Below the pieces are notes generated by a model that was given only the letters and a program-made list of their open reading frames with translations, did no database searches and was not told the origin of the DNA. A program made the translations under genes and the position numbers. A stretch of DNA of 46,663 nt from positions 1 to 46,663 of the forward strand of contig JANXBJ010000007.1 in the NCBI GenBank assembly GCA_025057645.1, read 5' to 3'. This document shows positions 1-46,663 of the stretch, piece after piece; within the stretch, counting starts at the first letter, position 1, and each line of letters starts with the position of its first letter. Source of the DNA: Anaerolineales bacterium (GTDB taxonomy: Bacteria > Chloroflexota > Anaerolineae > Anaerolineales > UBA4823).

Positions 1-345
1 GGCCTTACTTCCCTGCCGGATGAACTTTACGAAGCAGCCATGATCGATGGTGCAAACTCAATTCAGCAATTTCGCTTCTTGACAGTACCACTGATGATGC
101 CAACGATTCTCGTTGCAATCCTAATTCGCACGATCGCTGCGTTGAAAACCTATGATTTGGTTTATATCTTAACACGCGGCGGTCCGGGAATCGCTACAGA
201 GACGATCAGTTATTACATCTACCGAGTGGCTTTCGTTTTCTTAGATATGGGCAAAAGCGCAGCGATGTCTTTTCTGCTGTTAGTTGTCATTATCTTGCTG
301 ACGTTACTCCTAATGCGCATTATGCGCATCGCAGAAACGGCTTAA
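1..345 (+). CDS. ABC sugar transporter permease, C-terminal part (5' truncated)
   Basis: The reading frame is open from base 1 and ends at the TAA at 343-345, so the start lies outside the window. The first residues read GLTSLPDELYEAAMIDGA, which is the cytoplasmic EAA loop (EAAxxDGA) that contacts the ATPase in binding-protein-dependent ABC permeases. Hydrophobic segments follow, one near PLMMPTILVAILI and a final one near the C-terminus. The LTRGGPG segment after the EAA loop is typical of the MalF/UgpA-type sugar permease subfamily. It is an integral inner-membrane subunit; the substrate cannot be read from this fragment. The following SDR and inositol-phosphatase-family genes make a sugar or polyol plausible (inference). 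Confidence 0.9.
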   Translation, partial: GLTSLPDELYEAAMIDGANSIQQFRFLTVPLMMPTILVAILIRTIAALKTYDLVYILTRGGPGIATETISYYIYRVAFVFLDMGKSAAMSFLLLVVIILLTLLLMRIMRIAETA

Positions 346-489
346 TCTTCCAAAAGCGTTTCGGTTTATAATCAAGCCACTCCTCGTCATAGGGGTCTCC
401 GGAGGTAAGACACCCTACCCGAGTTTTCTCCCGCCGATGATTTGGTGCAAAAAAGTCTTAGCGAACCAGAACTGGACCCGAGGTGTAAG

Positions 490-1296
490 ATGAGCAAAGA
501 ATTACAACTCAAGGTGAGCGTGATCACCGGTGCCGGTTCAGGGATCGGCAAATCCATTGCCAAAGCATTTGCTGAAGCGGGAAGTCGCGTTGCCGTAACC
601 GATCTCAATTGGGAGTGGGCAAATAGCGTTGCCAACGAAATCAAAAGGAGCGGCGGAGAAGCCATTGCATTGAAATTGGATGTCACCCGTCAAGATGAGT
701 GCCAAATTGTGGCAGATTTCGTGGTCGAACGCTGGGGACGCATCGACATTTGGGTCAACAACGCCGGTGTCAGCACGATGAACCACTTTATCGAATTGAC
801 CGAGCAAGACTGGGATTTCAACATGAATGTCAATGCCAAAGGAACATTCCTTTGCTCTCAAGTGGCCGTGCGCCAGATGCTGAAACAGAAACCCGATATG
901 AAGAGCGGCCTAAGGGGAAAAATCATTAACATTGCCAGCATGGCCGGCAAGCGCGGCAACGCCCCTTTCTTAGCCCATTACGTGGCTTCCAAGTTTGCTG
1001 TGGTGGGCCTGACCCAAGCGATGGCGGGCGAATTGGCCAAGCAGGGAATCACGGTCAATGCTATCTGCCCCGGCTATGTAGCGACTCCGATGCAGGAGCG
1101 AGAGGTGGAGTGGGAAGCCAATTTGCGCGGCGTCTCCCCTCAAGACGTGCGCCAGCTCTACATCAACGACACGCCCTTAGGGCGATTGGAAACGGCCGAA
1201 GACGTCGCCGCCGTTGCCCTGTTTTTAGCCTCACCGGCCTCCGACTTCATCACCGGGGAAAGCATTAACGTCAATGGTGGGGCATTCATGGATTAA
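490..1296 (+). CDS. SDR-family NAD(P)-dependent oxidoreductase
   Basis: This is a 268-residue classical short-chain dehydrogenase/reductase, the usual length for the family. The cofactor motif TGAGSGIG lies at residues 13-20, the NNAG motif at 90-93, and the catalytic triad is S150, Y164 and K168 (YVASK). NAICPGYVATP follows at about 190-200. I chose the ATG at 490 because GAGGTG lies four bases upstream; an upstream in-frame TTG at 442 would add 16 residues without a clear ribosome site. The end runs directly into the next gene with a 7-bp gap. The substrate is unknown. SDRs beside sugar transporters often oxidise sugars or polyols, so that is the favoured guess. Confidence 0.9.
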   Translation: MSKELQLKVSVITGAGSGIGKSIAKAFAEAGSRVAVTDLNWEWANSVANEIKRSGGEAIALKLDVTRQDECQIVADFVVERWGRIDIWVNNAGVSTMNHFIELTEQDWDFNMNVNAKGTFLCSQVAVRQMLKQKPDMKSGLRGKIINIASMAGKRGNAPFLAHYVASKFAVVGLTQAMAGELAKQGITVNAICPGYVATPMQEREVEWEANLRGVSPQDVRQLYINDTPLGRLETAEDVAAVALFLASPASDFITGESINVNGGAFMD

Positions 1297-1303
1297 GAGG
1301 CCT

Positions 1304-2080
1304 ATGGATCGAGAACTGAACGCCGCCATCGAAGCCGCCCTCCAAGCGGGGGGTTTCTTACGCCAAAACTTCGGCAAAGCTAATGCCCTGCGCCACAAAA
1401 GCGTCACCGAAATTGTGACCGAACTGGATGGTCAAGCTGAACAGATTATTGCCGAGCGCTTGCAAAGCGAATTTCCTCACTACGGCTTCTTAGGCGAGGA
1501 GGGACATCGCCGAGAAAGCCAAAAGGGTTTCTGGGTAGTTGACCCCATTGACGGAACCACCAATTATATACGCCATATTCCCGTCTTTGCAGTCTCGATC
1601 GGTTTGGTGATAGGCAACGAGCCCGTGGTTGGGGTTGTCTACCAGCCCATGACGAACGAACTGTTTGCCGCCTTCAGCGGAGGGGGAGCGACGCTCAATG
1701 GACAACCGATTCGGGTCTCTCAGGTGGACTCGCTTGGGAAGGCGCTGCTTGGCTCTGGCTTTCCCTATGACGCGTGGACCTCTCAACGGGATAACTTGCT
1801 TCAGTGGGGACGAGCAGTGAAAAGCGCCTTTGCTGTTTACTGCACCGGCGTTGCTGCATTAGGGTTATGCGATGTAGCCGCAGGACGGCTCGACGGATAC
1901 TGGGAGCTCCACCTTCACCCCTGGGACATTGACGCCGGCGCCTGTATCGTGCGCGAGGCCGGTGGAGTGGTGACGCAGACCAATGGAAAGCGCTTTGACC
2001 CGCTGGGCCATACCGTGTTGGCAGATAATGGGCGGATTCACGAAGCCTTGCTGACGATGGTGGAAGAGGACCAAGGATAA
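1304..2080 (+). CDS. Inositol monophosphatase family protein
   Basis: The protein has 258 residues from the ATG at 1304, which has AGAGG just upstream; an in-frame upstream start at 1274 would overlap the SDR gene. It shows the Mg2+/Li+-sensitive phosphatase signature: LGEEG at residues 63-67, DPIDGTTN at 80-87 and WDID at 207-210 followed by AGAC. These supply the metal-binding acids Glu65, Asp80, Asp83 and Asp208 or Asp210. Family members hydrolyse inositol-1-phosphate, fructose-1,6-bisphosphate, histidinol phosphate or PAP in the cytoplasm, and the exact substrate cannot be decided here. It is probably co-transcribed with the SDR gene. Confidence 0.9.
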   Translation: MDRELNAAIEAALQAGGFLRQNFGKANALRHKSVTEIVTELDGQAEQIIAERLQSEFPHYGFLGEEGHRRESQKGFWVVDPIDGTTNYIRHIPVFAVSIGLVIGNEPVVGVVYQPMTNELFAAFSGGGATLNGQPIRVSQVDSLGKALLGSGFPYDAWTSQRDNLLQWGRAVKSAFAVYCTGVAALGLCDVAAGRLDGYWELHLHPWDIDAGACIVREAGGVVTQTNGKRFDPLGHTVLADNGRIHEALLTMVEEDQG

Positions 2081-2138
2081 GCGTAATCGCTAACGAGTAT
2101 ATACAACCAAAAGGCTCGTTTCCTCTCGAGGAGGCGTG

Positions 2139-3581
2139 ATGAGAGTCAAAGACACTTCGGAGAGTGACCGGATTATGTTTGAATATGCCCCCATCTCGCT
2201 TTGGGAACAAGATTTCAGCGGTATCAAACTCGCCCTAGATGGCCTACGCGCTCAAGGGATAGAGTCGATCGAGCCCTACCTTGACTCGCACCCCGAGTTC
2301 GTTGACGAATGTATGAGCCGAATTGTAGTGCGCAGAGTGAATCGGAAAACGTTAGAGCTCTTCAAAGCCGGTTCTCAGGAAGAACTGCTTGCCAACCTAG
2401 ACATAGTTTTCCGGGATGAGATGCGTCGTCATTTCCGGGATGAATTAGTTGCTCTCTGGGAAGGCAGAACATACTGGACGGGTGAGGGCGTAAACTACAC
2501 CCTAGAAGGGAAACCGATTGAGATCCGTCTGCATTGGTCTATTGCCCCTCAGGCGATGGATCATTGGGATCTCGTGTTGGTCACGCTGGAAGACATCACC
2601 CAACGCAAAGAAGCCGAACGCCGTTTTCGTTCTCTGTTTGAACACTCTCCGATTTCTCTCTGGGAAGAAGATTGGAGCGGGATCAAAGCCCTTTTGGATC
2701 AGCTTCGTAGACAAGGAGTGCGAAATTTTCCACTCTATCTTAAGCAAAACCCCGAATTGATCCAAAAGTGCATGAGCATGCTTCGAGTGATAAATGTCAA
2801 CCAAAAAACGGTGGAACTCTTCAAGGCCAAAAGCAAAGAAGAACTTCTGGCGAACTTGAACAAGGTCTTTCGCGATGAAATGGCGGTCCATTTCGCCAAA
2901 GAATTAGAGGACATGTGGAACGGGATAACCGTCTATGAACGCGAAGGGATTAATTACGCCCTCGATGGAGAACCGATTTACGTGCACATTGAAGTCCGAA
3001 TCATGCCAGGCTATGAGGAGACTTTCGGATGGGTGCTTGTCTCTCTGCAGGACATCACAGCGCGTAAGAAAGCCGAGGATTACCTCCGCTATCTCGGAAC
3101 CCACGATGTCCTGACCGGACTACACAACCGCATGTTTTTCGAGCAGACACTGCGGGAATGGGAACAACAACCTCTCTACCCCATTAGCGTTATCGTGCTT
3201 GATGTCAACGGCCTGAAGACGACCAACGACACGTATGGACACCAAGCGGGAGATGAACTGATCCGCCGCGCGGCAGAAGTACTGCAGAAAGCCTGTGAGG
3301 AAAAAGATATCGTAGCTCGCATCGGAGGCGATGAATTCGTGATCCTATTGCCGGGTCGTGGAGAGAAAAAAGCCGCCCAAACAATCGAACGCATCCACAA
3401 ATTAGTCGAACTGAACAATAAGTATTATTCCCAAGCCCCTGCCCTAAGTCTTTCCATCGGTATGGCCAGCGCCGTGTCAGATGTTCCCTTAGAGAAGCTG
3501 ATCACCCAGGCCGACAACGCAATGTACAAAGATAAAGGACGGCATTACCGCCGACGCAGTCAAGATCAGGAGCTCTTATAA
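2139..3581 (+). CDS. Diguanylate cyclase with two duplicated PAS-like sensor domains
   Basis: This is a 480-residue cytoplasmic signalling protein. Residues about 14-160 and 167-310 are two clearly homologous copies of one sensor unit: both contain APISLWE or SPISLWE, EELLANL and FRDEM, and each ends in an EDIT- or QDIT-type segment typical of the end of a PAS/PAC fold. The GGDEF domain runs from HDVLTGLHNR (about 322) and has an intact active site GGDEF at 396-400, so cyclic di-GMP synthesis is expected. The inhibitory I-site RxxD is EEKD at 387-390, lacking the Arg, so product inhibition may be weak. No transmembrane segment is seen. ATG 2139 is preferred over GTG 2136 because AGGAGG lies at 2129-2134. 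Confidence 0.9.
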   Translation: MRVKDTSESDRIMFEYAPISLWEQDFSGIKLALDGLRAQGIESIEPYLDSHPEFVDECMSRIVVRRVNRKTLELFKAGSQEELLANLDIVFRDEMRRHFRDELVALWEGRTYWTGEGVNYTLEGKPIEIRLHWSIAPQAMDHWDLVLVTLEDITQRKEAERRFRSLFEHSPISLWEEDWSGIKALLDQLRRQGVRNFPLYLKQNPELIQKCMSMLRVINVNQKTVELFKAKSKEELLANLNKVFRDEMAVHFAKELEDMWNGITVYEREGINYALDGEPIYVHIEVRIMPGYEETFGWVLVSLQDITARKKAEDYLRYLGTHDVLTGLHNRMFFEQTLREWEQQPLYPISVIVLDVNGLKTTNDTYGHQAGDELIRRAAEVLQKACEEKDIVARIGGDEFVILLPGRGEKKAAQTIERIHKLVELNNKYYSQAPALSLSIGMASAVSDVPLEKLITQADNAMYKDKGRHYRRRSQDQELL

Positions 3582-3720
3582 AAAGGACGCATTTCTTCGA
3601 ATTGACTCTCAGAAACAAACTACAGGGGATTCATCCAAAGACCATCCGGGAAGCTCCCTAAACCCCTAAACTTTAGCTTTGAAAGGAAGCCAACTTAGAA
3701 CAACCCCAGGTCATCCATCA

Positions 3721-3729
3721 TGGTAAAAT
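3721..3729 (+). promoter_or_regulatory. Extended -10 promoter candidate for the YceI gene
   Basis: TGGTAAAAT is an extended -10 element (TGn plus TAAAAT at 3724-3729), 38 bases upstream of the ATG at 3767. I see no convincing -35 at 16-18 bp. The position before a monocistronic gene supports it, but a six-base match alone is weak. Confidence 0.4.
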
Positions 3730-3766
3730 CGGCCTAAATTCTCTCGATTTGCGAACGAGGAAGGTT

Positions 3767-4588
3767 ATGAGAACGAAGACAGCCCTTCTCCTCTTACTCG
3801 GTATAGTGATCTTTGCCCTAGCAGGCTATGCGGCCTATCAATTTGTCCTAGGCCCCACATTGCCACCCAGCAACCTCGCTACACCGATCCCGGTTGAAAC
3901 AGCCATACAAAGCCAAACTTCCACAGAGGAGCCACTAGCTTACCCAGGCCCAACCGAAGATCAAGCGGCTCCTGCAACCAACCCAGAAACCTTGCCAAGC
4001 CCCTATCCCGCTCCCCAGCAAGCCACGCCGGAGTCCCCCGCCAACGTCGAAGGTTCATCAGTCTTTCAAATCCTCTCCGAGGAAAGCGTTGCTCGGTTCA
4101 CGATTTACGAAGAACTGCGCGGCAGTCCCAAGGACGTCATCGGGGAAACCAACTTGGTGAGCGGGGAAATCCTAGTCAATCCAAGCGACCTCTCGCAATC
4201 GAAAGTAGGTGTGATCCAGATCAACGCACGCGGCTTTATCACGGACGACGAGCGGCGCAACTCGGCAATCCGCAACCGCATCTTGCAAACCGATGCTTAT
4301 GAATACATCCTTTTCACCCCTACTTCCATCGAAGGTCTGAGCGGTAGCGGTGAAGTGGGCAAAACCTATACCTTCCGCCTTACGGGAGACTTAACCATTC
4401 GCAATGTCACCCAACCAGTTACCTTTGAGGTGACGGTCAATGCTGAAAGTACAACCCGTCTTCGTGGCAACGCAAAAGCCACCATCCGCCGCTCGGACTT
4501 CAACCTCGTGGTCCCCAATGTGCCGTTTGTGGCCAATGTAGCTGACGAAGTCAAACTCGAATTGATTTTTGTAGCAGCGGCGAAATAA
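3767..4588 (+). CDS. Membrane-anchored YceI-family protein
   Basis: The protein has 273 residues. An N-terminal hydrophobic segment at about 5-26 acts as signal anchor or signal peptide, and there is no lipobox Cys. A low-complexity Pro/Thr/Glu-rich spacer follows at about 30-95, then a YceI domain from about 98 to the end (VARFTIYEELRG, SGEILVNPSDLS, GDLTIRNVTQPVTFEV). YceI folds are lipocalin-like barrels that bind polyisoprenoid or other lipophilic ligands; the role is usually unknown. It is expected to sit on the outer face of the membrane, held off by the spacer. ATG 3767 is preferred, with GAGGAAGG directly upstream; an in-frame TTG at 3749 is the alternative. It converges on the next gene across a long hairpin. 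Confidence 0.88.
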   Translation: MRTKTALLLLLGIVIFALAGYAAYQFVLGPTLPPSNLATPIPVETAIQSQTSTEEPLAYPGPTEDQAAPATNPETLPSPYPAPQQATPESPANVEGSSVFQILSEESVARFTIYEELRGSPKDVIGETNLVSGEILVNPSDLSQSKVGVIQINARGFITDDERRNSAIRNRILQTDAYEYILFTPTSIEGLSGSGEVGKTYTFRLTGDLTIRNVTQPVTFEVTVNAESTTRLRGNAKATIRRSDFNLVVPNVPFVANVADEVKLELIFVAAAK

Positions 4589-4610
4589 GGCGTCCCTTGT
4601 GCTATCGAAA

Positions 4611-4648
4611 CCATTGAGCAGTCCGGTAGTCTAAGGACTGCTCAATGG
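4611..4648. terminator. Perfect 14-bp hairpin between convergent genes
   Basis: CCATTGAGCAGTCC at 4611-4624 pairs perfectly with GGACTGCTCAATGG at 4635-4648 around a 10-nt loop. It sits 22 bases after the YceI stop and 41 bases after the end of the convergent GltD-like gene. There is no T-run on the plus strand and only a short TTTC on the minus strand, so it may be a weak bidirectional terminator or a transcript-end stabiliser. Confidence 0.55.
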
Positions 4649-4689
4649 CTACGAAAGGAGGAAGGAGAGACGGCAACGAGCAGGGCTCG

Positions 4690-6123
4690 CTACTTACCCA
4701 TTAAGTACTGGTGAATTCCCGCAGCCGCCTTGCGCCCAGCAACCATAGCCGTAACGACCAGATCAGGCCCTGTGACGGCATCACCACCGGCAAAGACACC
4801 CGGTCGGGTGGTAGCACCGGTTTCCTTATCTACCACAATCAAACCCCAACTATGGGTTTCCAATCCGGGCGTGGTCTCGCCGATAATCGGATCAGGCCAA
4901 TACCCCAGAGCCAAAATTGCCGTATCGGCTTCGATAATAAAATTGCTTCCCTCAATGGGGACTGGCTTACGCCGCCCTTTAGCGTCAGGTTCTCCTAACT
5001 GCATGCGAATGCATTCGATCTGGGCAAGGCGGCCGTCAGGGCCGGGGATAAAACGCACCGGCTGGGTGAGGAAGTGATAGACGGCACCCTCCTCCTTGGC
5101 CAGCTCTCGATCATGACGCCCGCCGGGCATTTCGCGTTCGGTGCGGCGGTAAAGACAAAAGACCTCTTCGGCGCCCATGCGCAGCGCTGTGCGTAGACAG
5201 TCCGAAGCCGTATCGCCACCGCCGATCACGGCAACCCTCCGTCCGATTGTGGGTCGTTCGCGCAGGTGCTCAGGGAGTAGTTCTAGGTCTACGTTAGCGC
5301 GGGCGAGAAACTCGGTCGCTTTGTATACGCCGGGCAAATCTTCTCCGGGCACCTCCATCGGTGCATCGATCTCTGCACCCACGCCAATAAAAACGGCATC
5401 GAAGCCCTCGGCGAACAAATCATCAATGGTTTTGTCCTTACCAATGTAGGTATTCCCTACAAACTTTACTCCCGCTCGTTCCAGATCACCCCACCGGGCA
5501 AGTACGATCTCCTTAGGGAGTTTAAAATTCGGGATGCCATAAAGCAACAGACCACCGGGCGCAGGCTTCATGTCAAAAATGGTGACCTCATGGCCACGCT
5601 GTACCAATTGTTCAGCACAAGCTAGGCCGGCAGGCCCAGCACCGATGATCGCCACCCGTTTCCCGGTTGGTAGACCGACCGGGATTTCCACTCCAACCGT
5701 TTTGCGCTCGTAACAAGCTACAAAAGCCTCCAACGCCCCGGTCAAAACCGGTTGACCGTATTTGTTGCGCACGCAGGAGTTTTGGCAAAGTTGCTCATGC
5801 GGACAGACTCGACCACAGATTTCAGGGAAAGAGCTGGTCTGACGATATAGCTTAGCCGCTTCGAGGAACTGCCCTTGTTCGATCAACCACATCGCAGAGG
5901 GAATATCATTGTGAGCCGGACAGGCAGTGACACAGGCAGCCGGGTCGGGGCAGTGAATGCATCGCGAAGCTTCAAACATCGCCCGTTCCGGGGTAAGTGG
6001 AACTAGTACATCATCAAAGTCGCAGATCCGCTCTTTAGGATGGCGCTGTTGGAGATTCTCGGAGGGGACACGGGCGCGGAATTTGCGATCAATCGCCAAG
6101 AATTCACTTGGAATAGACTGCAT
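4690..6123 (-). CDS. GltD-like NAD(P)-dependent FAD oxidoreductase (stand-alone glutamate-synthase small-subunit homologue)
   Basis: The protein has 477 residues, close to the usual GltD length. The N-terminal helical Fe-S domain carries Cys 55, 58, 64, 68 and Cys 103, 107, 113, 117, which can ligate two [4Fe-4S] clusters. An FAD-binding GAGPAG lies at 161-166, an NAD(P)-binding GGGDTASD at 301-308, and a second FAD contact around GGDAVTGPDLVVTA near 448. GltD takes electrons from NADPH and passes them to GltB, but no gltB lies in this window, so the partner is elsewhere or different; NfnB/SudB-like roles are possible. The ATG has AAAGGAGAG upstream on the minus strand. A homologous GltD unit is embedded in the large HdrA protein further along, which makes a redox-partner role plausible. 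Confidence 0.9.
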   Translation of the reverse strand: MQSIPSEFLAIDRKFRARVPSENLQQRHPKERICDFDDVLVPLTPERAMFEASRCIHCPDPAACVTACPAHNDIPSAMWLIEQGQFLEAAKLYRQTSSFPEICGRVCPHEQLCQNSCVRNKYGQPVLTGALEAFVACYERKTVGVEIPVGLPTGKRVAIIGAGPAGLACAEQLVQRGHEVTIFDMKPAPGGLLLYGIPNFKLPKEIVLARWGDLERAGVKFVGNTYIGKDKTIDDLFAEGFDAVFIGVGAEIDAPMEVPGEDLPGVYKATEFLARANVDLELLPEHLRERPTIGRRVAVIGGGDTASDCLRTALRMGAEEVFCLYRRTEREMPGGRHDRELAKEEGAVYHFLTQPVRFIPGPDGRLAQIECIRMQLGEPDAKGRRKPVPIEGSNFIIEADTAILALGYWPDPIIGETTPGLETHSWGLIVVDKETGATTRPGVFAGGDAVTGPDLVVTAMVAGRKAAAGIHQYLMGK

Positions 6124-6298
6124 CGTTGCACTCTCTCCTTTCTACCGCTGTTTTTATGTGATAAGATAATATCGGTAAAAGAGGTTTAATTTCAGTCATG
6201 GATGTCATAACTTCCCGTGAAACTTGTCACAAAACAACTTACCCCCTAGGGTATCTCCTTAAGACTCTTGTCAGGGGGAGATTAAGGTTAAGGACCGA

Positions 6299-6311
6299 GG
6301 CAAGTCTTGCC
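6299..6311. promoter_or_regulatory. Short palindrome upstream of the DAO-type gene
   Basis: GGCAAG-T-CTTGCC is a perfect 6-bp palindrome with one central base, 55 bases before the GTG start at 6367. It could be an operator or a small hairpin. It is short enough to arise by chance. Confidence 0.25.
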
Positions 6312-6366
6312 TTGAAAGCGAAACTCACGCCGAGTTTGCGCACCTTGGGCCAAGGGAAGGATTAAT

Positions 6367-7752
6367 GTGAATGCTCCATTTTCACGAGAGAAAAAGCAGG
6401 ATCACACTCGGAAGTCAAAGCCAACGCTGATCATCTGTGGAGCCGGAATCGCCGGCGTTAGCGCAGCATACTTCCTCTCCCAGGAGTGGAGAGGAGAAAT
6501 TTACCTTGTTGATGGAAACTCACCTCTCTCCTTCACTTCTGATCGTTCTTCAGAATGCTACCGCAACTGGTGGTCTGACCCGGCAATGCTCGCCTTAATG
6601 AACCGCAGCATTGACTGGATGGAAGAGCTTGCAAAACAAACTGCGAACGCCTTCCACCTCAATCGCCGTGGTTACTTATATGTGACTGCTCGTCCAGAGT
6701 CCATAGATCAGATGATCGGCGAAGCAGAAACGATCGCCGAGCAAGGGGGCGGGGAGTTACGTATTCACGAGCCGACCGGCAAAAGCTATCAACCGACAGA
6801 CCCAAACCTAGACGGAGCAGACGTCCTGATCGGCAGTCAACTCATCCGCCGCCACTTTCCTTACCTGACCGCTGAAGCAGTTGCTGCGCTTCATGTCCGC
6901 CGCGCCGGCTGGCTTTCGGCTCAGCAGTTCGGAATGGTGCTGTTGCAAAAAGCCCAGCAGAACGGAGTCTGCTTTCGACGTACTCGAGTTCTTGGGGCAG
7001 AAGTGGCCTCAGGAAAGGTTAGAAAGGTTCGCCTAAGCGATGGGAGTGACCTGCACTGCGATGTCTTTATCAATGCCGCAGGTCCATACTTAGCGGAAGT
7101 AGGCAAATTCCTTGGGGTTGACCTCCCTGTATTGAACGATTTGCACTTAAAAATCAGCCTGCGCGATCCTCTGGGAGTGGTCGGGCGGGAGGCACCCTTG
7201 CTGATCTGGAATGACCCTCAGGAGATAGAGTGGAGCGAGGAAGAAAAAGAGTTCCTCATGAGTGCTCCTGAGAATCAAGCATTGCTTTCCGCCCTTCCCC
7301 CCGGTGCACATGTCCGTCCAGAGGGAGGAAGGGCAAGCCAGATGGTGCTGATGCTCTGGGATTACCAAGCCCGTCCCTTTGTGTCGGTCGTTTGGCCGCC
7401 TCCGCTCGATGAGCTCTTCGCAGAGGTTGTTTTACGCGGCTTAACACCCATGCTACCGGGTCTAAGGGCCTACCAAGAGCGAATGCCTCGCCCTCAGCTC
7501 GATGGAGGCTATTACACCCACACTGTTGAGAATCGACCTCTTATTGGGCCTCTACCCATCGAGGGCACCTATGTGATCGGGGCGCTCTCCGGCTTCGGTA
7601 TCATGGCAGCCTGCGCTGCAGCGGAACTACTAGCCGCATATATCCTAGAAAAGCCTCTCCCTTTCTATGCTGCCGATTTTGCCCTCGAACGCTATCAAGA
7701 CCCAGCCTACCTCCCCCGCATCCTGAGCCAAGCGGGGTTTGGTCAGTTGTGA
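6367..7752 (+). CDS. FAD-dependent oxidoreductase, D-amino-acid-oxidase/sarcosine-oxidase type
   Basis: The protein has 461 residues from a GTG start with AAGGGAAGG upstream; the nearby ATG at 6365 is out of frame and stops at once. The dinucleotide-binding GAGIAG is at residues 25-30 after a short charged N-terminus. The C-terminal half ends in the DAO signature region (ENRPLIGPLP, then YVIGALSGFGIMAA), where the FAD pyrophosphate is bound. DAO-family enzymes oxidise secondary or primary amines such as sarcosine, glycine, D-amino acids or dimethylglycine. The substrate is not evident and there is no neighbouring glycine-cleavage gene. It appears monocistronic. Confidence 0.85.
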   Translation: MNAPFSREKKQDHTRKSKPTLIICGAGIAGVSAAYFLSQEWRGEIYLVDGNSPLSFTSDRSSECYRNWWSDPAMLALMNRSIDWMEELAKQTANAFHLNRRGYLYVTARPESIDQMIGEAETIAEQGGGELRIHEPTGKSYQPTDPNLDGADVLIGSQLIRRHFPYLTAEAVAALHVRRAGWLSAQQFGMVLLQKAQQNGVCFRRTRVLGAEVASGKVRKVRLSDGSDLHCDVFINAAGPYLAEVGKFLGVDLPVLNDLHLKISLRDPLGVVGREAPLLIWNDPQEIEWSEEEKEFLMSAPENQALLSALPPGAHVRPEGGRASQMVLMLWDYQARPFVSVVWPPPLDELFAEVVLRGLTPMLPGLRAYQERMPRPQLDGGYYTHTVENRPLIGPLPIEGTYVIGALSGFGIMAACAAAELLAAYILEKPLPFYAADFALERYQDPAYLPRILSQAGFGQL

Positions 7753-8178
7753 GCAATTAAAAGAGCTCCGAAGGCTATAGCCGCAAACACCGGACGCCTT
7801 GGCAACAGCTCACGGTTAGGTAAATCTTTCTCGCGCTTCGCACCCCGAACGCAAAACAGTAAGCTGTGATTTGAAGATCGTTAACAAACCGGGGGTAATG
7901 TTTGGCGTGAAACCCTAGGAAAGTTTGCATTGCACTGCCTGAGTTTCTTCCTTACTCGGGGATGATTTTCATCTTCGGTCTTGATTATCTATTACAGATT
8001 ACTCTACTCTGAATTTGGACGATAATCAAAACACATCAAAGGCGGTGGTCCCCTTAGAGGTGGTGAATGTGCCCGTTCCTTTCTCGCTTACTGTTCTCCC
8101 CCTTCTTTCGGGCGTTTTCTCTTCCGTGAAGAGGGACTACAAAGCTCACTCACCGGAGTCTACTTTTTGAGGTAGGCG
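7753..8178. other. 426-bp non-coding region upstream of the Hdr operon
   Basis: I see no credible coding sequence. A weak promoter candidate is TTGATT at 7981-7986 with TACTCT at 8005-8010 (18-bp spacer). If real, it would leave a leader of about 160 bases before the first hdr gene, rich in short C/T and G tracts. I could not fold a recognised riboswitch from it. The region must hold the operon's main promoter because the gene upstream ends 426 bases away. Confidence 0.4.
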
Positions 8179-8583
8179 ATGCGTACAAAACTCTCTCTCC
8201 AAACGGTTCGTGGCGAGTTCGTAAACCGCATTGAAACCATCAGCGGCCAAAGTTTATTAGCTTGTAACCAGTGTGGGAAGTGCAGCGCAGGTTGCCCGGT
8301 GGCCTTTAGCATGGATGTTTTGCCCAACCAAGTGATCCGTATGGCGCAACTGGGACTGGAAGACGCTCTGCAAGTACAGACCATCTGGACCTGTGCAGCT
8401 TGTTTAACCTGCGTCTCCCGCTGCCCAAAGGGGATTGACCTGCCACGCATGATGGAAGCTTTGCGCCAAATCTACATGGAAAAGTTCGGCAACGTGTTAG
8501 ACCCCAACCAAATTGCCCCTGAACAAGCAGCCGAGATGCCCCAATTGGCACTCATCGGTGGCTTCCGCAAGTATTCTCTTTAA
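8179..8583 (+). CDS. hdrC: HdrC-like iron-sulfur subunit, module 1
   Basis: This 134-residue ferredoxin-like protein has two CX2CX2CX3CP motifs, Cys 29/32/35/39 (CNQCGKCSAGCP) and Cys 72/75/78/82 (CAACLTCVSRCP), each able to hold one [4Fe-4S] cluster. That spacing and the CSAGCP wording are characteristic of HdrC, which carries electrons between HdrA flavin and the HdrB active site in heterodisulfide reductases. It is soluble and lacks the cytochrome fusion seen in HdrE/DsrM systems. It is the first gene of the operon and is followed after 11 bp by hdrB. The ATG is preceded by TGAGGTAGG. Confidence 0.92.
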   Translation: MRTKLSLQTVRGEFVNRIETISGQSLLACNQCGKCSAGCPVAFSMDVLPNQVIRMAQLGLEDALQVQTIWTCAACLTCVSRCPKGIDLPRMMEALRQIYMEKFGNVLDPNQIAPEQAAEMPQLALIGGFRKYSL

Positions 8584-8594
8584 GAGAGGAGGGC

Positions 8595-9488
8595 ATGGCT
8601 ATCCCTTATTTTCCCGGCTGTACCTTATCCACTAAAGCCAGCGGTTACGATCGCTCTGGGCGAGCTGTTGCCCAAGCGCTAGGTCTAGAATTCCAAGAAC
8701 TAAACGAGTGGCAATGTTGCGGCGCCACCTTCCCGCTTTCCGCCGAGAATGCCATGGCCCTGGTCGCCCCGACGCGCTTGCTGCGCCAAGCACAGGACGC
8801 CGGCGGGCAGGTAACTACCTTGTGTGCCATCTGCTTCCACGTCCTGCGCCGCACGCAACATTTTCTGCAAGGACATCCCGACGTGCTGGAGCGCATCAAT
8901 TGGTTTACCGAAGAGCCTTACCTCGGCAATGTGCGCGTTACCCACTTTCTGGAGTTGCTGCGCAATGAACTCACATGGGAAAGTCTGAGGGCGAAGGTTA
9001 GACGACCGCTCCAGGGCTTAAGGGTCGCTCCGTATTACGGTTGCCTGTTGCTGCGCCCACCGAGCGAAATTCAATTGGATGACCCCGATGACCCGCACAT
9101 TCTGCATGAATGCTTGGAAGCTTTGGGCTGTGAGGTGATCACTTTCCCCTATCAATCGGAATGCTGCGGCTCGTATTTGGTGGTCAACAAGCCTAAAGTG
9201 CCGCAGCAATTGGCGCAGGACATTCTTACTTCCGCGCAACGCCATGGCGCCCAGGCGTTGGTCACCGCTTGCCCCCTTTGTCAATACAACCTCGATTACC
9301 CGCAGAAGTCAGTTAGCGGCTGGACGCTCAAACTCCTGCCGGTGCTGTACTTCACGCAGTTGATGGCGGTCGCTCTGGGTTTGCCAAGCGAGGATTGGGG
9401 CATGGAAAACCACACAGTGGATCCCCGCCCGCTCTTTGAACCCTATCTTACAACCGTTGGCCAAGGCCGGACGGGAGGCGACAGATAA
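8595..9488 (+). CDS. hdrB: HdrB-like CCG-domain subunit, module 1
   Basis: The protein has 297 residues with two complete CCG domains. The first is C9, C41-C42, C77 and C80 (spacing CX31CCX34CX2C). The second is the YYGC...ECCG...CPLC set (CX39CCX34CX2C). In methanogen HdrB these cysteines bind two non-cubane [4Fe-4S] clusters that cleave a heterodisulfide, and here all ligands are present, so the catalytic chemistry should be intact. The natural substrate in a bacterium without CoM/CoB is unknown. AGAGGAGGG precedes the ATG. The stop overlaps the next start by one base (TAATG), which implies translational coupling. Confidence 0.93.
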   Translation: MAIPYFPGCTLSTKASGYDRSGRAVAQALGLEFQELNEWQCCGATFPLSAENAMALVAPTRLLRQAQDAGGQVTTLCAICFHVLRRTQHFLQGHPDVLERINWFTEEPYLGNVRVTHFLELLRNELTWESLRAKVRRPLQGLRVAPYYGCLLLRPPSEIQLDDPDDPHILHECLEALGCEVITFPYQSECCGSYLVVNKPKVPQQLAQDILTSAQRHGAQALVTACPLCQYNLDYPQKSVSGWTLKLLPVLYFTQLMAVALGLPSEDWGMENHTVDPRPLFEPYLTTVGQGRTGGDR

Positions 9489-10891
9489 TGATTGAACGGG
9501 CTTTAGTGGTTGGAGCAGGGATTGCCGGCATCCAAGCCGCGTTAGATATTGCCAACAGCGGCTATGAAGTGGTTCTGGTCGAGCGGGAGCCATCCATCGG
9601 TGGTCACATGGCGCAACTTTCGGAGACCTTTCCCACGCTGGACTGCTCACAGTGTATCCTCACGCCGCGCACGGTCGAAGCCGGCAAGCATGAGAAGATC
9701 CGTCTTTATACCTACAGCGAAATCGACTCTGTCCGACAAGATGAAAACGGCGACTTTCTTGTCCGCATCCGCCGCAAGGCTGCCTATATAAATTGGGATC
9801 TCTGCACCGGCTGCGGTGTCTGTCAGGAAAAATGCCCCTTCAAGGTTGAGTCGCTCTTCGAGCGCGGCGTCGGGACACGCAAAGTGATCTATACCCTCTC
9901 GCCGCAAGCAGTGCCGAACAAGCCGGTGATCGATGCCGCAAACTGTCGCTATTTGCAATCCAAATGGGATATTGAAGCCGGTCGCATTCCCGCAGTGGAC
10001 GCAAAGGGCAACCCAGCTAAACCGAAGTGCGGCGCCTGCGAGAAGTTCTGCCCCACCGGCGCTATCCAGTGGGATCAGACTGATACCTTTCACGAAGAAA
10101 AAGTCGGGGCAGTAATCCTCGCCACCGGCTATGACCTCTTTCCGCAATCTCGACTGCCCGAATATGGCGGCGGCAGGATTCCCGATGTGATCGATGGCTT
10201 AGCTTTTGAGCGCTTATTAGCTGCCAGCGGACCAACTGCAGGTAAAATCCTGCGCCCTTCCGATGGAAAGCCGCCGCTAGAGGTGGTCTTTATTCAGTGC
10301 AGCGGCTCGCGCGATCCCGAACGCGGCGTTCCCTATTGCTCGAAAATCTGCTGCATGTACACAGCAAAGCAGGCGATTCTCTACAAACATCGCCTGCACG
10401 AAGGGCAAGCTTATGTTTTCTATATCGATGTGCGCGCTGGCGGCAAGGGATACGAGGAGTTTGTTAACCGGGCAATGGAAGAAGAGGGCGTGGTCTATCT
10501 GCGTGGTAAGGTGAGCAAGCTCTTCCGTGAAGGCGACAAGGTAATCGTCAAAGGGGTGGATACGCTCAGCAATCGCACGGTAGAAATCGCCGCCGATTTG
10601 GTGGTTTTGGCGACCGCCATTATCCCGCGGGCGACCAACCCCCAAGTGGCTGAGCTGTTTGGCGTCCCTTACGATGAAAACGGCTTTTACAGCGCCGCCA
10701 ATGAGGAATTAGACCCCGTGCTAAGCCTCGCTCCGCGCGTCTTTATGGCGGGAGCGGCTCTAGGCCCGAAAGATATCCCCGAAACGGTGGCACAAGCCAG
10801 CGGTGCGGCAGCAAAGGTGCTTTCGCTCTTTCAAAGGCAACGCCGTACCCAAAAGGAAGCCCAAGGCGTTTTGGAAGCCGTGGCTGATTGA
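9488..10891 (+). CDS. hdrA: HdrA-like flavoprotein, first half (HdrA'), module 1
   Basis: The protein has 467 residues. It begins directly with the HdrA FAD domain (GAGIAG at 9-14) and lacks the usual N-terminal CHCG domain. It carries C53/C56 (DCSQC), a ferredoxin motif C106/109/112/116, and C153 plus C181/184/188 as a further cluster set. The HdrA-specific segment CSGSRD...YCSKICCMYTAKQA and the C-terminal GPKDIPETVAQASGAAAKV are clear. In HdrABC complexes this flavin is the site of electron bifurcation. It ends 11 bp before the next HdrA gene, which supplies the missing CHCG and C-terminal ferredoxin domains. The two together therefore look like one split HdrA or an HdrA heterodimer. Confidence 0.92.
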   Translation: MIERALVVGAGIAGIQAALDIANSGYEVVLVEREPSIGGHMAQLSETFPTLDCSQCILTPRTVEAGKHEKIRLYTYSEIDSVRQDENGDFLVRIRRKAAYINWDLCTGCGVCQEKCPFKVESLFERGVGTRKVIYTLSPQAVPNKPVIDAANCRYLQSKWDIEAGRIPAVDAKGNPAKPKCGACEKFCPTGAIQWDQTDTFHEEKVGAVILATGYDLFPQSRLPEYGGGRIPDVIDGLAFERLLAASGPTAGKILRPSDGKPPLEVVFIQCSGSRDPERGVPYCSKICCMYTAKQAILYKHRLHEGQAYVFYIDVRAGGKGYEEFVNRAMEEEGVVYLRGKVSKLFREGDKVIVKGVDTLSNRTVEIAADLVVLATAIIPRATNPQVAELFGVPYDENGFYSAANEELDPVLSLAPRVFMAGAALGPKDIPETVAQASGAAAKVLSLFQRQRRTQKEAQGVLEAVAD

Positions 10892-10902
10892 GGAGAAAAC
10901 AG

Positions 10903-12642
10903 ATGAGTCGGATCGGGGTCTTCGTCTGTCACTGTGGACATAACATCGCCGGGACGGTGGATGTCAAAGCGGTGGTCGAGCAATTGCAGCGCAACGGCGA
11001 TGTGGTTTTTGCCATCGACTACAAATACATGTGTTCCGATCCCGGCCAGCAGTTGATTCGCGAGAGCATCGAAAAATATCAGCTTGACGGCGTGGTGGTG
11101 GCAGCTTGCTCTCCCGCCATGCACGAAACCACCTTCCGGCGCACGGTTTCGGCAGCCGGGCTGAACGGATTTCGTTGCGAGTCGGCAAATATTCGTGAGC
11201 AGGTCTCTTGGGTTCATCAGCAAGACAAAGAAGCAGCGACCCAAAAGGCAATCGAAATTACCGCATCGATTGTGGAGAAAGTCAAGGGGAACGAGATATT
11301 AGAACCCTTGGTGTTGCCTTTGACCCATCGCACGCTGGTGATCGGTGGCGGAATTGCTGGCATGCAAGCTGCCCTCGACATTGCTGAAGCCGGCTATCCG
11401 GTCATTTTGGTCGAACGCCATGATCATCTTGGTGGAAGGATGGCAGAATTGAGCGGCAGCTATCTGAACTTTCGAGCTGCTCCTGATTTGCTGGAGAAGA
11501 AAATCCAACAGGTCCTCTCCCATCCCAACATTCAGACCCTGCGAAACGCCGAAGTGATCGGCCTCTCGGGCTATGTGGGTAACTTTCGCGTCCAAGTCAA
11601 GCAAAATCCTGAGGCCGAGGAGACGCCGGTGATGCCTTTGGACGAGTTGCAACCCCTAACCTTTACCTTCGACGTCGGTGCGATTGTGGTCGCCACCGGC
11701 TGGCAACCTTATGACCGCGCTCGGTTGCCTGAATACGGCGGTGTAGAAATCCCCGATGTGGTGGACGGCTTGACCTTCGAGAAAATGCTGCGCGAAGGAG
11801 GTGTCCTCCGCCGCCCTTCAGATGGCAAGATCGCCTGTGAGGTGGTTTTTGTGCAGTGCGCCGGCTCACGTGACCCCGAACACGGCGTCTCTTATTGTTC
11901 AAAGGTCTGTTGTATGTATGTTGCCAAGCAAGCCATGATGTACAAAGAGCGCGTCCCCGATGGCCAAGCGTATGTCTTCTACATCGACATCCGCTCAGCA
12001 GGCAAAAACTATGATGAATACGTTCAGCGTGCCATGACCGATTACGGTGTGCTGTATTTGCGCGGCAAGGTCAGCCGCGTTTTCCGCGAGGGTGATCAGA
12101 CCATCGTTTGGGGCAGCGATACCCTGACCGGACGGGCGGTGGAAATCGCCGCCGATCTGGTGGTTTTGGCGACCCCGATGCTGCCTTCCCGTGGTTCGGC
12201 CGAGTTGGGTCAACTGTTGCACATCAGCACCGATGGCTACGGTTTCTTCAACGAAGCGCACCCCAAACTGCGTCCGGTGGAAACCTTGACCGCCGGGATT
12301 TACCTAGCCGGCGTGGCGCAAGGTCCAAAAGATATTCCCGAAACTGTTTCACAAGCCTCCGGCGCGGCGGCTAAGGTCTTACAGCTCTTCTCCAAAGATG
12401 AAATGACTGCCTCACCGCTGGTTGCCAGCGTCATCGAAGAGTTGTGCGCTGCCTGCGGCGCCTGTGTCAAGGTCTGCCCCTACGGTGCGCGCCAAATTCA
12501 CCCGATTTGGAATTACGCCACGGTCAATGCTGCTCTATGTCAAGGCTGTGGTGCCTGTGTGGTCGCCTGTCCCAACAAAGCCAGCCAAGTGCGCAATTGG
12601 CGTGTCGAGCAGGTGATGGGGATGGTGGATAGGTTGTTATGA
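10903..12642 (+). CDS. hdrA: HdrA-like flavoprotein, second half (HdrA''), module 1
   Basis: The protein has 579 residues from the ATG at 10903, with AGGAGA six bases upstream; an in-frame TTG at 10888 is less likely. The N-terminal HdrA domain has CHC at 9-11 and C44, C69. The FAD motif GGGIAG lies at 148-153, the segment CAGSRD...YCSKVCCMYVAKQA is present, and two C-terminal ferredoxin motifs lie at about 515-526 and 546-557. It lacks the DCxxC element after the FAD motif that HdrA' has. The domain order matches the second half of the 1507-residue HdrA further on. The stop codon lies inside the first unit of a heptamer repeat that begins the four-helix-bundle cassette. Confidence 0.92.
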   Translation: MSRIGVFVCHCGHNIAGTVDVKAVVEQLQRNGDVVFAIDYKYMCSDPGQQLIRESIEKYQLDGVVVAACSPAMHETTFRRTVSAAGLNGFRCESANIREQVSWVHQQDKEAATQKAIEITASIVEKVKGNEILEPLVLPLTHRTLVIGGGIAGMQAALDIAEAGYPVILVERHDHLGGRMAELSGSYLNFRAAPDLLEKKIQQVLSHPNIQTLRNAEVIGLSGYVGNFRVQVKQNPEAEETPVMPLDELQPLTFTFDVGAIVVATGWQPYDRARLPEYGGVEIPDVVDGLTFEKMLREGGVLRRPSDGKIACEVVFVQCAGSRDPEHGVSYCSKVCCMYVAKQAMMYKERVPDGQAYVFYIDIRSAGKNYDEYVQRAMTDYGVLYLRGKVSRVFREGDQTIVWGSDTLTGRAVEIAADLVVLATPMLPSRGSAELGQLLHISTDGYGFFNEAHPKLRPVETLTAGIYLAGVAQGPKDIPETVSQASGAAAKVLQLFSKDEMTASPLVASVIEELCAACGACVKVCPYGARQIHPIWNYATVNAALCQGCGACVVACPNKASQVRNWRVEQVMGMVDRLL

Positions 12643-12664
12643 GTTATGAGTTATGAGTTTTGAG
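12637..12664 (+). repeat. Heptamer tandem repeat, left flank of the four-helix-bundle cassette
   Basis: TTATGAG is repeated three times without a gap (12637-12643, 12644-12650, 12651-12657), followed by the variant TTTTGAG (12658-12664) and a degenerate GTTTGG. The first unit overlaps the hdrA'' stop codon. The complement (CTCAAAA type) matches the repeat family on the right side of the same gene, so the two arrays are in inverted orientation. Confidence 0.85.
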
Positions 12665-12689
12665 GTTTGGTTGCAGGTTTAGGGTAGAG

Positions 12690-13142
12690 ATGCAAGATTA
12701 TAAGAAGCTAAGAGTTTGGGAAAAGAGTCATTGGCTTGCTCTTGAGATTTACCGTATAACGGCAAATTTCCCAAAGGAGGAACAATATGGCCTAACGAGC
12801 CAACTCCGCCGCTCCGCTATATCGATTTCGACCAACATTGCTGAAGGTTGTGGGCGGGGAGGGAATTATGACTTACAACGCTTCTTGTCCATTGCGATTG
12901 GCTCGGCGATGGAAACAGAATGCCTGATCCTATTAGCGCGTGACTTGGGATTTCTCTCAACAGAGGGTTACCAAAATCTAGCGATCCAAATTGAGTCGAT
13001 TAGGCAAATGCTCATCGCCTTATACAAGAAAACGAAAAAACCAAAGAGCAATACCTTCAATTTCAGAAACCGAGATCCTGAATCCAAAACCCAAAACTCA
13101 AAACCCAGAACCCAAAACCAACTAAAAAAGGCTGAGGTATGA
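12690..13142 (+). CDS. Four-helix-bundle (S23/IVP-type) protein
   Basis: The protein has 150 residues. QDYKKLRVWEKSHWLALEIY, SAISISTNIAEGCGR and the helical stretch to about 120 are the hallmarks of the small four-helix-bundle proteins first found in 23S rRNA intervening sequences and also related to the Avd accessory protein of diversity-generating retroelements. No reverse transcriptase is nearby, so the function is unknown. The last 20 or so residues (for example KTQNSKPRTQNQ) are translated from a right-hand heptamer repeat array, not from a conserved domain. ATG 12690 begins the conserved part. The stop overlaps the hdrC2 start by four bases (ATGA). It interrupts an otherwise redox-only operon, which suggests insertion of a cassette. 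Confidence 0.88.
   Translation: MQDYKKLRVWEKSHWLALEIYRITANFPKEEQYGLTSQLRRSAISISTNIAEGCGRGGNYDLQRFLSIAIGSAMETECLILLARDLGFLSTEGYQNLAIQIESIRQMLIALYKKTKKPKSNTFNFRNRDPESKTQNSKPRTQNQLKKAEV
13084..13118 (+). repeat. Heptamer tandem repeat, right flank of the four-helix-bundle cassette
   Basis: There are five consecutive 7-bp units: CCAAAAC, CCAAAAC, TCAAAAC, CCAGAAC and CCAAAAC (13084-13118). They form the 3' coding end of the four-helix-bundle gene. In complement they read GTTTTGG or GTTTTGA, matching the left array TTTTGAGGTTTGG in inverted orientation (14 of 16 positions agree between GAGTTTTGAGGTTTGG and the complement of 13084-13099). Confidence 0.85.
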
Positions 13143-13720
13143 GCTTGAATTTTCACGAACAGATTGCCAAAGTAAGCAACCAATCCATCCTACTGTGCTA
13201 CCACTGCCACAAATGCACCGCCGGATGTCCGGTGGCGGCGGAGATGGAGTATGGCCCGGATCGCATTCTGCGCATGGTGCAACTGGGTGAGCGGGAGAGA
13301 GTGCTGAAGAGCCGCGACATTTGGCTGTGTGCGGCTTGCGAGACCTGCGGCGCGCGCTGCCCAAACCATATCAATGTTGCCAAGGTAATCGATGCCTTGC
13401 GCATGGAAGCCTTGCGCAGCGGCGTGACGCCTGCCGAACCCGATGCGGCGAAATTCCACAAGCTCTTCCTGTTTGTGGTGCAAACGCTGGGACGCAGCCA
13501 TGAAGCCAGCCTGTTGATCGCCTATAAACTCTGGACATTGAACCTACTTGCAGATATGGACAGCGGCTTGCAACTGTTCCTCAAAGGCAAAGTGCCCGTC
13601 TTGCCCAAAACGATCAAGGGGCGCGGGCAGGTCAAACGCATCTTCGTCAAGTCCGCCGAAGCGGTTGCCAAAAGGGCACCCTCCTCTGCCAACCTCGCTC
13701 CTGCGCAGGAGGTGCAATGA
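13139..13720 (+). CDS. hdrC: HdrC-like iron-sulfur subunit, module 2
   Basis: The protein has 193 residues with two CX2CX2CX3CP motifs, Cys 20/23/26/30 (CYHCHKCTAGCP) and Cys 64/67/70/74 (CAACETCGARCP). It is a paralogue of the first hdrC but has a C-terminal extension of about 60 residues that is basic and helical and whose role I do not recognise. Its ATG overlaps the four-helix-bundle stop and its own stop overlaps hdrB2 by four bases (ATGA). Its ribosome site GAGG lies within the end of the upstream cassette gene. Confidence 0.92.
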   Translation: MSLNFHEQIAKVSNQSILLCYHCHKCTAGCPVAAEMEYGPDRILRMVQLGERERVLKSRDIWLCAACETCGARCPNHINVAKVIDALRMEALRSGVTPAEPDAAKFHKLFLFVVQTLGRSHEASLLIAYKLWTLNLLADMDSGLQLFLKGKVPVLPKTIKGRGQVKRIFVKSAEAVAKRAPSSANLAPAQEVQ

Positions 13721-14592
13721 ACGCCTACACCTATTACCCGGGTTGCAGCCTCGAGTCCACTGCCTGTGAATATGACGCCTCGGTGCGCGCCGTGTTCCAA
13801 GCCCTGGAAGTCGAATTGCATGAACTCGAAGAGTGGAACTGCTGCGGCGCTTCATCTGCCCATAGTGTCAATCCCTTGCTGGCACTCGCTCTGCCGGCGC
13901 GCAATCTGGCACTCGCCCAACCGATTGGTTACGATCTGGTCATGCCCTGTGCGGCCTGTTTCAACCGCCACAAGAGCGCCGACCACGCATTGCGCCACGA
14001 CCCCGAACGGCGCAAAGAATTAGAAGAAATTGTCGGTTTCACCTATCAAGGGAATGTGGCTGTGCGCCCCTTACTTGAAGTGCTGACCGTTGGCGTCGGG
14101 TTCGAGCGCATTGGCGAGCGGGTGACTCGCCCACTAGAGGGTCTTAAGGCGGTGGGCTATTACGGCTGTCTCCTGGTTCGTCCGCCTGATGTAACCCAAT
14201 TCGAGAACCCCGAAAACCCGAGCTTAATGAATCAACTACTGGAAACCTTAGGCGCTAAAGCGGTCGAATGGTCGTATGCCACGGAGTGCTGCGGCGGTGG
14301 GCTTTCGCTGACCAAATCGAGCGTTGCCGCCCGCTTGGTCAACCGCTTGGCGGAGCGCGCCAGAGAAGCCGGCGCAGAGGCGATCGTCACCAGTTGTCCT
14401 TTATGCCAGATCAATCTTGAAATGCGCCAGAGTGGCAAACAGAAAATGCCCGTCTTTTACTTTACCGAACTGATGGGCTTGGCTTTTGGGCTGCCCGAGG
14501 CGGAAGCCTGGTGGAGCAAACACTTAATTGAGCCACGCCCCCTGCTAGCGGAGATCAAATCTCTGCGCCGAGCTATGGTCGGACGAGGATGA
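13717..14592 (+). CDS. hdrB: HdrB-like CCG-domain subunit, module 2
   Basis: The protein has 291 residues with both CCG domains intact: C10, C42-C43, C78 and C81 in the first (CX31CCX34CX2C), and YYGC...ECCG...CPLC in the second. It is a close paralogue of the first hdrB, with shared wording such as YYGCLL and FTELM versus FTQLM near the end. It is expected to carry non-cubane [4Fe-4S] clusters for disulfide or two-electron chemistry. It is translationally coupled on both sides by ATGA overlaps. Confidence 0.93.
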   Translation: MNAYTYYPGCSLESTACEYDASVRAVFQALEVELHELEEWNCCGASSAHSVNPLLALALPARNLALAQPIGYDLVMPCAACFNRHKSADHALRHDPERRKELEEIVGFTYQGNVAVRPLLEVLTVGVGFERIGERVTRPLEGLKAVGYYGCLLVRPPDVTQFENPENPSLMNQLLETLGAKAVEWSYATECCGGGLSLTKSSVAARLVNRLAERAREAGAEAIVTSCPLCQINLEMRQSGKQKMPVFYFTELMGLAFGLPEAEAWWSKHLIEPRPLLAEIKSLRRAMVGRG

Positions 14593-17500
14593 ATAACTGG
14601 GAAGCGGGCATGAGCGCAGCACGATTCCTGACCCCTCAACCTTTGGGCCAACCAACCGGTGCAGTAATGGTTGTCGGCGCCGGCATTGGCGGGATACAGG
14701 CTTCGTTGGATTTGGCTGAAGCCGGCTTCAAGGTGTATTTGGTGGAAAAATCCCCGGCAATTGGCGGCATTATGGCGCAACTGGACAAGACTTTCCCCAC
14801 CAACGACTGCGCCATGTGCATCATGTCGCCCAAATTAGTGGAAGTCGGCCGCCATCTCAACATCGAAATCCTGACCACCTCCGAAATCGAAGGGATTGAA
14901 GGCGAAGCGGGCCATTTCCGCGTCAAAGTGCGCCGTCATCCCCGCTATGTTAAGCTGGACGCCTGCACTGGGTGTGGTGACTGCGCCACTGTCTGTCCGG
15001 TAACCCGCCCAGACGAGTTCAACAGCGGGCTTTCGCAGCGGAAGGCAATCTACAAGCCCTATCCTCAAGCCATCCCCAATGCCTATGCCATTGAAAAAGC
15101 CGGCATGGCTCCCTGTCGGGACGCCTGTCCGATCAACCAACGTGCCCAAGGCTACATCGCCTTGATCAAAGAAGGACGCTTCTTAGATGCCTACCGCACG
15201 ATTAAGGAAGACAACCCTTTCCCTTCAGTGTGCGGACGGGTGTGCAACCACCGCTGCGAAGAAGCCTGCTCACGCAACCAAAGCGATCAACCGGTCAACA
15301 TCATGGCGCTCAAGCGCTTTGTCACCGACTGGGTGTGGTCGAAAATAGAGGGCGGGGAATTAGACATCGAGCAACTGTGTCAGAGGAGCAAGGTCGAACC
15401 AAAGGGCAAAAGAGTGGCCATTGTTGGCGCGGGTCCGGCAGGTCTGACCGCTGCGCTGGACTTGGTGCGTATGGGTTACTCTGTAACGGTCTTCGAAGCT
15501 TTGCCGGTTGCCGGGGGCATGATGCGGGTTGGTGTGCCTGAATACCGGTTGCCCTATGAGCTTGTACAGCGCGAGATTGATCAGATTCTCGCCGAGGGGA
15601 TCGAGCTACGCCTGAACACTCGTGTGGAAAATGTGCCTGCGCTGTTGCACCAAGGCTACGACGCTGTGTTCGTTGCGATCGGTGCTCATTGCGGAGTCAA
15701 GCTGCCTATCCCGGGGGCGGACCTTCCTCAGGTAACCGTGGCGACTGAGTTTCTGCGCCGGGTCAGCTTAGGAGAGAAATCCAAGGTTGCCGAGGACATA
15801 AAGGGAAAGCGCGTCCTAGTGCTAGGTGGTGGCAATGTCGCCATCGATGTCGCCATGAGCGCGGTTCGTTTGGGGGCAAGTTGGGTGGGCATGGCTTGCT
15901 TGGAGAGCCGTGAGACCATGCCGGCCCACGATTGGGAAGTGCGCGATGCCGAAGAGGAAGGAATAGCCATTTATCCATCCCGCACATTCAAGGAAATCAC
16001 TCAAGAGGAGGGAAGGGTCACGGGCGTGCGTTGTGTGCAGGTCAATTTCCGCGGCTTTATTGACGGACGTCCCGACTTCGATGAAATCCCCAACACCGAA
16101 GAGGTTATCCCCGCCGATGTAGTCATTTTCGCCATCGGGCAGCGCCCTGAATTGGAATGCTTAAACGGTGAGGTTGAAACTGTGCGCGGGCGTCTCCTAA
16201 AGGTAGACGAACAGACTTTGGCAACCAACGTGCCGGGCATCTTTGGGGGCGGGGATGTCGTAACCGGCACATCCTTTATCGTTAATGCCATTGCCGCTGG
16301 ACACCGCGCAGCGCAGTCGATTGACCGCTATCTGCGCGGCGAACCCCTCGCTGCTCCGAAAGCTCGACCGCCGAAGGTGGAACTCAGCCAAGCTGAGGTC
16401 GCTGCCCGCCTGTTGGAGTCTGCGGCAGCACGAAAGGCACGCGTTGAAACCAAGGCACGTCCTGCCGCAGAGCGGAAATTGGATTTCAGCGAAGTGTATG
16501 CCGGTTTGACCGAAGAGGAAGCGCGTGCCGAAGCAGCACGCTGCTTGAGCTGTGGCATTTGTTCGGAGTGCTTGCAGTGTGTCTATGCCTGTCGCGCTAA
16601 AGCGATTGATCATAATCAAGTGGAGACGATCGAAGAGATTGAGGTGGGAGCCGTTCTGCTTGCCCCTGGGGTGCAGCCGCTAAGCGATCAGATTCGCCCG
16701 GAATACGGTTACCGGCGTTACCCCAACGTCCTCACCAGTATTGAGTTTGAACGCATGTTGAGCGCTTCAGGACCGTTTGCCGGCGTGATACAACGCCCCT
16801 CGGACGGCCGCCACCCTGAAAAGATCGCCTGGATTCAGTGCGTTGGCTCACGTGATAACGCTTGTGGGCAAGGCTATTGCTCTTCGGTGTGCTGCATGTA
16901 CGCCACCAAAGAAGCGGTTATTGCTCGCGAACACGATAGCCACATCCAACCGACCATCTTTTACATGGACATCCGCGCCTTTGGCAAGGGTTTCGATGCC
17001 TATATCGCCCGAGCGGAGCAAGAACAAGGCGTGCGCTATGTGCGCAGCATGGTCTCCAGCGTGCGCGAGGTGCCCGGCAGCCGTAATTTGCGCGTGAGTT
17101 ATGTGACTTTTACCGCCGAAGGGAAACCTGTTCCCCACGAAGAGGAGTTTGACTTGGTTGTCCTCTCCGTGGGGCTCAAACCCACGCCCGAAGCGGTTGA
17201 AACGGCCCGGCGTTTGGGCATTGATTTGAACCCATTTGGCTTTGCCGAGTCCCCCCATTATCTGCCCACGCAGACCAATCGAGAGGGCATCTTTGTCGCC
17301 GGCGCTTTTGGCGAGCCCAAAGATATCCCTGAAACAGTCATCGAAGCCAGTTGTGCTGCGGCGCAAGCTTCGGCGTTGCTGGCTGAGGGGCGAGGAACGC
17401 TTACCCGTCAGGCGGTTTATCCGCCCGAACGAGATATTAGTGGAGAAGAACCACGCGTTGGCGTGTTTGTCTGCCATTGTGGGATCAACATCGGGGGTGT

Positions 17501-19112
17501 GGTGAACGTGCCCGAAGTAGTTGAATATGCCAAGAGCCTGCCCGCTGTGGTCTATGCCGAGCGTAACCTCTATACCTGTTCTCAAGATACCCAGCAGAAG
17601 ATCGTTGCCAAAATTCAAGAACACAATCTCAACCGCGTCGTGGTTGCCAGTTGTACTCCACGCACGCACGAACCGCTCTTCCAAGACACCATCCGCCAAG
17701 CAGGCTTGAACCCGTATTTGTTCGAGCTGGCTAACATCCGCGAACAGGACGCCTGGGTGCATCGAGCAACGCCGCAAGTCGCCACCGAGAAGGCAAAGGA
17801 ACTGGTGGCAATGGCCGTTGCCAAAGCGCGCCGGTTGCGCCCTATCCAGCGCGGCAGCTTTGACGTGGCTCACCAAGCCTTGGTCATTGGCGGCGGATTG
17901 GCCGGTATGACCGCTGCGCTCTCGATCGCCCGTCAAGGCTTCCCCGTCTATCTGGTCGAGCGCCAAGCCGAATTGGGCGGTAACCTACGCCACATTACCG
18001 TAGGCTTGGATGGCACCGACCCACAACAGTTGCTCCGAGACCTGATCGCCGCAATCCGCGATGAGCCGCGGATCACCGTCTTGACCGAGTGCGAGGTCGT
18101 GGAAACGCGCGGCTATGTCGGGCAATATACTTCGGTAGTCCGCCATGCGAATGGTTCTTGTGAAGAGTTGACCCACGGCGCCATCGTGGTCGCCACCGGC
18201 GGACGAGAGATTCCGACGCGCCTCTATGGTTATGGTGAAACCGCTGGCGTTATAACCCAGCGCGAACTCGAAAGCTGGCTAAAGGAGCACGATGAGGCTC
18301 CCGAATCGGTGGTTATGATCCAATGTGTCGATTCGCGCGATGACGATCATCCTTATTGCTCGCGTATCTGCTGTACGCAAGCGATCAAAAACGCCCTTGA
18401 GATCAAACGACGCAACCCGCATAGCCGCATTTATATCCTCTACCGTGATCTGCGTAGCTATGGCTTCCGCGAAGGCTACTACACCGAAGCGCGTCGTCAA
18501 GGGGTGGTCTTCCTGCAATACGCCGCTGAACAGCCGCCGCGAGTTGAACAAACCCCTGATAGAAGGCTATGGGTGCATGTCCTCTCCCAGCCCGAGGGGG
18601 AAGAAGTCCATTTATGTGTTGCGCAGGTGGTCTTGAGCGTGGGCATTGAGGCAGAGCCGGGCAATGAAGCCTTGAGCCGCTTGTTGAAGCTACCACTCAC
18701 GGCAGAAGGGTTCTTCCTTGAAGCACATGTCAAACTTCGCCCGGTGGATTTTGCCGCCGATGGCATTTACCTTGCTGGCCTAGCCCACTCGCCGCGCTCG
18801 ATCGATGAAACCATCGCCCAAGCGCAGGCGGCGGCAGTGCGGGCGGTCTCTCTGCTGGCGAAGAAACAGCTCACTGCCACGCCGATCATCGCTTCGGTCA
18901 ACCCGCGCTTGTGTTCGGCTTGCGGTTTGTGTGTCGAAGTCTGTCCGTATAGCGCCCGCCGTTTGCAGCCCGGCGCAGCCTATGCCGAAGTGGTTGCCGT
19001 GTTATGCCAAGGCTGCGGCGCCTGCGTGGCAGCTTGCCCTAACAAAGCCAGTCAACAGTTGGGCTTTGAGTTCCTACAAATCAGCGAGATGATCGATACG
19101 GCTCTAGCGTGA
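14589..19112 (+). CDS. hdrA: Giant HdrA'::GltD-HdrA'' fusion flavoprotein
   Basis: This is a single 1507-residue reading frame, far above the usual 340-670 for HdrA. Domains in order: HdrA FAD lobe (GAGIGG at 30-35, DCAMC at 73-77), ferredoxin motif 126-137, then an inserted GltD-like unit at about 174-582 with its own Fe-S cysteines (176-227), FAD motif GAGPAG 280-285, NAD(P) motif GGGNVAID 413-420 and GGGDVVTGTSF 553-563. An Ala/Lys-rich linker follows at about 583-630, a Cys-rich segment 652-668, the rest of HdrA' (748-931), the HdrA N-domain with CHC at 962-964, a second HdrA FAD lobe (GGGLAG 1101-1106), and two ferredoxin motifs at 1442-1453 and 1473-1484. It could thus bind three flavins and accept electrons from NAD(P)H. 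It is coupled to hdrB2 by an ATGA overlap. Confidence 0.93.
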   Translation: MNNWEAGMSAARFLTPQPLGQPTGAVMVVGAGIGGIQASLDLAEAGFKVYLVEKSPAIGGIMAQLDKTFPTNDCAMCIMSPKLVEVGRHLNIEILTTSEIEGIEGEAGHFRVKVRRHPRYVKLDACTGCGDCATVCPVTRPDEFNSGLSQRKAIYKPYPQAIPNAYAIEKAGMAPCRDACPINQRAQGYIALIKEGRFLDAYRTIKEDNPFPSVCGRVCNHRCEEACSRNQSDQPVNIMALKRFVTDWVWSKIEGGELDIEQLCQRSKVEPKGKRVAIVGAGPAGLTAALDLVRMGYSVTVFEALPVAGGMMRVGVPEYRLPYELVQREIDQILAEGIELRLNTRVENVPALLHQGYDAVFVAIGAHCGVKLPIPGADLPQVTVATEFLRRVSLGEKSKVAEDIKGKRVLVLGGGNVAIDVAMSAVRLGASWVGMACLESRETMPAHDWEVRDAEEEGIAIYPSRTFKEITQEEGRVTGVRCVQVNFRGFIDGRPDFDEIPNTEEVIPADVVIFAIGQRPELECLNGEVETVRGRLLKVDEQTLATNVPGIFGGGDVVTGTSFIVNAIAAGHRAAQSIDRYLRGEPLAAPKARPPKVELSQAEVAARLLESAAARKARVETKARPAAERKLDFSEVYAGLTEEEARAEAARCLSCGICSECLQCVYACRAKAIDHNQVETIEEIEVGAVLLAPGVQPLSDQIRPEYGYRRYPNVLTSIEFERMLSASGPFAGVIQRPSDGRHPEKIAWIQCVGSRDNACGQGYCSSVCCMYATKEAVIAREHDSHIQPTIFYMDIRAFGKGFDAYIARAEQEQGVRYVRSMVSSVREVPGSRNLRVSYVTFTAEGKPVPHEEEFDLVVLSVGLKPTPEAVETARRLGIDLNPFGFAESPHYLPTQTNREGIFVAGAFGEPKDIPETVIEASCAAAQASALLAEGRGTLTRQAVYPPERDISGEEPRVGVFVCHCGINIGGVVNVPEVVEYAKSLPAVVYAERNLYTCSQDTQQKIVAKIQEHNLNRVVVASCTPRTHEPLFQDTIRQAGLNPYLFELANIREQDAWVHRATPQVATEKAKELVAMAVAKARRLRPIQRGSFDVAHQALVIGGGLAGMTAALSIARQGFPVYLVERQAELGGNLRHITVGLDGTDPQQLLRDLIAAIRDEPRITVLTECEVVETRGYVGQYTSVVRHANGSCEELTHGAIVVATGGREIPTRLYGYGETAGVITQRELESWLKEHDEAPESVVMIQCVDSRDDDHPYCSRICCTQAIKNALEIKRRNPHSRIYILYRDLRSYGFREGYYTEARRQGVVFLQYAAEQPPRVEQTPDRRLWVHVLSQPEGEEVHLCVAQVVLSVGIEAEPGNEALSRLLKLPLTAEGFFLEAHVKLRPVDFAADGIYLAGLAHSPRSIDETIAQAQAAAVRAVSLLAKKQLTATPIIASVNPRLCSACGLCVEVCPYSARRLQPGAAYAEVVAVLCQGCGACVAACPNKASQQLGFEFLQISEMIDTALA

Positions 19113-19152
19113 ACCCGGGTCTCTCGAGGAAACAAAGCCAAGGAGCAAACCA

Positions 19153-19599
19153 ATGGCAGAAACCACGAAAGCAGAAACAACCCAATTTGAACCCAAGATC
19201 ATCGCCTTTCTGTGCAATTGGTGTACCTACACCGGCGCCGACTTAGCCGGCACCAGCCGCTTACAGTACCCCCCTAACATACGCATCATCCGCTTGATGT
19301 GCAGCGGCGCAGTCGACCCGATGTACGTCCTCAGAGCGACCCTAGGCGGGGCCGATGGCGTCTTGATCGGCGGTTGCCACCCCGGTGACTGTCACTATCA
19401 AGAAGGGAACTACAAGGCCCGACGGCGAGTGATCGCTCTCAAGGAAATCCTGAAGAGCGCCGGCTTTGACGAAGAGCGCATCTGGTTGCGCTGGATCAGC
19501 GCCAGCGAAGGGGCACGCTTTGCCGAGACGGTGCGCGAGATGACCGAGGCAATGCGCGCCAAAGGCCCGAACCCGATGAAACAAGCGTGGGCGGTATAG
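19153..19599 (+). CDS. mvhD: MvhD/FrhD-like [2Fe-2S] electron-transfer subunit
   Basis: The protein has 148 residues with the five conserved cysteines of MvhD: C21 and C24 (CNWC), C50 (MCSG), C75 and C80 (GGCHPGDC). In methanogens MvhD bridges the [NiFe] hydrogenase or formate dehydrogenase to HdrA via a [2Fe-2S] cluster. No hydrogenase large or small subunit is encoded in this window, so here it probably connects HdrA to the FrhB-like or other partner. AAGGAG lies upstream of the ATG. The 40-bp gap to hdrA is the longest inside this part of the operon, but no terminator is seen there. Confidence 0.92.
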   Translation: MAETTKAETTQFEPKIIAFLCNWCTYTGADLAGTSRLQYPPNIRIIRLMCSGAVDPMYVLRATLGGADGVLIGGCHPGDCHYQEGNYKARRRVIALKEILKSAGFDEERIWLRWISASEGARFAETVREMTEAMRAKGPNPMKQAWAV

Positions 19600-19652
19600 C
19601 ACTGCAGCCGGTCTAACGAACTGACGTAATGAACGGAGATGGAAAAGACGCT

Positions 19653-20759
19653 ATGAAGATTTCTTTGTCGGTTGAGAACAGAAATCCGCTAGCTACGTTA
19701 CAGAATTTCTTGAAAAGCTTTCTGGAAAGGCAAATCGTTGACGTGCTGCTCACCCCTATGCGCACTCCAAGCAATTCGGTAACCCCAGCTCTGGTCAGCG
19801 ATCCTGCGCTGCTCAACCGGGCTGATCCCCTGGCGCCCGTCTTGCCGGTCAATGCTGCCACCTGGGCAGGCAAGATCAGCTTGCGCCAACCGCGGCCGAA
19901 AGCTGCGGCTGTGTTACGCCCTTGTGAGGCTCGCGCTCTGGTCGAGCTGACCAAAATGGCACAAGCCAGCTTAGATGATCTGCTGGTCATCGCCCTTGAT
20001 TGTGCCGGCACCTATACTCCGGCCACCTTTCTGCACAAGCAGATGCAAAACGATCATCCGTTGTGGGTGGATCTATATGCAGCCGTCTGCCAGAAGCCTG
20101 AGTCACCCAACCTGGAACTGCGCCCTGCTTGCCAAATCTGCGAGCAACCAGTCTTTGAGAGTGCGCCGATCCGCCTATGTCTGTTTGAAAGCGATTTGGA
20201 GCGCACCCTGATCGTTGAAGTACGGGACGAAATTGCCCAAAAACTTAACCTGACGGGCGAAGCCACGAACGGACGCTCTCCAGAAATAGAGGCATTCATC
20301 GCTGCCCGGACTCAGGCGCGCGATCGAGCCTTTGCCGAAATCCGGGCACGCTTGGAAGGCGAAGAGGGAATTGCGGGTGTATTTGCCGCCTGTATTCGCT
20401 GCCACAACTGCATGACTGTCTGTCCGATCTGTTATTGCAAGACCTGCGTGTTCAGGAGTCATGTTTTTGACCACGATCCGATGAAATATGTGCAATGGGC
20501 TCGCCAAAAAGGTGCCCAACGGATGCCGCCGGACACAATGCTCTTTCATCTCACCCGCCAGAACCACATGGCTCTCTCTTGTGTCGGTTGCGGCATGTGC
20601 ACCGATGCATGTCCTTCCGAGCTGCCGGTCGGTTTAGTTTTCCGAGCTGTAGCACAGCGCTTACAGCACACTTTCGACTATCTGCCCGGGCGCAAAGTCG
20701 AAGAACCCTTGCCCTTGATCACGTTCAGGGCTGATGAATGGACTGAAGTTGGAGAGTGA
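19653..20759 (+). CDS. FrhB/FdhB-like iron-sulfur oxidoreductase subunit
   Basis: The protein has 368 residues. The N-terminal part resembles the FrhB/FdhB fold, with the conserved RPCEARALVEL segment at about 89-99. Two CX2CX2CX3CP ferredoxin motifs lie at C247/250/253/257 and C310/313/316/320, and extra cysteines follow the first (PICYCKTC). Family members bind flavin and exchange electrons with F420, ferredoxin or formate dehydrogenase, so here it may be the docking site for an external low-potential donor or acceptor. The start is uncertain: ATG 19653 follows GGAAAAG, whereas the in-frame ATG 19629 has no ribosome site. Confidence 0.82.
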   Translation: MKISLSVENRNPLATLQNFLKSFLERQIVDVLLTPMRTPSNSVTPALVSDPALLNRADPLAPVLPVNAATWAGKISLRQPRPKAAAVLRPCEARALVELTKMAQASLDDLLVIALDCAGTYTPATFLHKQMQNDHPLWVDLYAAVCQKPESPNLELRPACQICEQPVFESAPIRLCLFESDLERTLIVEVRDEIAQKLNLTGEATNGRSPEIEAFIAARTQARDRAFAEIRARLEGEEGIAGVFAACIRCHNCMTVCPICYCKTCVFRSHVFDHDPMKYVQWARQKGAQRMPPDTMLFHLTRQNHMALSCVGCGMCTDACPSELPVGLVFRAVAQRLQHTFDYLPGRKVEEPLPLITFRADEWTEVGE

Positions 20760-20777
20760 CTTCTCACAGGAGGGCAT

Positions 20778-21461
20778 ATGGCTGAACGAAACGACCTGGT
20801 CCCGATATATATCATGGGCAAACGTTACGATGTGCCTTCGAGCTTGACCATTATGAAAGCCATGGAATACGCCGGATATACGCTGATCCGAGGCGTAGGC
20901 TGCCGCAGTGGCTTCTGCGGCGCCTGTTCGACCGTGTATCGCATTAAGGACGATCCCAAACTTTACTTCGGGTTAGCCTGCCAGACGGTTGTCAAGCCAC
21001 ATATGTACTTGGGTCAGATTCCTTTCTTCCCGGCGAAACGCGCCACCTATGACATCGCTCAACTTCAGGCGCAAGCTTCAACGCTCTTCCAACTCTATCC
21101 GGAAATCTTGCGCTGTTTGGGATGTGGCACCTGTACTAAAGCCTGTCCTCAGCAACTGAATGTCAAGGGCTATATGGCAGCAGCCATGCGCGGCGATATT
21201 GCTGCGGTGGCCAACCTCTCCTTTGATTGCATCATGTGTGGTCTTTGCGCTGCACGCTGTCCGGCCGAAGAACCTCAATATAACATTGCCATCCTGGCCC
21301 GACGCCTATATGGACGCTATCTTTCCCCTCGCTCGGATCACCTTCACAAGCGCGTTGAGGAGATCCAACAGGGCGTCTTCGACCAGAGCATCGCCGAGCT
21401 AAAAGCAATGGATGTGAACGAATTGAAAGAACGCTACAAGGCTCGGCAAATCGAAGCCTAG
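20778..21461 (+). CDS. Fumarate reductase/succinate dehydrogenase-type Fe-S subunit (soluble)
   Basis: The protein has 227 residues. An N-terminal plant-type [2Fe-2S] domain has C42, C47, C50 and C68 (GCRSGFCGAC, then LACQT). A C-terminal dicluster domain has C113/116/119/123 and C151/154/157/161. Classical SdhB has [2Fe-2S], [4Fe-4S] and [3Fe-4S] sites; here both C-terminal motifs look like [4Fe-4S] sets, as in HdrC or thiol:fumarate reductase subunits. It should pass electrons to or from the flavoprotein encoded next. AGGAGGG precedes the ATG. No membrane anchor subunit gene is present. Confidence 0.87.
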   Translation: MAERNDLVPIYIMGKRYDVPSSLTIMKAMEYAGYTLIRGVGCRSGFCGACSTVYRIKDDPKLYFGLACQTVVKPHMYLGQIPFFPAKRATYDIAQLQAQASTLFQLYPEILRCLGCGTCTKACPQQLNVKGYMAAAMRGDIAAVANLSFDCIMCGLCAARCPAEEPQYNIAILARRLYGRYLSPRSDHLHKRVEEIQQGVFDQSIAELKAMDVNELKERYKARQIEA

Positions 21462-21470
21462 GAGGCCGAC

Positions 21471-23072
21471 ATGACCTACACACCCGAACTGCTCGAGCTG
21501 ATCAAAGTGGTCGAAGCCACCCGCCCACAGCGTTTGGGGCAAACGTTCCCTCCGATGCCTTTGGAAGAACGTCAAGAGCTGCTCCAGAAGTTTCACCCAG
21601 ATTACATCGAGTCGGGGATGCGGGAGATCCGCATCGGGAGTTACAAAGGGAAGCGCATGCCCAAGGAATTAGCCGATGTGGTCGAAGGACGGCCACACGT
21701 CGATCCCAATTTCGACCTGAGCAACCCGGAGTTCGAAACCGATGTCCTGGTTATCGGAGGAGGCGGTGCCGGAGCGAGTGCTGCCCTCTTAGCCCAAGAG
21801 CATGGGGCAAAGGTCACGCTGGTCACAAAGCTGCGCTTTGGGGATGCCAACACCATGATGGCCCAGGGCGGCATTCAGGCTGCCGACCGTCCCGAAGACT
21901 CGCCGGCGCTTCACTATCTGGACGTCATCGGCGGTGGACACTTCACCAACTTCCCCGACCTGGTGGAAGCCTTGGTCAAAGACGCGCCGATTGTCATCGC
22001 TTGGCTAGAAAGTTTGGGTGTCATGTTCGACAAAACCCCCGATGGGGTGATGATGGAAGAACACGGCGGCGGCACAAGCATTAAGCGCATGCACTCAGCG
22101 CGCGATTACACCGGCGCCGAGATTATGCGTGTCTTACGTGATGAAGTGCGCAACCGCCCGAATATCGATGTGATTGAGTTTTGTCCTGCGGTTGAGTTGG
22201 TTCTAGATGATAAAGGGGCAGTTTGCGGGGCGATTCTAATGAATTTTGAGACCGAACGCTATTTCTACGCCAAAGCAAAAGTGGTGGTCTTGGCAACCGG
22301 TGGCAGCGGACGCTTGCACTATCAAGGCTTCCCGACAACGAACCACTATGGTGCCACCGGCGATGGCATTGTCCTAGCGTATCGCGCCGGAGCTGAACTC
22401 GTCTTCCTGGACACAATGCAATATCATCCTACCGGTGCAGCCTATCCGGAACAAATTTTAGGACAGTTAGTTACCGAAAAAGTGCGCGGTTTGGGCGCGC
22501 AACCGGTGAATGTCAAGGGTGAGCAATTTGTCTATCCCCTGGAACCGCGCGATGTCGAGTCCGCAGCCTTCATTAGGGAGTGTAAGGAGCGCAACCTAGG
22601 TGTGATCACGCCCAGCGGGCAGCCAGCGGTTTGGCTGGATACACCGATGATCGACCTGATCCACGGCCCAGGCACGATCGAAAAAGCCCTGCCGGCCATG
22701 GTGCGGCAGTTTAGGCGCTTCAACATCGACATGGTGCGCCAACCAATCTTGGTCTACCCCACCTTGCACTATCAAAACGGCGGCGTGAAGATCGATGCCG
22801 ATTGTCGCACTACTGTACCAGGCTTATTGGTCGCCGGTGAGACCAGCGGTGGCGTGCATGGGCGTAACCGCCTGATGGGCAACAGTCTGTTAGATGTATG
22901 CGTCTTCGGCCGGCGGGCAGGCATCACCGCCGCAGCGCTGGCAAAAGAGCGTCAACCGGGCAAGCCCACTCTTGCTCACCTCGAAAGTTGGAACCGAGCG
23001 CTGGACGAGATCGGCCTCAACGGCGCAGTTCGTTCCCCGATCCTAATCCCCAACTATGCTCGCAAGGGCTAA
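21471..23072 (+). CDS. Fumarate reductase/succinate dehydrogenase-type flavoprotein (soluble)
   Basis: The protein has 533 residues. The FAD motif GGGGAG lies at 96-101 after an unusual 90-residue N-terminal extension. Residues equivalent to the E. coli SdhA dicarboxylate site are all present: H319 (QYHPTG), R339 (VTEKVRG), H433 (LHYQNGG) and R467 (GRNRLMGNSLL). The position of the covalent-flavin histidine is N127 (ANTMMAQGGI), so FAD is predicted to be non-covalent, as in soluble fumarate reductases and L-aspartate oxidase. L-aspartate oxidase and APS reductase are alternatives, but the Fe-S partner and Hdr context favour fumarate/succinate, as in methanogen thiol:fumarate reductase. TAGGAGG precedes the ATG. 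It is the last gene of the operon. Confidence 0.87.
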   Translation: MTYTPELLELIKVVEATRPQRLGQTFPPMPLEERQELLQKFHPDYIESGMREIRIGSYKGKRMPKELADVVEGRPHVDPNFDLSNPEFETDVLVIGGGGAGASAALLAQEHGAKVTLVTKLRFGDANTMMAQGGIQAADRPEDSPALHYLDVIGGGHFTNFPDLVEALVKDAPIVIAWLESLGVMFDKTPDGVMMEEHGGGTSIKRMHSARDYTGAEIMRVLRDEVRNRPNIDVIEFCPAVELVLDDKGAVCGAILMNFETERYFYAKAKVVVLATGGSGRLHYQGFPTTNHYGATGDGIVLAYRAGAELVFLDTMQYHPTGAAYPEQILGQLVTEKVRGLGAQPVNVKGEQFVYPLEPRDVESAAFIRECKERNLGVITPSGQPAVWLDTPMIDLIHGPGTIEKALPAMVRQFRRFNIDMVRQPILVYPTLHYQNGGVKIDADCRTTVPGLLVAGETSGGVHGRNRLMGNSLLDVCVFGRRAGITAAALAKERQPGKPTLAHLESWNRALDEIGLNGAVRSPILIPNYARKG

Positions 23073-23143
23073 GCCTTTTTCGACCACGGGGAACGTAGTG
23101 CAGCTCGGTCCCCAATTACTCCTCTGGAAACGCTGCCTTTGCC

Positions 23144-23191
23144 TAACCAAAAAGCAGGCCGTTCAGAGAGCAACGGCCTGCTTTTTGGTTA
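23144..23191. terminator. Strong bidirectional intrinsic terminator ending the Hdr/Frd operon
   Basis: TAACCAAAAAGCAGGCCGTT at 23144-23163 is perfectly complementary to 23172-23191, with an 8-nt loop. The GC core AGCAGGCCGTT is followed on the plus strand by TTTTT, a textbook Rho-independent terminator; the minus strand gives the same. It lies 72 bases after the flavoprotein stop. Confidence 0.93.
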
Positions 23192-23224
23192 CGCCAAGCG
23201 AAAACCTCGACCCGATTAAACTCA

Positions 23225-23263
23225 GCCTCCGCCGGGGCGGTGAGGAGGAGACCCGGCGGAGGC
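23225..23263 (+). other. GC-rich perfect hairpin upstream of a small ORF
   Basis: GCCTCCGCCGGG at 23225-23236 pairs perfectly with CCCGGCGGAGGC at 23252-23263 around a 15-nt purine-rich loop that contains GAGGAGGAG. It is not followed by a T-run. Its loop resembles a ribosome site and it lies just before AAAGGAGG at 23271-23278, so it may control translation or be a remnant of a leader. Confidence 0.5.
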
Positions 23264-23286
23264 GTTCGCCAAAGGAGGAAACAGCG

Positions 23287-23406
23287 ATGAGCGTCAGGAG
23301 AGCTTCCCGCGTCCAATATCCTGCTTCAAGGGTACAACACTTTATGAATTCTGAGGACGGCTTTCTGTCATCAATATCATGTGATTTTAGTCACAAAGGT
23401 AATTAA
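23287..23406 (+). CDS. Small ORF of 39 codons with a strong ribosome site; function unknown
   Basis: An ATG at 23287 is preceded at eight bases by AAAGGAGG (23271-23278), one of the best Shine-Dalgarno matches in the window, and the frame runs 39 codons to TAA at 23406. The peptide (MSVRRASRVQYPAS at the start) has no motif or membrane segment that I recognise. It follows the operon terminator and a GC-rich hairpin, and no gene follows on the same strand for 1.9 kb. It may be a leader peptide, a small protein or the head of a lost gene. About 230 bases of featureless sequence follow before the next gene. Confidence 0.35.
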   Translation: MSVRRASRVQYPASRVQHFMNSEDGFLSSISCDFSHKGN

Positions 23407-23633
23407 TGATCGTAAATAAATTCACAAATAGACAGACGCTTCTAAATCGACCATTCTGAGACAGACGCAGAGTTGCAGTTGCTCACCTGAACTCGCCGTA
23501 AGCAGGACAAAGGATCTGCGCCCACGGCATACATCTCATAAGGCTTCCTTAAACGGTGTGGGAGTACTTGAGACCCTTTACCCTGATCAAGAAAGCTAAC
23601 GGTGAAGGCTCAACCAAGGCTAAAAGGTCAGCG

Positions 23634-25229
23634 TCACCTCAGGCCATCACAGATCACCCGGTATACATAGAGTTGTCTCCCGTAAAGTGACACCTTCTCA
23701 ACAAATTCCAAGTTCTGCCGTGCGATCATCCCCCTCGCAGTCGTCCACCACAAGTCGGGTTTTAGGTAGTGTTGCTGGGTGCGAATAGGATGGCGGGTGA
23801 TCAAATGGTCAAACCCGTAGCCACAATATCTCCCCGTAATTGCCGGCTCCTGTCCCATATCGCCGTAATAGACATTGGGCAACCCGATGCCATTGCGGTT
23901 GAGGGCAACGTGGAGATACATTTCGCGCGCATCGTCCGAGGGAAGCCACACTTGCTTCGCTCCACGGCTTTTTAGTAAATCGGCTAGGGCTTGGGCTTGT
24001 GGGTCGTAAGGGCTATAGGACGAACCGGTGGGACGGACCAACAGGCTGACCAGGCTGACTTGAATCGCCGCTAGAACAAAAAAGAAGGCGGCTCGGCGCT
24101 GATCTTCTCGGGCAACCCAGAGCAGCAAGAGCAGAAGCATCGTGAGCGCAACGAAGGGCAAAGCGCGCATGGGAACACGAAAGGTATCTAACAGAGAATG
24201 TCCCCGATACAAGGTAGCGGTTGCCAAAAGAATAAAGAGCATCATGCTGACCAGCAAAGCCAGTTCCGAGGATGCTGGAATTTGCCGCCTGCGGACTTTA
24301 TCGACAGTCAACTTCAAAAATAGATATAGAGTGGGCAAACCAATCGGCGACCAGCTTTCCCAGCCCAAAGGCTTAGTTACCCCGAAAGCAAGTGAGAGCA
24401 AGATGCCACTAAGGCTGATCCCCAGACTAAAAACTGACTCGTCGGGGTTGCCTCGCGTTTGTCCGATCAAGTGCCAGACGCTGGGCAAGTGCAGTAAACC
24501 GATCGAAGCTGCAAGCAAAAAGCCCAGCCGAGTTTTTCGCTCTCCGGCTGCCACCAGCAAACTCCCCATAAGCAAGAGCGCATAGAAGGCATAGTAGTTC
24601 GATCCTGTCAAAGGGATAACCCCCACGCACAAACCGCTGAAAAGACCACGGCGCAAAGGAGGAAGCCAAGGACGAAAGAAAAAATACAACGCCCATAAAA
24701 CCCATCCCCAAGAGAGAATCTTCTCTGTGTGAGCGGGCAGATAGGCCGAGAGCACCGGTGCAGTAAGCAAGATTGCCGATGCTATCCTTCCAAACTCAAA
24801 GGCGAGAAAAAGGCTCGCTAGACAGTAGGCAGCCCAGAGAGTAAACCATAAATGCGCCAAGTATACTAAGCGTGTCCCGACGTCCAGCGGAAAAAGCAGC
24901 CACAGCAAGGTAGCTGGCAAATAGAGAAAATTCCAGAGGGGATTTTGCCACTGAGGCCGGCCGCCATACCATAAGTCAGTATAAAGGGGCAAGGTGTGCT
25001 TCTCCAGAATCGAGGAGCGATAATGAACAACGGGGAGCAAATTCGACCAAGCATCGCCGCTTCCCCAGAACGGCGCCCGCAGCGCAGGCAGACAGTACAA
25101 AAAGGCGCTCGCAAAAAGAAAGGCTAGCGACAGCCCCCGAATAGGAATAGAAAACCGCTGCTCATCCACGGTTGTCTGTAAATCATTCACCGAATGGGGA
25201 AAGGGACTAATAAACAAGTGCTCAGGCAA
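23634..25229 (-). CDS. Polytopic membrane protein, possible GT-C-type glycosyltransferase
   Basis: The protein has 531 residues with roughly ten to twelve hydrophobic helices spread from about 30 to 400, and a soluble C-terminal region of about 120 residues. An acidic first-loop segment (FWGSGDAWSNLLP) and charged loops are reminiscent of GT-C lipid-linked-sugar glycosyltransferases and YfhO-like proteins, where a loop-1 Asp is catalytic. No signature is decisive. It is divergently placed from the TauE-like gene, 95 bp away. An ORF-start alternative cannot be excluded because several Met and Leu codons lie near the N-terminus. Confidence 0.6.
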   Translation of the reverse strand: MPEHLFISPFPHSVNDLQTTVDEQRFSIPIRGLSLAFLFASAFLYCLPALRAPFWGSGDAWSNLLPVVHYRSSILEKHTLPLYTDLWYGGRPQWQNPLWNFLYLPATLLWLLFPLDVGTRLVYLAHLWFTLWAAYCLASLFLAFEFGRIASAILLTAPVLSAYLPAHTEKILSWGWVLWALYFFFRPWLPPLRRGLFSGLCVGVIPLTGSNYYAFYALLLMGSLLVAAGERKTRLGFLLAASIGLLHLPSVWHLIGQTRGNPDESVFSLGISLSGILLSLAFGVTKPLGWESWSPIGLPTLYLFLKLTVDKVRRRQIPASSELALLVSMMLFILLATATLYRGHSLLDTFRVPMRALPFVALTMLLLLLLWVAREDQRRAAFFFVLAAIQVSLVSLLVRPTGSSYSPYDPQAQALADLLKSRGAKQVWLPSDDAREMYLHVALNRNGIGLPNVYYGDMGQEPAITGRYCGYGFDHLITRHPIRTQQHYLKPDLWWTTARGMIARQNLEFVEKVSLYGRQLYVYRVICDGLR

Positions 25230-25308
25230 GAGCGATTATACTCCACCAAAGCTGAAATTCCCTTTTACCGGTATTGTCTGCTTCAAAACCCAAACCGGGC
25301 TTAGAGTG

Positions 25309-25317
25309 TGCTATACT
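25309..25317 (+). promoter_or_regulatory. Extended -10 promoter placing the transcript start at the ATG
   Basis: TGCTATACT (TATACT at 25312-25317 with upstream TGn) lies just 7 bases before the ATG at 25325. Transcription would begin at about 25324, giving a leaderless or nearly leaderless mRNA. No Shine-Dalgarno is seen before this ATG, which fits. The -35 position lacks a good match. Confidence 0.45.
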
Positions 25318-25324
25318 GCAACCA

Positions 25325-26176
25325 ATGCATCCCCCAACCGACTTCTCAAACAACACGACCGATGATCTCCAAGAATCAGCTCGGTCATTCTCGCAGCCTC
25401 TGATAGCGCTCTCTGCAGGGACGTTGGTAGGTATCCTCGGTGGCCTGATCGGACTCGGTGGAGCAGAGTTTCGCTTGCCGTTGTTAGTCAGTTGGTTCGG
25501 CCTTCCCATTCTGCTTAGCATTTTGGTCAATTTGTTGATCAGTTTGGTAACGGTGACCTTCTCTTTGCTTTTCCGACTCCCAATTCAAGGCGGCTTGCTC
25601 TGGCTCACCCACTGGCGAGTGGTGGTGAACCTCTTGCTCGGTTCGCTTTTGGGCTCGGCCCTCGGGGCAAGGATGGCGAGCAACACAACCACACGAAGGT
25701 TGAAGGGGATCATCGCAGCCCTACTCGTGCTGCTCGGCGCTCTCCTGATCAGTCACGAGTGGCTTTTCGCCCAGCAACCCCTGAGGCTCAATCCGCTCCT
25801 GCGTTCGATTTCGGGCATCGTCGCCGGCCTGCTCATCGGGATCGTCAGCAGCCTGTTGGGGGTGGCTGGCGGAGAATTGCTCATCCCTACTCTAACACTT
25901 CTCTTCGCTGTCGAGATCAAATTAGCCGGAAGTCTGAGTCTGCTTGTCAGTCTGCCCACAATCTCAATGGGGTTATGGCGCTATTCCCGTCACGCGATTT
26001 TCGCTCAATTAAGGTCCCAAACCCGCTTGGTAATCTGGATGGCGCTCGGCTCTATCCTCGGAGCTTACCTCGGAAGTCGATGGTTGCCTTATGTCTCCAG
26101 CACGTTGCTGCAAATTTTCTTGGGCTGCATTCTCTTTCTATCCGCCTATCGCATTTGGCGCTCACACCCAAGCTGA
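25325..26176 (+). CDS. TauE/SafE-family anion exporter
   Basis: The protein has 283 residues with about eight transmembrane helices. The two internally related halves each contain a Gly-rich helix start: VGILGGLIGLGGAEFRLPLL in the first and IVSSLLGVAGGELLIPTL in the second. This repeat is the signature of the TauE/SafE family, which exports sulfite, sulfoacetate or other small organosulfur anions. The substrate cannot be assigned. ATG 25325 is preferred; an upstream TTG at 25274 would place the promoter inside the gene. Confidence 0.88.
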   Translation: MHPPTDFSNNTTDDLQESARSFSQPLIALSAGTLVGILGGLIGLGGAEFRLPLLVSWFGLPILLSILVNLLISLVTVTFSLLFRLPIQGGLLWLTHWRVVVNLLLGSLLGSALGARMASNTTTRRLKGIIAALLVLLGALLISHEWLFAQQPLRLNPLLRSISGIVAGLLIGIVSSLLGVAGGELLIPTLTLLFAVEIKLAGSLSLLVSLPTISMGLWRYSRHAIFAQLRSQTRLVIWMALGSILGAYLGSRWLPYVSSTLLQIFLGCILFLSAYRIWRSHPS

Positions 26177-26233
26177 GGATGCTAATAGGAGGTCTAGAGC
26201 CAAAAGAAGCGCTTTTTATTCAAAATAATCCTA

Positions 26234-26273
26234 TTGCCATTTCTCCTCGTGCTGTGCTACAATCTTATAGCAC
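26234..26273 (+). promoter_or_regulatory. Promoter with overlapping palindromic operator
   Basis: A -35 TTGCCA (26234-26239), an 18-bp spacer and an extended -10 TGCTACAAT (-10 hexamer at 26258-26263) precede the next gene. A palindrome, GTGCTA (26254-26259) and TAGCAC (26268-26273), covers the -10 and expected start site, where a repressor could block transcription. No candidate regulator gene lies next to it. Confidence 0.55.
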
Positions 26274-26291
26274 AAGTGTTCTATCTAAACG

Positions 26292-27470
26292 ATGTGCAGA
26301 GTCGAAAAGGATTGTCGCTCAATCTTGACGCCCAGAAATGCCGCTCTCGCTCGGAGTGGTTGGCTAGGCCTCCTATTACTTCTCCTTATCACCCTAGGCC
26401 CCTTTCACTCTGCCCAAGCGGGGACTCAACTGCCCGAGGATTTCGAGCTCATTCGTTCCTCGGTCGGAGTGCAGCTCTACCGCAAGGAACACCCCAACGG
26501 ATTCCCCGACTATGTGCAAGTGATCCGCTTAGACCGAGGGGCAGAGGTTCACCTCCTACATGGGAGGGTCACCCATCACGGAGCTCGCTCCGGCGTGTAT
26601 GGCGGCCTGGACGCGCGTTTCACTTCCCGGCCTATCTTCCAATACTGGGAGGAAATCTTCTCTCTCACCCCGCGCGCTTTCTGCGTTACCAATGGCCAGT
26701 TCTTCTACATGTATGAATACCCTACGCGCTTACCCTTCCCTCTCAAGGCCGATGGCAAGATTCTCTCCGGGGGATACGCCAAGGGAGAATTCACCGGCCA
26801 AAAGCTAATGCTCGAAATCTGGCACGATCACGCAGACATCCGTCCCCTGACCAAAGTTGACTTCCACAATTCAACTGCACCGAATATCGTGGCGGGCCTT
26901 GCAGAAGACGCCCGCAAAAGCCCAGACAAATTTGTCGGAAGGACCTTTGTGGGTGTTGCGGACCGGAACGATGACGGAATCCATGAAACTCTCCTCATTT
27001 TTAGCACCCAAGCCGCGCGTCAGCGCGACGCGGCTAAAGTCTTGCGTCAGTTCGGAGCCCAGAAGGTGATGATGTTGGATGGGGGTCTTTCAACTCAACT
27101 GGTCTGCCAGGGAAAACCCTATATCCAGACCGAACGGGCAATCCCTCAAGCGATCGCAGTGCTAGATGGCACAAAATCGTACCTGCACCGACTTCATCCC
27201 CAACCAACCCCGCCCCAAGCCGAGCGCGAGATGTCCAGAGCACAGCCCTTCAAGCAAGAGAATGCAGCCCTAGGAAGAGATTTCTTCCAACCTGCACAGC
27301 CCGAGAGGGAACCTCAGCCAGCAGGAACGCCAACGCCGACCGTCACTCCCCACGAAGGAGAACTCGCCGGGAGAATATACCTCACAGATGCTTTACTAAT
27401 TGCTCTCATCGTTCTGGTGATTTCAATCGGCATAGCACTTGTTGTGCGTCGCTTGTGGATGCCCTTGTAG
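26292..27470 (+). CDS. Phosphodiester-glycosidase-family exported protein
   Basis: The protein has 392 residues. A hydrophobic signal segment lies at about 23-40 (WLGLLLLLLITLGPFHSAQA, cleavage likely after AQA), then a NAGPA-type domain with NGQFF at 134-138 and MLDGGLSTQL at 261-270, the motifs of enzymes that remove N-acetylglucosamine from phosphodiesters. A Pro/Thr-rich spacer (TPTPTVTP) and a C-terminal transmembrane helix at about 366-386 follow, with a basic cytoplasmic tail. It is therefore predicted to be anchored on the cell surface. Cell-wall or exopolysaccharide turnover is a possible role. It converges on glmS. Confidence 0.82.
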   Translation: MCRVEKDCRSILTPRNAALARSGWLGLLLLLLITLGPFHSAQAGTQLPEDFELIRSSVGVQLYRKEHPNGFPDYVQVIRLDRGAEVHLLHGRVTHHGARSGVYGGLDARFTSRPIFQYWEEIFSLTPRAFCVTNGQFFYMYEYPTRLPFPLKADGKILSGGYAKGEFTGQKLMLEIWHDHADIRPLTKVDFHNSTAPNIVAGLAEDARKSPDKFVGRTFVGVADRNDDGIHETLLIFSTQAARQRDAAKVLRQFGAQKVMMLDGGLSTQLVCQGKPYIQTERAIPQAIAVLDGTKSYLHRLHPQPTPPQAEREMSRAQPFKQENAALGRDFFQPAQPEREPQPAGTPTPTVTPHEGELAGRIYLTDALLIALIVLVISIGIALVVRRLWMPL

Positions 27471-27562
27471 AGAAAAAAACTACCCCACACCCACCCAAAG
27501 GGGAGACTAAGGGGTATCCATTGAGGGAGCTGCGGAAGGTTTGTCTTCCGGCTCACAACCGA

Positions 27563-29404
27563 TCACTCCACCGTTACCGACTTCGCCAAGTTTCGGGGTT
27601 GGTCCACATCCAAACCCCGCAGCGCCGCAATATGGTAAGCGAGTAGTTGCAACGGAATGACAGCGATCACCGGACTGAGCAACCAAGGAATTGGAGGAAT
27701 CCAAAGCACGTGGTCGGCGATCGTAGGGATCAACTCATCTCCATCAGTGGCAATAGCAACCACCGTGCCCCCCCTGGCCTTTGCCTGTTCCACTTGGCTA
27801 AGCATCTTCTCATACCATGGATCCCTAGGAATAATGGCTATAACAGGCATATCTCGGTCAATCAAGGCAATCGGCCCATGCTTCATCTCTCCAGCGGGGT
27901 AAGCCTCAGCATGAATATATGAAATCTCCTTCAACTTCAAAGCCCCTTCGTAAGCCGTGGGCATATTGATCCCTCGGCCCAAATAAAGGCAATTGGATGT
28001 CTCCTTCAGGGCTTTTGCGACTTCGATCACGGCATGTTCGCGCTCCAAACACACTCCAGCCAACTTTGGCACGAGGCGCAAATCGCTGACCAGTTGGTGG
28101 CGTACGTGGGGCAAGAGATCGCCTCTCAAGTCAGCAAGGAGCACGGCCAGCATATAGAGATCGACCAAAGGGGCAGTGTAGGCCTTGGTGGATGCCACAC
28201 CGATCTCCGGGCCACACTGCATCGAGATATACCCGTCCGCCAGACGCATAGCCTGAGAACCGATGACATTCACAATACTCCACAGCTTCGCGCCCCGCTT
28301 GCGCGCCTCTTCCATGGCCGCTAAAGTATCGGCGGTCTCCCCCGATTGACTAATGGCAAGGGCGACGCAATTTTGATCGATCAAGGGTTCGCGGTAGCGG
28401 AACTCCGAAGCGATATCTACCTCCACTGGAATGCGAGCAATGCGCTCGATCAGCACCTTTCCCACCATCCCGGCATGTGCAGCCGTCCCGCAGGCGATAA
28501 TGAAAATCTTCTGGATCGAACGGGCAAATTCGGGAGTCAGATTCAGCTCTTCTAAGTGGATACGCCCCTTCTGGAAATCTACCCTCCCGGCGATAGTGTC
28601 CGTCAGAGAACGGACCTGCTCGTGAATTTCCTTCTGCATGAAATGGCGGTATTCCCCTTTCTCGGCCGAGACCGGGTCCCAAGGGATAGTATGGACTTGC
28701 CAGGGAACGGTCTCTCCGTAAAGGGTCTGGACGGAGACCTCTTCTCGGCCGACCACAGCGATTTGCTGCGACTCTAAGAAGACCACCCTCCGAGTGTGCT
28801 CTAAGATAGCGGGCAGGTCGGAGGCGACAAAGTTTTCACCCTCTCCAAGACCGATGACCACCCCGCCTGCATTCCCAATGCGAGCCGCAATCAGCTTATC
28901 CGGTTCACGACTCGAAAAAAGGACAATCCCATGGGCACCTTCAATGTGTTGAAGGGCCTTCTGAACCGCTTGAGTGAGGGTGTTTTGCCCGGTAAAATAC
29001 CTCTCGATCAAGTGCACGATCACCTCAGTGTCCGTTTCAGAATTGAAAATTGCCCCCTCAGCTTCGAGCTCCTCGCGCAAAGAACGATAATTCTCAACGA
29101 TACCGTTGTGCACCACAACCACTTCTCCGGTCATTCCCACATGAGGGTGTGCATTTCGTGCACTCGGCGCTCCATGCGTTGCCCATCGTGTGTGTCCGAT
29201 CCCAAGATGTCCGCTGAGAGGATTTTGCCTGACCAGTTCGATGAGATGGCTGATTTTGCCCACATCCCGCCGTATCTCGATGCGTTGCCCGGTCAACACT
29301 GCAATCCCAGCCGAGTCGTAACCGCGGTACTCTAGGCGCTGAAGACCACTGAGAACGATCGGGGTCGCATCTCGCGGCCCGATATAGCCAACAATGCCAC
29401 ACAT
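27563..29404 (-). CDS. glmS: Glutamine-fructose-6-phosphate aminotransferase (GlmS)
   Basis: The protein has 613 residues, matching the usual 600-615. The N-terminal Ntn amidotransferase starts MCGIVGYIG with nucleophile Cys2, and GIGHTRWATHG is present. Two SIS sugar-isomerase domains follow, with SQSGETADT in the first and the C-terminal DQPRNLAKSVTVE that closes the active site. It makes glucosamine-6-phosphate from fructose-6-phosphate and glutamine, the first step of peptidoglycan precursor synthesis, in the cytoplasm. Its neighbours on the opposite side are mre genes. The leader contains a probable glmS ribozyme, so regulation by its own product is likely. GGAGGGAG precedes the ATG. Confidence 0.97.
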   Translation of the reverse strand: MCGIVGYIGPRDATPIVLSGLQRLEYRGYDSAGIAVLTGQRIEIRRDVGKISHLIELVRQNPLSGHLGIGHTRWATHGAPSARNAHPHVGMTGEVVVVHNGIVENYRSLREELEAEGAIFNSETDTEVIVHLIERYFTGQNTLTQAVQKALQHIEGAHGIVLFSSREPDKLIAARIGNAGGVVIGLGEGENFVASDLPAILEHTRRVVFLESQQIAVVGREEVSVQTLYGETVPWQVHTIPWDPVSAEKGEYRHFMQKEIHEQVRSLTDTIAGRVDFQKGRIHLEELNLTPEFARSIQKIFIIACGTAAHAGMVGKVLIERIARIPVEVDIASEFRYREPLIDQNCVALAISQSGETADTLAAMEEARKRGAKLWSIVNVIGSQAMRLADGYISMQCGPEIGVASTKAYTAPLVDLYMLAVLLADLRGDLLPHVRHQLVSDLRLVPKLAGVCLEREHAVIEVAKALKETSNCLYLGRGINMPTAYEGALKLKEISYIHAEAYPAGEMKHGPIALIDRDMPVIAIIPRDPWYEKMLSQVEQAKARGGTVVAIATDGDELIPTIADHVLWIPPIPWLLSPVIAVIPLQLLAYHIAALRGLDVDQPRNLAKSVTVE

Positions 29405-29483
29405 AAGGCTCCCTCCAAAATAAGATTCTTCCTCGGAAGAAGCAAAAAGTCACATTCCGCTTCCCGAGGGAAACTTCCCCACT

Positions 29484-29677
29484 CTTCCAACTTTTGTCCA
29501 GAGAGTTACCTCTCTGATTTGGATTGGAAGTTCAACCGGAGGGGAGAGAACGGATGGTGGGGGCATCCGGAGGGCTTCCGCTGATCCCTCGATTTTCCCG
29601 CAGGCTTTTGCGGTTAGTCTCTCTTCGCAGAGAGAAACCCTCTCCTCGTCAACCACCCAGGCGGATGGTCCTTGCGC
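29484..29677 (-). ncRNA. glmS self-cleaving ribozyme/riboswitch (variant with insertion)
   Basis: On the minus strand, AGCGC at 29678-29674 gives the conserved cleavage site (between A29678 and G29677). GGAC is followed by a short P2 hairpin (ACCA 29669-29666 with TGGT 29655-29652), then TTGACGAGG and AGGGTTT, the invariant glmS core wording. A 41-nt insertion (29634-29594) contains a GCGA-tetraloop hairpin. The core then resumes with ATCGA and a TCAGCGGAAGCCCTCCGG segment, close to the canonical TCGGCGGATGCC...CCGG. A 3' P4-like arm is visible: CTTCCAA with TTGGAAG (29484-29490) enclosing CAGAGAG-GTAA-CTCTCTG. It lies 80 bases upstream of the glmS ATG, as expected for this RNA. Confidence 0.75.
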
Positions 29678-29739
29678 TATCTCTCCCGCCGATCAGTTTT
29701 AGCAGTTCACCTCCAAAGGGGTAAGATCTCCGAGGGCGA

Positions 29740-29748
29740 ATTATACCA
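29740..29748 (-). promoter_or_regulatory. Extended -10 promoter of glmS
   Basis: On the minus strand TGGTATAAT (29748-29740) is a perfect extended -10, giving a transcript start near 29733, about 55 bases before the ribozyme cleavage site. No -35 match is evident, as often for extended -10 promoters. Confidence 0.65.
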
Positions 29749-29847
29749 GAGAGCAATTTCCCCCTCCACGCTAGGCTCCCAGGACTCCAAACAAACCTTA
29801 ATGAAAGATAAGCCTTGTTCCGCAAGAAAAAGAGATTAAATTTTCGA

Positions 29848-29856
29848 TGGTATAAT
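29848..29856 (+). promoter_or_regulatory. Extended -10 promoter of the mre operon
   Basis: TGGTATAAT (TATAAT at 29851-29856) gives a start near 29863 and a leader of about 105 bases before mreB. It is back to back with the glmS promoter, about 100 bp away, so the two cell-envelope operons diverge from a shared control region. Confidence 0.65.
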
Positions 29857-29967
29857 CCCTGAAGTAGACTTGGGAGCAGGATGAAACGGGAAAGGAATAG
29901 CTCTGCCCACGTAGGGGCCCACTCTCACCTTGGCAAATTGCGTGAATCCCATCTCTAGGAGAGCAGC

Positions 29968-31035
29968 TTGAAGTTAAATCCCCTCAACTGGTTGTTGGGA
30001 TTTTTCTCTTTGGATATCGGCATTGACTTAGGCACAGCAAACACCTTAGTGAACGTTCGGGGCAAAGGGATTGTGATCAACGAACCCTCGTGGGTCGCCA
30101 TCAATAAGAAAACGCGCGAGCCTTTGGCGATTGGTGCCGAGGCCAAGGAGATGGTGGGCCGCACCCCAGCCAATGTGATTGCCATCCGACCTCTGCGGGA
30201 TGGGGTGATCTCCGACTTTGAGATTACCCAGGCGATGCTCGAGTATTTTATTGGGAAAGCTCATGAACAATCCATCGTACCGGTGCCACGCCCCAGAGTC
30301 GTGATCGGGATTCCCCAAGGCGTGACCGAAGTCGAAAAGCGGGCCGTTTACGAAGCAGGCATGTCCGCCGGTGCGCGGGAGGTCTACTTAATCGAGGAAC
30401 CAATGGCCGCCGCGCTGGGGGCCGGACTGCCGATCTCAGAAATTCGCGGCAGTATGATCCTCGATATCGGAGGAGGCACCACAGAAGTGGCGATTATTTC
30501 GATGGGTGGGATCGTTGTTGCCCGCTCCTTGCGCGTTGCCGGGGATGAAATGGATCAGGATATCATTCAGTATGTGCGGAATAAATACAATCTTCTTATT
30601 GGGGAGCGGATGGCGGAACAGGCAAAAATTGCTATCGGTTCGGCTTATCATCTACCCCAGGAGAAAACGATGGTGCTCCGTGGCCGCAACCTAATCACCG
30701 GTCTGCCGGAAGCCGTAGAGGTTTCCTCAGTCGAAATCCGCGAGGCAATCAGCGGCTCTGTGCAGACGATTATCGACACGATCAAAGACGCCCTAGATGA
30801 GGCACCCCCAGAAATCGTAGCCGACTTAATGGAAACCGGCATCTGCATGACCGGCGGTGGCTCGTTGTTGCAGATGCTCGACAAGCGCATTAGCGAAGAG
30901 CTGCGCATTCGTGCTTGGGTTGCAGACGAACCGATGTCCTGCGTGGCACGCGGGGCCGGGATCATTCTGGAGGACCTAGACAACCTTAGCCGTTTTCTAG
31001 TCGGGTTAGAACGCGGCAGCACAAAGCACGAGTGA
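29968..31035 (+). CDS. mreB: Rod-shape-determining actin homologue MreB
   Basis: The protein has 355 residues. The start is TTG at 29968, supported by AGGAGAG four bases upstream and by LDIGIDLGTANTLV following within 20 residues. The actin-fold phosphate 1 loop (DIGIDLGTANT), the phosphate 2 segment (ILDIGGGTTEVA) and the adenosine motif (MTGGGSLL) are all intact. MreB filaments organise the elongasome on the inner face of the membrane. It heads the mreBCD-mrdA operon with short spacings. Confidence 0.97.
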   Translation: MKLNPLNWLLGFFSLDIGIDLGTANTLVNVRGKGIVINEPSWVAINKKTREPLAIGAEAKEMVGRTPANVIAIRPLRDGVISDFEITQAMLEYFIGKAHEQSIVPVPRPRVVIGIPQGVTEVEKRAVYEAGMSAGAREVYLIEEPMAAALGAGLPISEIRGSMILDIGGGTTEVAIISMGGIVVARSLRVAGDEMDQDIIQYVRNKYNLLIGERMAEQAKIAIGSAYHLPQEKTMVLRGRNLITGLPEAVEVSSVEIREAISGSVQTIIDTIKDALDEAPPEIVADLMETGICMTGGGSLLQMLDKRISEELRIRAWVADEPMSCVARGAGIILEDLDNLSRFLVGLERGSTKHE

Positions 31036-31045
31036 GAAGCGAGAA

Positions 31046-31891
31046 ATGAACGCTGGTTTGCGTAATTTGCAAACGATCGCCTTCCTCTTGATTGCGCTTG
31101 GCCTAATTGCACTCGCCTTAGCCGGGTATCTCACGTCCTTTTCGCGTGCGCTCCTTACTCCGTTCATTGAGCTTCAAGCTTGGGTGTATTCTCGCTATCA
31201 GGTTGCTCGGGACCTTCTTTCAGCCCCACAAGATATTGTGCAATTACAACAACGCAATCTCCAACTCGAAGCCCAAGTCTCTCAGCTACAGGCACAAATC
31301 ATCGAGCTACAACAACAGCTTGCTGAGGCCCGCATCCTTTCTGCCCTTGTCGATTTCGCACGAGCCAATCCCGAAAATCGTTACCAGGCGGCAGCGGTGA
31401 TCGGGCGAGATCCAAGCCCTTTCCTGAGGTATATCATCATCAACCGTGGCTCTGACGATAACATTCGGCGCGGGATGCCGGTTGTCACCCAACAGGGATT
31501 AGTGGGGCGCATCGACGCCGTCACCGCCAATGCCGCTAGAGTCCAATTGATCACCGACTCGGCAGCCGTGGTCAATGCTAAAATCCAGCCCTCCGGCGCC
31601 CAAGCGGTCCTGAAAGGGCAAATTACCGGAGACCTATTGCTCGAGATGATCCCTCAAGGTGCGCCCATTGAGGTGGGAAATTTAGTGCTGACATCCGGCT
31701 TAGGGGGTGGATACCCTCCAAATATTGTCATTGGGCAAATCTCGGGCATCCGTAGTCAACCGCAAGATATCTTTCAGTCCGCCACGGTGCAGAGCGTGGT
31801 CGATTTCAGCCAATTAGAAATCGTGTTGGTGATCGTCAACTTCCGTCCGGTCAACATTGAGCCTCTGATCCCACAAGAAGGCCAACCTTAG
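31046..31891 (+). CDS. mreC: Rod-shape-determining protein MreC
   Basis: The protein has 281 residues. A single N-terminal transmembrane helix (about 10-35) is followed by a Gln/Leu-rich coiled coil (about 63-100, QLQQRNLQLEAQVSQLQAQI), then the beta-rich MreC domain (QAAAVIGRDPSPFLRYIIIN, GMPVVTQQGLVGRI, LVLTSGLGGGYPPNIVIGQI). It links MreB to the periplasmic or extracellular penicillin-binding proteins. It is 10 bp downstream of mreB. Confidence 0.95.
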   Translation: MNAGLRNLQTIAFLLIALGLIALALAGYLTSFSRALLTPFIELQAWVYSRYQVARDLLSAPQDIVQLQQRNLQLEAQVSQLQAQIIELQQQLAEARILSALVDFARANPENRYQAAAVIGRDPSPFLRYIIINRGSDDNIRRGMPVVTQQGLVGRIDAVTANAARVQLITDSAAVVNAKIQPSGAQAVLKGQITGDLLLEMIPQGAPIEVGNLVLTSGLGGGYPPNIVIGQISGIRSQPQDIFQSATVQSVVDFSQLEIVLVIVNFRPVNIEPLIPQEGQP

Positions 31892-31901
31892 GTAGAACCC
31901 A

Positions 31902-32411
31902 ATGTTGACGATTCTCGCAGCGCTCGTTGTGCTTGTTCCGTTGCTGATGGTCCAAGTCGGGATATTCACCAACATGCCTCTTCTTCAAGGTTACCCGGAC
32001 TTGATCCTGCTAGCTGTGCTCGCCTGGGCGCTACAGCCCTCAGTGCGCAGGGCTTGGCAGTGGAGCGTTATAGGTGGAATTTTGATGATGCTCGCTTCCG
32101 CCACCCCGCCCGGCGTTTACTTGGTAGCCTATGCCTTGTCGGTGGGTTTCGTATCGCTGCTGCGCCGGCTGGTGTGGCGCATCCCTTTCCTAACGATGTG
32201 GGTTGCAACCATTGCTGGAAGTTTTCTCACCCATGGTTTGAGCTTCTTCGTCTTGCAACTAAGCGGTCGAGAACTCCCCATTGGTTTTGCCTTTTGGACG
32301 ATCATCCTTCCCAGCGTCTTCTACAATCTCTTGATGGCTCTTCCGATCTATGCTCTAGTGGGTGAAATCGCAAGATGGACTTATCCGCAGGAGCCCTTAT
32401 ATGAGCCCTAA
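31902..32411 (+). CDS. mreD: Rod-shape-determining protein MreD
   Basis: The protein has 169 residues, almost entirely hydrophobic with five or six transmembrane helices, in the fixed position after mreC. Sequence conservation in MreD is low and the call leans on size, topology and order. Its 3' end overlaps the start of mrdA by 11 bases. MreD is an inner-membrane component of the elongation complex. Confidence 0.88.
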   Translation: MLTILAALVVLVPLLMVQVGIFTNMPLLQGYPDLILLAVLAWALQPSVRRAWQWSVIGGILMMLASATPPGVYLVAYALSVGFVSLLRRLVWRIPFLTMWVATIAGSFLTHGLSFFVLQLSGRELPIGFAFWTIILPSVFYNLLMALPIYALVGEIARWTYPQEPLYEP

Positions 32412-34469
32412 CGGTGGTGCGGAAAGACGCCTTTCTCCGATTCGATTATCCCTATTCATGGTGGTTGTAGGGACAATTTTTTCGCTTTACACCCTCCGTC
32501 TCTTCTCCCTGCAGATTTTGCAAGTGAAAGATTGGGTAGCGCGGGCCGAAGAGAACCGAGTTGAAGTGCTCAATCTGCCAGCCATGCGGGGGATTATTGT
32601 TGACCGCAATGGAATTGTGTTGGCCCGTAACATCCCCTCCTTCAATGTGGTTATCACTGCTGCAAACCTGCCGGACGATCCCGGAGAAGTGCAGGAAATT
32701 TACCGCCAGCTCTCTGCACTGATCGATGTCCCCGTAAACCTGAACCAGATCACCCCGGAGAATCCATACGTGCCTTGCTTCTCCGAGCACGGCATCGCCC
32801 AAATCGCCGAATACGGCCGCTCCTCGACGCCTTACCAACCCGTGCGTGTGAAATGCGATATTCCCGAACAGATCGCCCGCATCATTCAGGAAAGGTCAGT
32901 AGATTGGCCCGGGGTCTCGGTCGAAATCGAACCTATTCGCGACTACCCAACCGGTTCACTCACCGCTTCCATCATCGGATTTTTAGGCCCGATCCCGGCT
33001 AACCAAGAAGAAGAATATAGGGATTTGTGCCCAATCGCGATAAAGTTGGCTACGCCGGCCTGGAGTTGCAGTTTCAGGATCTCTTGGCAGGGAAAAACGG
33101 GTCTTGGAAAGTCGAGGTCGATGTGGCGGGCAAGGTGGTTCGCGGTTTAGAACCTCCGGTGAATCCCATTCCGGGAGCGAATCTGCGCCTCACCATCGAC
33201 ACCCGCCTCCAACAGGCGATGACGGCGATCCTGATCGGTGAGATCGACTTTTGGAATCGCCATCTGAACACAATTCGCTCTACAAGCGGGGTGGTGATCG
33301 CCATGAACCCCAAGACGGGCGAAATTCTGGGCATGGTCTCTTACCCAACCTACGAAAATAACCGTATGGCACGCTTTATCCCCGCCTATTATTACAATCA
33401 ACTGATCAACGACCCCGCCAATCCTCTGTTGAATCACGCTGTTGGAGATGTCCTGCCGGCGGGTTCCGTGTTTAAGTTGGTCACTGCAGTAGGCGCTCTG
33501 AATGAAGGCGTAGTCACGCCCGACCAGATTATCTCTACGCCGCCTAAAATTACCGTCACTGAGAGGTACTATGCAAACGACCCCGGACGAGAACGAGAGT
33601 TTGTGGACTGGAACAAAGCTGGTTTTGGGCAATTGGACTTTCTAGGCGGGATAGCTAACTCTAGTAATGTATATTTCTACAAACTCGGCGGCGGATACCG
33701 AGATGAGGTACCGGTCGGGTTAGGAATTTGCCGTCTAGGGACTTATGCCCGTGCCCTAGGATACGGGGAGTATCCCGGTATTGAGCTGCCAGACGAAGAG
33801 AAAGGGTTGATTCCCGACCCCAAGTGGAAACGCATTGCTCATGGAGAGGGATGGTCAACCGGGGATACGTATATCGCTAGTGTCGGGCAGGGGTATGTCC
33901 TAGCAACGCCCTTGCAAGTACTCATGTCTGCAGCAACTATTGCTAACGACGGCAAGCTGATGAAGCCTACCCTGATCCGCGAGATCACCGATGCCCAGGG
34001 CAACGTCATTCAACCCTTTACCCCGGTAATGCGTTGGGACCTGACCCAGGACGCCGTAATCCAAGAGTTTTATGACACTACCATCCGAGGTTGTGAACCC
34101 ATTGAAGGTCGAACGAAAACCGTCCAGCCTTGGGTGATCGAGAAAGTCCAAGAGGGGATGCGCCGCGCAGTAACCGATGGTACCCTTGCACGCGAGTTCC
34201 AAAACGTGACCATCCCCGTCGCTGGAAAGACCGGGACCGCAGAATACTGCGATCAGTACGCCAATGCAAAGAACTTGTGCATTCCGGGCAACTGGCCCTC
34301 TCATGCCTGGACCGTAGCATATGCCCCATATGAGGACCCAGAGATCGCAGTTGTGGCCTTTGTCTATAACGGCGGTGAAGGAGCGTCCGTAGCTGGACCG
34401 ATTGTCCGGCAGGTCATTGAGGCCTACTTCGAGCTGAAACGCATTGACGCTGAGCTTGGAGCACCGTAG
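32401..34469 (+). pseudogene. mrdA: Penicillin-binding protein 2 (mrdA), frameshifted as given
   Basis: The ATG at 32401 (AGGAG at 32389-32393) opens a frame with an N-terminal transmembrane helix and the PBP dimerisation domain, continuing correctly to EEEYRD at about 33024. Homology then continues in another frame as GFVPNRDKVGYAGLELQF from 33021 onward to the TAG at 34469, through the transpeptidase motifs SxxK (PAGSVFKLV), SSN (NSSNVYFY) and KTG (AGKTGTAEY). All catalytic motifs are intact. A single missing G in the run at 33020-33022 would restore one continuous PBP2 of about 690 residues. It may be a real mutation or a sequencing or assembly error. PBP2 cross-links elongation peptidoglycan with RodA and is normally essential in rods, which favours an error. 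Confidence 0.88.
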
Positions 34470-34483
34470 GGTTCGAGTATAAT
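34456..34483 (+). promoter_or_regulatory. Promoter of the min-rodA operon
   Basis: A -35 TTGGAG (34456-34461), a 16-bp spacer and a consensus -10 TATAAT (34478-34483) overlap the end of mrdA. The expected start is near 34490, about 65 bases before minC. It would let the min operon be expressed separately from mre. Confidence 0.65.
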
Positions 34484-34554
34484 TGAAGCAGAGAGCCTCT
34501 CCAACTCTCGCAGAAGCGGAGAACAAAAGATCTCTCTTCTACTGAGCAACGATC

Positions 34555-35223
34555 ATGATTAGGGTTAAGGGTATCCGCGAAGGGTTGTTGTTTCTGCTTG
34601 AAGAGGGGAATTGGGAAGAGAATCGCCGCTATCTGCTCAAACTGGTCGAAGAGAGAGAAGCCTTTTGGAGAGGAGCGCAAGTGGCTTTGGATAGCCGCAG
34701 TGTAGTTCTCTGTGAAGAGGAAATCCTTGCCCTCAAGGACTACCTAAGCCAGCGCGGCCTGACACTTTGGGCCGTATTAAGCGACTCGCCTTCAACGCAA
34801 CTTGCTGCTCAAAAGCTCGGCTTGGCAACCCGTCTGAACCGCCCTCCGAAAGACAAAGTGCCCTCTCTTAGCACCATCGTTCATGACGGAGAAGAAGCGC
34901 TGCTAATCAATAAAACCTTACGCTCGGGCTACCGGGTTGAATATGCCGGCCACGTGGTTGTGCTCGGGGACGTCAACCCCGGGGCAGAGATCATCGCCTC
35001 GGGGAGCATCATGGTCTGGGGTCGCTTGCGCGGCGTCGCTCATGCCGGAGCCGAGGGAAACACGCAAGCCATCGTCTGCGCCCTCGACCTCCAGCCCACT
35101 CAATTGCGCATCGCCGGCCAAATTGCCCTTACCCCACAGCGCAAGGGGAAGCCTCAGCCCGAGGTCGTTCGCTTGCAGAATGGGCAATTGGTTGCGCAAC
35201 CTTGGAACGCAAAAGATCGGTGA
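34555..35223 (+). CDS. minC: Septum site-determining protein MinC
   Basis: The protein has 222 residues. A weakly conserved N-terminal FtsZ-inhibiting domain is followed by the C-terminal MinC beta-helix (RSGYRVEYAGHVVVLGDVNPGAE, then GSIMVWGRLRGVAHAGAEGN). MinC blocks FtsZ ring assembly away from midcell when recruited by MinD. The start has no clear Shine-Dalgarno; ATG 34555 is the first in frame before conserved sequence. It is 8 bp from minD. Confidence 0.93.
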   Translation: MIRVKGIREGLLFLLEEGNWEENRRYLLKLVEEREAFWRGAQVALDSRSVVLCEEEILALKDYLSQRGLTLWAVLSDSPSTQLAAQKLGLATRLNRPPKDKVPSLSTIVHDGEEALLINKTLRSGYRVEYAGHVVVLGDVNPGAEIIASGSIMVWGRLRGVAHAGAEGNTQAIVCALDLQPTQLRIAGQIALTPQRKGKPQPEVVRLQNGQLVAQPWNAKDR

Positions 35224-35231
35224 GGACCTGT

Positions 35232-36038
35232 ATGCCAGCAAAAGTAGTCACCATTACTTCCGGCAAGGGTGGGGTGGGAAAAACCACCGCCACCGCGAAC
35301 ATCGCTGCGGCTCTAGCTTCTCTCGGGGCTAAAGTTGTATGTATCGATGCAGATATCGGACTGCGCAACCTAGACGTTGTCCTCGGCCTTGAAAATCGCA
35401 TCGTCTATGATTTGGTGGACGTGGTAGAAGGGCGCTGTCGGCTGCGCCAAGCGATGATCCGCGACAAGCGACTGCCCGAGTTATACCTGATTCCGGCGGC
35501 CCAAACGCGTGACAAGAGCGCGGTTTCCCCGAGTGACATGGTGCGCCTCTGCGATGAGTTGCGCCCCGATTTTGAATGGGTTTTCATCGACTCGCCGGCG
35601 GGGATCGAACGCGGCTTCCGCAATGCCATTGCTCCGGCGGACTTAACCATCGTGATCACCAATCCCGAGGTCTCTGCCGTGCGCGATGCCGACCGAATCA
35701 TTGGCTTGATTGAGGCCGAGGAAAAAGGGCCTCCTCGTCTGATCATCAACCGTATCAAACTGGAGATGGTCAAGAAAGGCGATATGCTTTCGGCTGACGA
35801 CGTCTTGGAGTTGTTGGCTATAGACCTATTGGGTCTAATTCCCGAGGACGAAGAGGTGATTATCAGCACCAACCGCGGGGTGCCGGTGGCCCTAGATGGC
35901 AAAAGTCGGGCCGGGCAGGCCTTTCGCAATATTGCTGGCCGCCTCCGTGGCGAAGACATTCCCTTCACAGAGCTGGAAGATCACCAAGGGAGCTTCCTCG
36001 GCCAGCTCACCCGTTTCTTACGAAGAGGAGGCGGCTAG
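35232..36038 (+). CDS. minD: Septum site-determining ATPase MinD
   Basis: The protein has 268 residues from ATG 35232 (GAGG six bases upstream), so earlier in-frame starts are rejected. The deviant Walker A motif SGKGGVGKT is at 10-18, followed by VCIDADIGLRNLD and VFIDSPAGIERGF. The C-terminal amphipathic membrane-targeting helix (GSFLGQLTRFLRR) is present, so ATP-dependent membrane binding should work. It recruits MinC and is controlled by MinE, encoded next. Confidence 0.97.
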   Translation: MPAKVVTITSGKGGVGKTTATANIAAALASLGAKVVCIDADIGLRNLDVVLGLENRIVYDLVDVVEGRCRLRQAMIRDKRLPELYLIPAAQTRDKSAVSPSDMVRLCDELRPDFEWVFIDSPAGIERGFRNAIAPADLTIVITNPEVSAVRDADRIIGLIEAEEKGPPRLIINRIKLEMVKKGDMLSADDVLELLAIDLLGLIPEDEEVIISTNRGVPVALDGKSRAGQAFRNIAGRLRGEDIPFTELEDHQGSFLGQLTRFLRRGGG

Positions 36039-36042
36039 GCTT

Positions 36043-36312
36043 ATGGCCCAAATCATTGACCGCATTCTTAATCGCCAGCCCAGCTCTGCCCACCAAGCCA
36101 AGGAACGCATGAGACTGATCCTAGTGCACGACCGCACAAACCTTTCCTCCGAGATTCTCGAGAAACTTAAGGATGAACTTATCGGGGTAATCTCACGGCA
36201 CATTGAAGTGGACGAGAAAGGCGTGCGGATTGAGATTTCGCAACAGGGAAGAGAACAGCGCCTAATTGCGGATATTCCGCTACGGCCTGCTACTCGTAGG
36301 AGACTGGGATAG
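36043..36312 (+). CDS. minE: Cell division topological specificity factor MinE
   Basis: The protein has 89 residues. The N-terminal helix contains the MinD-interacting KERMRLILVHDRT segment, typical of MinE, and the C-terminal dimerisation domain (VISRHIEVDEKGVRIEI) follows. It confines MinCD to the poles. ATG 36043 is four bases after the minD stop; the longer upstream frame overlaps minD and is not conserved. Confidence 0.93.
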   Translation: MAQIIDRILNRQPSSAHQAKERMRLILVHDRTNLSSEILEKLKDELIGVISRHIEVDEKGVRIEISQQGREQRLIADIPLRPATRRRLG

Positions 36313-36318
36313 AACGCA

Positions 36319-37431
36319 ATGAAAGGGGTCAACTGGCGTCATTTCGATTTCTGGCTTCTCGGCGCCGTTGCCGTTCTGACTATTTTCGGCATTACCATGA
36401 TCCGCTCGGCGATCGCCGGAAATATTGAGTTACAGGAACTCAATCTGGTGAGACGCCAGCTTATCTTCGCCACACTGGGTTTCATCGTAGTGATCCTGAC
36501 TGCCTCAATTGACTATCACACGTGGTCGACTTTGAACCAAACAATGTATGTGGGGATGTGGATCCTCTTGGGGGTGCTTTTTGTGACGGGAGCAGTCTTC
36601 TTCGGGTCCGCCCGCTGGTTCGATACCGGGGTGATTCTGATCCAACCCTCAGAGTTGGCTAAAATCGTCATGATCTTGGTCTTGGCAGACTTCTTTTCGA
36701 AAAATCAGCACCGCCTAGGAGACCTGCGCGTGATCATGCAGAGCTTGATTCTGACCGTGGGAATCGTAATTTGGATTCTACTGCAGCCTAACCTCAGCAC
36801 TTCGATCGTGATTTTTGTCCTCTGGTTCGCTCTGCTCTTCGCTGCGGGTCTCCAACCCAAGCATCTTTTCCTTTTTATCGGTCTAGGTATTTTCGCCCCC
36901 ATTGTGAGCTTTCCGTTCCTAGTTGACTATCAGCGAGAGCGGATCATTAACTTCCTTTTCCCAGACCCTGAAGCACGTCACGGAGAAATTTACAACACCC
37001 AACAGGCTCTGATCAGTATCGGTTCTGGGGGGCTGTTTGGGAAAGGATACGGCCATGGCACACAGGTTCAGTTGCGGTTCTTGAAGGTGCGTCACTCGGA
37101 TTTTATCTTTTCCGCTATTGCCGAAGAATTCGGATTTGTAGGCACTGTCCTGATCCTCTTACTATTGCTTTTTGTCGTTTACCGATGCATCCGCGTTGCA
37201 CACCTTGCCCAAGACACCTTTGGGGGACTGATTGCTTACGGAGTAGCCACACTGATCGCCTTCCAAGCCATCGTCAATATCGGCGTCAATCTGAATTTGC
37301 TTCCTGCAACCGGCTTGACCTTGCCTTTTATCAGCTATGGAGGGAGTTCTCTCCTGTCTATCCTGCTTGGGATCGGACTGGTAGAGAGCGTTGCCCTCCG
37401 TCAAAATCCCCTTGAGTTCTCAACAGCCTAG
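36319..37431 (+). CDS. rodA: Peptidoglycan glycosyltransferase RodA (SEDS family)
   Basis: The protein has 370 residues with about ten transmembrane helices. SEDS hallmarks are present: QPSELAKI, RHSDFIFSAIAEEFGF and the C-terminal FISYGGSSLL. RodA polymerises lipid II during elongation, in partnership with PBP2 (mrdA upstream). Its placement in the min operon instead of next to mrdA is a variation on the usual mre-mrdA-rodA order. Confidence 0.95.
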   Translation: MKGVNWRHFDFWLLGAVAVLTIFGITMIRSAIAGNIELQELNLVRRQLIFATLGFIVVILTASIDYHTWSTLNQTMYVGMWILLGVLFVTGAVFFGSARWFDTGVILIQPSELAKIVMILVLADFFSKNQHRLGDLRVIMQSLILTVGIVIWILLQPNLSTSIVIFVLWFALLFAAGLQPKHLFLFIGLGIFAPIVSFPFLVDYQRERIINFLFPDPEARHGEIYNTQQALISIGSGGLFGKGYGHGTQVQLRFLKVRHSDFIFSAIAEEFGFVGTVLILLLLLFVVYRCIRVAHLAQDTFGGLIAYGVATLIAFQAIVNIGVNLNLLPATGLTLPFISYGGSSLLSILLGIGLVESVALRQNPLEFSTA

Positions 37432-37458
37432 TCTCAGTCGTTGTGGAGTCTATATAAT

Positions 37459-38964
37459 ATGGCGGAGAAACTACCTCCCGTTCGGGTACGCTTCGCTCCA
37501 TCCCCCACCGGAAGAACCCACCTCGGCAGCGGCCGCACTGCGCTCTATAACTATCTGCTTGCCCGCCAAACCGGCGGGCAGTTCATCCTGCGCATCGAAG
37601 ATACCGATCAGAAGCGATACGTGCCCGAAGCCGAGCAAGAACTGATCGAAAGCCTACGCTGGCTTGGCCTACAATGGGATGAGGGACCAGACGTGGGCGG
37701 CCCTTATGGGCCGTACCGCCAATCGGAACGAAAAGAAATCTATCTAGAATATGCAAAACAACTGATTGCGAGAGATAAAGCCTATTATTGCTTCTGCACC
37801 CCAGAACGTCTCGCTCGGTTACGGGAACAACAAATCCAAAACAAGCAACCAACAATGTATGATGGGCTCTGCCGTCGCCTGACCCCGGAAGATGCCTTGC
37901 GGCGCATTAAGCAGGGAGAGCCCTATGTGATCCGCTTCAAGACCCCGAAAGAGGGATTGATTACCGTGAGGGATTACTTGCGAGGAGAGATCACGGTCGA
38001 AAACCGCACGATTGACGATTACATCCTAGTCAAGTCAGATGGATGGGCGGTCTATCACCTTGCCGCCATGGTTGACGACCAGCTAATGCGCATCACCCAC
38101 GTCCTGCGTAGTTCAGAGTGGCTTTCGACCTTTCCGCTTCACGCTCACATCATCCGTGCTTTTGGCTGGCAGGAACCGGTTTTTGTTCATCTCTCCGTCT
38201 TCCTGAAACCCAGCGGAAAGGGGAAAATGAGCAAGCGAGACTCGGCTCAACTGCTCCAAGACGGTTATTCAATCTATATCAAAGACCTGGAACAACTGGG
38301 GTACCTGCCCGAAGCGGTAGTGAATTGGATTGCTCTCATGGGCTGGAGTTACGATGACAAGACCGAATTTTTCACCATGCAGGACTTGATCGAAAAGTTC
38401 AGTTTAGACCACCTGAATCCTTCTCCGGCGGCTATTAATTTCACAAAATTTGACCACTTCAATGGACTGCACATCCGCCACCTCAGTGTTGAGGATCTCG
38501 CTCGAAGGATTAAGCCCTTCTTAGTCAGAGCTGGTTTCGAGGTGGACGATCAGAAGCTTCTCCAAATCACCCCCGTTATCCAAGAACGGCTGGTGACCCT
38601 AGACGACGCTGTAGAGTTGGCCGGATTCTTTTTCCGCGAGCATCTAGAGTACGAACCTACCCTACTGATAGGCAAGGATATGACTGCAGCTCAATCCCTG
38701 AAAGCTCTGCAGGAAAGTTATCAGCTTTTGAGCGGTTTAGACTTCAACGACAAGGAACATTTAGAAGCCGCCCTCCGTTCTCTGGCAGAACAAATGGGAA
38801 TCAAAGCCGGGCAGCTCTTTGGCATTCTGCGCATTGCCGTCACCGGGAAGAGTGTCAGTCCGCCCTTGATTGAAAGCATGATCATTCTAGGCAAAGAGAA
38901 AGTCATGGAATGGCTTCAGACTGCGATCAAGCGTCTGGCAACCCTTGTTCAAGCAAATGCCTGA
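37459..38964 (+). CDS. gltX: Glutamyl-tRNA synthetase
   Basis: The protein has 501 residues. The class I motifs are FAPSPTGRTHLGSGRTAL (HLGS, the HIGH equivalent, at 21-24) and KMSKR at about 258. The RIEDTD segment that contacts ATP is present. ATG 37459 is preferred, with GGAG 10 bases upstream; the TTG at 37441 is not needed. Because a separate GlnRS is encoded nearby, this enzyme probably charges tRNA-Glu only (inference). Confidence 0.96.
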   Translation: MAEKLPPVRVRFAPSPTGRTHLGSGRTALYNYLLARQTGGQFILRIEDTDQKRYVPEAEQELIESLRWLGLQWDEGPDVGGPYGPYRQSERKEIYLEYAKQLIARDKAYYCFCTPERLARLREQQIQNKQPTMYDGLCRRLTPEDALRRIKQGEPYVIRFKTPKEGLITVRDYLRGEITVENRTIDDYILVKSDGWAVYHLAAMVDDQLMRITHVLRSSEWLSTFPLHAHIIRAFGWQEPVFVHLSVFLKPSGKGKMSKRDSAQLLQDGYSIYIKDLEQLGYLPEAVVNWIALMGWSYDDKTEFFTMQDLIEKFSLDHLNPSPAAINFTKFDHFNGLHIRHLSVEDLARRIKPFLVRAGFEVDDQKLLQITPVIQERLVTLDDAVELAGFFFREHLEYEPTLLIGKDMTAAQSLKALQESYQLLSGLDFNDKEHLEAALRSLAEQMGIKAGQLFGILRIAVTGKSVSPPLIESMIILGKEKVMEWLQTAIKRLATLVQANA

Positions 38965-39086
38965 GAGGCTCGCAACCTCTGAGGGACTCTGTGCTTGTCC
39001 CCACGATTCAGCACACCTCACCTCACTGCGATTTGCACCGAGCTAGGGTGCTTGGGTAAAAATGGTAAATCCGCTTTGGAGCGGTT

Positions 39087-39115
39087 TTGACGAAATCCCA
39101 ATTGCGTGGTAAAAT
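39087..39115 (+). promoter_or_regulatory. Promoter of the tRNA-Gln gene
   Basis: TTGACG (39087-39092), a 17-bp spacer and TAAAAT (39110-39115), the latter preceded by TGG as in an extended -10, form a near-ideal housekeeping sigma-factor promoter. The expected start is about 10 bases before the mature tRNA. Confidence 0.85.
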
Positions 39116-39130
39116 AGGAGCAAGGATGTT

Positions 39131-39201
39131 TGGGGGTTCGTCTAGCGGTAGGACAGCGGACTCTGGATCCGTATGCCGAGGTTCGAATCCTCGACCCCCA
39201 G
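39131..39201 (+). tRNA. tRNA-Gln (anticodon CTG)
   Basis: This 71-nt gene folds as a full cloverleaf. The acceptor TGGGGGT pairs with ACCCCCA; the D arm is GTCT/GGAC; the anticodon stem GCGGA/TCCGT has loop CTCTGGA with anticodon CTG at 39163-39165; and the T arm is CGAGG-TTCGAAT-CCTCG. The discriminator is G, and CCA is not encoded. It decodes CAG. It lies between gltX and glnS, which charge or discriminate this tRNA pair. Confidence 0.96.
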
Positions 39202-39203
39202 TA

Positions 39204-39240
39204 GCACAGGAGTGGAAAGCCTACTCCTGTGCCTCTTCTT
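39204..39240 (+). terminator. Terminator after the tRNA-Gln gene
   Basis: GCACAGGAGT (39204-39213) pairs perfectly with ACTCCTGTGC (39223-39232) around a 9-nt loop, followed by the pyrimidine tract CTCTTCTT. It begins two bases after the tRNA end. Confidence 0.8.
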
Positions 39241-39534
39241 CTAACATAGGCTGCCATCTGGGACGACTTTTACCTCTTGGAGATAAAGAATCTGCTTGTT
39301 GTAGAGCTTTGGCAAGCGCACTCCCTCCTCTTCATCGAACCCGCGCTGGGGCTCGCAGAAAAATTTCACCCGTATCTTCTCACCCTGATAGGCACCCAAG
39401 TCGACGTTCACCACATACCAGTCCCGTGAGCCACCGATAGCCCTGAGCCGATCCCAACGAGATGTAATCCCGGCTGAGCAACCAAGACCTAACATGGTAA
39501 TCTGGATCGGCATAGCACCCCACCTTACCGGCAT
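39241..39534 (-). CDS. Hypothetical 97-residue protein, possibly the C-terminal end of a decayed secreted protein
   Basis: An ATG at 39534 opens a 97-residue frame. DWYVVNVDLGAYQGEKIRVKF resembles the beta-sandwich repeats of secreted hydrolases (VDLSAYAGQ...IRF type), but I do not recognise a full domain. Upstream on the same strand, between this frame and the glnS stop, is a 35-codon frame (39706-39599) that reads like a signal peptide (QLGLGLFALSWAIF then VQAA) and ends in a stop, so the region may be a broken gene for a secreted protein. It may be expressed by read-through from glnS. Confidence 0.4.
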   Translation of the reverse strand: MPVRWGAMPIQITMLGLGCSAGITSRWDRLRAIGGSRDWYVVNVDLGAYQGEKIRVKFFCEPQRGFDEEEGVRLPKLYNKQILYLQEVKVVPDGSLC

Positions 39535-39721
39535 AGCAGGAATAGGGTGACAAGATCAAGCTAAAGTGATGCAAATAACACTTGGTGATCTCCACCTCTT
39601 ACTCTGAAGCAGCTTGGACGGGAGTCCTTATAGAGAAAATCGCCCAACTCAGAGCAAACAGTCCGAGACCGAGCTGAAAAATCCTCTGTTGGGTTTTCCG
39701 GTTCAATTCGTTCCCAAACGA

Positions 39722-41419
39722 TCAGGCTTGGTTCAAAGAGGCTTCAATTTTTGCCCAAGTGTCCTTCAGGGTGACGGTTCGGTTTAGCACGATGTGAGCT
39801 GGGCGAGAATCTTTGCTATCCAGACAGAAGTAGCCCTCTCGTTCTAGTTGGAAGCGATCTCCGGGTTTCGCATCGGCCAAACTGGGTTCGACCTTGCAAC
39901 CTTTTAGCACGATGAGCGAATTCGGGTTAACGTACTTCAGGAAATCTCCTTCTTCATCCTCCCCGAGCGGATTGGGCACTGTAAAAAGACGATCGTAAAG
40001 GCGCACTTCTGCGTCCAAGGCATGACGAGCAGAGACCCAGTGAATTGTTGCCTTGACCTTACGCCCATCAGGGGCAAACCCGCCTCGTGTCTCAGGATCG
40101 TACGTGCACCGCAACTCTATTACTTCGCCCTTCTCGTCCTTGACTACCTCTTCGCACCTGATGAAATAGCCGTAGCGCAAGCGCACTTCCCGGCCCGGGG
40201 CTAGGCGATAGTATTTCGGCGGTGGTTGCTCGCGGAAATCATCTCGGTCAATATAAAGCTCTCTGCAGAAAGGCACTAGCCGGGTGCCCATGCTTTCATC
40301 CTCGGGATTATTGACGCACTCGATCATTTCCACTCGGTCTTCGGGATAGTTGATCAGGGTCACCTTGAGAGGGTTTAGAACCCCCATGACGCGCGGGGCT
40401 ACCTTGTTGAGCACCTCGCGAATGCAAAACTCAAGTAGGGCGATGTCTACCACGCTTTCGTTCTTTGCGACCCCGATCCGCTGGCAGAACAACCGAATAG
40501 CCTCGGGAGGCACGCCGCGACGCCGCAACCCGGCGAGGGTCGGCATGCGGGGGTCATCCCAACCCGAAACATAGCCTTCTTTCACCAGCTGAAGCAGTTT
40601 TCGCTTGCTCATCACGGTATAGGAGAGGTTAAGACGAGCAAACTCGATCTGCTGCGGATGGTAGATTCCCAACTGATCGAGAAACCAATCGTAGAGCGGG
40701 CGGTGATCCTCAAATTCCAGTGTGCAGATCGAGTGAGTGATCCCCTCGATCGAATCCGAGATACAATGGGCATAGTCATACATTGGATAAATGCACCACT
40801 TATCCCCCACGTGGGGATGTGGCGTGTACTTGATGCGATACATGACCGGATCGCGCATATTAAGGTTAGGCGACTTCATGTCGATTTTAGCCCGTAACGT
40901 ACGCGAGCCTTCGGGAAACTCGCCGGCCCGCATACGTTGGAACAAATCCAAGTTCTCCTCCACCGAGCGGTTGCGGTAAGGACTTTCGACACCCGGCTCG
41001 GTCAAAGTGCCCCGCTGGACGCGCAGCTCCTCGGGAGAGAGATCGTCCACATAGGCCTTACCCATCTTGATCAATTGAATTGCATACTCATACAGTTGCT
41101 CAAAGTAGTCCGAGGCAAAAAACAAACGGTCACCCCAATCGTAGCCGAGCCAGCGCACGTCCTCCTTAATGGCCTCGATATATTCAACATCCTCTTTTTC
41201 CGGGTTAGTATCATCAAAGCGCAAATTACACAGCCCGTTAAATTCTTCGGCTATGCCGAAATTCAGCACGATGGATTTAGCATGCCCGATATGAAGGTAG
41301 CCGTTTGGTTCGGGTGGAAAGCGGGTGTGGACTCGACCCCCAAACCGGTTGCTCTCAATATCTTTCCGGATCATCTCGCGGATAAAATCAGTCCCCGTGG
41401 ACTTTTCGAAATCAGGCAT
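39722..41419 (-). CDS. glnS: Glutaminyl-tRNA synthetase
   Basis: The protein has 565 residues, close to the E. coli length. [15 protein letters not shown] gives the HIGH motif at 43-46, and [11 protein letters not shown] is the KMSKS equivalent. The C-terminal beta-barrel anticodon-binding domain is present to the end. It charges tRNA-Gln directly, so the indirect GatCAB route is not required for glutamine in this organism. GAGAGGTGGAGG precedes the ATG on the minus strand. Confidence 0.97.
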
Positions 41420-41457
41420 CCTCCACCTCTCCTCGGCAATATCTCATCAGCGGGTTG

Positions 41458-41486
41458 ATTATATGATAGCAGGAATGTTTTTTCAA
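41458..41486 (-). promoter_or_regulatory. Promoter of glnS
   Basis: On the minus strand TTGAAA (41486-41481), a 17-bp spacer and TATAAT (41463-41458) form a consensus promoter reading into glnS, with a start near 41451 and a leader of about 30 bases. Confidence 0.8.
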
Positions 41487-41632
41487 TATTGGATGACATT
41501 CATCCATTGGCAGGAGGAAAGTTTTCAGGCATAATTTTTTCATCGGGCTGGGGTAAGCGATGCTTTGCTGAGTTGTCGGGCAGATTGAGCGCCTGCGACG
41601 GCTTCAAGAATATCCAGGATAAGGAGATTGAA

Positions 41633-42511
41633 ATGACTGCAAAAATTATCGACGGAAAACTTATTGCCCAAAAGGTCAAAGAAGAAGTTGCGGCCGAGGT
41701 TAAGAAAATGGTGGAGGCCGGCAAGCCACGTCCGGGCCTAGCCACCATTTTGGTAGGAGACCGCGTCGACTCAGCAACCTACGTGCGGTCAAAACAGAAA
41801 GCCTGCGCAGAATTAGGCATTGAGTCCTACGGCTACCACCTCCCTGCAGATGTCTCCCAACAAGAAGTCGAAGACTTGGTCAAGCGCCTCAGTGATGATC
41901 CGAAGGTCAACGGGATTTTAGTCCAACTTCCGCTGCCCTCTCACCTTAACGAGGAGCGTGTGCTGCAAACCATCGCCATTGAAAAGGATGTCGATGGCTT
42001 CCATCCTGTGAACATCGGCCGCTTGGCACAAAAAGGTCGCGAACCTCTATTTATTCCTTGTACTCCATACGGTTGCATCTATCTTCTGGAGGAGGCGGGC
42101 GTGCCCATTGAGGGAGCCAACGCAGTAGTCCTTGGGCGCTCCAATATTGTCGGGATGCCGGCTGCTCTGTTGCTGATCGGCAAGAACGCAACCACAACGG
42201 TATGTCATTCTCGGACGCGCAACCTGCCGGAAATTTGCCGCCAGGCCGATATTCTCATCGCAGCAATCGGGAAAGCGGAGATGGTACGTGGGGATTGGAT
42301 CAAGCCCGGTGCAGCGGTGATCGACGTGGGCATCAATACCAAAGAAGATCCAACCAAAGAAAAAGGCTATCGCTTGGTTGGCGATGTGGCCTTTGACGAG
42401 GCCAAAGAGGTGGCCGGCTGGATTACCCCGGTGCCCGGCGGAGTTGGCCCGATGACGATCGCCATGCTGATGAAAAACACCTTACGCGCAGCGCAGCTCC
42501 AGAATCCTTAG
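41633..42511 (+). CDS. folD: Bifunctional methylene-tetrahydrofolate dehydrogenase/cyclohydrolase FolD
   Basis: The protein has 292 residues, the usual size. ATG 41633 has AAGGAG six bases upstream; longer in-frame starts are not conserved. The signature segments are SATYVRSKQKACAELGI (catalytic Lys), GILVQLPLP, VLGRSNIVGMPAALLL (NADP binding) and PGGVGPMTIAML. It interconverts methylene-, methenyl- and formyl-tetrahydrofolate in the cytoplasm. A one-carbon donor role for purine synthesis or the Wood-Ljungdahl methyl branch is possible. Confidence 0.97.
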   Translation: MTAKIIDGKLIAQKVKEEVAAEVKKMVEAGKPRPGLATILVGDRVDSATYVRSKQKACAELGIESYGYHLPADVSQQEVEDLVKRLSDDPKVNGILVQLPLPSHLNEERVLQTIAIEKDVDGFHPVNIGRLAQKGREPLFIPCTPYGCIYLLEEAGVPIEGANAVVLGRSNIVGMPAALLLIGKNATTTVCHSRTRNLPEICRQADILIAAIGKAEMVRGDWIKPGAAVIDVGINTKEDPTKEKGYRLVGDVAFDEAKEVAGWITPVPGGVGPMTIAMLMKNTLRAAQLQNP

Positions 42512-42543
42512 AGTTCTTATTGTGTCACAAAACCTCTTCTATG

Positions 42544-42583
42544 AAAACGCACTGCAGAGCGGGCTTTTTGCAGTGCGTTTTTA
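42544..42583 (+). terminator. Intrinsic terminator after folD
   Basis: AAAACGCACTGCA (42544-42556) pairs perfectly with TGCAGTGCGTTTT (42569-42581) around a 12-nt loop, ending in TTTTTAA. It is 33 bases after the folD stop and immediately before the next promoter region. Confidence 0.9.
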
Positions 42584-42585
42584 AT

Positions 42586-42640
42586 TTGTCAGACAATTGA
42601 CGTTTTTCATAAGTTGTGTTATACTGTATTTGTCTGACAA
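42586..42640 (+). promoter_or_regulatory. Promoter flanked by two identical-type GntR operators
   Basis: A consensus promoter, TTGACG (42597-42602), 17-bp spacer and TATACT (42620-42625), lies between two palindromes: TTGTC-A-GACAA (42586-42596) and TTGTC-T-GACAA (42630-42640). Their centres are 44 bp apart, about four helical turns, so one dimer can sit just upstream of the -35 and another on the start site. FadR-like GntR proteins bind TnGTCnGACnA-type palindromes, and a GntR gene lies downstream in the same operon. Confidence 0.85.
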
Positions 42641-42653
42641 ATCGGAGGTGGGG

Positions 42654-44042
42654 ATGAGCACTTTACTCGTGCGAAATTGCACCCTCTTAGTCACTATGGA
42701 CGAGCAACGTCGCGAAATCCCGAACGGTGGTTTGTTCGTTCGAGATGGATTTATCGAGCAAGTAGGTCCAAGTGAGCAACTCCCTGCATATGCTGATGAA
42801 GTTTTAGACCTGAGCGACCACCTTGTCCTCCCCGGTTTAGTTAATACCCACCACCACTTCTACCAAACCCTCACTCGGGTAGTGCCTCAGGCACAAAACG
42901 TTAACTTATTCAACTGGTTGAAGACGCTGTATCCGATCTGGGCACGCCTGACACCCGAAGATGTGCGCACATCCACACAAACTGCGCTGTGCGAATTGGC
43001 TCTTTCGGGATGCACCACCGCCGCCGATCAGCTCTACCTTTTTCCTAACGGATCGAAGTTGGACGACGAAATCGAAGCAGCCCTCCAGGTAGGGTTACGT
43101 CTGCACGCCTCGCGTGGCTCAATGAGCTTAGGAGAGAGCCAAGGGGGACTGCCACCCGACAGTGTGGTGGAGGAGGAAGAGCGCATCCTGCGCGACTCAC
43201 AAAGGCTGATCGAACAGTATCACGATCCCAACCCGGGCTCCATGCTTCAGATAGTCCTAGCGCCTTGCTCTCCTTTCAGCGTCACCAGCGATCTCATGCG
43301 TCAGTCTGCAAATTTGGCACGCCAATACGGCGTGCGCCTCCATACCCATCTCGCCGAAACCCAAGACGAAGAGCAGTTCTGCCTCCAAAAGTTTGGCTAT
43401 CGGCCGGTTGAGTATATGGAGAAAGTCAACTGGCTAGGGGAGGACGTATGGTTCGCCCACTCCGTATACGTTAATGATGCAGAAATTGAAATCTACCGCT
43501 CGAGCGGCTGTGGAGTTGCGCATTGCCCCACTTCCAATATGCGCCTCGCCTCGGGCATCGCTCCAATTGTGAAAATGCTTCTACGAGGGGTCAAGGTGGG
43601 CTTGGGCGTTGATGGCTCGGCGAGCAATGACGGATCTAACCTACTAGAGGAAGCGCGCCAGGCGATGTTGGTTGCACGTCTGAAGGCAGGACTGGAAGGC
43701 GCTTCCCTCTCTCAGGATCAAGCTCCACCGCTGATGACCGCCCGGCAAGCGCTGGAAATTGCAACCCGAGGTGGAGCAGCGGTGCTAGGACGAAATGACA
43801 TCGGGTCGCTCGAAGTCGGCAAATGTGCTGACTTTATAGCCATCCATCTCAACCGCCTAGAGTATGCCGGCGCCCTTCATGATCCTGTGGCTGCTGTAGT
43901 CTTTTGTGCCCCTGTCCGGGTGGATTACACCGTAGTGGGCGGGCGCTTTGTGGTTAGGAGCGGGCGGATGGTTAATGTAGACGAAGCCGAGTTAGTTCAA
44001 CGCCACAACGAGGCCGCAAGACGTCTGCTCTCGGGTGAATAA
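42654..44042 (+). CDS. 8-oxoguanine-deaminase-like amidohydrolase
   Basis: The protein has 462 residues. It is a metal-dependent amidohydrolase with the NTHHHFYQTLTR start of the metal site (H66-H68), HTHLAET in the middle, FAHSVYV and the metal-binding VDGSASND. The NLFNWLKTLYPIW segment after the first motif is characteristic of the 8-oxoguanine deaminase/SsnA/hydroxyatrazine-hydrolase branch. It probably deaminates a purine such as 8-oxoguanine or guanine, giving a purine-catabolic role. ATG 42654 follows GGAGGTG; the longer frame would extend into the promoter. Confidence 0.85.
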   Translation: MSTLLVRNCTLLVTMDEQRREIPNGGLFVRDGFIEQVGPSEQLPAYADEVLDLSDHLVLPGLVNTHHHFYQTLTRVVPQAQNVNLFNWLKTLYPIWARLTPEDVRTSTQTALCELALSGCTTAADQLYLFPNGSKLDDEIEAALQVGLRLHASRGSMSLGESQGGLPPDSVVEEEERILRDSQRLIEQYHDPNPGSMLQIVLAPCSPFSVTSDLMRQSANLARQYGVRLHTHLAETQDEEQFCLQKFGYRPVEYMEKVNWLGEDVWFAHSVYVNDAEIEIYRSSGCGVAHCPTSNMRLASGIAPIVKMLLRGVKVGLGVDGSASNDGSNLLEEARQAMLVARLKAGLEGASLSQDQAPPLMTARQALEIATRGGAAVLGRNDIGSLEVGKCADFIAIHLNRLEYAGALHDPVAAVVFCAPVRVDYTVVGGRFVVRSGRMVNVDEAELVQRHNEAARRLLSGE

Positions 44043-44056
44043 CGCTAGATAAAACG

Positions 44057-44797
44057 ATGGGCGACGCAACGCAGGGATTACAAGAACGTCTTGCCATGAT
44101 TATTGCTAGCACACCCCCGGGAGACCGCCTGCCTTCTGAACCCGAGCTGGCCCGCAAGCTGGGTGTTTCGCGAGCCAGCCTACGCGAAGCCATGCGCTTT
44201 TTTGAGACCCAGGGCGTTATCCATCGCCGCCCCCGCGCCGGGACTTATGTTATGCAACCTCCTGCGGTGATCGAGACCGGGTTGGAAGTGCTGGAAAGTA
44301 TCGACACCCTGGCCTCGCGTATCGGCCTTTCCGTCTCGATGGGGGACGTCTCGATTCAGAAACGGGTTTCTTCGCCCGAAGAGGCTTCTGCGCTGGGCAT
44401 CCAAGAAGGAACAAAAGTCATCGACATTCGTCGCTCGATTCTGACCCAAAAAAAGGCGGTTGCCTATCTGATTGACATTGTGCCAGAGGGGGTAATCTCT
44501 GACGAAGAGATGCGTGGTTTCCAAGGCTCGGTCCTAGACCTTCTCCTCAGGCGAGGTTCGCCACCCTTACAATCTTCCCGCTGCGAGATCAACGTCGTCC
44601 AAGCCAATCGGGAGCTAGCGAAGATCTTCGGCATTCAACGCGGCGATGGTCTGCTAATGTTCAAGGCCTGGCTCTACACGGTTAGTGGTCAGGTCATTGA
44701 CTACTCTTTCAGCTATTTCTTGCCCGGCTACTTTCGCTTCCATGTGGTGCGCAGAGTCGGGCAAGTTTTCAGTCCAACCCCAAATCTTTCTACGTGA
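44057..44797 (+). CDS. GntR-family transcriptional regulator
   Basis: The protein has 246 residues. The N-terminal winged helix (LPSEPELARKLGVSRASLREAMRFFETQGVIHRRPRAGTYV) is the GntR type. The C-terminal UTRA-like ligand domain (GVISDEEMRG, LLLRRGSPPLQSSRCEINVVQANRELAKIFGI) senses a small effector, unidentified. It lies 14 bp after the amidohydrolase gene, whose promoter carries two palindromes of the expected type, so it probably autoregulates this operon. Confidence 0.9.
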   Translation: MGDATQGLQERLAMIIASTPPGDRLPSEPELARKLGVSRASLREAMRFFETQGVIHRRPRAGTYVMQPPAVIETGLEVLESIDTLASRIGLSVSMGDVSIQKRVSSPEEASALGIQEGTKVIDIRRSILTQKKAVAYLIDIVPEGVISDEEMRGFQGSVLDLLLRRGSPPLQSSRCEINVVQANRELAKIFGIQRGDGLLMFKAWLYTVSGQVIDYSFSYFLPGYFRFHVVRRVGQVFSPTPNLST

Positions 44798-44809
44798 GGA
44801 GAGTGTATT

Positions 44810-45763
44810 ATGCGCAGCTTTATGGGTCGCGATATCCTGTCGCTCAAGGATTTCGAACGCAATGAGTTTTTCCACGTTTTCGAGGTTGCGGCGAAAATGG
44901 AACCCATTGCCCGCAGCCGTCGTAATTCGGATATGCTCAAAGATAAAACCCTGGTTACCGCTTTCTACCAGCCCTCTACTCGAACCCGCCTTGCTCACGA
45001 GGCAGCCATGCACCGCCTAGGTGGCCATGTGCTCGGATTTGCCGACCCCAAGATGACCCGCGCCGGGGACTTCTATCAGGAGTCGATCAAGGATACCGTC
45101 AAAATGCTGGAGTTTTACGGCGATGTGATCGTAATGCGCCACTTCCAACAAGGAGCTCCGCACGAAGCGGCCAAGTGGGCCTCTATTCCGGTCATAAACG
45201 GCGGCGACGGCTGGGGAGAACACCCCACCCAAATCCTCACCGACCTCTACACCGTCCTGCGCGAGAAGGGGCGCATCGATGGCTTACGCTGGCTGGCTGT
45301 GGGCGATATGCGTATGCGCACGATGCACTCCTTGGCCTATGCACTCACCCAATTCGACTGCCCAATCACTTTCGTCTCACCCCCGGAAATGTCCCTCACC
45401 GAGGAGTTCAAAGCCGAGTTACGCCAATACAGCCTAGACTTTAAAGAAGCAGAGCATGTCGAGCAAGCAATTGGCACCGCAGATGTGATCTTGGTTGAGC
45501 CTGTGGTCCAGCCAGACTACACCAAGTCGCGCGACGAGCGCACCGGAGAGGTTGGTTTGACCCCACCCAATTACAAGATCACCCGTGAACTCCTCGAAAC
45601 CAAGGCCAAACCGGACGCAATCTTGTTGCACTCCTTGCCGCGCATGGACGAAATTCCTACCGACGTAGACATTACCCGTTGGTCACGCTACTGGCAAGAA
45701 GCCTTCTACGGCGTGGTAGTGCGCATGGCTCTTCTGGCCCTGGTTCTGGGTGCCATGGAATAA
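44810..45763 (+). CDS. Aspartate-carbamoyltransferase-like enzyme (PyrB family)
   Basis: The protein has 317 residues. FYQPSTRTRLAHEAA (carbamoyl-phosphate-binding STRTR at 56-60), MRHF, NGGDGWGEHPTQILTDLYT, HSLPRMDEIPTDVD and the C-terminal WQEAFYGVVVRMALL follow the PyrB plan. The loop that normally carries SxxKGES reads PKMTRAGDFYQESIKDT instead, so the second substrate may not be aspartate. It could be a pyrimidine-synthesis enzyme or a catabolic carbamoyltransferase serving the purine/pyrimidine block. GAGGAGAG overlaps the preceding stop, so the two genes are coupled. Confidence 0.8.
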   Translation: MRSFMGRDILSLKDFERNEFFHVFEVAAKMEPIARSRRNSDMLKDKTLVTAFYQPSTRTRLAHEAAMHRLGGHVLGFADPKMTRAGDFYQESIKDTVKMLEFYGDVIVMRHFQQGAPHEAAKWASIPVINGGDGWGEHPTQILTDLYTVLREKGRIDGLRWLAVGDMRMRTMHSLAYALTQFDCPITFVSPPEMSLTEEFKAELRQYSLDFKEAEHVEQAIGTADVILVEPVVQPDYTKSRDERTGEVGLTPPNYKITRELLETKAKPDAILLHSLPRMDEIPTDVDITRWSRYWQEAFYGVVVRMALLALVLGAME

Positions 45764-45779
45764 ACCGTTCGACTCTCCA

Positions 45780-45807
45780 GAGTAGGTCGAAGCGCTTCGA
45801 CCTACTC
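45780..45807. repeat. Perfect 28-bp palindrome between carbamoyltransferase genes
   Basis: GAGTAGGTCGAAGC is followed at once by its exact complement GCTTCGACCTACTC (45780-45807). As RNA it can fold to a 12-bp stem with a 4-nt loop. It is not followed by a T-run, so it is not a simple terminator. It could be a REP-like element or a site for a dimeric protein. Confidence 0.7.
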
Positions 45808-45883
45808 CCCTCTTCCTGCTCTGGACGGTGAGACTTTTTCAGGCTGACAGGCTCTCTGAGAACCCGGTTTATGGAGGTTGAAG

Positions 45884-46663
45884 ATGCAAACCCACTTTTA
45901 CGGAAGAGACTTAATCGGCGATTTGGACTTTAGCAAAGAAGAGGTGGAAACTGTGCTCGATGTCGCCTTTGATCTTAAGCGCCAGCGAGCCCTAGGACAA
46001 CCTCATCCCTATTTGCGCGACAAAGTGCTAGCCATGCTGTTCTTTTTCTCAAGCACCCGCACACGCGGCTCCTTTGAGGCGGGCATGGCGCAATTGGGCG
46101 GACATGCGGCTTTCATCGAGAGCAAGACAACCCAAATTGCCCACGGTGATACCCCCAAAGAAATCGGTGAAATCTTTGGCCGTTATTTTGACGGCATTGC
46201 AATCCGCCATGTAGACTGGGGTGTAGGGAATCAATACATCAACGAAGTGGCAAAGTATTCCCGCGCTCCTGTTCTGAACATGCAATGCGATATTTACCAT
46301 CCCTTCCAAATCTTGGCGGACCTAATGACCATCATTGAGAAAAAAGGTCGTGACTTGCGCCATAAGAAAATGGTGGTCTCTTGGGCCTATGCTGCATCGT
46401 ACCAGAAACCCATGTCGGTCCCCCAGTCGCTTGTGGTGCAAATGCCGCGCTTTGGGCTAGACGTAGTGCTCGTTCATCCTCCGGAGTTCCGGCTGATGCC
46501 CGAGATTTTGGATATGGCCCAAGAGCAGGCTCGCAAATACGGCACGGGGTTTGAGATCATCAGCGACCCGGATGGCATGGAAAAAGCTTTTAAGGATGCT
46601 GATATCATCTATGCCAAGTCATGGGGCGCCATGGTTCACACTCCAGACCCTGAAGAAGGAGCG
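45884..46663 (+). CDS. YgeW/OTC-like carbamoyltransferase, 3' truncated by the window end
   Basis: ATG 45884 has GGAGG six bases upstream. The 260 visible codons have no stop. MLFFFSSTRTRGSFEAGMAQLGG carries the carbamoyl-phosphate motif STRTR, and QCDIYHPFQILADLMT is the ornithine-type counterpart of HPTQ. The wording matches the knotted carbamoyltransferase YgeW group more than PyrB. In enterobacteria ygeW sits in a purine-degradation cluster with ssnA-type amidohydrolases, so the context agrees. It differs clearly from the upstream PyrB-like paralogue. Confidence 0.78.
   Translation, partial: MQTHFYGRDLIGDLDFSKEEVETVLDVAFDLKRQRALGQPHPYLRDKVLAMLFFFSSTRTRGSFEAGMAQLGGHAAFIESKTTQIAHGDTPKEIGEIFGRYFDGIAIRHVDWGVGNQYINEVAKYSRAPVLNMQCDIYHPFQILADLMTIIEKKGRDLRHKKMVVSWAYAASYQKPMSVPQSLVVQMPRFGLDVVLVHPPEFRLMPEILDMAQEQARKYGTGFEIISDPDGMEKAFKDADIIYAKSWGAMVHTPDPEEGA

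What the first reader, a model, noticed from the sequence alone, without database searches (positions are those of the whole stretch)
8179..23072. A 15-kb all-soluble operon joins two Hdr modules to MvhD, an FrhB-like protein and a FrdAB-like pair
Directly seen: about eleven redox genes packed with 1-50 bp gaps or ATGA/TAATG overlaps, ending in one strong terminator, with no hydrogenase catalytic subunit and no Sdh membrane anchor. Known: HdrABC-MvhD does flavin-based electron bifurcation in methanogens, and thiol:fumarate reductase couples Frd-like and HdrB-like subunits. Inference: this operon may encode a cytoplasmic complex that bifurcates or confurcates electrons among NAD(P)H (GltD domain), a low-potential carrier (FrhB-like/MvhD) and fumarate/succinate. 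I know of no characterised complex with this exact composition.
Basis: partly seen in the sequence, partly recalled or inferred. Interest (0 to 1): 0.92.

Follow-up and report, generated by a model that had tools for sequence, protein, structure and literature searches.

The report
Soluble Hdr-linked fumarate reductase operon
A Chloroflexota bacterium carries one long operon that seems to wire a water-soluble fumarate reductase to an electron-splitting enzyme core known from methane-making archaea; related gene sets occur in several phyla, and they may let anaerobes gain energy from making succinate without a membrane enzyme.

Summary
It is not a one-genome accident: FrdA relatives occur in 46 of 298 class genomes (own included), and 60 of 75 testable FrdA loci have hdr/mvhD genes within 6.5 kb, against 1 of 21 ordinary SdhA loci. 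The block mvhD-fdhB-frdB-frdA recurs in 32 of 112 loci (Chloroflexota, Bacillota, archaeal MAGs). FrdA keeps the catalytic fumarate-reductase residues but not the covalent-FAD histidine. All four HdrA flavin domains keep the two residues proposed to mark bifurcation. The "FrhB-like" protein belongs to the FdhB/ElpB donor-arm family, so it is more likely a mid-potential entry than a low-potential site. Best reading: a cytoplasmic flavin-based bifurcating (or, in reverse, confurcating) fumarate reductase. That general idea is already in print for a Clostridium relative (Flx-Hdr plus Frd) and for rTCA clusters. New here: the duplicated-Hdr, GltD-containing, FlxA-less version, its spread, and its anticorrelation with membrane SDH. 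No biochemistry was done.

The parts
8179..8583 (+). hdrC1, 134 aa, two CX2CX2CX3C motifs
   Evidence: Pfam 4Fe-4S dicluster; motifs
8595..9488 (+). hdrB1, 297 aa, two CCG motifs; NCBIfam scores it slightly nearer to SdhE of 8-methylmenaquinol:fumarate reductase than to HdrB, both under cut-off
   Evidence: CCG E 3.5e-21; 165.3 vs 148.5 bits; motifs
9488..10891 (+). hdrA1a, 467 aa: flavin domain with inserted ferredoxin region; lacks the N- and C-terminal Fe-S domains of HdrA
   Evidence: matches HdrA 152-301 and 303-568 of 8rvu; K409/E356 equivalents kept
10903..12642 (+). hdrA1b, 579 aa: N-terminal domain, flavin domain without the inserted ferredoxin, C-terminal ferredoxin
   Evidence: matches HdrA 13-247 and 321-651 of 8rvu; K409/E356 equivalents kept
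12690..13142 (+). 23S-rRNA-IVP-like four-helix protein, 150 aa; probably a passenger (ORF may start at TTG 12660)
   Evidence: PF05635 E 1.2e-37
13139..13720 (+). hdrC2, 193 aa, two CX2CX2CX3C motifs
13717..14592 (+). hdrB2, 291 aa, two CCG motifs
   Evidence: CCG E 8.4e-25
14589..19112 (+). hdrA2, 1507 aa: HdrA1a-like flavin domain with a GltD-type NAD(P)H domain inserted in its ferredoxin region, fused to an HdrA1b-like half
   Evidence: HdrA segments at 25-170, 658-882, 953-1111, 1363-1503; GltD-type domain about 169-682; four motifs CX2CX2CX3C
19153..19599 (+). mvhD/flpD, 148 aa
   Evidence: PF02662 E 1.7e-52
19629..20759 (+).
   Evidence: profile match to 9t1s_M, 8rvu_E, 7bkb_E; Foldseek top hits 7bkb_E and 8rvu_E, TMq 0.71 and 0.69
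20778..21461 (+). frdB, 227 aa: one 2Fe-2S motif and two CX2CX2CX3C motifs
21471..23072 (+). frdA, 533 aa: FRD/SDH-type flavoprotein without covalent-FAD His, with about 85 extra N-terminal residues and without the C-terminal domain of SdhA/NadB
   Evidence: PF00890 E 3.3e-74
23149..23190 (+). intrinsic terminator hairpin (coordinates approximate)
   Evidence: -36.2 kcal/mol, z -7.55

Best explanation
The operon encodes a cytoplasmic Hdr-type flavin-based electron-bifurcating complex whose high-potential end is a soluble fumarate reductase. Proposed flow: electron pairs enter through the FdhB/ElpB-like subunit and MvhD and/or through the GltD-type NAD(P)H domain of HdrA2, and are split at HdrA flavins. 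The high-potential electron goes through HdrC/HdrB to FrdB and FrdA, reducing fumarate to succinate. The low-potential electron leaves through the inserted ferredoxin domain of HdrA1a to ferredoxin. In reverse it would oxidise succinate by confurcation. Shown: gene content, order, conservation, catalytic and cofactor-ligand motifs, absence of anchors. Inferred: that the proteins form one complex, that it bifurcates, the donor, and the direction (reductive preferred).
For: Linkage: 60 of 75 FrdA loci with at least 6.5 kb upstream have hdr or mvhD genes within 6.5 kb, against 1 of 21 canonical SdhA loci, Fisher p 2.6e-10. Order mvhD-fdhB-frdB-frdA in 32 of 112 distinct loci. Substrate: FrdA residues H319, T321, R360, H433, R467 kept in 113 of 113 and E336 in 112 of 113 sequences; fumarase-like genes on the same strand in 29 of 112 loci, directly before the hdr genes in L042, L046, L062 and L047. 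FrdB and HdrB2 match the two ends of one characterised protein, TfrB (19-89 and 266-484 of 488). Bifurcation: K409/E356 equivalents in all four HdrA flavin domains, two residues discussed as bifurcation markers (PMC12054007, sections 6 and 8). Modularity: the same genome has HdrCBA-MvhD next to a Vhu-type [NiFe] hydrogenase, and HdrA-MvhD-HdrA(GltD)-HdrCB next to a MetF-type protein. Replacement of complex II: canonical SDH in 4 of 18 FrdA-positive and 30 of 42 FrdA-negative class genomes, p 0.0006.
Against: No biochemistry, expression or complex data. 15 of 75 testable FrdA loci have no hdr/mvhD gene within 6.5 kb, so this FrdAB can occur without a linked Hdr. In 17 of 112 loci the donor side is of the Flx kind and in 11 of 112 hdrC-hdrB lie directly beside frdB-frdA. 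This genome is an exception to the SDH anticorrelation: it has sdhCDAB and a heme-copper oxidase. I saw no fumarase gene beside the operon; the fumarase found in the genome is on another contig. K/E conservation is also reported in HdrA proteins of untested function. The SDH counts ignore shared ancestry and use one SDH query at E 1e-150.
Confidence: 0.5

Rival explanations
1. Thiol-driven fumarate reductase: HdrB clusters oxidise or reduce a thiol/disulfide carrier, as in methanogen thiol:fumarate reductase, and FrdAB takes the electrons; the HdrA parts serve to exchange electrons with NAD(P)H or ferredoxin without true bifurcation.
For: Both HdrB proteins keep both CCG motifs. FrdA scores best with the TfrA model (334.7 bits, cut-off 718) and FrdB/HdrB2 map on TfrB. 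In 11 of 112 loci hdrC-hdrB lie directly beside frdB-frdA. A DsrC-family protein exists in the genome.
Against: Coenzymes M and B are not expected in bacteria (recalled). The DsrC-like protein has Cys at 50 and 101 only, lacking the second C-terminal Cys of redox DsrC (sequence; the motif is recalled). The HdrA flavin domains keep the bifurcation-marker residues.
Confidence: 0.18
2. Reverse direction: a confurcating succinate dehydrogenase that oxidises succinate and sends electrons to a mid-potential acceptor, driven by reduced ferredoxin, in propionate- or amino-acid-oxidising or syntrophic cells.
For: FRD/SDH chemistry is reversible; relatives occur in Syntrophomonadaceae, Syntrophobacteraceae and Desulfofundulus MAGs or strains; FrdA-positive class genomes mostly lack canonical SDH.
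Against: Ruminococcus flavefaciens FD-1 (L151), recalled as a succinate producer, carries the Flx type; P. thermosuccinogenes is described as using such an operon for succinate formation (PMC7282089, passages). This genome has a canonical SDH for the oxidative direction.
Confidence: 0.17
3. FrdA is not a fumarate reductase but an L-aspartate oxidase or another FAD_binding_2 reductase acting on a different unsaturated acid.
For: The nadB model scores 290.5 bits, not far under TfrA; besides itself, one search found only the canonical SdhA; the substrate was not tested.
Against: NadA not found in a 95.75 % complete genome; frdB and frdA are adjacent in 106 of 112 loci; fumarase neighbours; at the NadB Glu121 column (residue recalled) this family has Gly (alignment).
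Confidence: 0.08
4. The operon is a historical collection: separate Hdr and Frd enzymes co-transcribed for regulation but not physically joined.
For: An unrelated IVP gene sits inside, other unrelated genes sit inside relatives' operons, and 15 of 75 FrdA loci lack linked hdr/mvhD.
Against: Conserved order across phyla; minimal hdrC-hdrB-frdB-frdA units; TfrB joins both parts in one protein.
Confidence: 0.07

Closest known systems
Flx-Hdr plus fumarate reductase 'succinate operon' of Pseudoclostridium thermosuccinogenes (PMC7282089, passages; it cites a 2019 preprint, not seen)
   Same: Fumarate reductase genes together with an Hdr-type NADH dehydrogenase/heterodisulfide reductase complex; coupling of fumarate reduction to ferredoxin reduction was proposed there; fumarase in the operon
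   Different: There the donor side is Flx; the window has no FlxA gene in the operon (the nearest homologue in the genome is on C11 beside a hydrogenase), two HdrCB sets, split HdrA pairs, a GltD insertion, and an FdhB-type subunit
flxABCD-hdrABC interspersed with tfrAB and korABCD in rTCA clusters (PMC6315080, passages)
   Same: Frd-like and Hdr genes interspersed; a joint complex was suggested
   Different: Includes 2-oxoglutarate:ferredoxin oxidoreductase genes; different hosts; donor side is Flx
Methanogen HdrABC with MvhAGD, FdhAB-MvhD or ElpABC (PMC12350162, passages; PDB 5odc, 7bkb, 8rvu)
   Same: HdrA/B/C, MvhD and an FdhB/ElpB homologue
   Different: Acceptor there is CoM-S-S-CoB; the window has FrdAB, no FdhA/ElpA among the operon proteins, and two unlike HdrA halves instead of one full HdrA
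Thiol:fumarate reductase TfrAB
   Same: Frd-type flavoprotein, and an iron-sulfur protein plus a CCG protein matching the two ends of TfrB
   Different: Separate genes, with HdrA, MvhD and FdhB-like partners; far under the TfrA/TfrB cut-offs
Type II and type III HdrA of methane-metabolising archaea (PMC12054007, sections 6 and 8 plus passages)
   Same: Two flavin domains in one chain (type II); GltD inserted in the ferredoxin region (type III)
   Different: HdrA2 here combines both features; the paper's class A9 may already do so (a variant is named A9-TRX-C), which I could not check; no fumarate reductase there (0 occurrences of 'fumarate')

Membership tests
HdrABC-MvhD flavin-based bifurcating complexes | HdrA flavin domain with K409 and E356 equivalents | tested here: met
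   Kept in all four HdrA flavin domains (residues named)
HdrABC-MvhD flavin-based bifurcating complexes | HdrB with two CCG domains, HdrC with two 4Fe-4S motifs, MvhD | tested here: met
HdrABC-MvhD flavin-based bifurcating complexes | Coupled reduction of ferredoxin and a high-potential acceptor | not testable with these tools
   needs enzyme assay
Flx-Hdr-Frd succinate operon | FlxA-type NAD-binding subunit in the operon | tested here: not met
   None of the operon proteins is FlxA-like by Pfam/NCBIfam; best homologue in the genome is on C11
Flx-Hdr-Frd succinate operon | FrdAB of the same family linked to HdrABC and MvhD | tested here: met
   FrdA of the named Flx-type loci is 57-64 % identical and in the same tree; the P. 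thermosuccinogenes sequence itself was not compared
Canonical complex II (SdhABCD / QFR) | Covalent-FAD histidine | tested here: not met
   Asn at that column in 113 of 113, His in the genome's SdhA
Canonical complex II (SdhABCD / QFR) | Membrane anchor | tested here: not met
Canonical complex II (SdhABCD / QFR) | [3Fe-4S] ligand pattern in the B subunit (pattern recalled) | tested here: not met
   Second motif is CX2CX2CX3C; two strict motifs in 90 of 105 FrdB, and in 5 of the 15 others, the ones I printed, all eight Cys are present
Thiol:fumarate reductase (TfrAB) | Score over the TfrA/TfrB equivalog cut-offs | tested here: not met
   334.7 against 718; FrdB 35.7 against 385
Thiol:fumarate reductase (TfrAB) | CoM-SH/CoB-SH oxidation | not testable with these tools
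   needs enzyme assay
L-aspartate oxidase (NadB) | Score over the nadB cut-off and NadA in the genome | tested here: not met
   290.5 against 452.75; NadA 0 hits
FdhB/ElpB subunit family | Nearly full-length relation to FdhB/ElpB of Hdr complexes | tested here: met
FdhB/ElpB subunit family | Use of F420 | tested here: inconclusive
   CofD over cut-off in 1 of 18 FrdA-positive class genomes, which is this genome

The most novel reading that the evidence does not exclude
A soluble, energy-conserving stand-in for complex II with two unlike bifurcating halves: one HdrA pair (1a/1b) delivers low-potential electrons to ferredoxin, the fused HdrA2 pair uses its GltD domain as an NAD(P)H port, and both share one donor arm (MvhD plus an FdhB-like subunit without FdhA) and one fumarate site, so that a single complex balances NAD(P)H, ferredoxin and fumarate through up to four HdrA flavins. 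In Anaerolineae-type bacteria it replaces the membrane succinate dehydrogenase.
Probability: 0.25. Interest if true: 0.85.

Novelty: new variant of a known kind. Interest (0 to 1): 0.6.

Why it matters
If true, fumarate reduction, usually thought of as membrane respiration, would in many anaerobes drive ferredoxin reduction in the cytoplasm. That would change energy budgets for succinate-forming fermenters (including a Ruminococcus that carries the Flx type) and for subsurface Chloroflexota. Flow from NADH to fumarate drops about 353 mV (E0' -320 and +33 mV, values seen in PMC5861303 passages), enough on paper to lift a second pair to about -500 mV. The family is easy to recognise (N-terminal extension with an invariant His-Pro-Asp in the 16 aligned sequences; no FAD histidine) and occurs in cultured strains, so the question is directly testable.

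Tried and rejected
Canonical membrane SDH/QFR rejected: no anchors, no FAD-His, two full 4Fe-4S motifs. L-aspartate oxidase disfavoured: NadA not found, FrdB partner, Gly at the Glu121 column. Strict F420 dependence disfavoured for the family: CofD over cut-off in 1 of 18 FrdA-positive genomes, this one. NADH versus NADPH not settled: the second GltD motif is GGGNVA (GxGxxA, the form that PMC12054007 sets against the NAD-type GxGxxG), but the Arg pair seen in the window's other GltD-like protein is replaced here (LES). A first linkage count was too high (67 of 74; 66 of 75), because seven and six loci, respectively, were counted for a free-standing GltD-like protein; recounted to 60 of 74 and 60 of 75. 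In seven of the latter 60 (L036, L087, L090, L092, L100, L140, L149) no HdrA or MvhD but only HdrB/HdrC-type genes lie within 6.5 kb. The tree label E carries the same fault, so I draw no conclusion from that label. The single control hit is a CCG-type protein (388 aligned residues, 34.5 %) beside the genome's own SDH. Papers: searched; the phrases and the term set gave 0 papers.

Full report
Observation. The window lies in a 3.1-Mb draft genome of 63 contigs, 95.75 % complete. The operon genes between 8179 and 23072 are all on the + strand, with gaps from -4 to +47 nt, and a hairpin of -36.2 kcal/mol follows frdA. Pfam and NCBIfam confirm two HdrC, two HdrB, two single HdrA-type proteins, one HdrA-type fusion, MvhD, an FdhB/FrhB-type protein, a ferredoxin/dicluster protein and an FRD/SDH flavoprotein. 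A 23S-rRNA-IVP-like gene lies in the middle.

Anatomy of the Hdr parts. HdrA1a matches methanogen HdrA from the flavin domain through the inserted ferredoxin, without the N- and C-terminal parts. HdrA1b has the N-terminal domain, the flavin domain without the inserted ferredoxin (HdrA positions 248 to 320 are skipped), and the C-terminal ferredoxin. The two are complementary. HdrA2 is the same pair in one chain, with a GltD-type domain inserted in the ferredoxin region (GltD match 169-682). The fusion suggests that 1a and 1b work as a pair (inference). In all four flavin domains the residues equivalent to K409 and E356 of M. thermolithotrophicus HdrA are Lys and Glu; PMC12054007 (sections 6 and 8 read) reports these as proposed marks of bifurcating HdrA and describes two-flavin (type II) and GltD-containing (type III) HdrA in archaea, the latter possibly using NADH.

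The FrhB-like protein. Pfam gives only a weak FrhB_FdhB_C hit (E 0.0017), but a profile of 18 sequences matches, over nearly full length, FdhB or FdhB-like subunits of methanogen Hdr complexes (9t1s_M 1.1e-46, 8rvu_E 4.2e-37, 7bkb_E 1.3e-36), and the AlphaFold2 model (mean pLDDT 83.6) finds 7bkb_E and 8rvu_E first. 8rvu is the Elp-Hdr complex, in which ElpB takes a hydride from F420H2 and ElpC (MvhD-like) passes electrons on to HdrA (PMC12350162, passages). So MvhD plus this protein look like a donor arm. F420 itself is doubtful for the family: CofD is over cut-off in 1 of 18 FrdA-positive class genomes, which is this genome, and in 19 of 42 FrdA-negative ones.

The Frd parts. FrdA is nearest to FRD, SDH and NadB flavoproteins; its model (mean pLDDT 82.4) finds E. 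coli FrdA first (1kf6, TMq 0.70). In 113 distinct sequences the residues at H319, T321, R360, H433 and R467 never vary and E336 varies once; Asn stands where the genome's SdhA has the FAD histidine (the roles of these residues are recalled). The matches to 5kxj, 1chu and 1nek start at residue 84 to 86 and leave out 118 to 169 residues at the C-terminus of those chains, so this FrdA has an extra N-terminal part and no C-terminal domain of that kind. FrdB has a 2Fe-2S motif and two four-cysteine motifs.

Conservation. FrdA has matches at E 1e-80 or better in 46 of 298 genomes of the class, own included, and in none of the 19 same-order genomes listed. By record title or the tree's labels they include Bacillota, Chloroflexota, Fusobacteriota, Synergistota, Spirochaetota, Planctomycetota, Thermodesulfobacteriota and MAGs labelled Thermoplasmata, Methanomassiliicoccales and Euryarchaeota. 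From 120 loci (40 fetched) 112 distinct FrdA remain. The order mvhD-fdhB-frdB-frdA is found in 32 of 112; the Flx order mvhD-flxCBA-frdB-frdA in 17; hdrC-hdrB directly beside frdB-frdA in 11 (contigs are often short, so these are lower bounds). Flx names follow NCBIfam matches of two of the three proteins to sulfhydrogenase/AsrA/AsrB-type subunits and published usage. With free-standing GltD-like proteins no longer counted as HdrA, 60 of 75 loci with at least 6.5 kb upstream have HdrA, HdrB, HdrC or MvhD within 6.5 kb; 15 do not. Among 21 canonical SdhA loci with about 5 to 7.6 kb on each side, one has such a gene; Fisher p 2.6e-10. On the same strand within 14.5 kb, 60 of 74 loci have HdrA or HdrB, 48 MvhD, 29 the FdhB-like gene, 18 FlxA, 22 and 21 the two fumarase genes. 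One of the two fumarase genes was confirmed by Pfam (PF05683); the other is named by position and recall. An HdrA with GltD inside was found in 12 of the 112 loci.

Context in the genome. Other Hdr loci hold MetF-type, HdrCB, HdrA(GltD), MvhD and HdrA genes on C62, and HdrCBA-MvhD beside a Vhu-like [NiFe] hydrogenase on C11. The genome also has sdhCDAB, a heme-copper oxidase, fumarase on another contig and a DsrC-family protein; NadA was not found. In 60 class genomes the family's FrdA and canonical SDH tend to exclude each other (SDH in 4 of 18 FrdA-positive against 30 of 42 others, p 0.0006), with this genome among the four exceptions. Shared ancestry is not corrected for.

Phylogeny. In an FrdA tree of 114 rows the window groups with L073 (Anaerolineales UBA4823, 87 % identical), and both the window-type and Flx-type labels are clustered (12 changes against a shuffled mean of 33.1; 4 against 19.5, quick method). 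One label of that tree (E) was later found faulty and is not used.

Mechanism. Steps shown: composition, order, conservation, ligand and catalytic residues. Steps inferred: complex formation; donor through the FdhB-like/MvhD arm or the GltD domain; splitting at HdrA; exit through HdrA1a to ferredoxin and through HdrC/HdrB and FrdB to FrdA. The link HdrB-FrdB is supported by TfrB, whose two ends match FrdB and HdrB2.

What is known. PMC7282089 (passages) describes an operon of fumarate hydratase, NADH dehydrogenase/heterodisulfide reductase complex and fumarate reductase, about 4-fold up at low CO2 (not significant for all subunits), and assumes coupling to ferredoxin, citing a 2019 preprint that I could not see. 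PMC6315080 (passages) suggests a complex of Flx-Hdr with TfrAB and KorABCD. I therefore rate this a new variant of a known, though unproven, kind. The paper searches are listed under Tried and rejected; most subscription journals and bioRxiv preprints are outside that library.

Noticed in passing
12690-13142; also L034:11744-12205, L065:7651-8121, L044:6281-6727: 23S-rRNA-IVP-like four-helix genes sit inside or just behind several Hdr/Frd operons at different positions.
   Followed up: no
L043:10650-13559: A FGGY kinase and a RuBisCO-family large-subunit protein lie between hdrA2 and mvhD in one relative.
   Followed up: no
L042:14144-14779, L043:13583-14233 and other loci: A CBS-domain (ACT-like tail) protein gene precedes mvhD in some relatives; such genes were seen in 9 of 74 loci. 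The window operon lacks it.
   Followed up: no
L041:14445-16727: A NACHT/HEAT-repeat protein gene separates frdB from frdA in one relative.
   Followed up: no
L169 (own genome C62:34000-53000): A second Hdr cluster joins a MetF-type protein with HdrCB, HdrA(GltD), MvhD and HdrA, like a bifurcating methylene-THF reductase; in L077 and L084 a similar HdrA-MvhD-HdrA set follows frdA.
   Followed up: partly
L089, L101, L112, L121, L142, L146: In these Bacillota and Syntrophomonadaceae MAGs the family's frdBA follows fumarase genes and a free-standing GltD-like protein, without hdr genes within the stretch examined.
   Followed up: partly
4690-6123 (-): A separate GltD/DPD-type NAD(P)H oxidoreductase gene with the usual Arg pair lies upstream on the other strand.
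   Followed up: no
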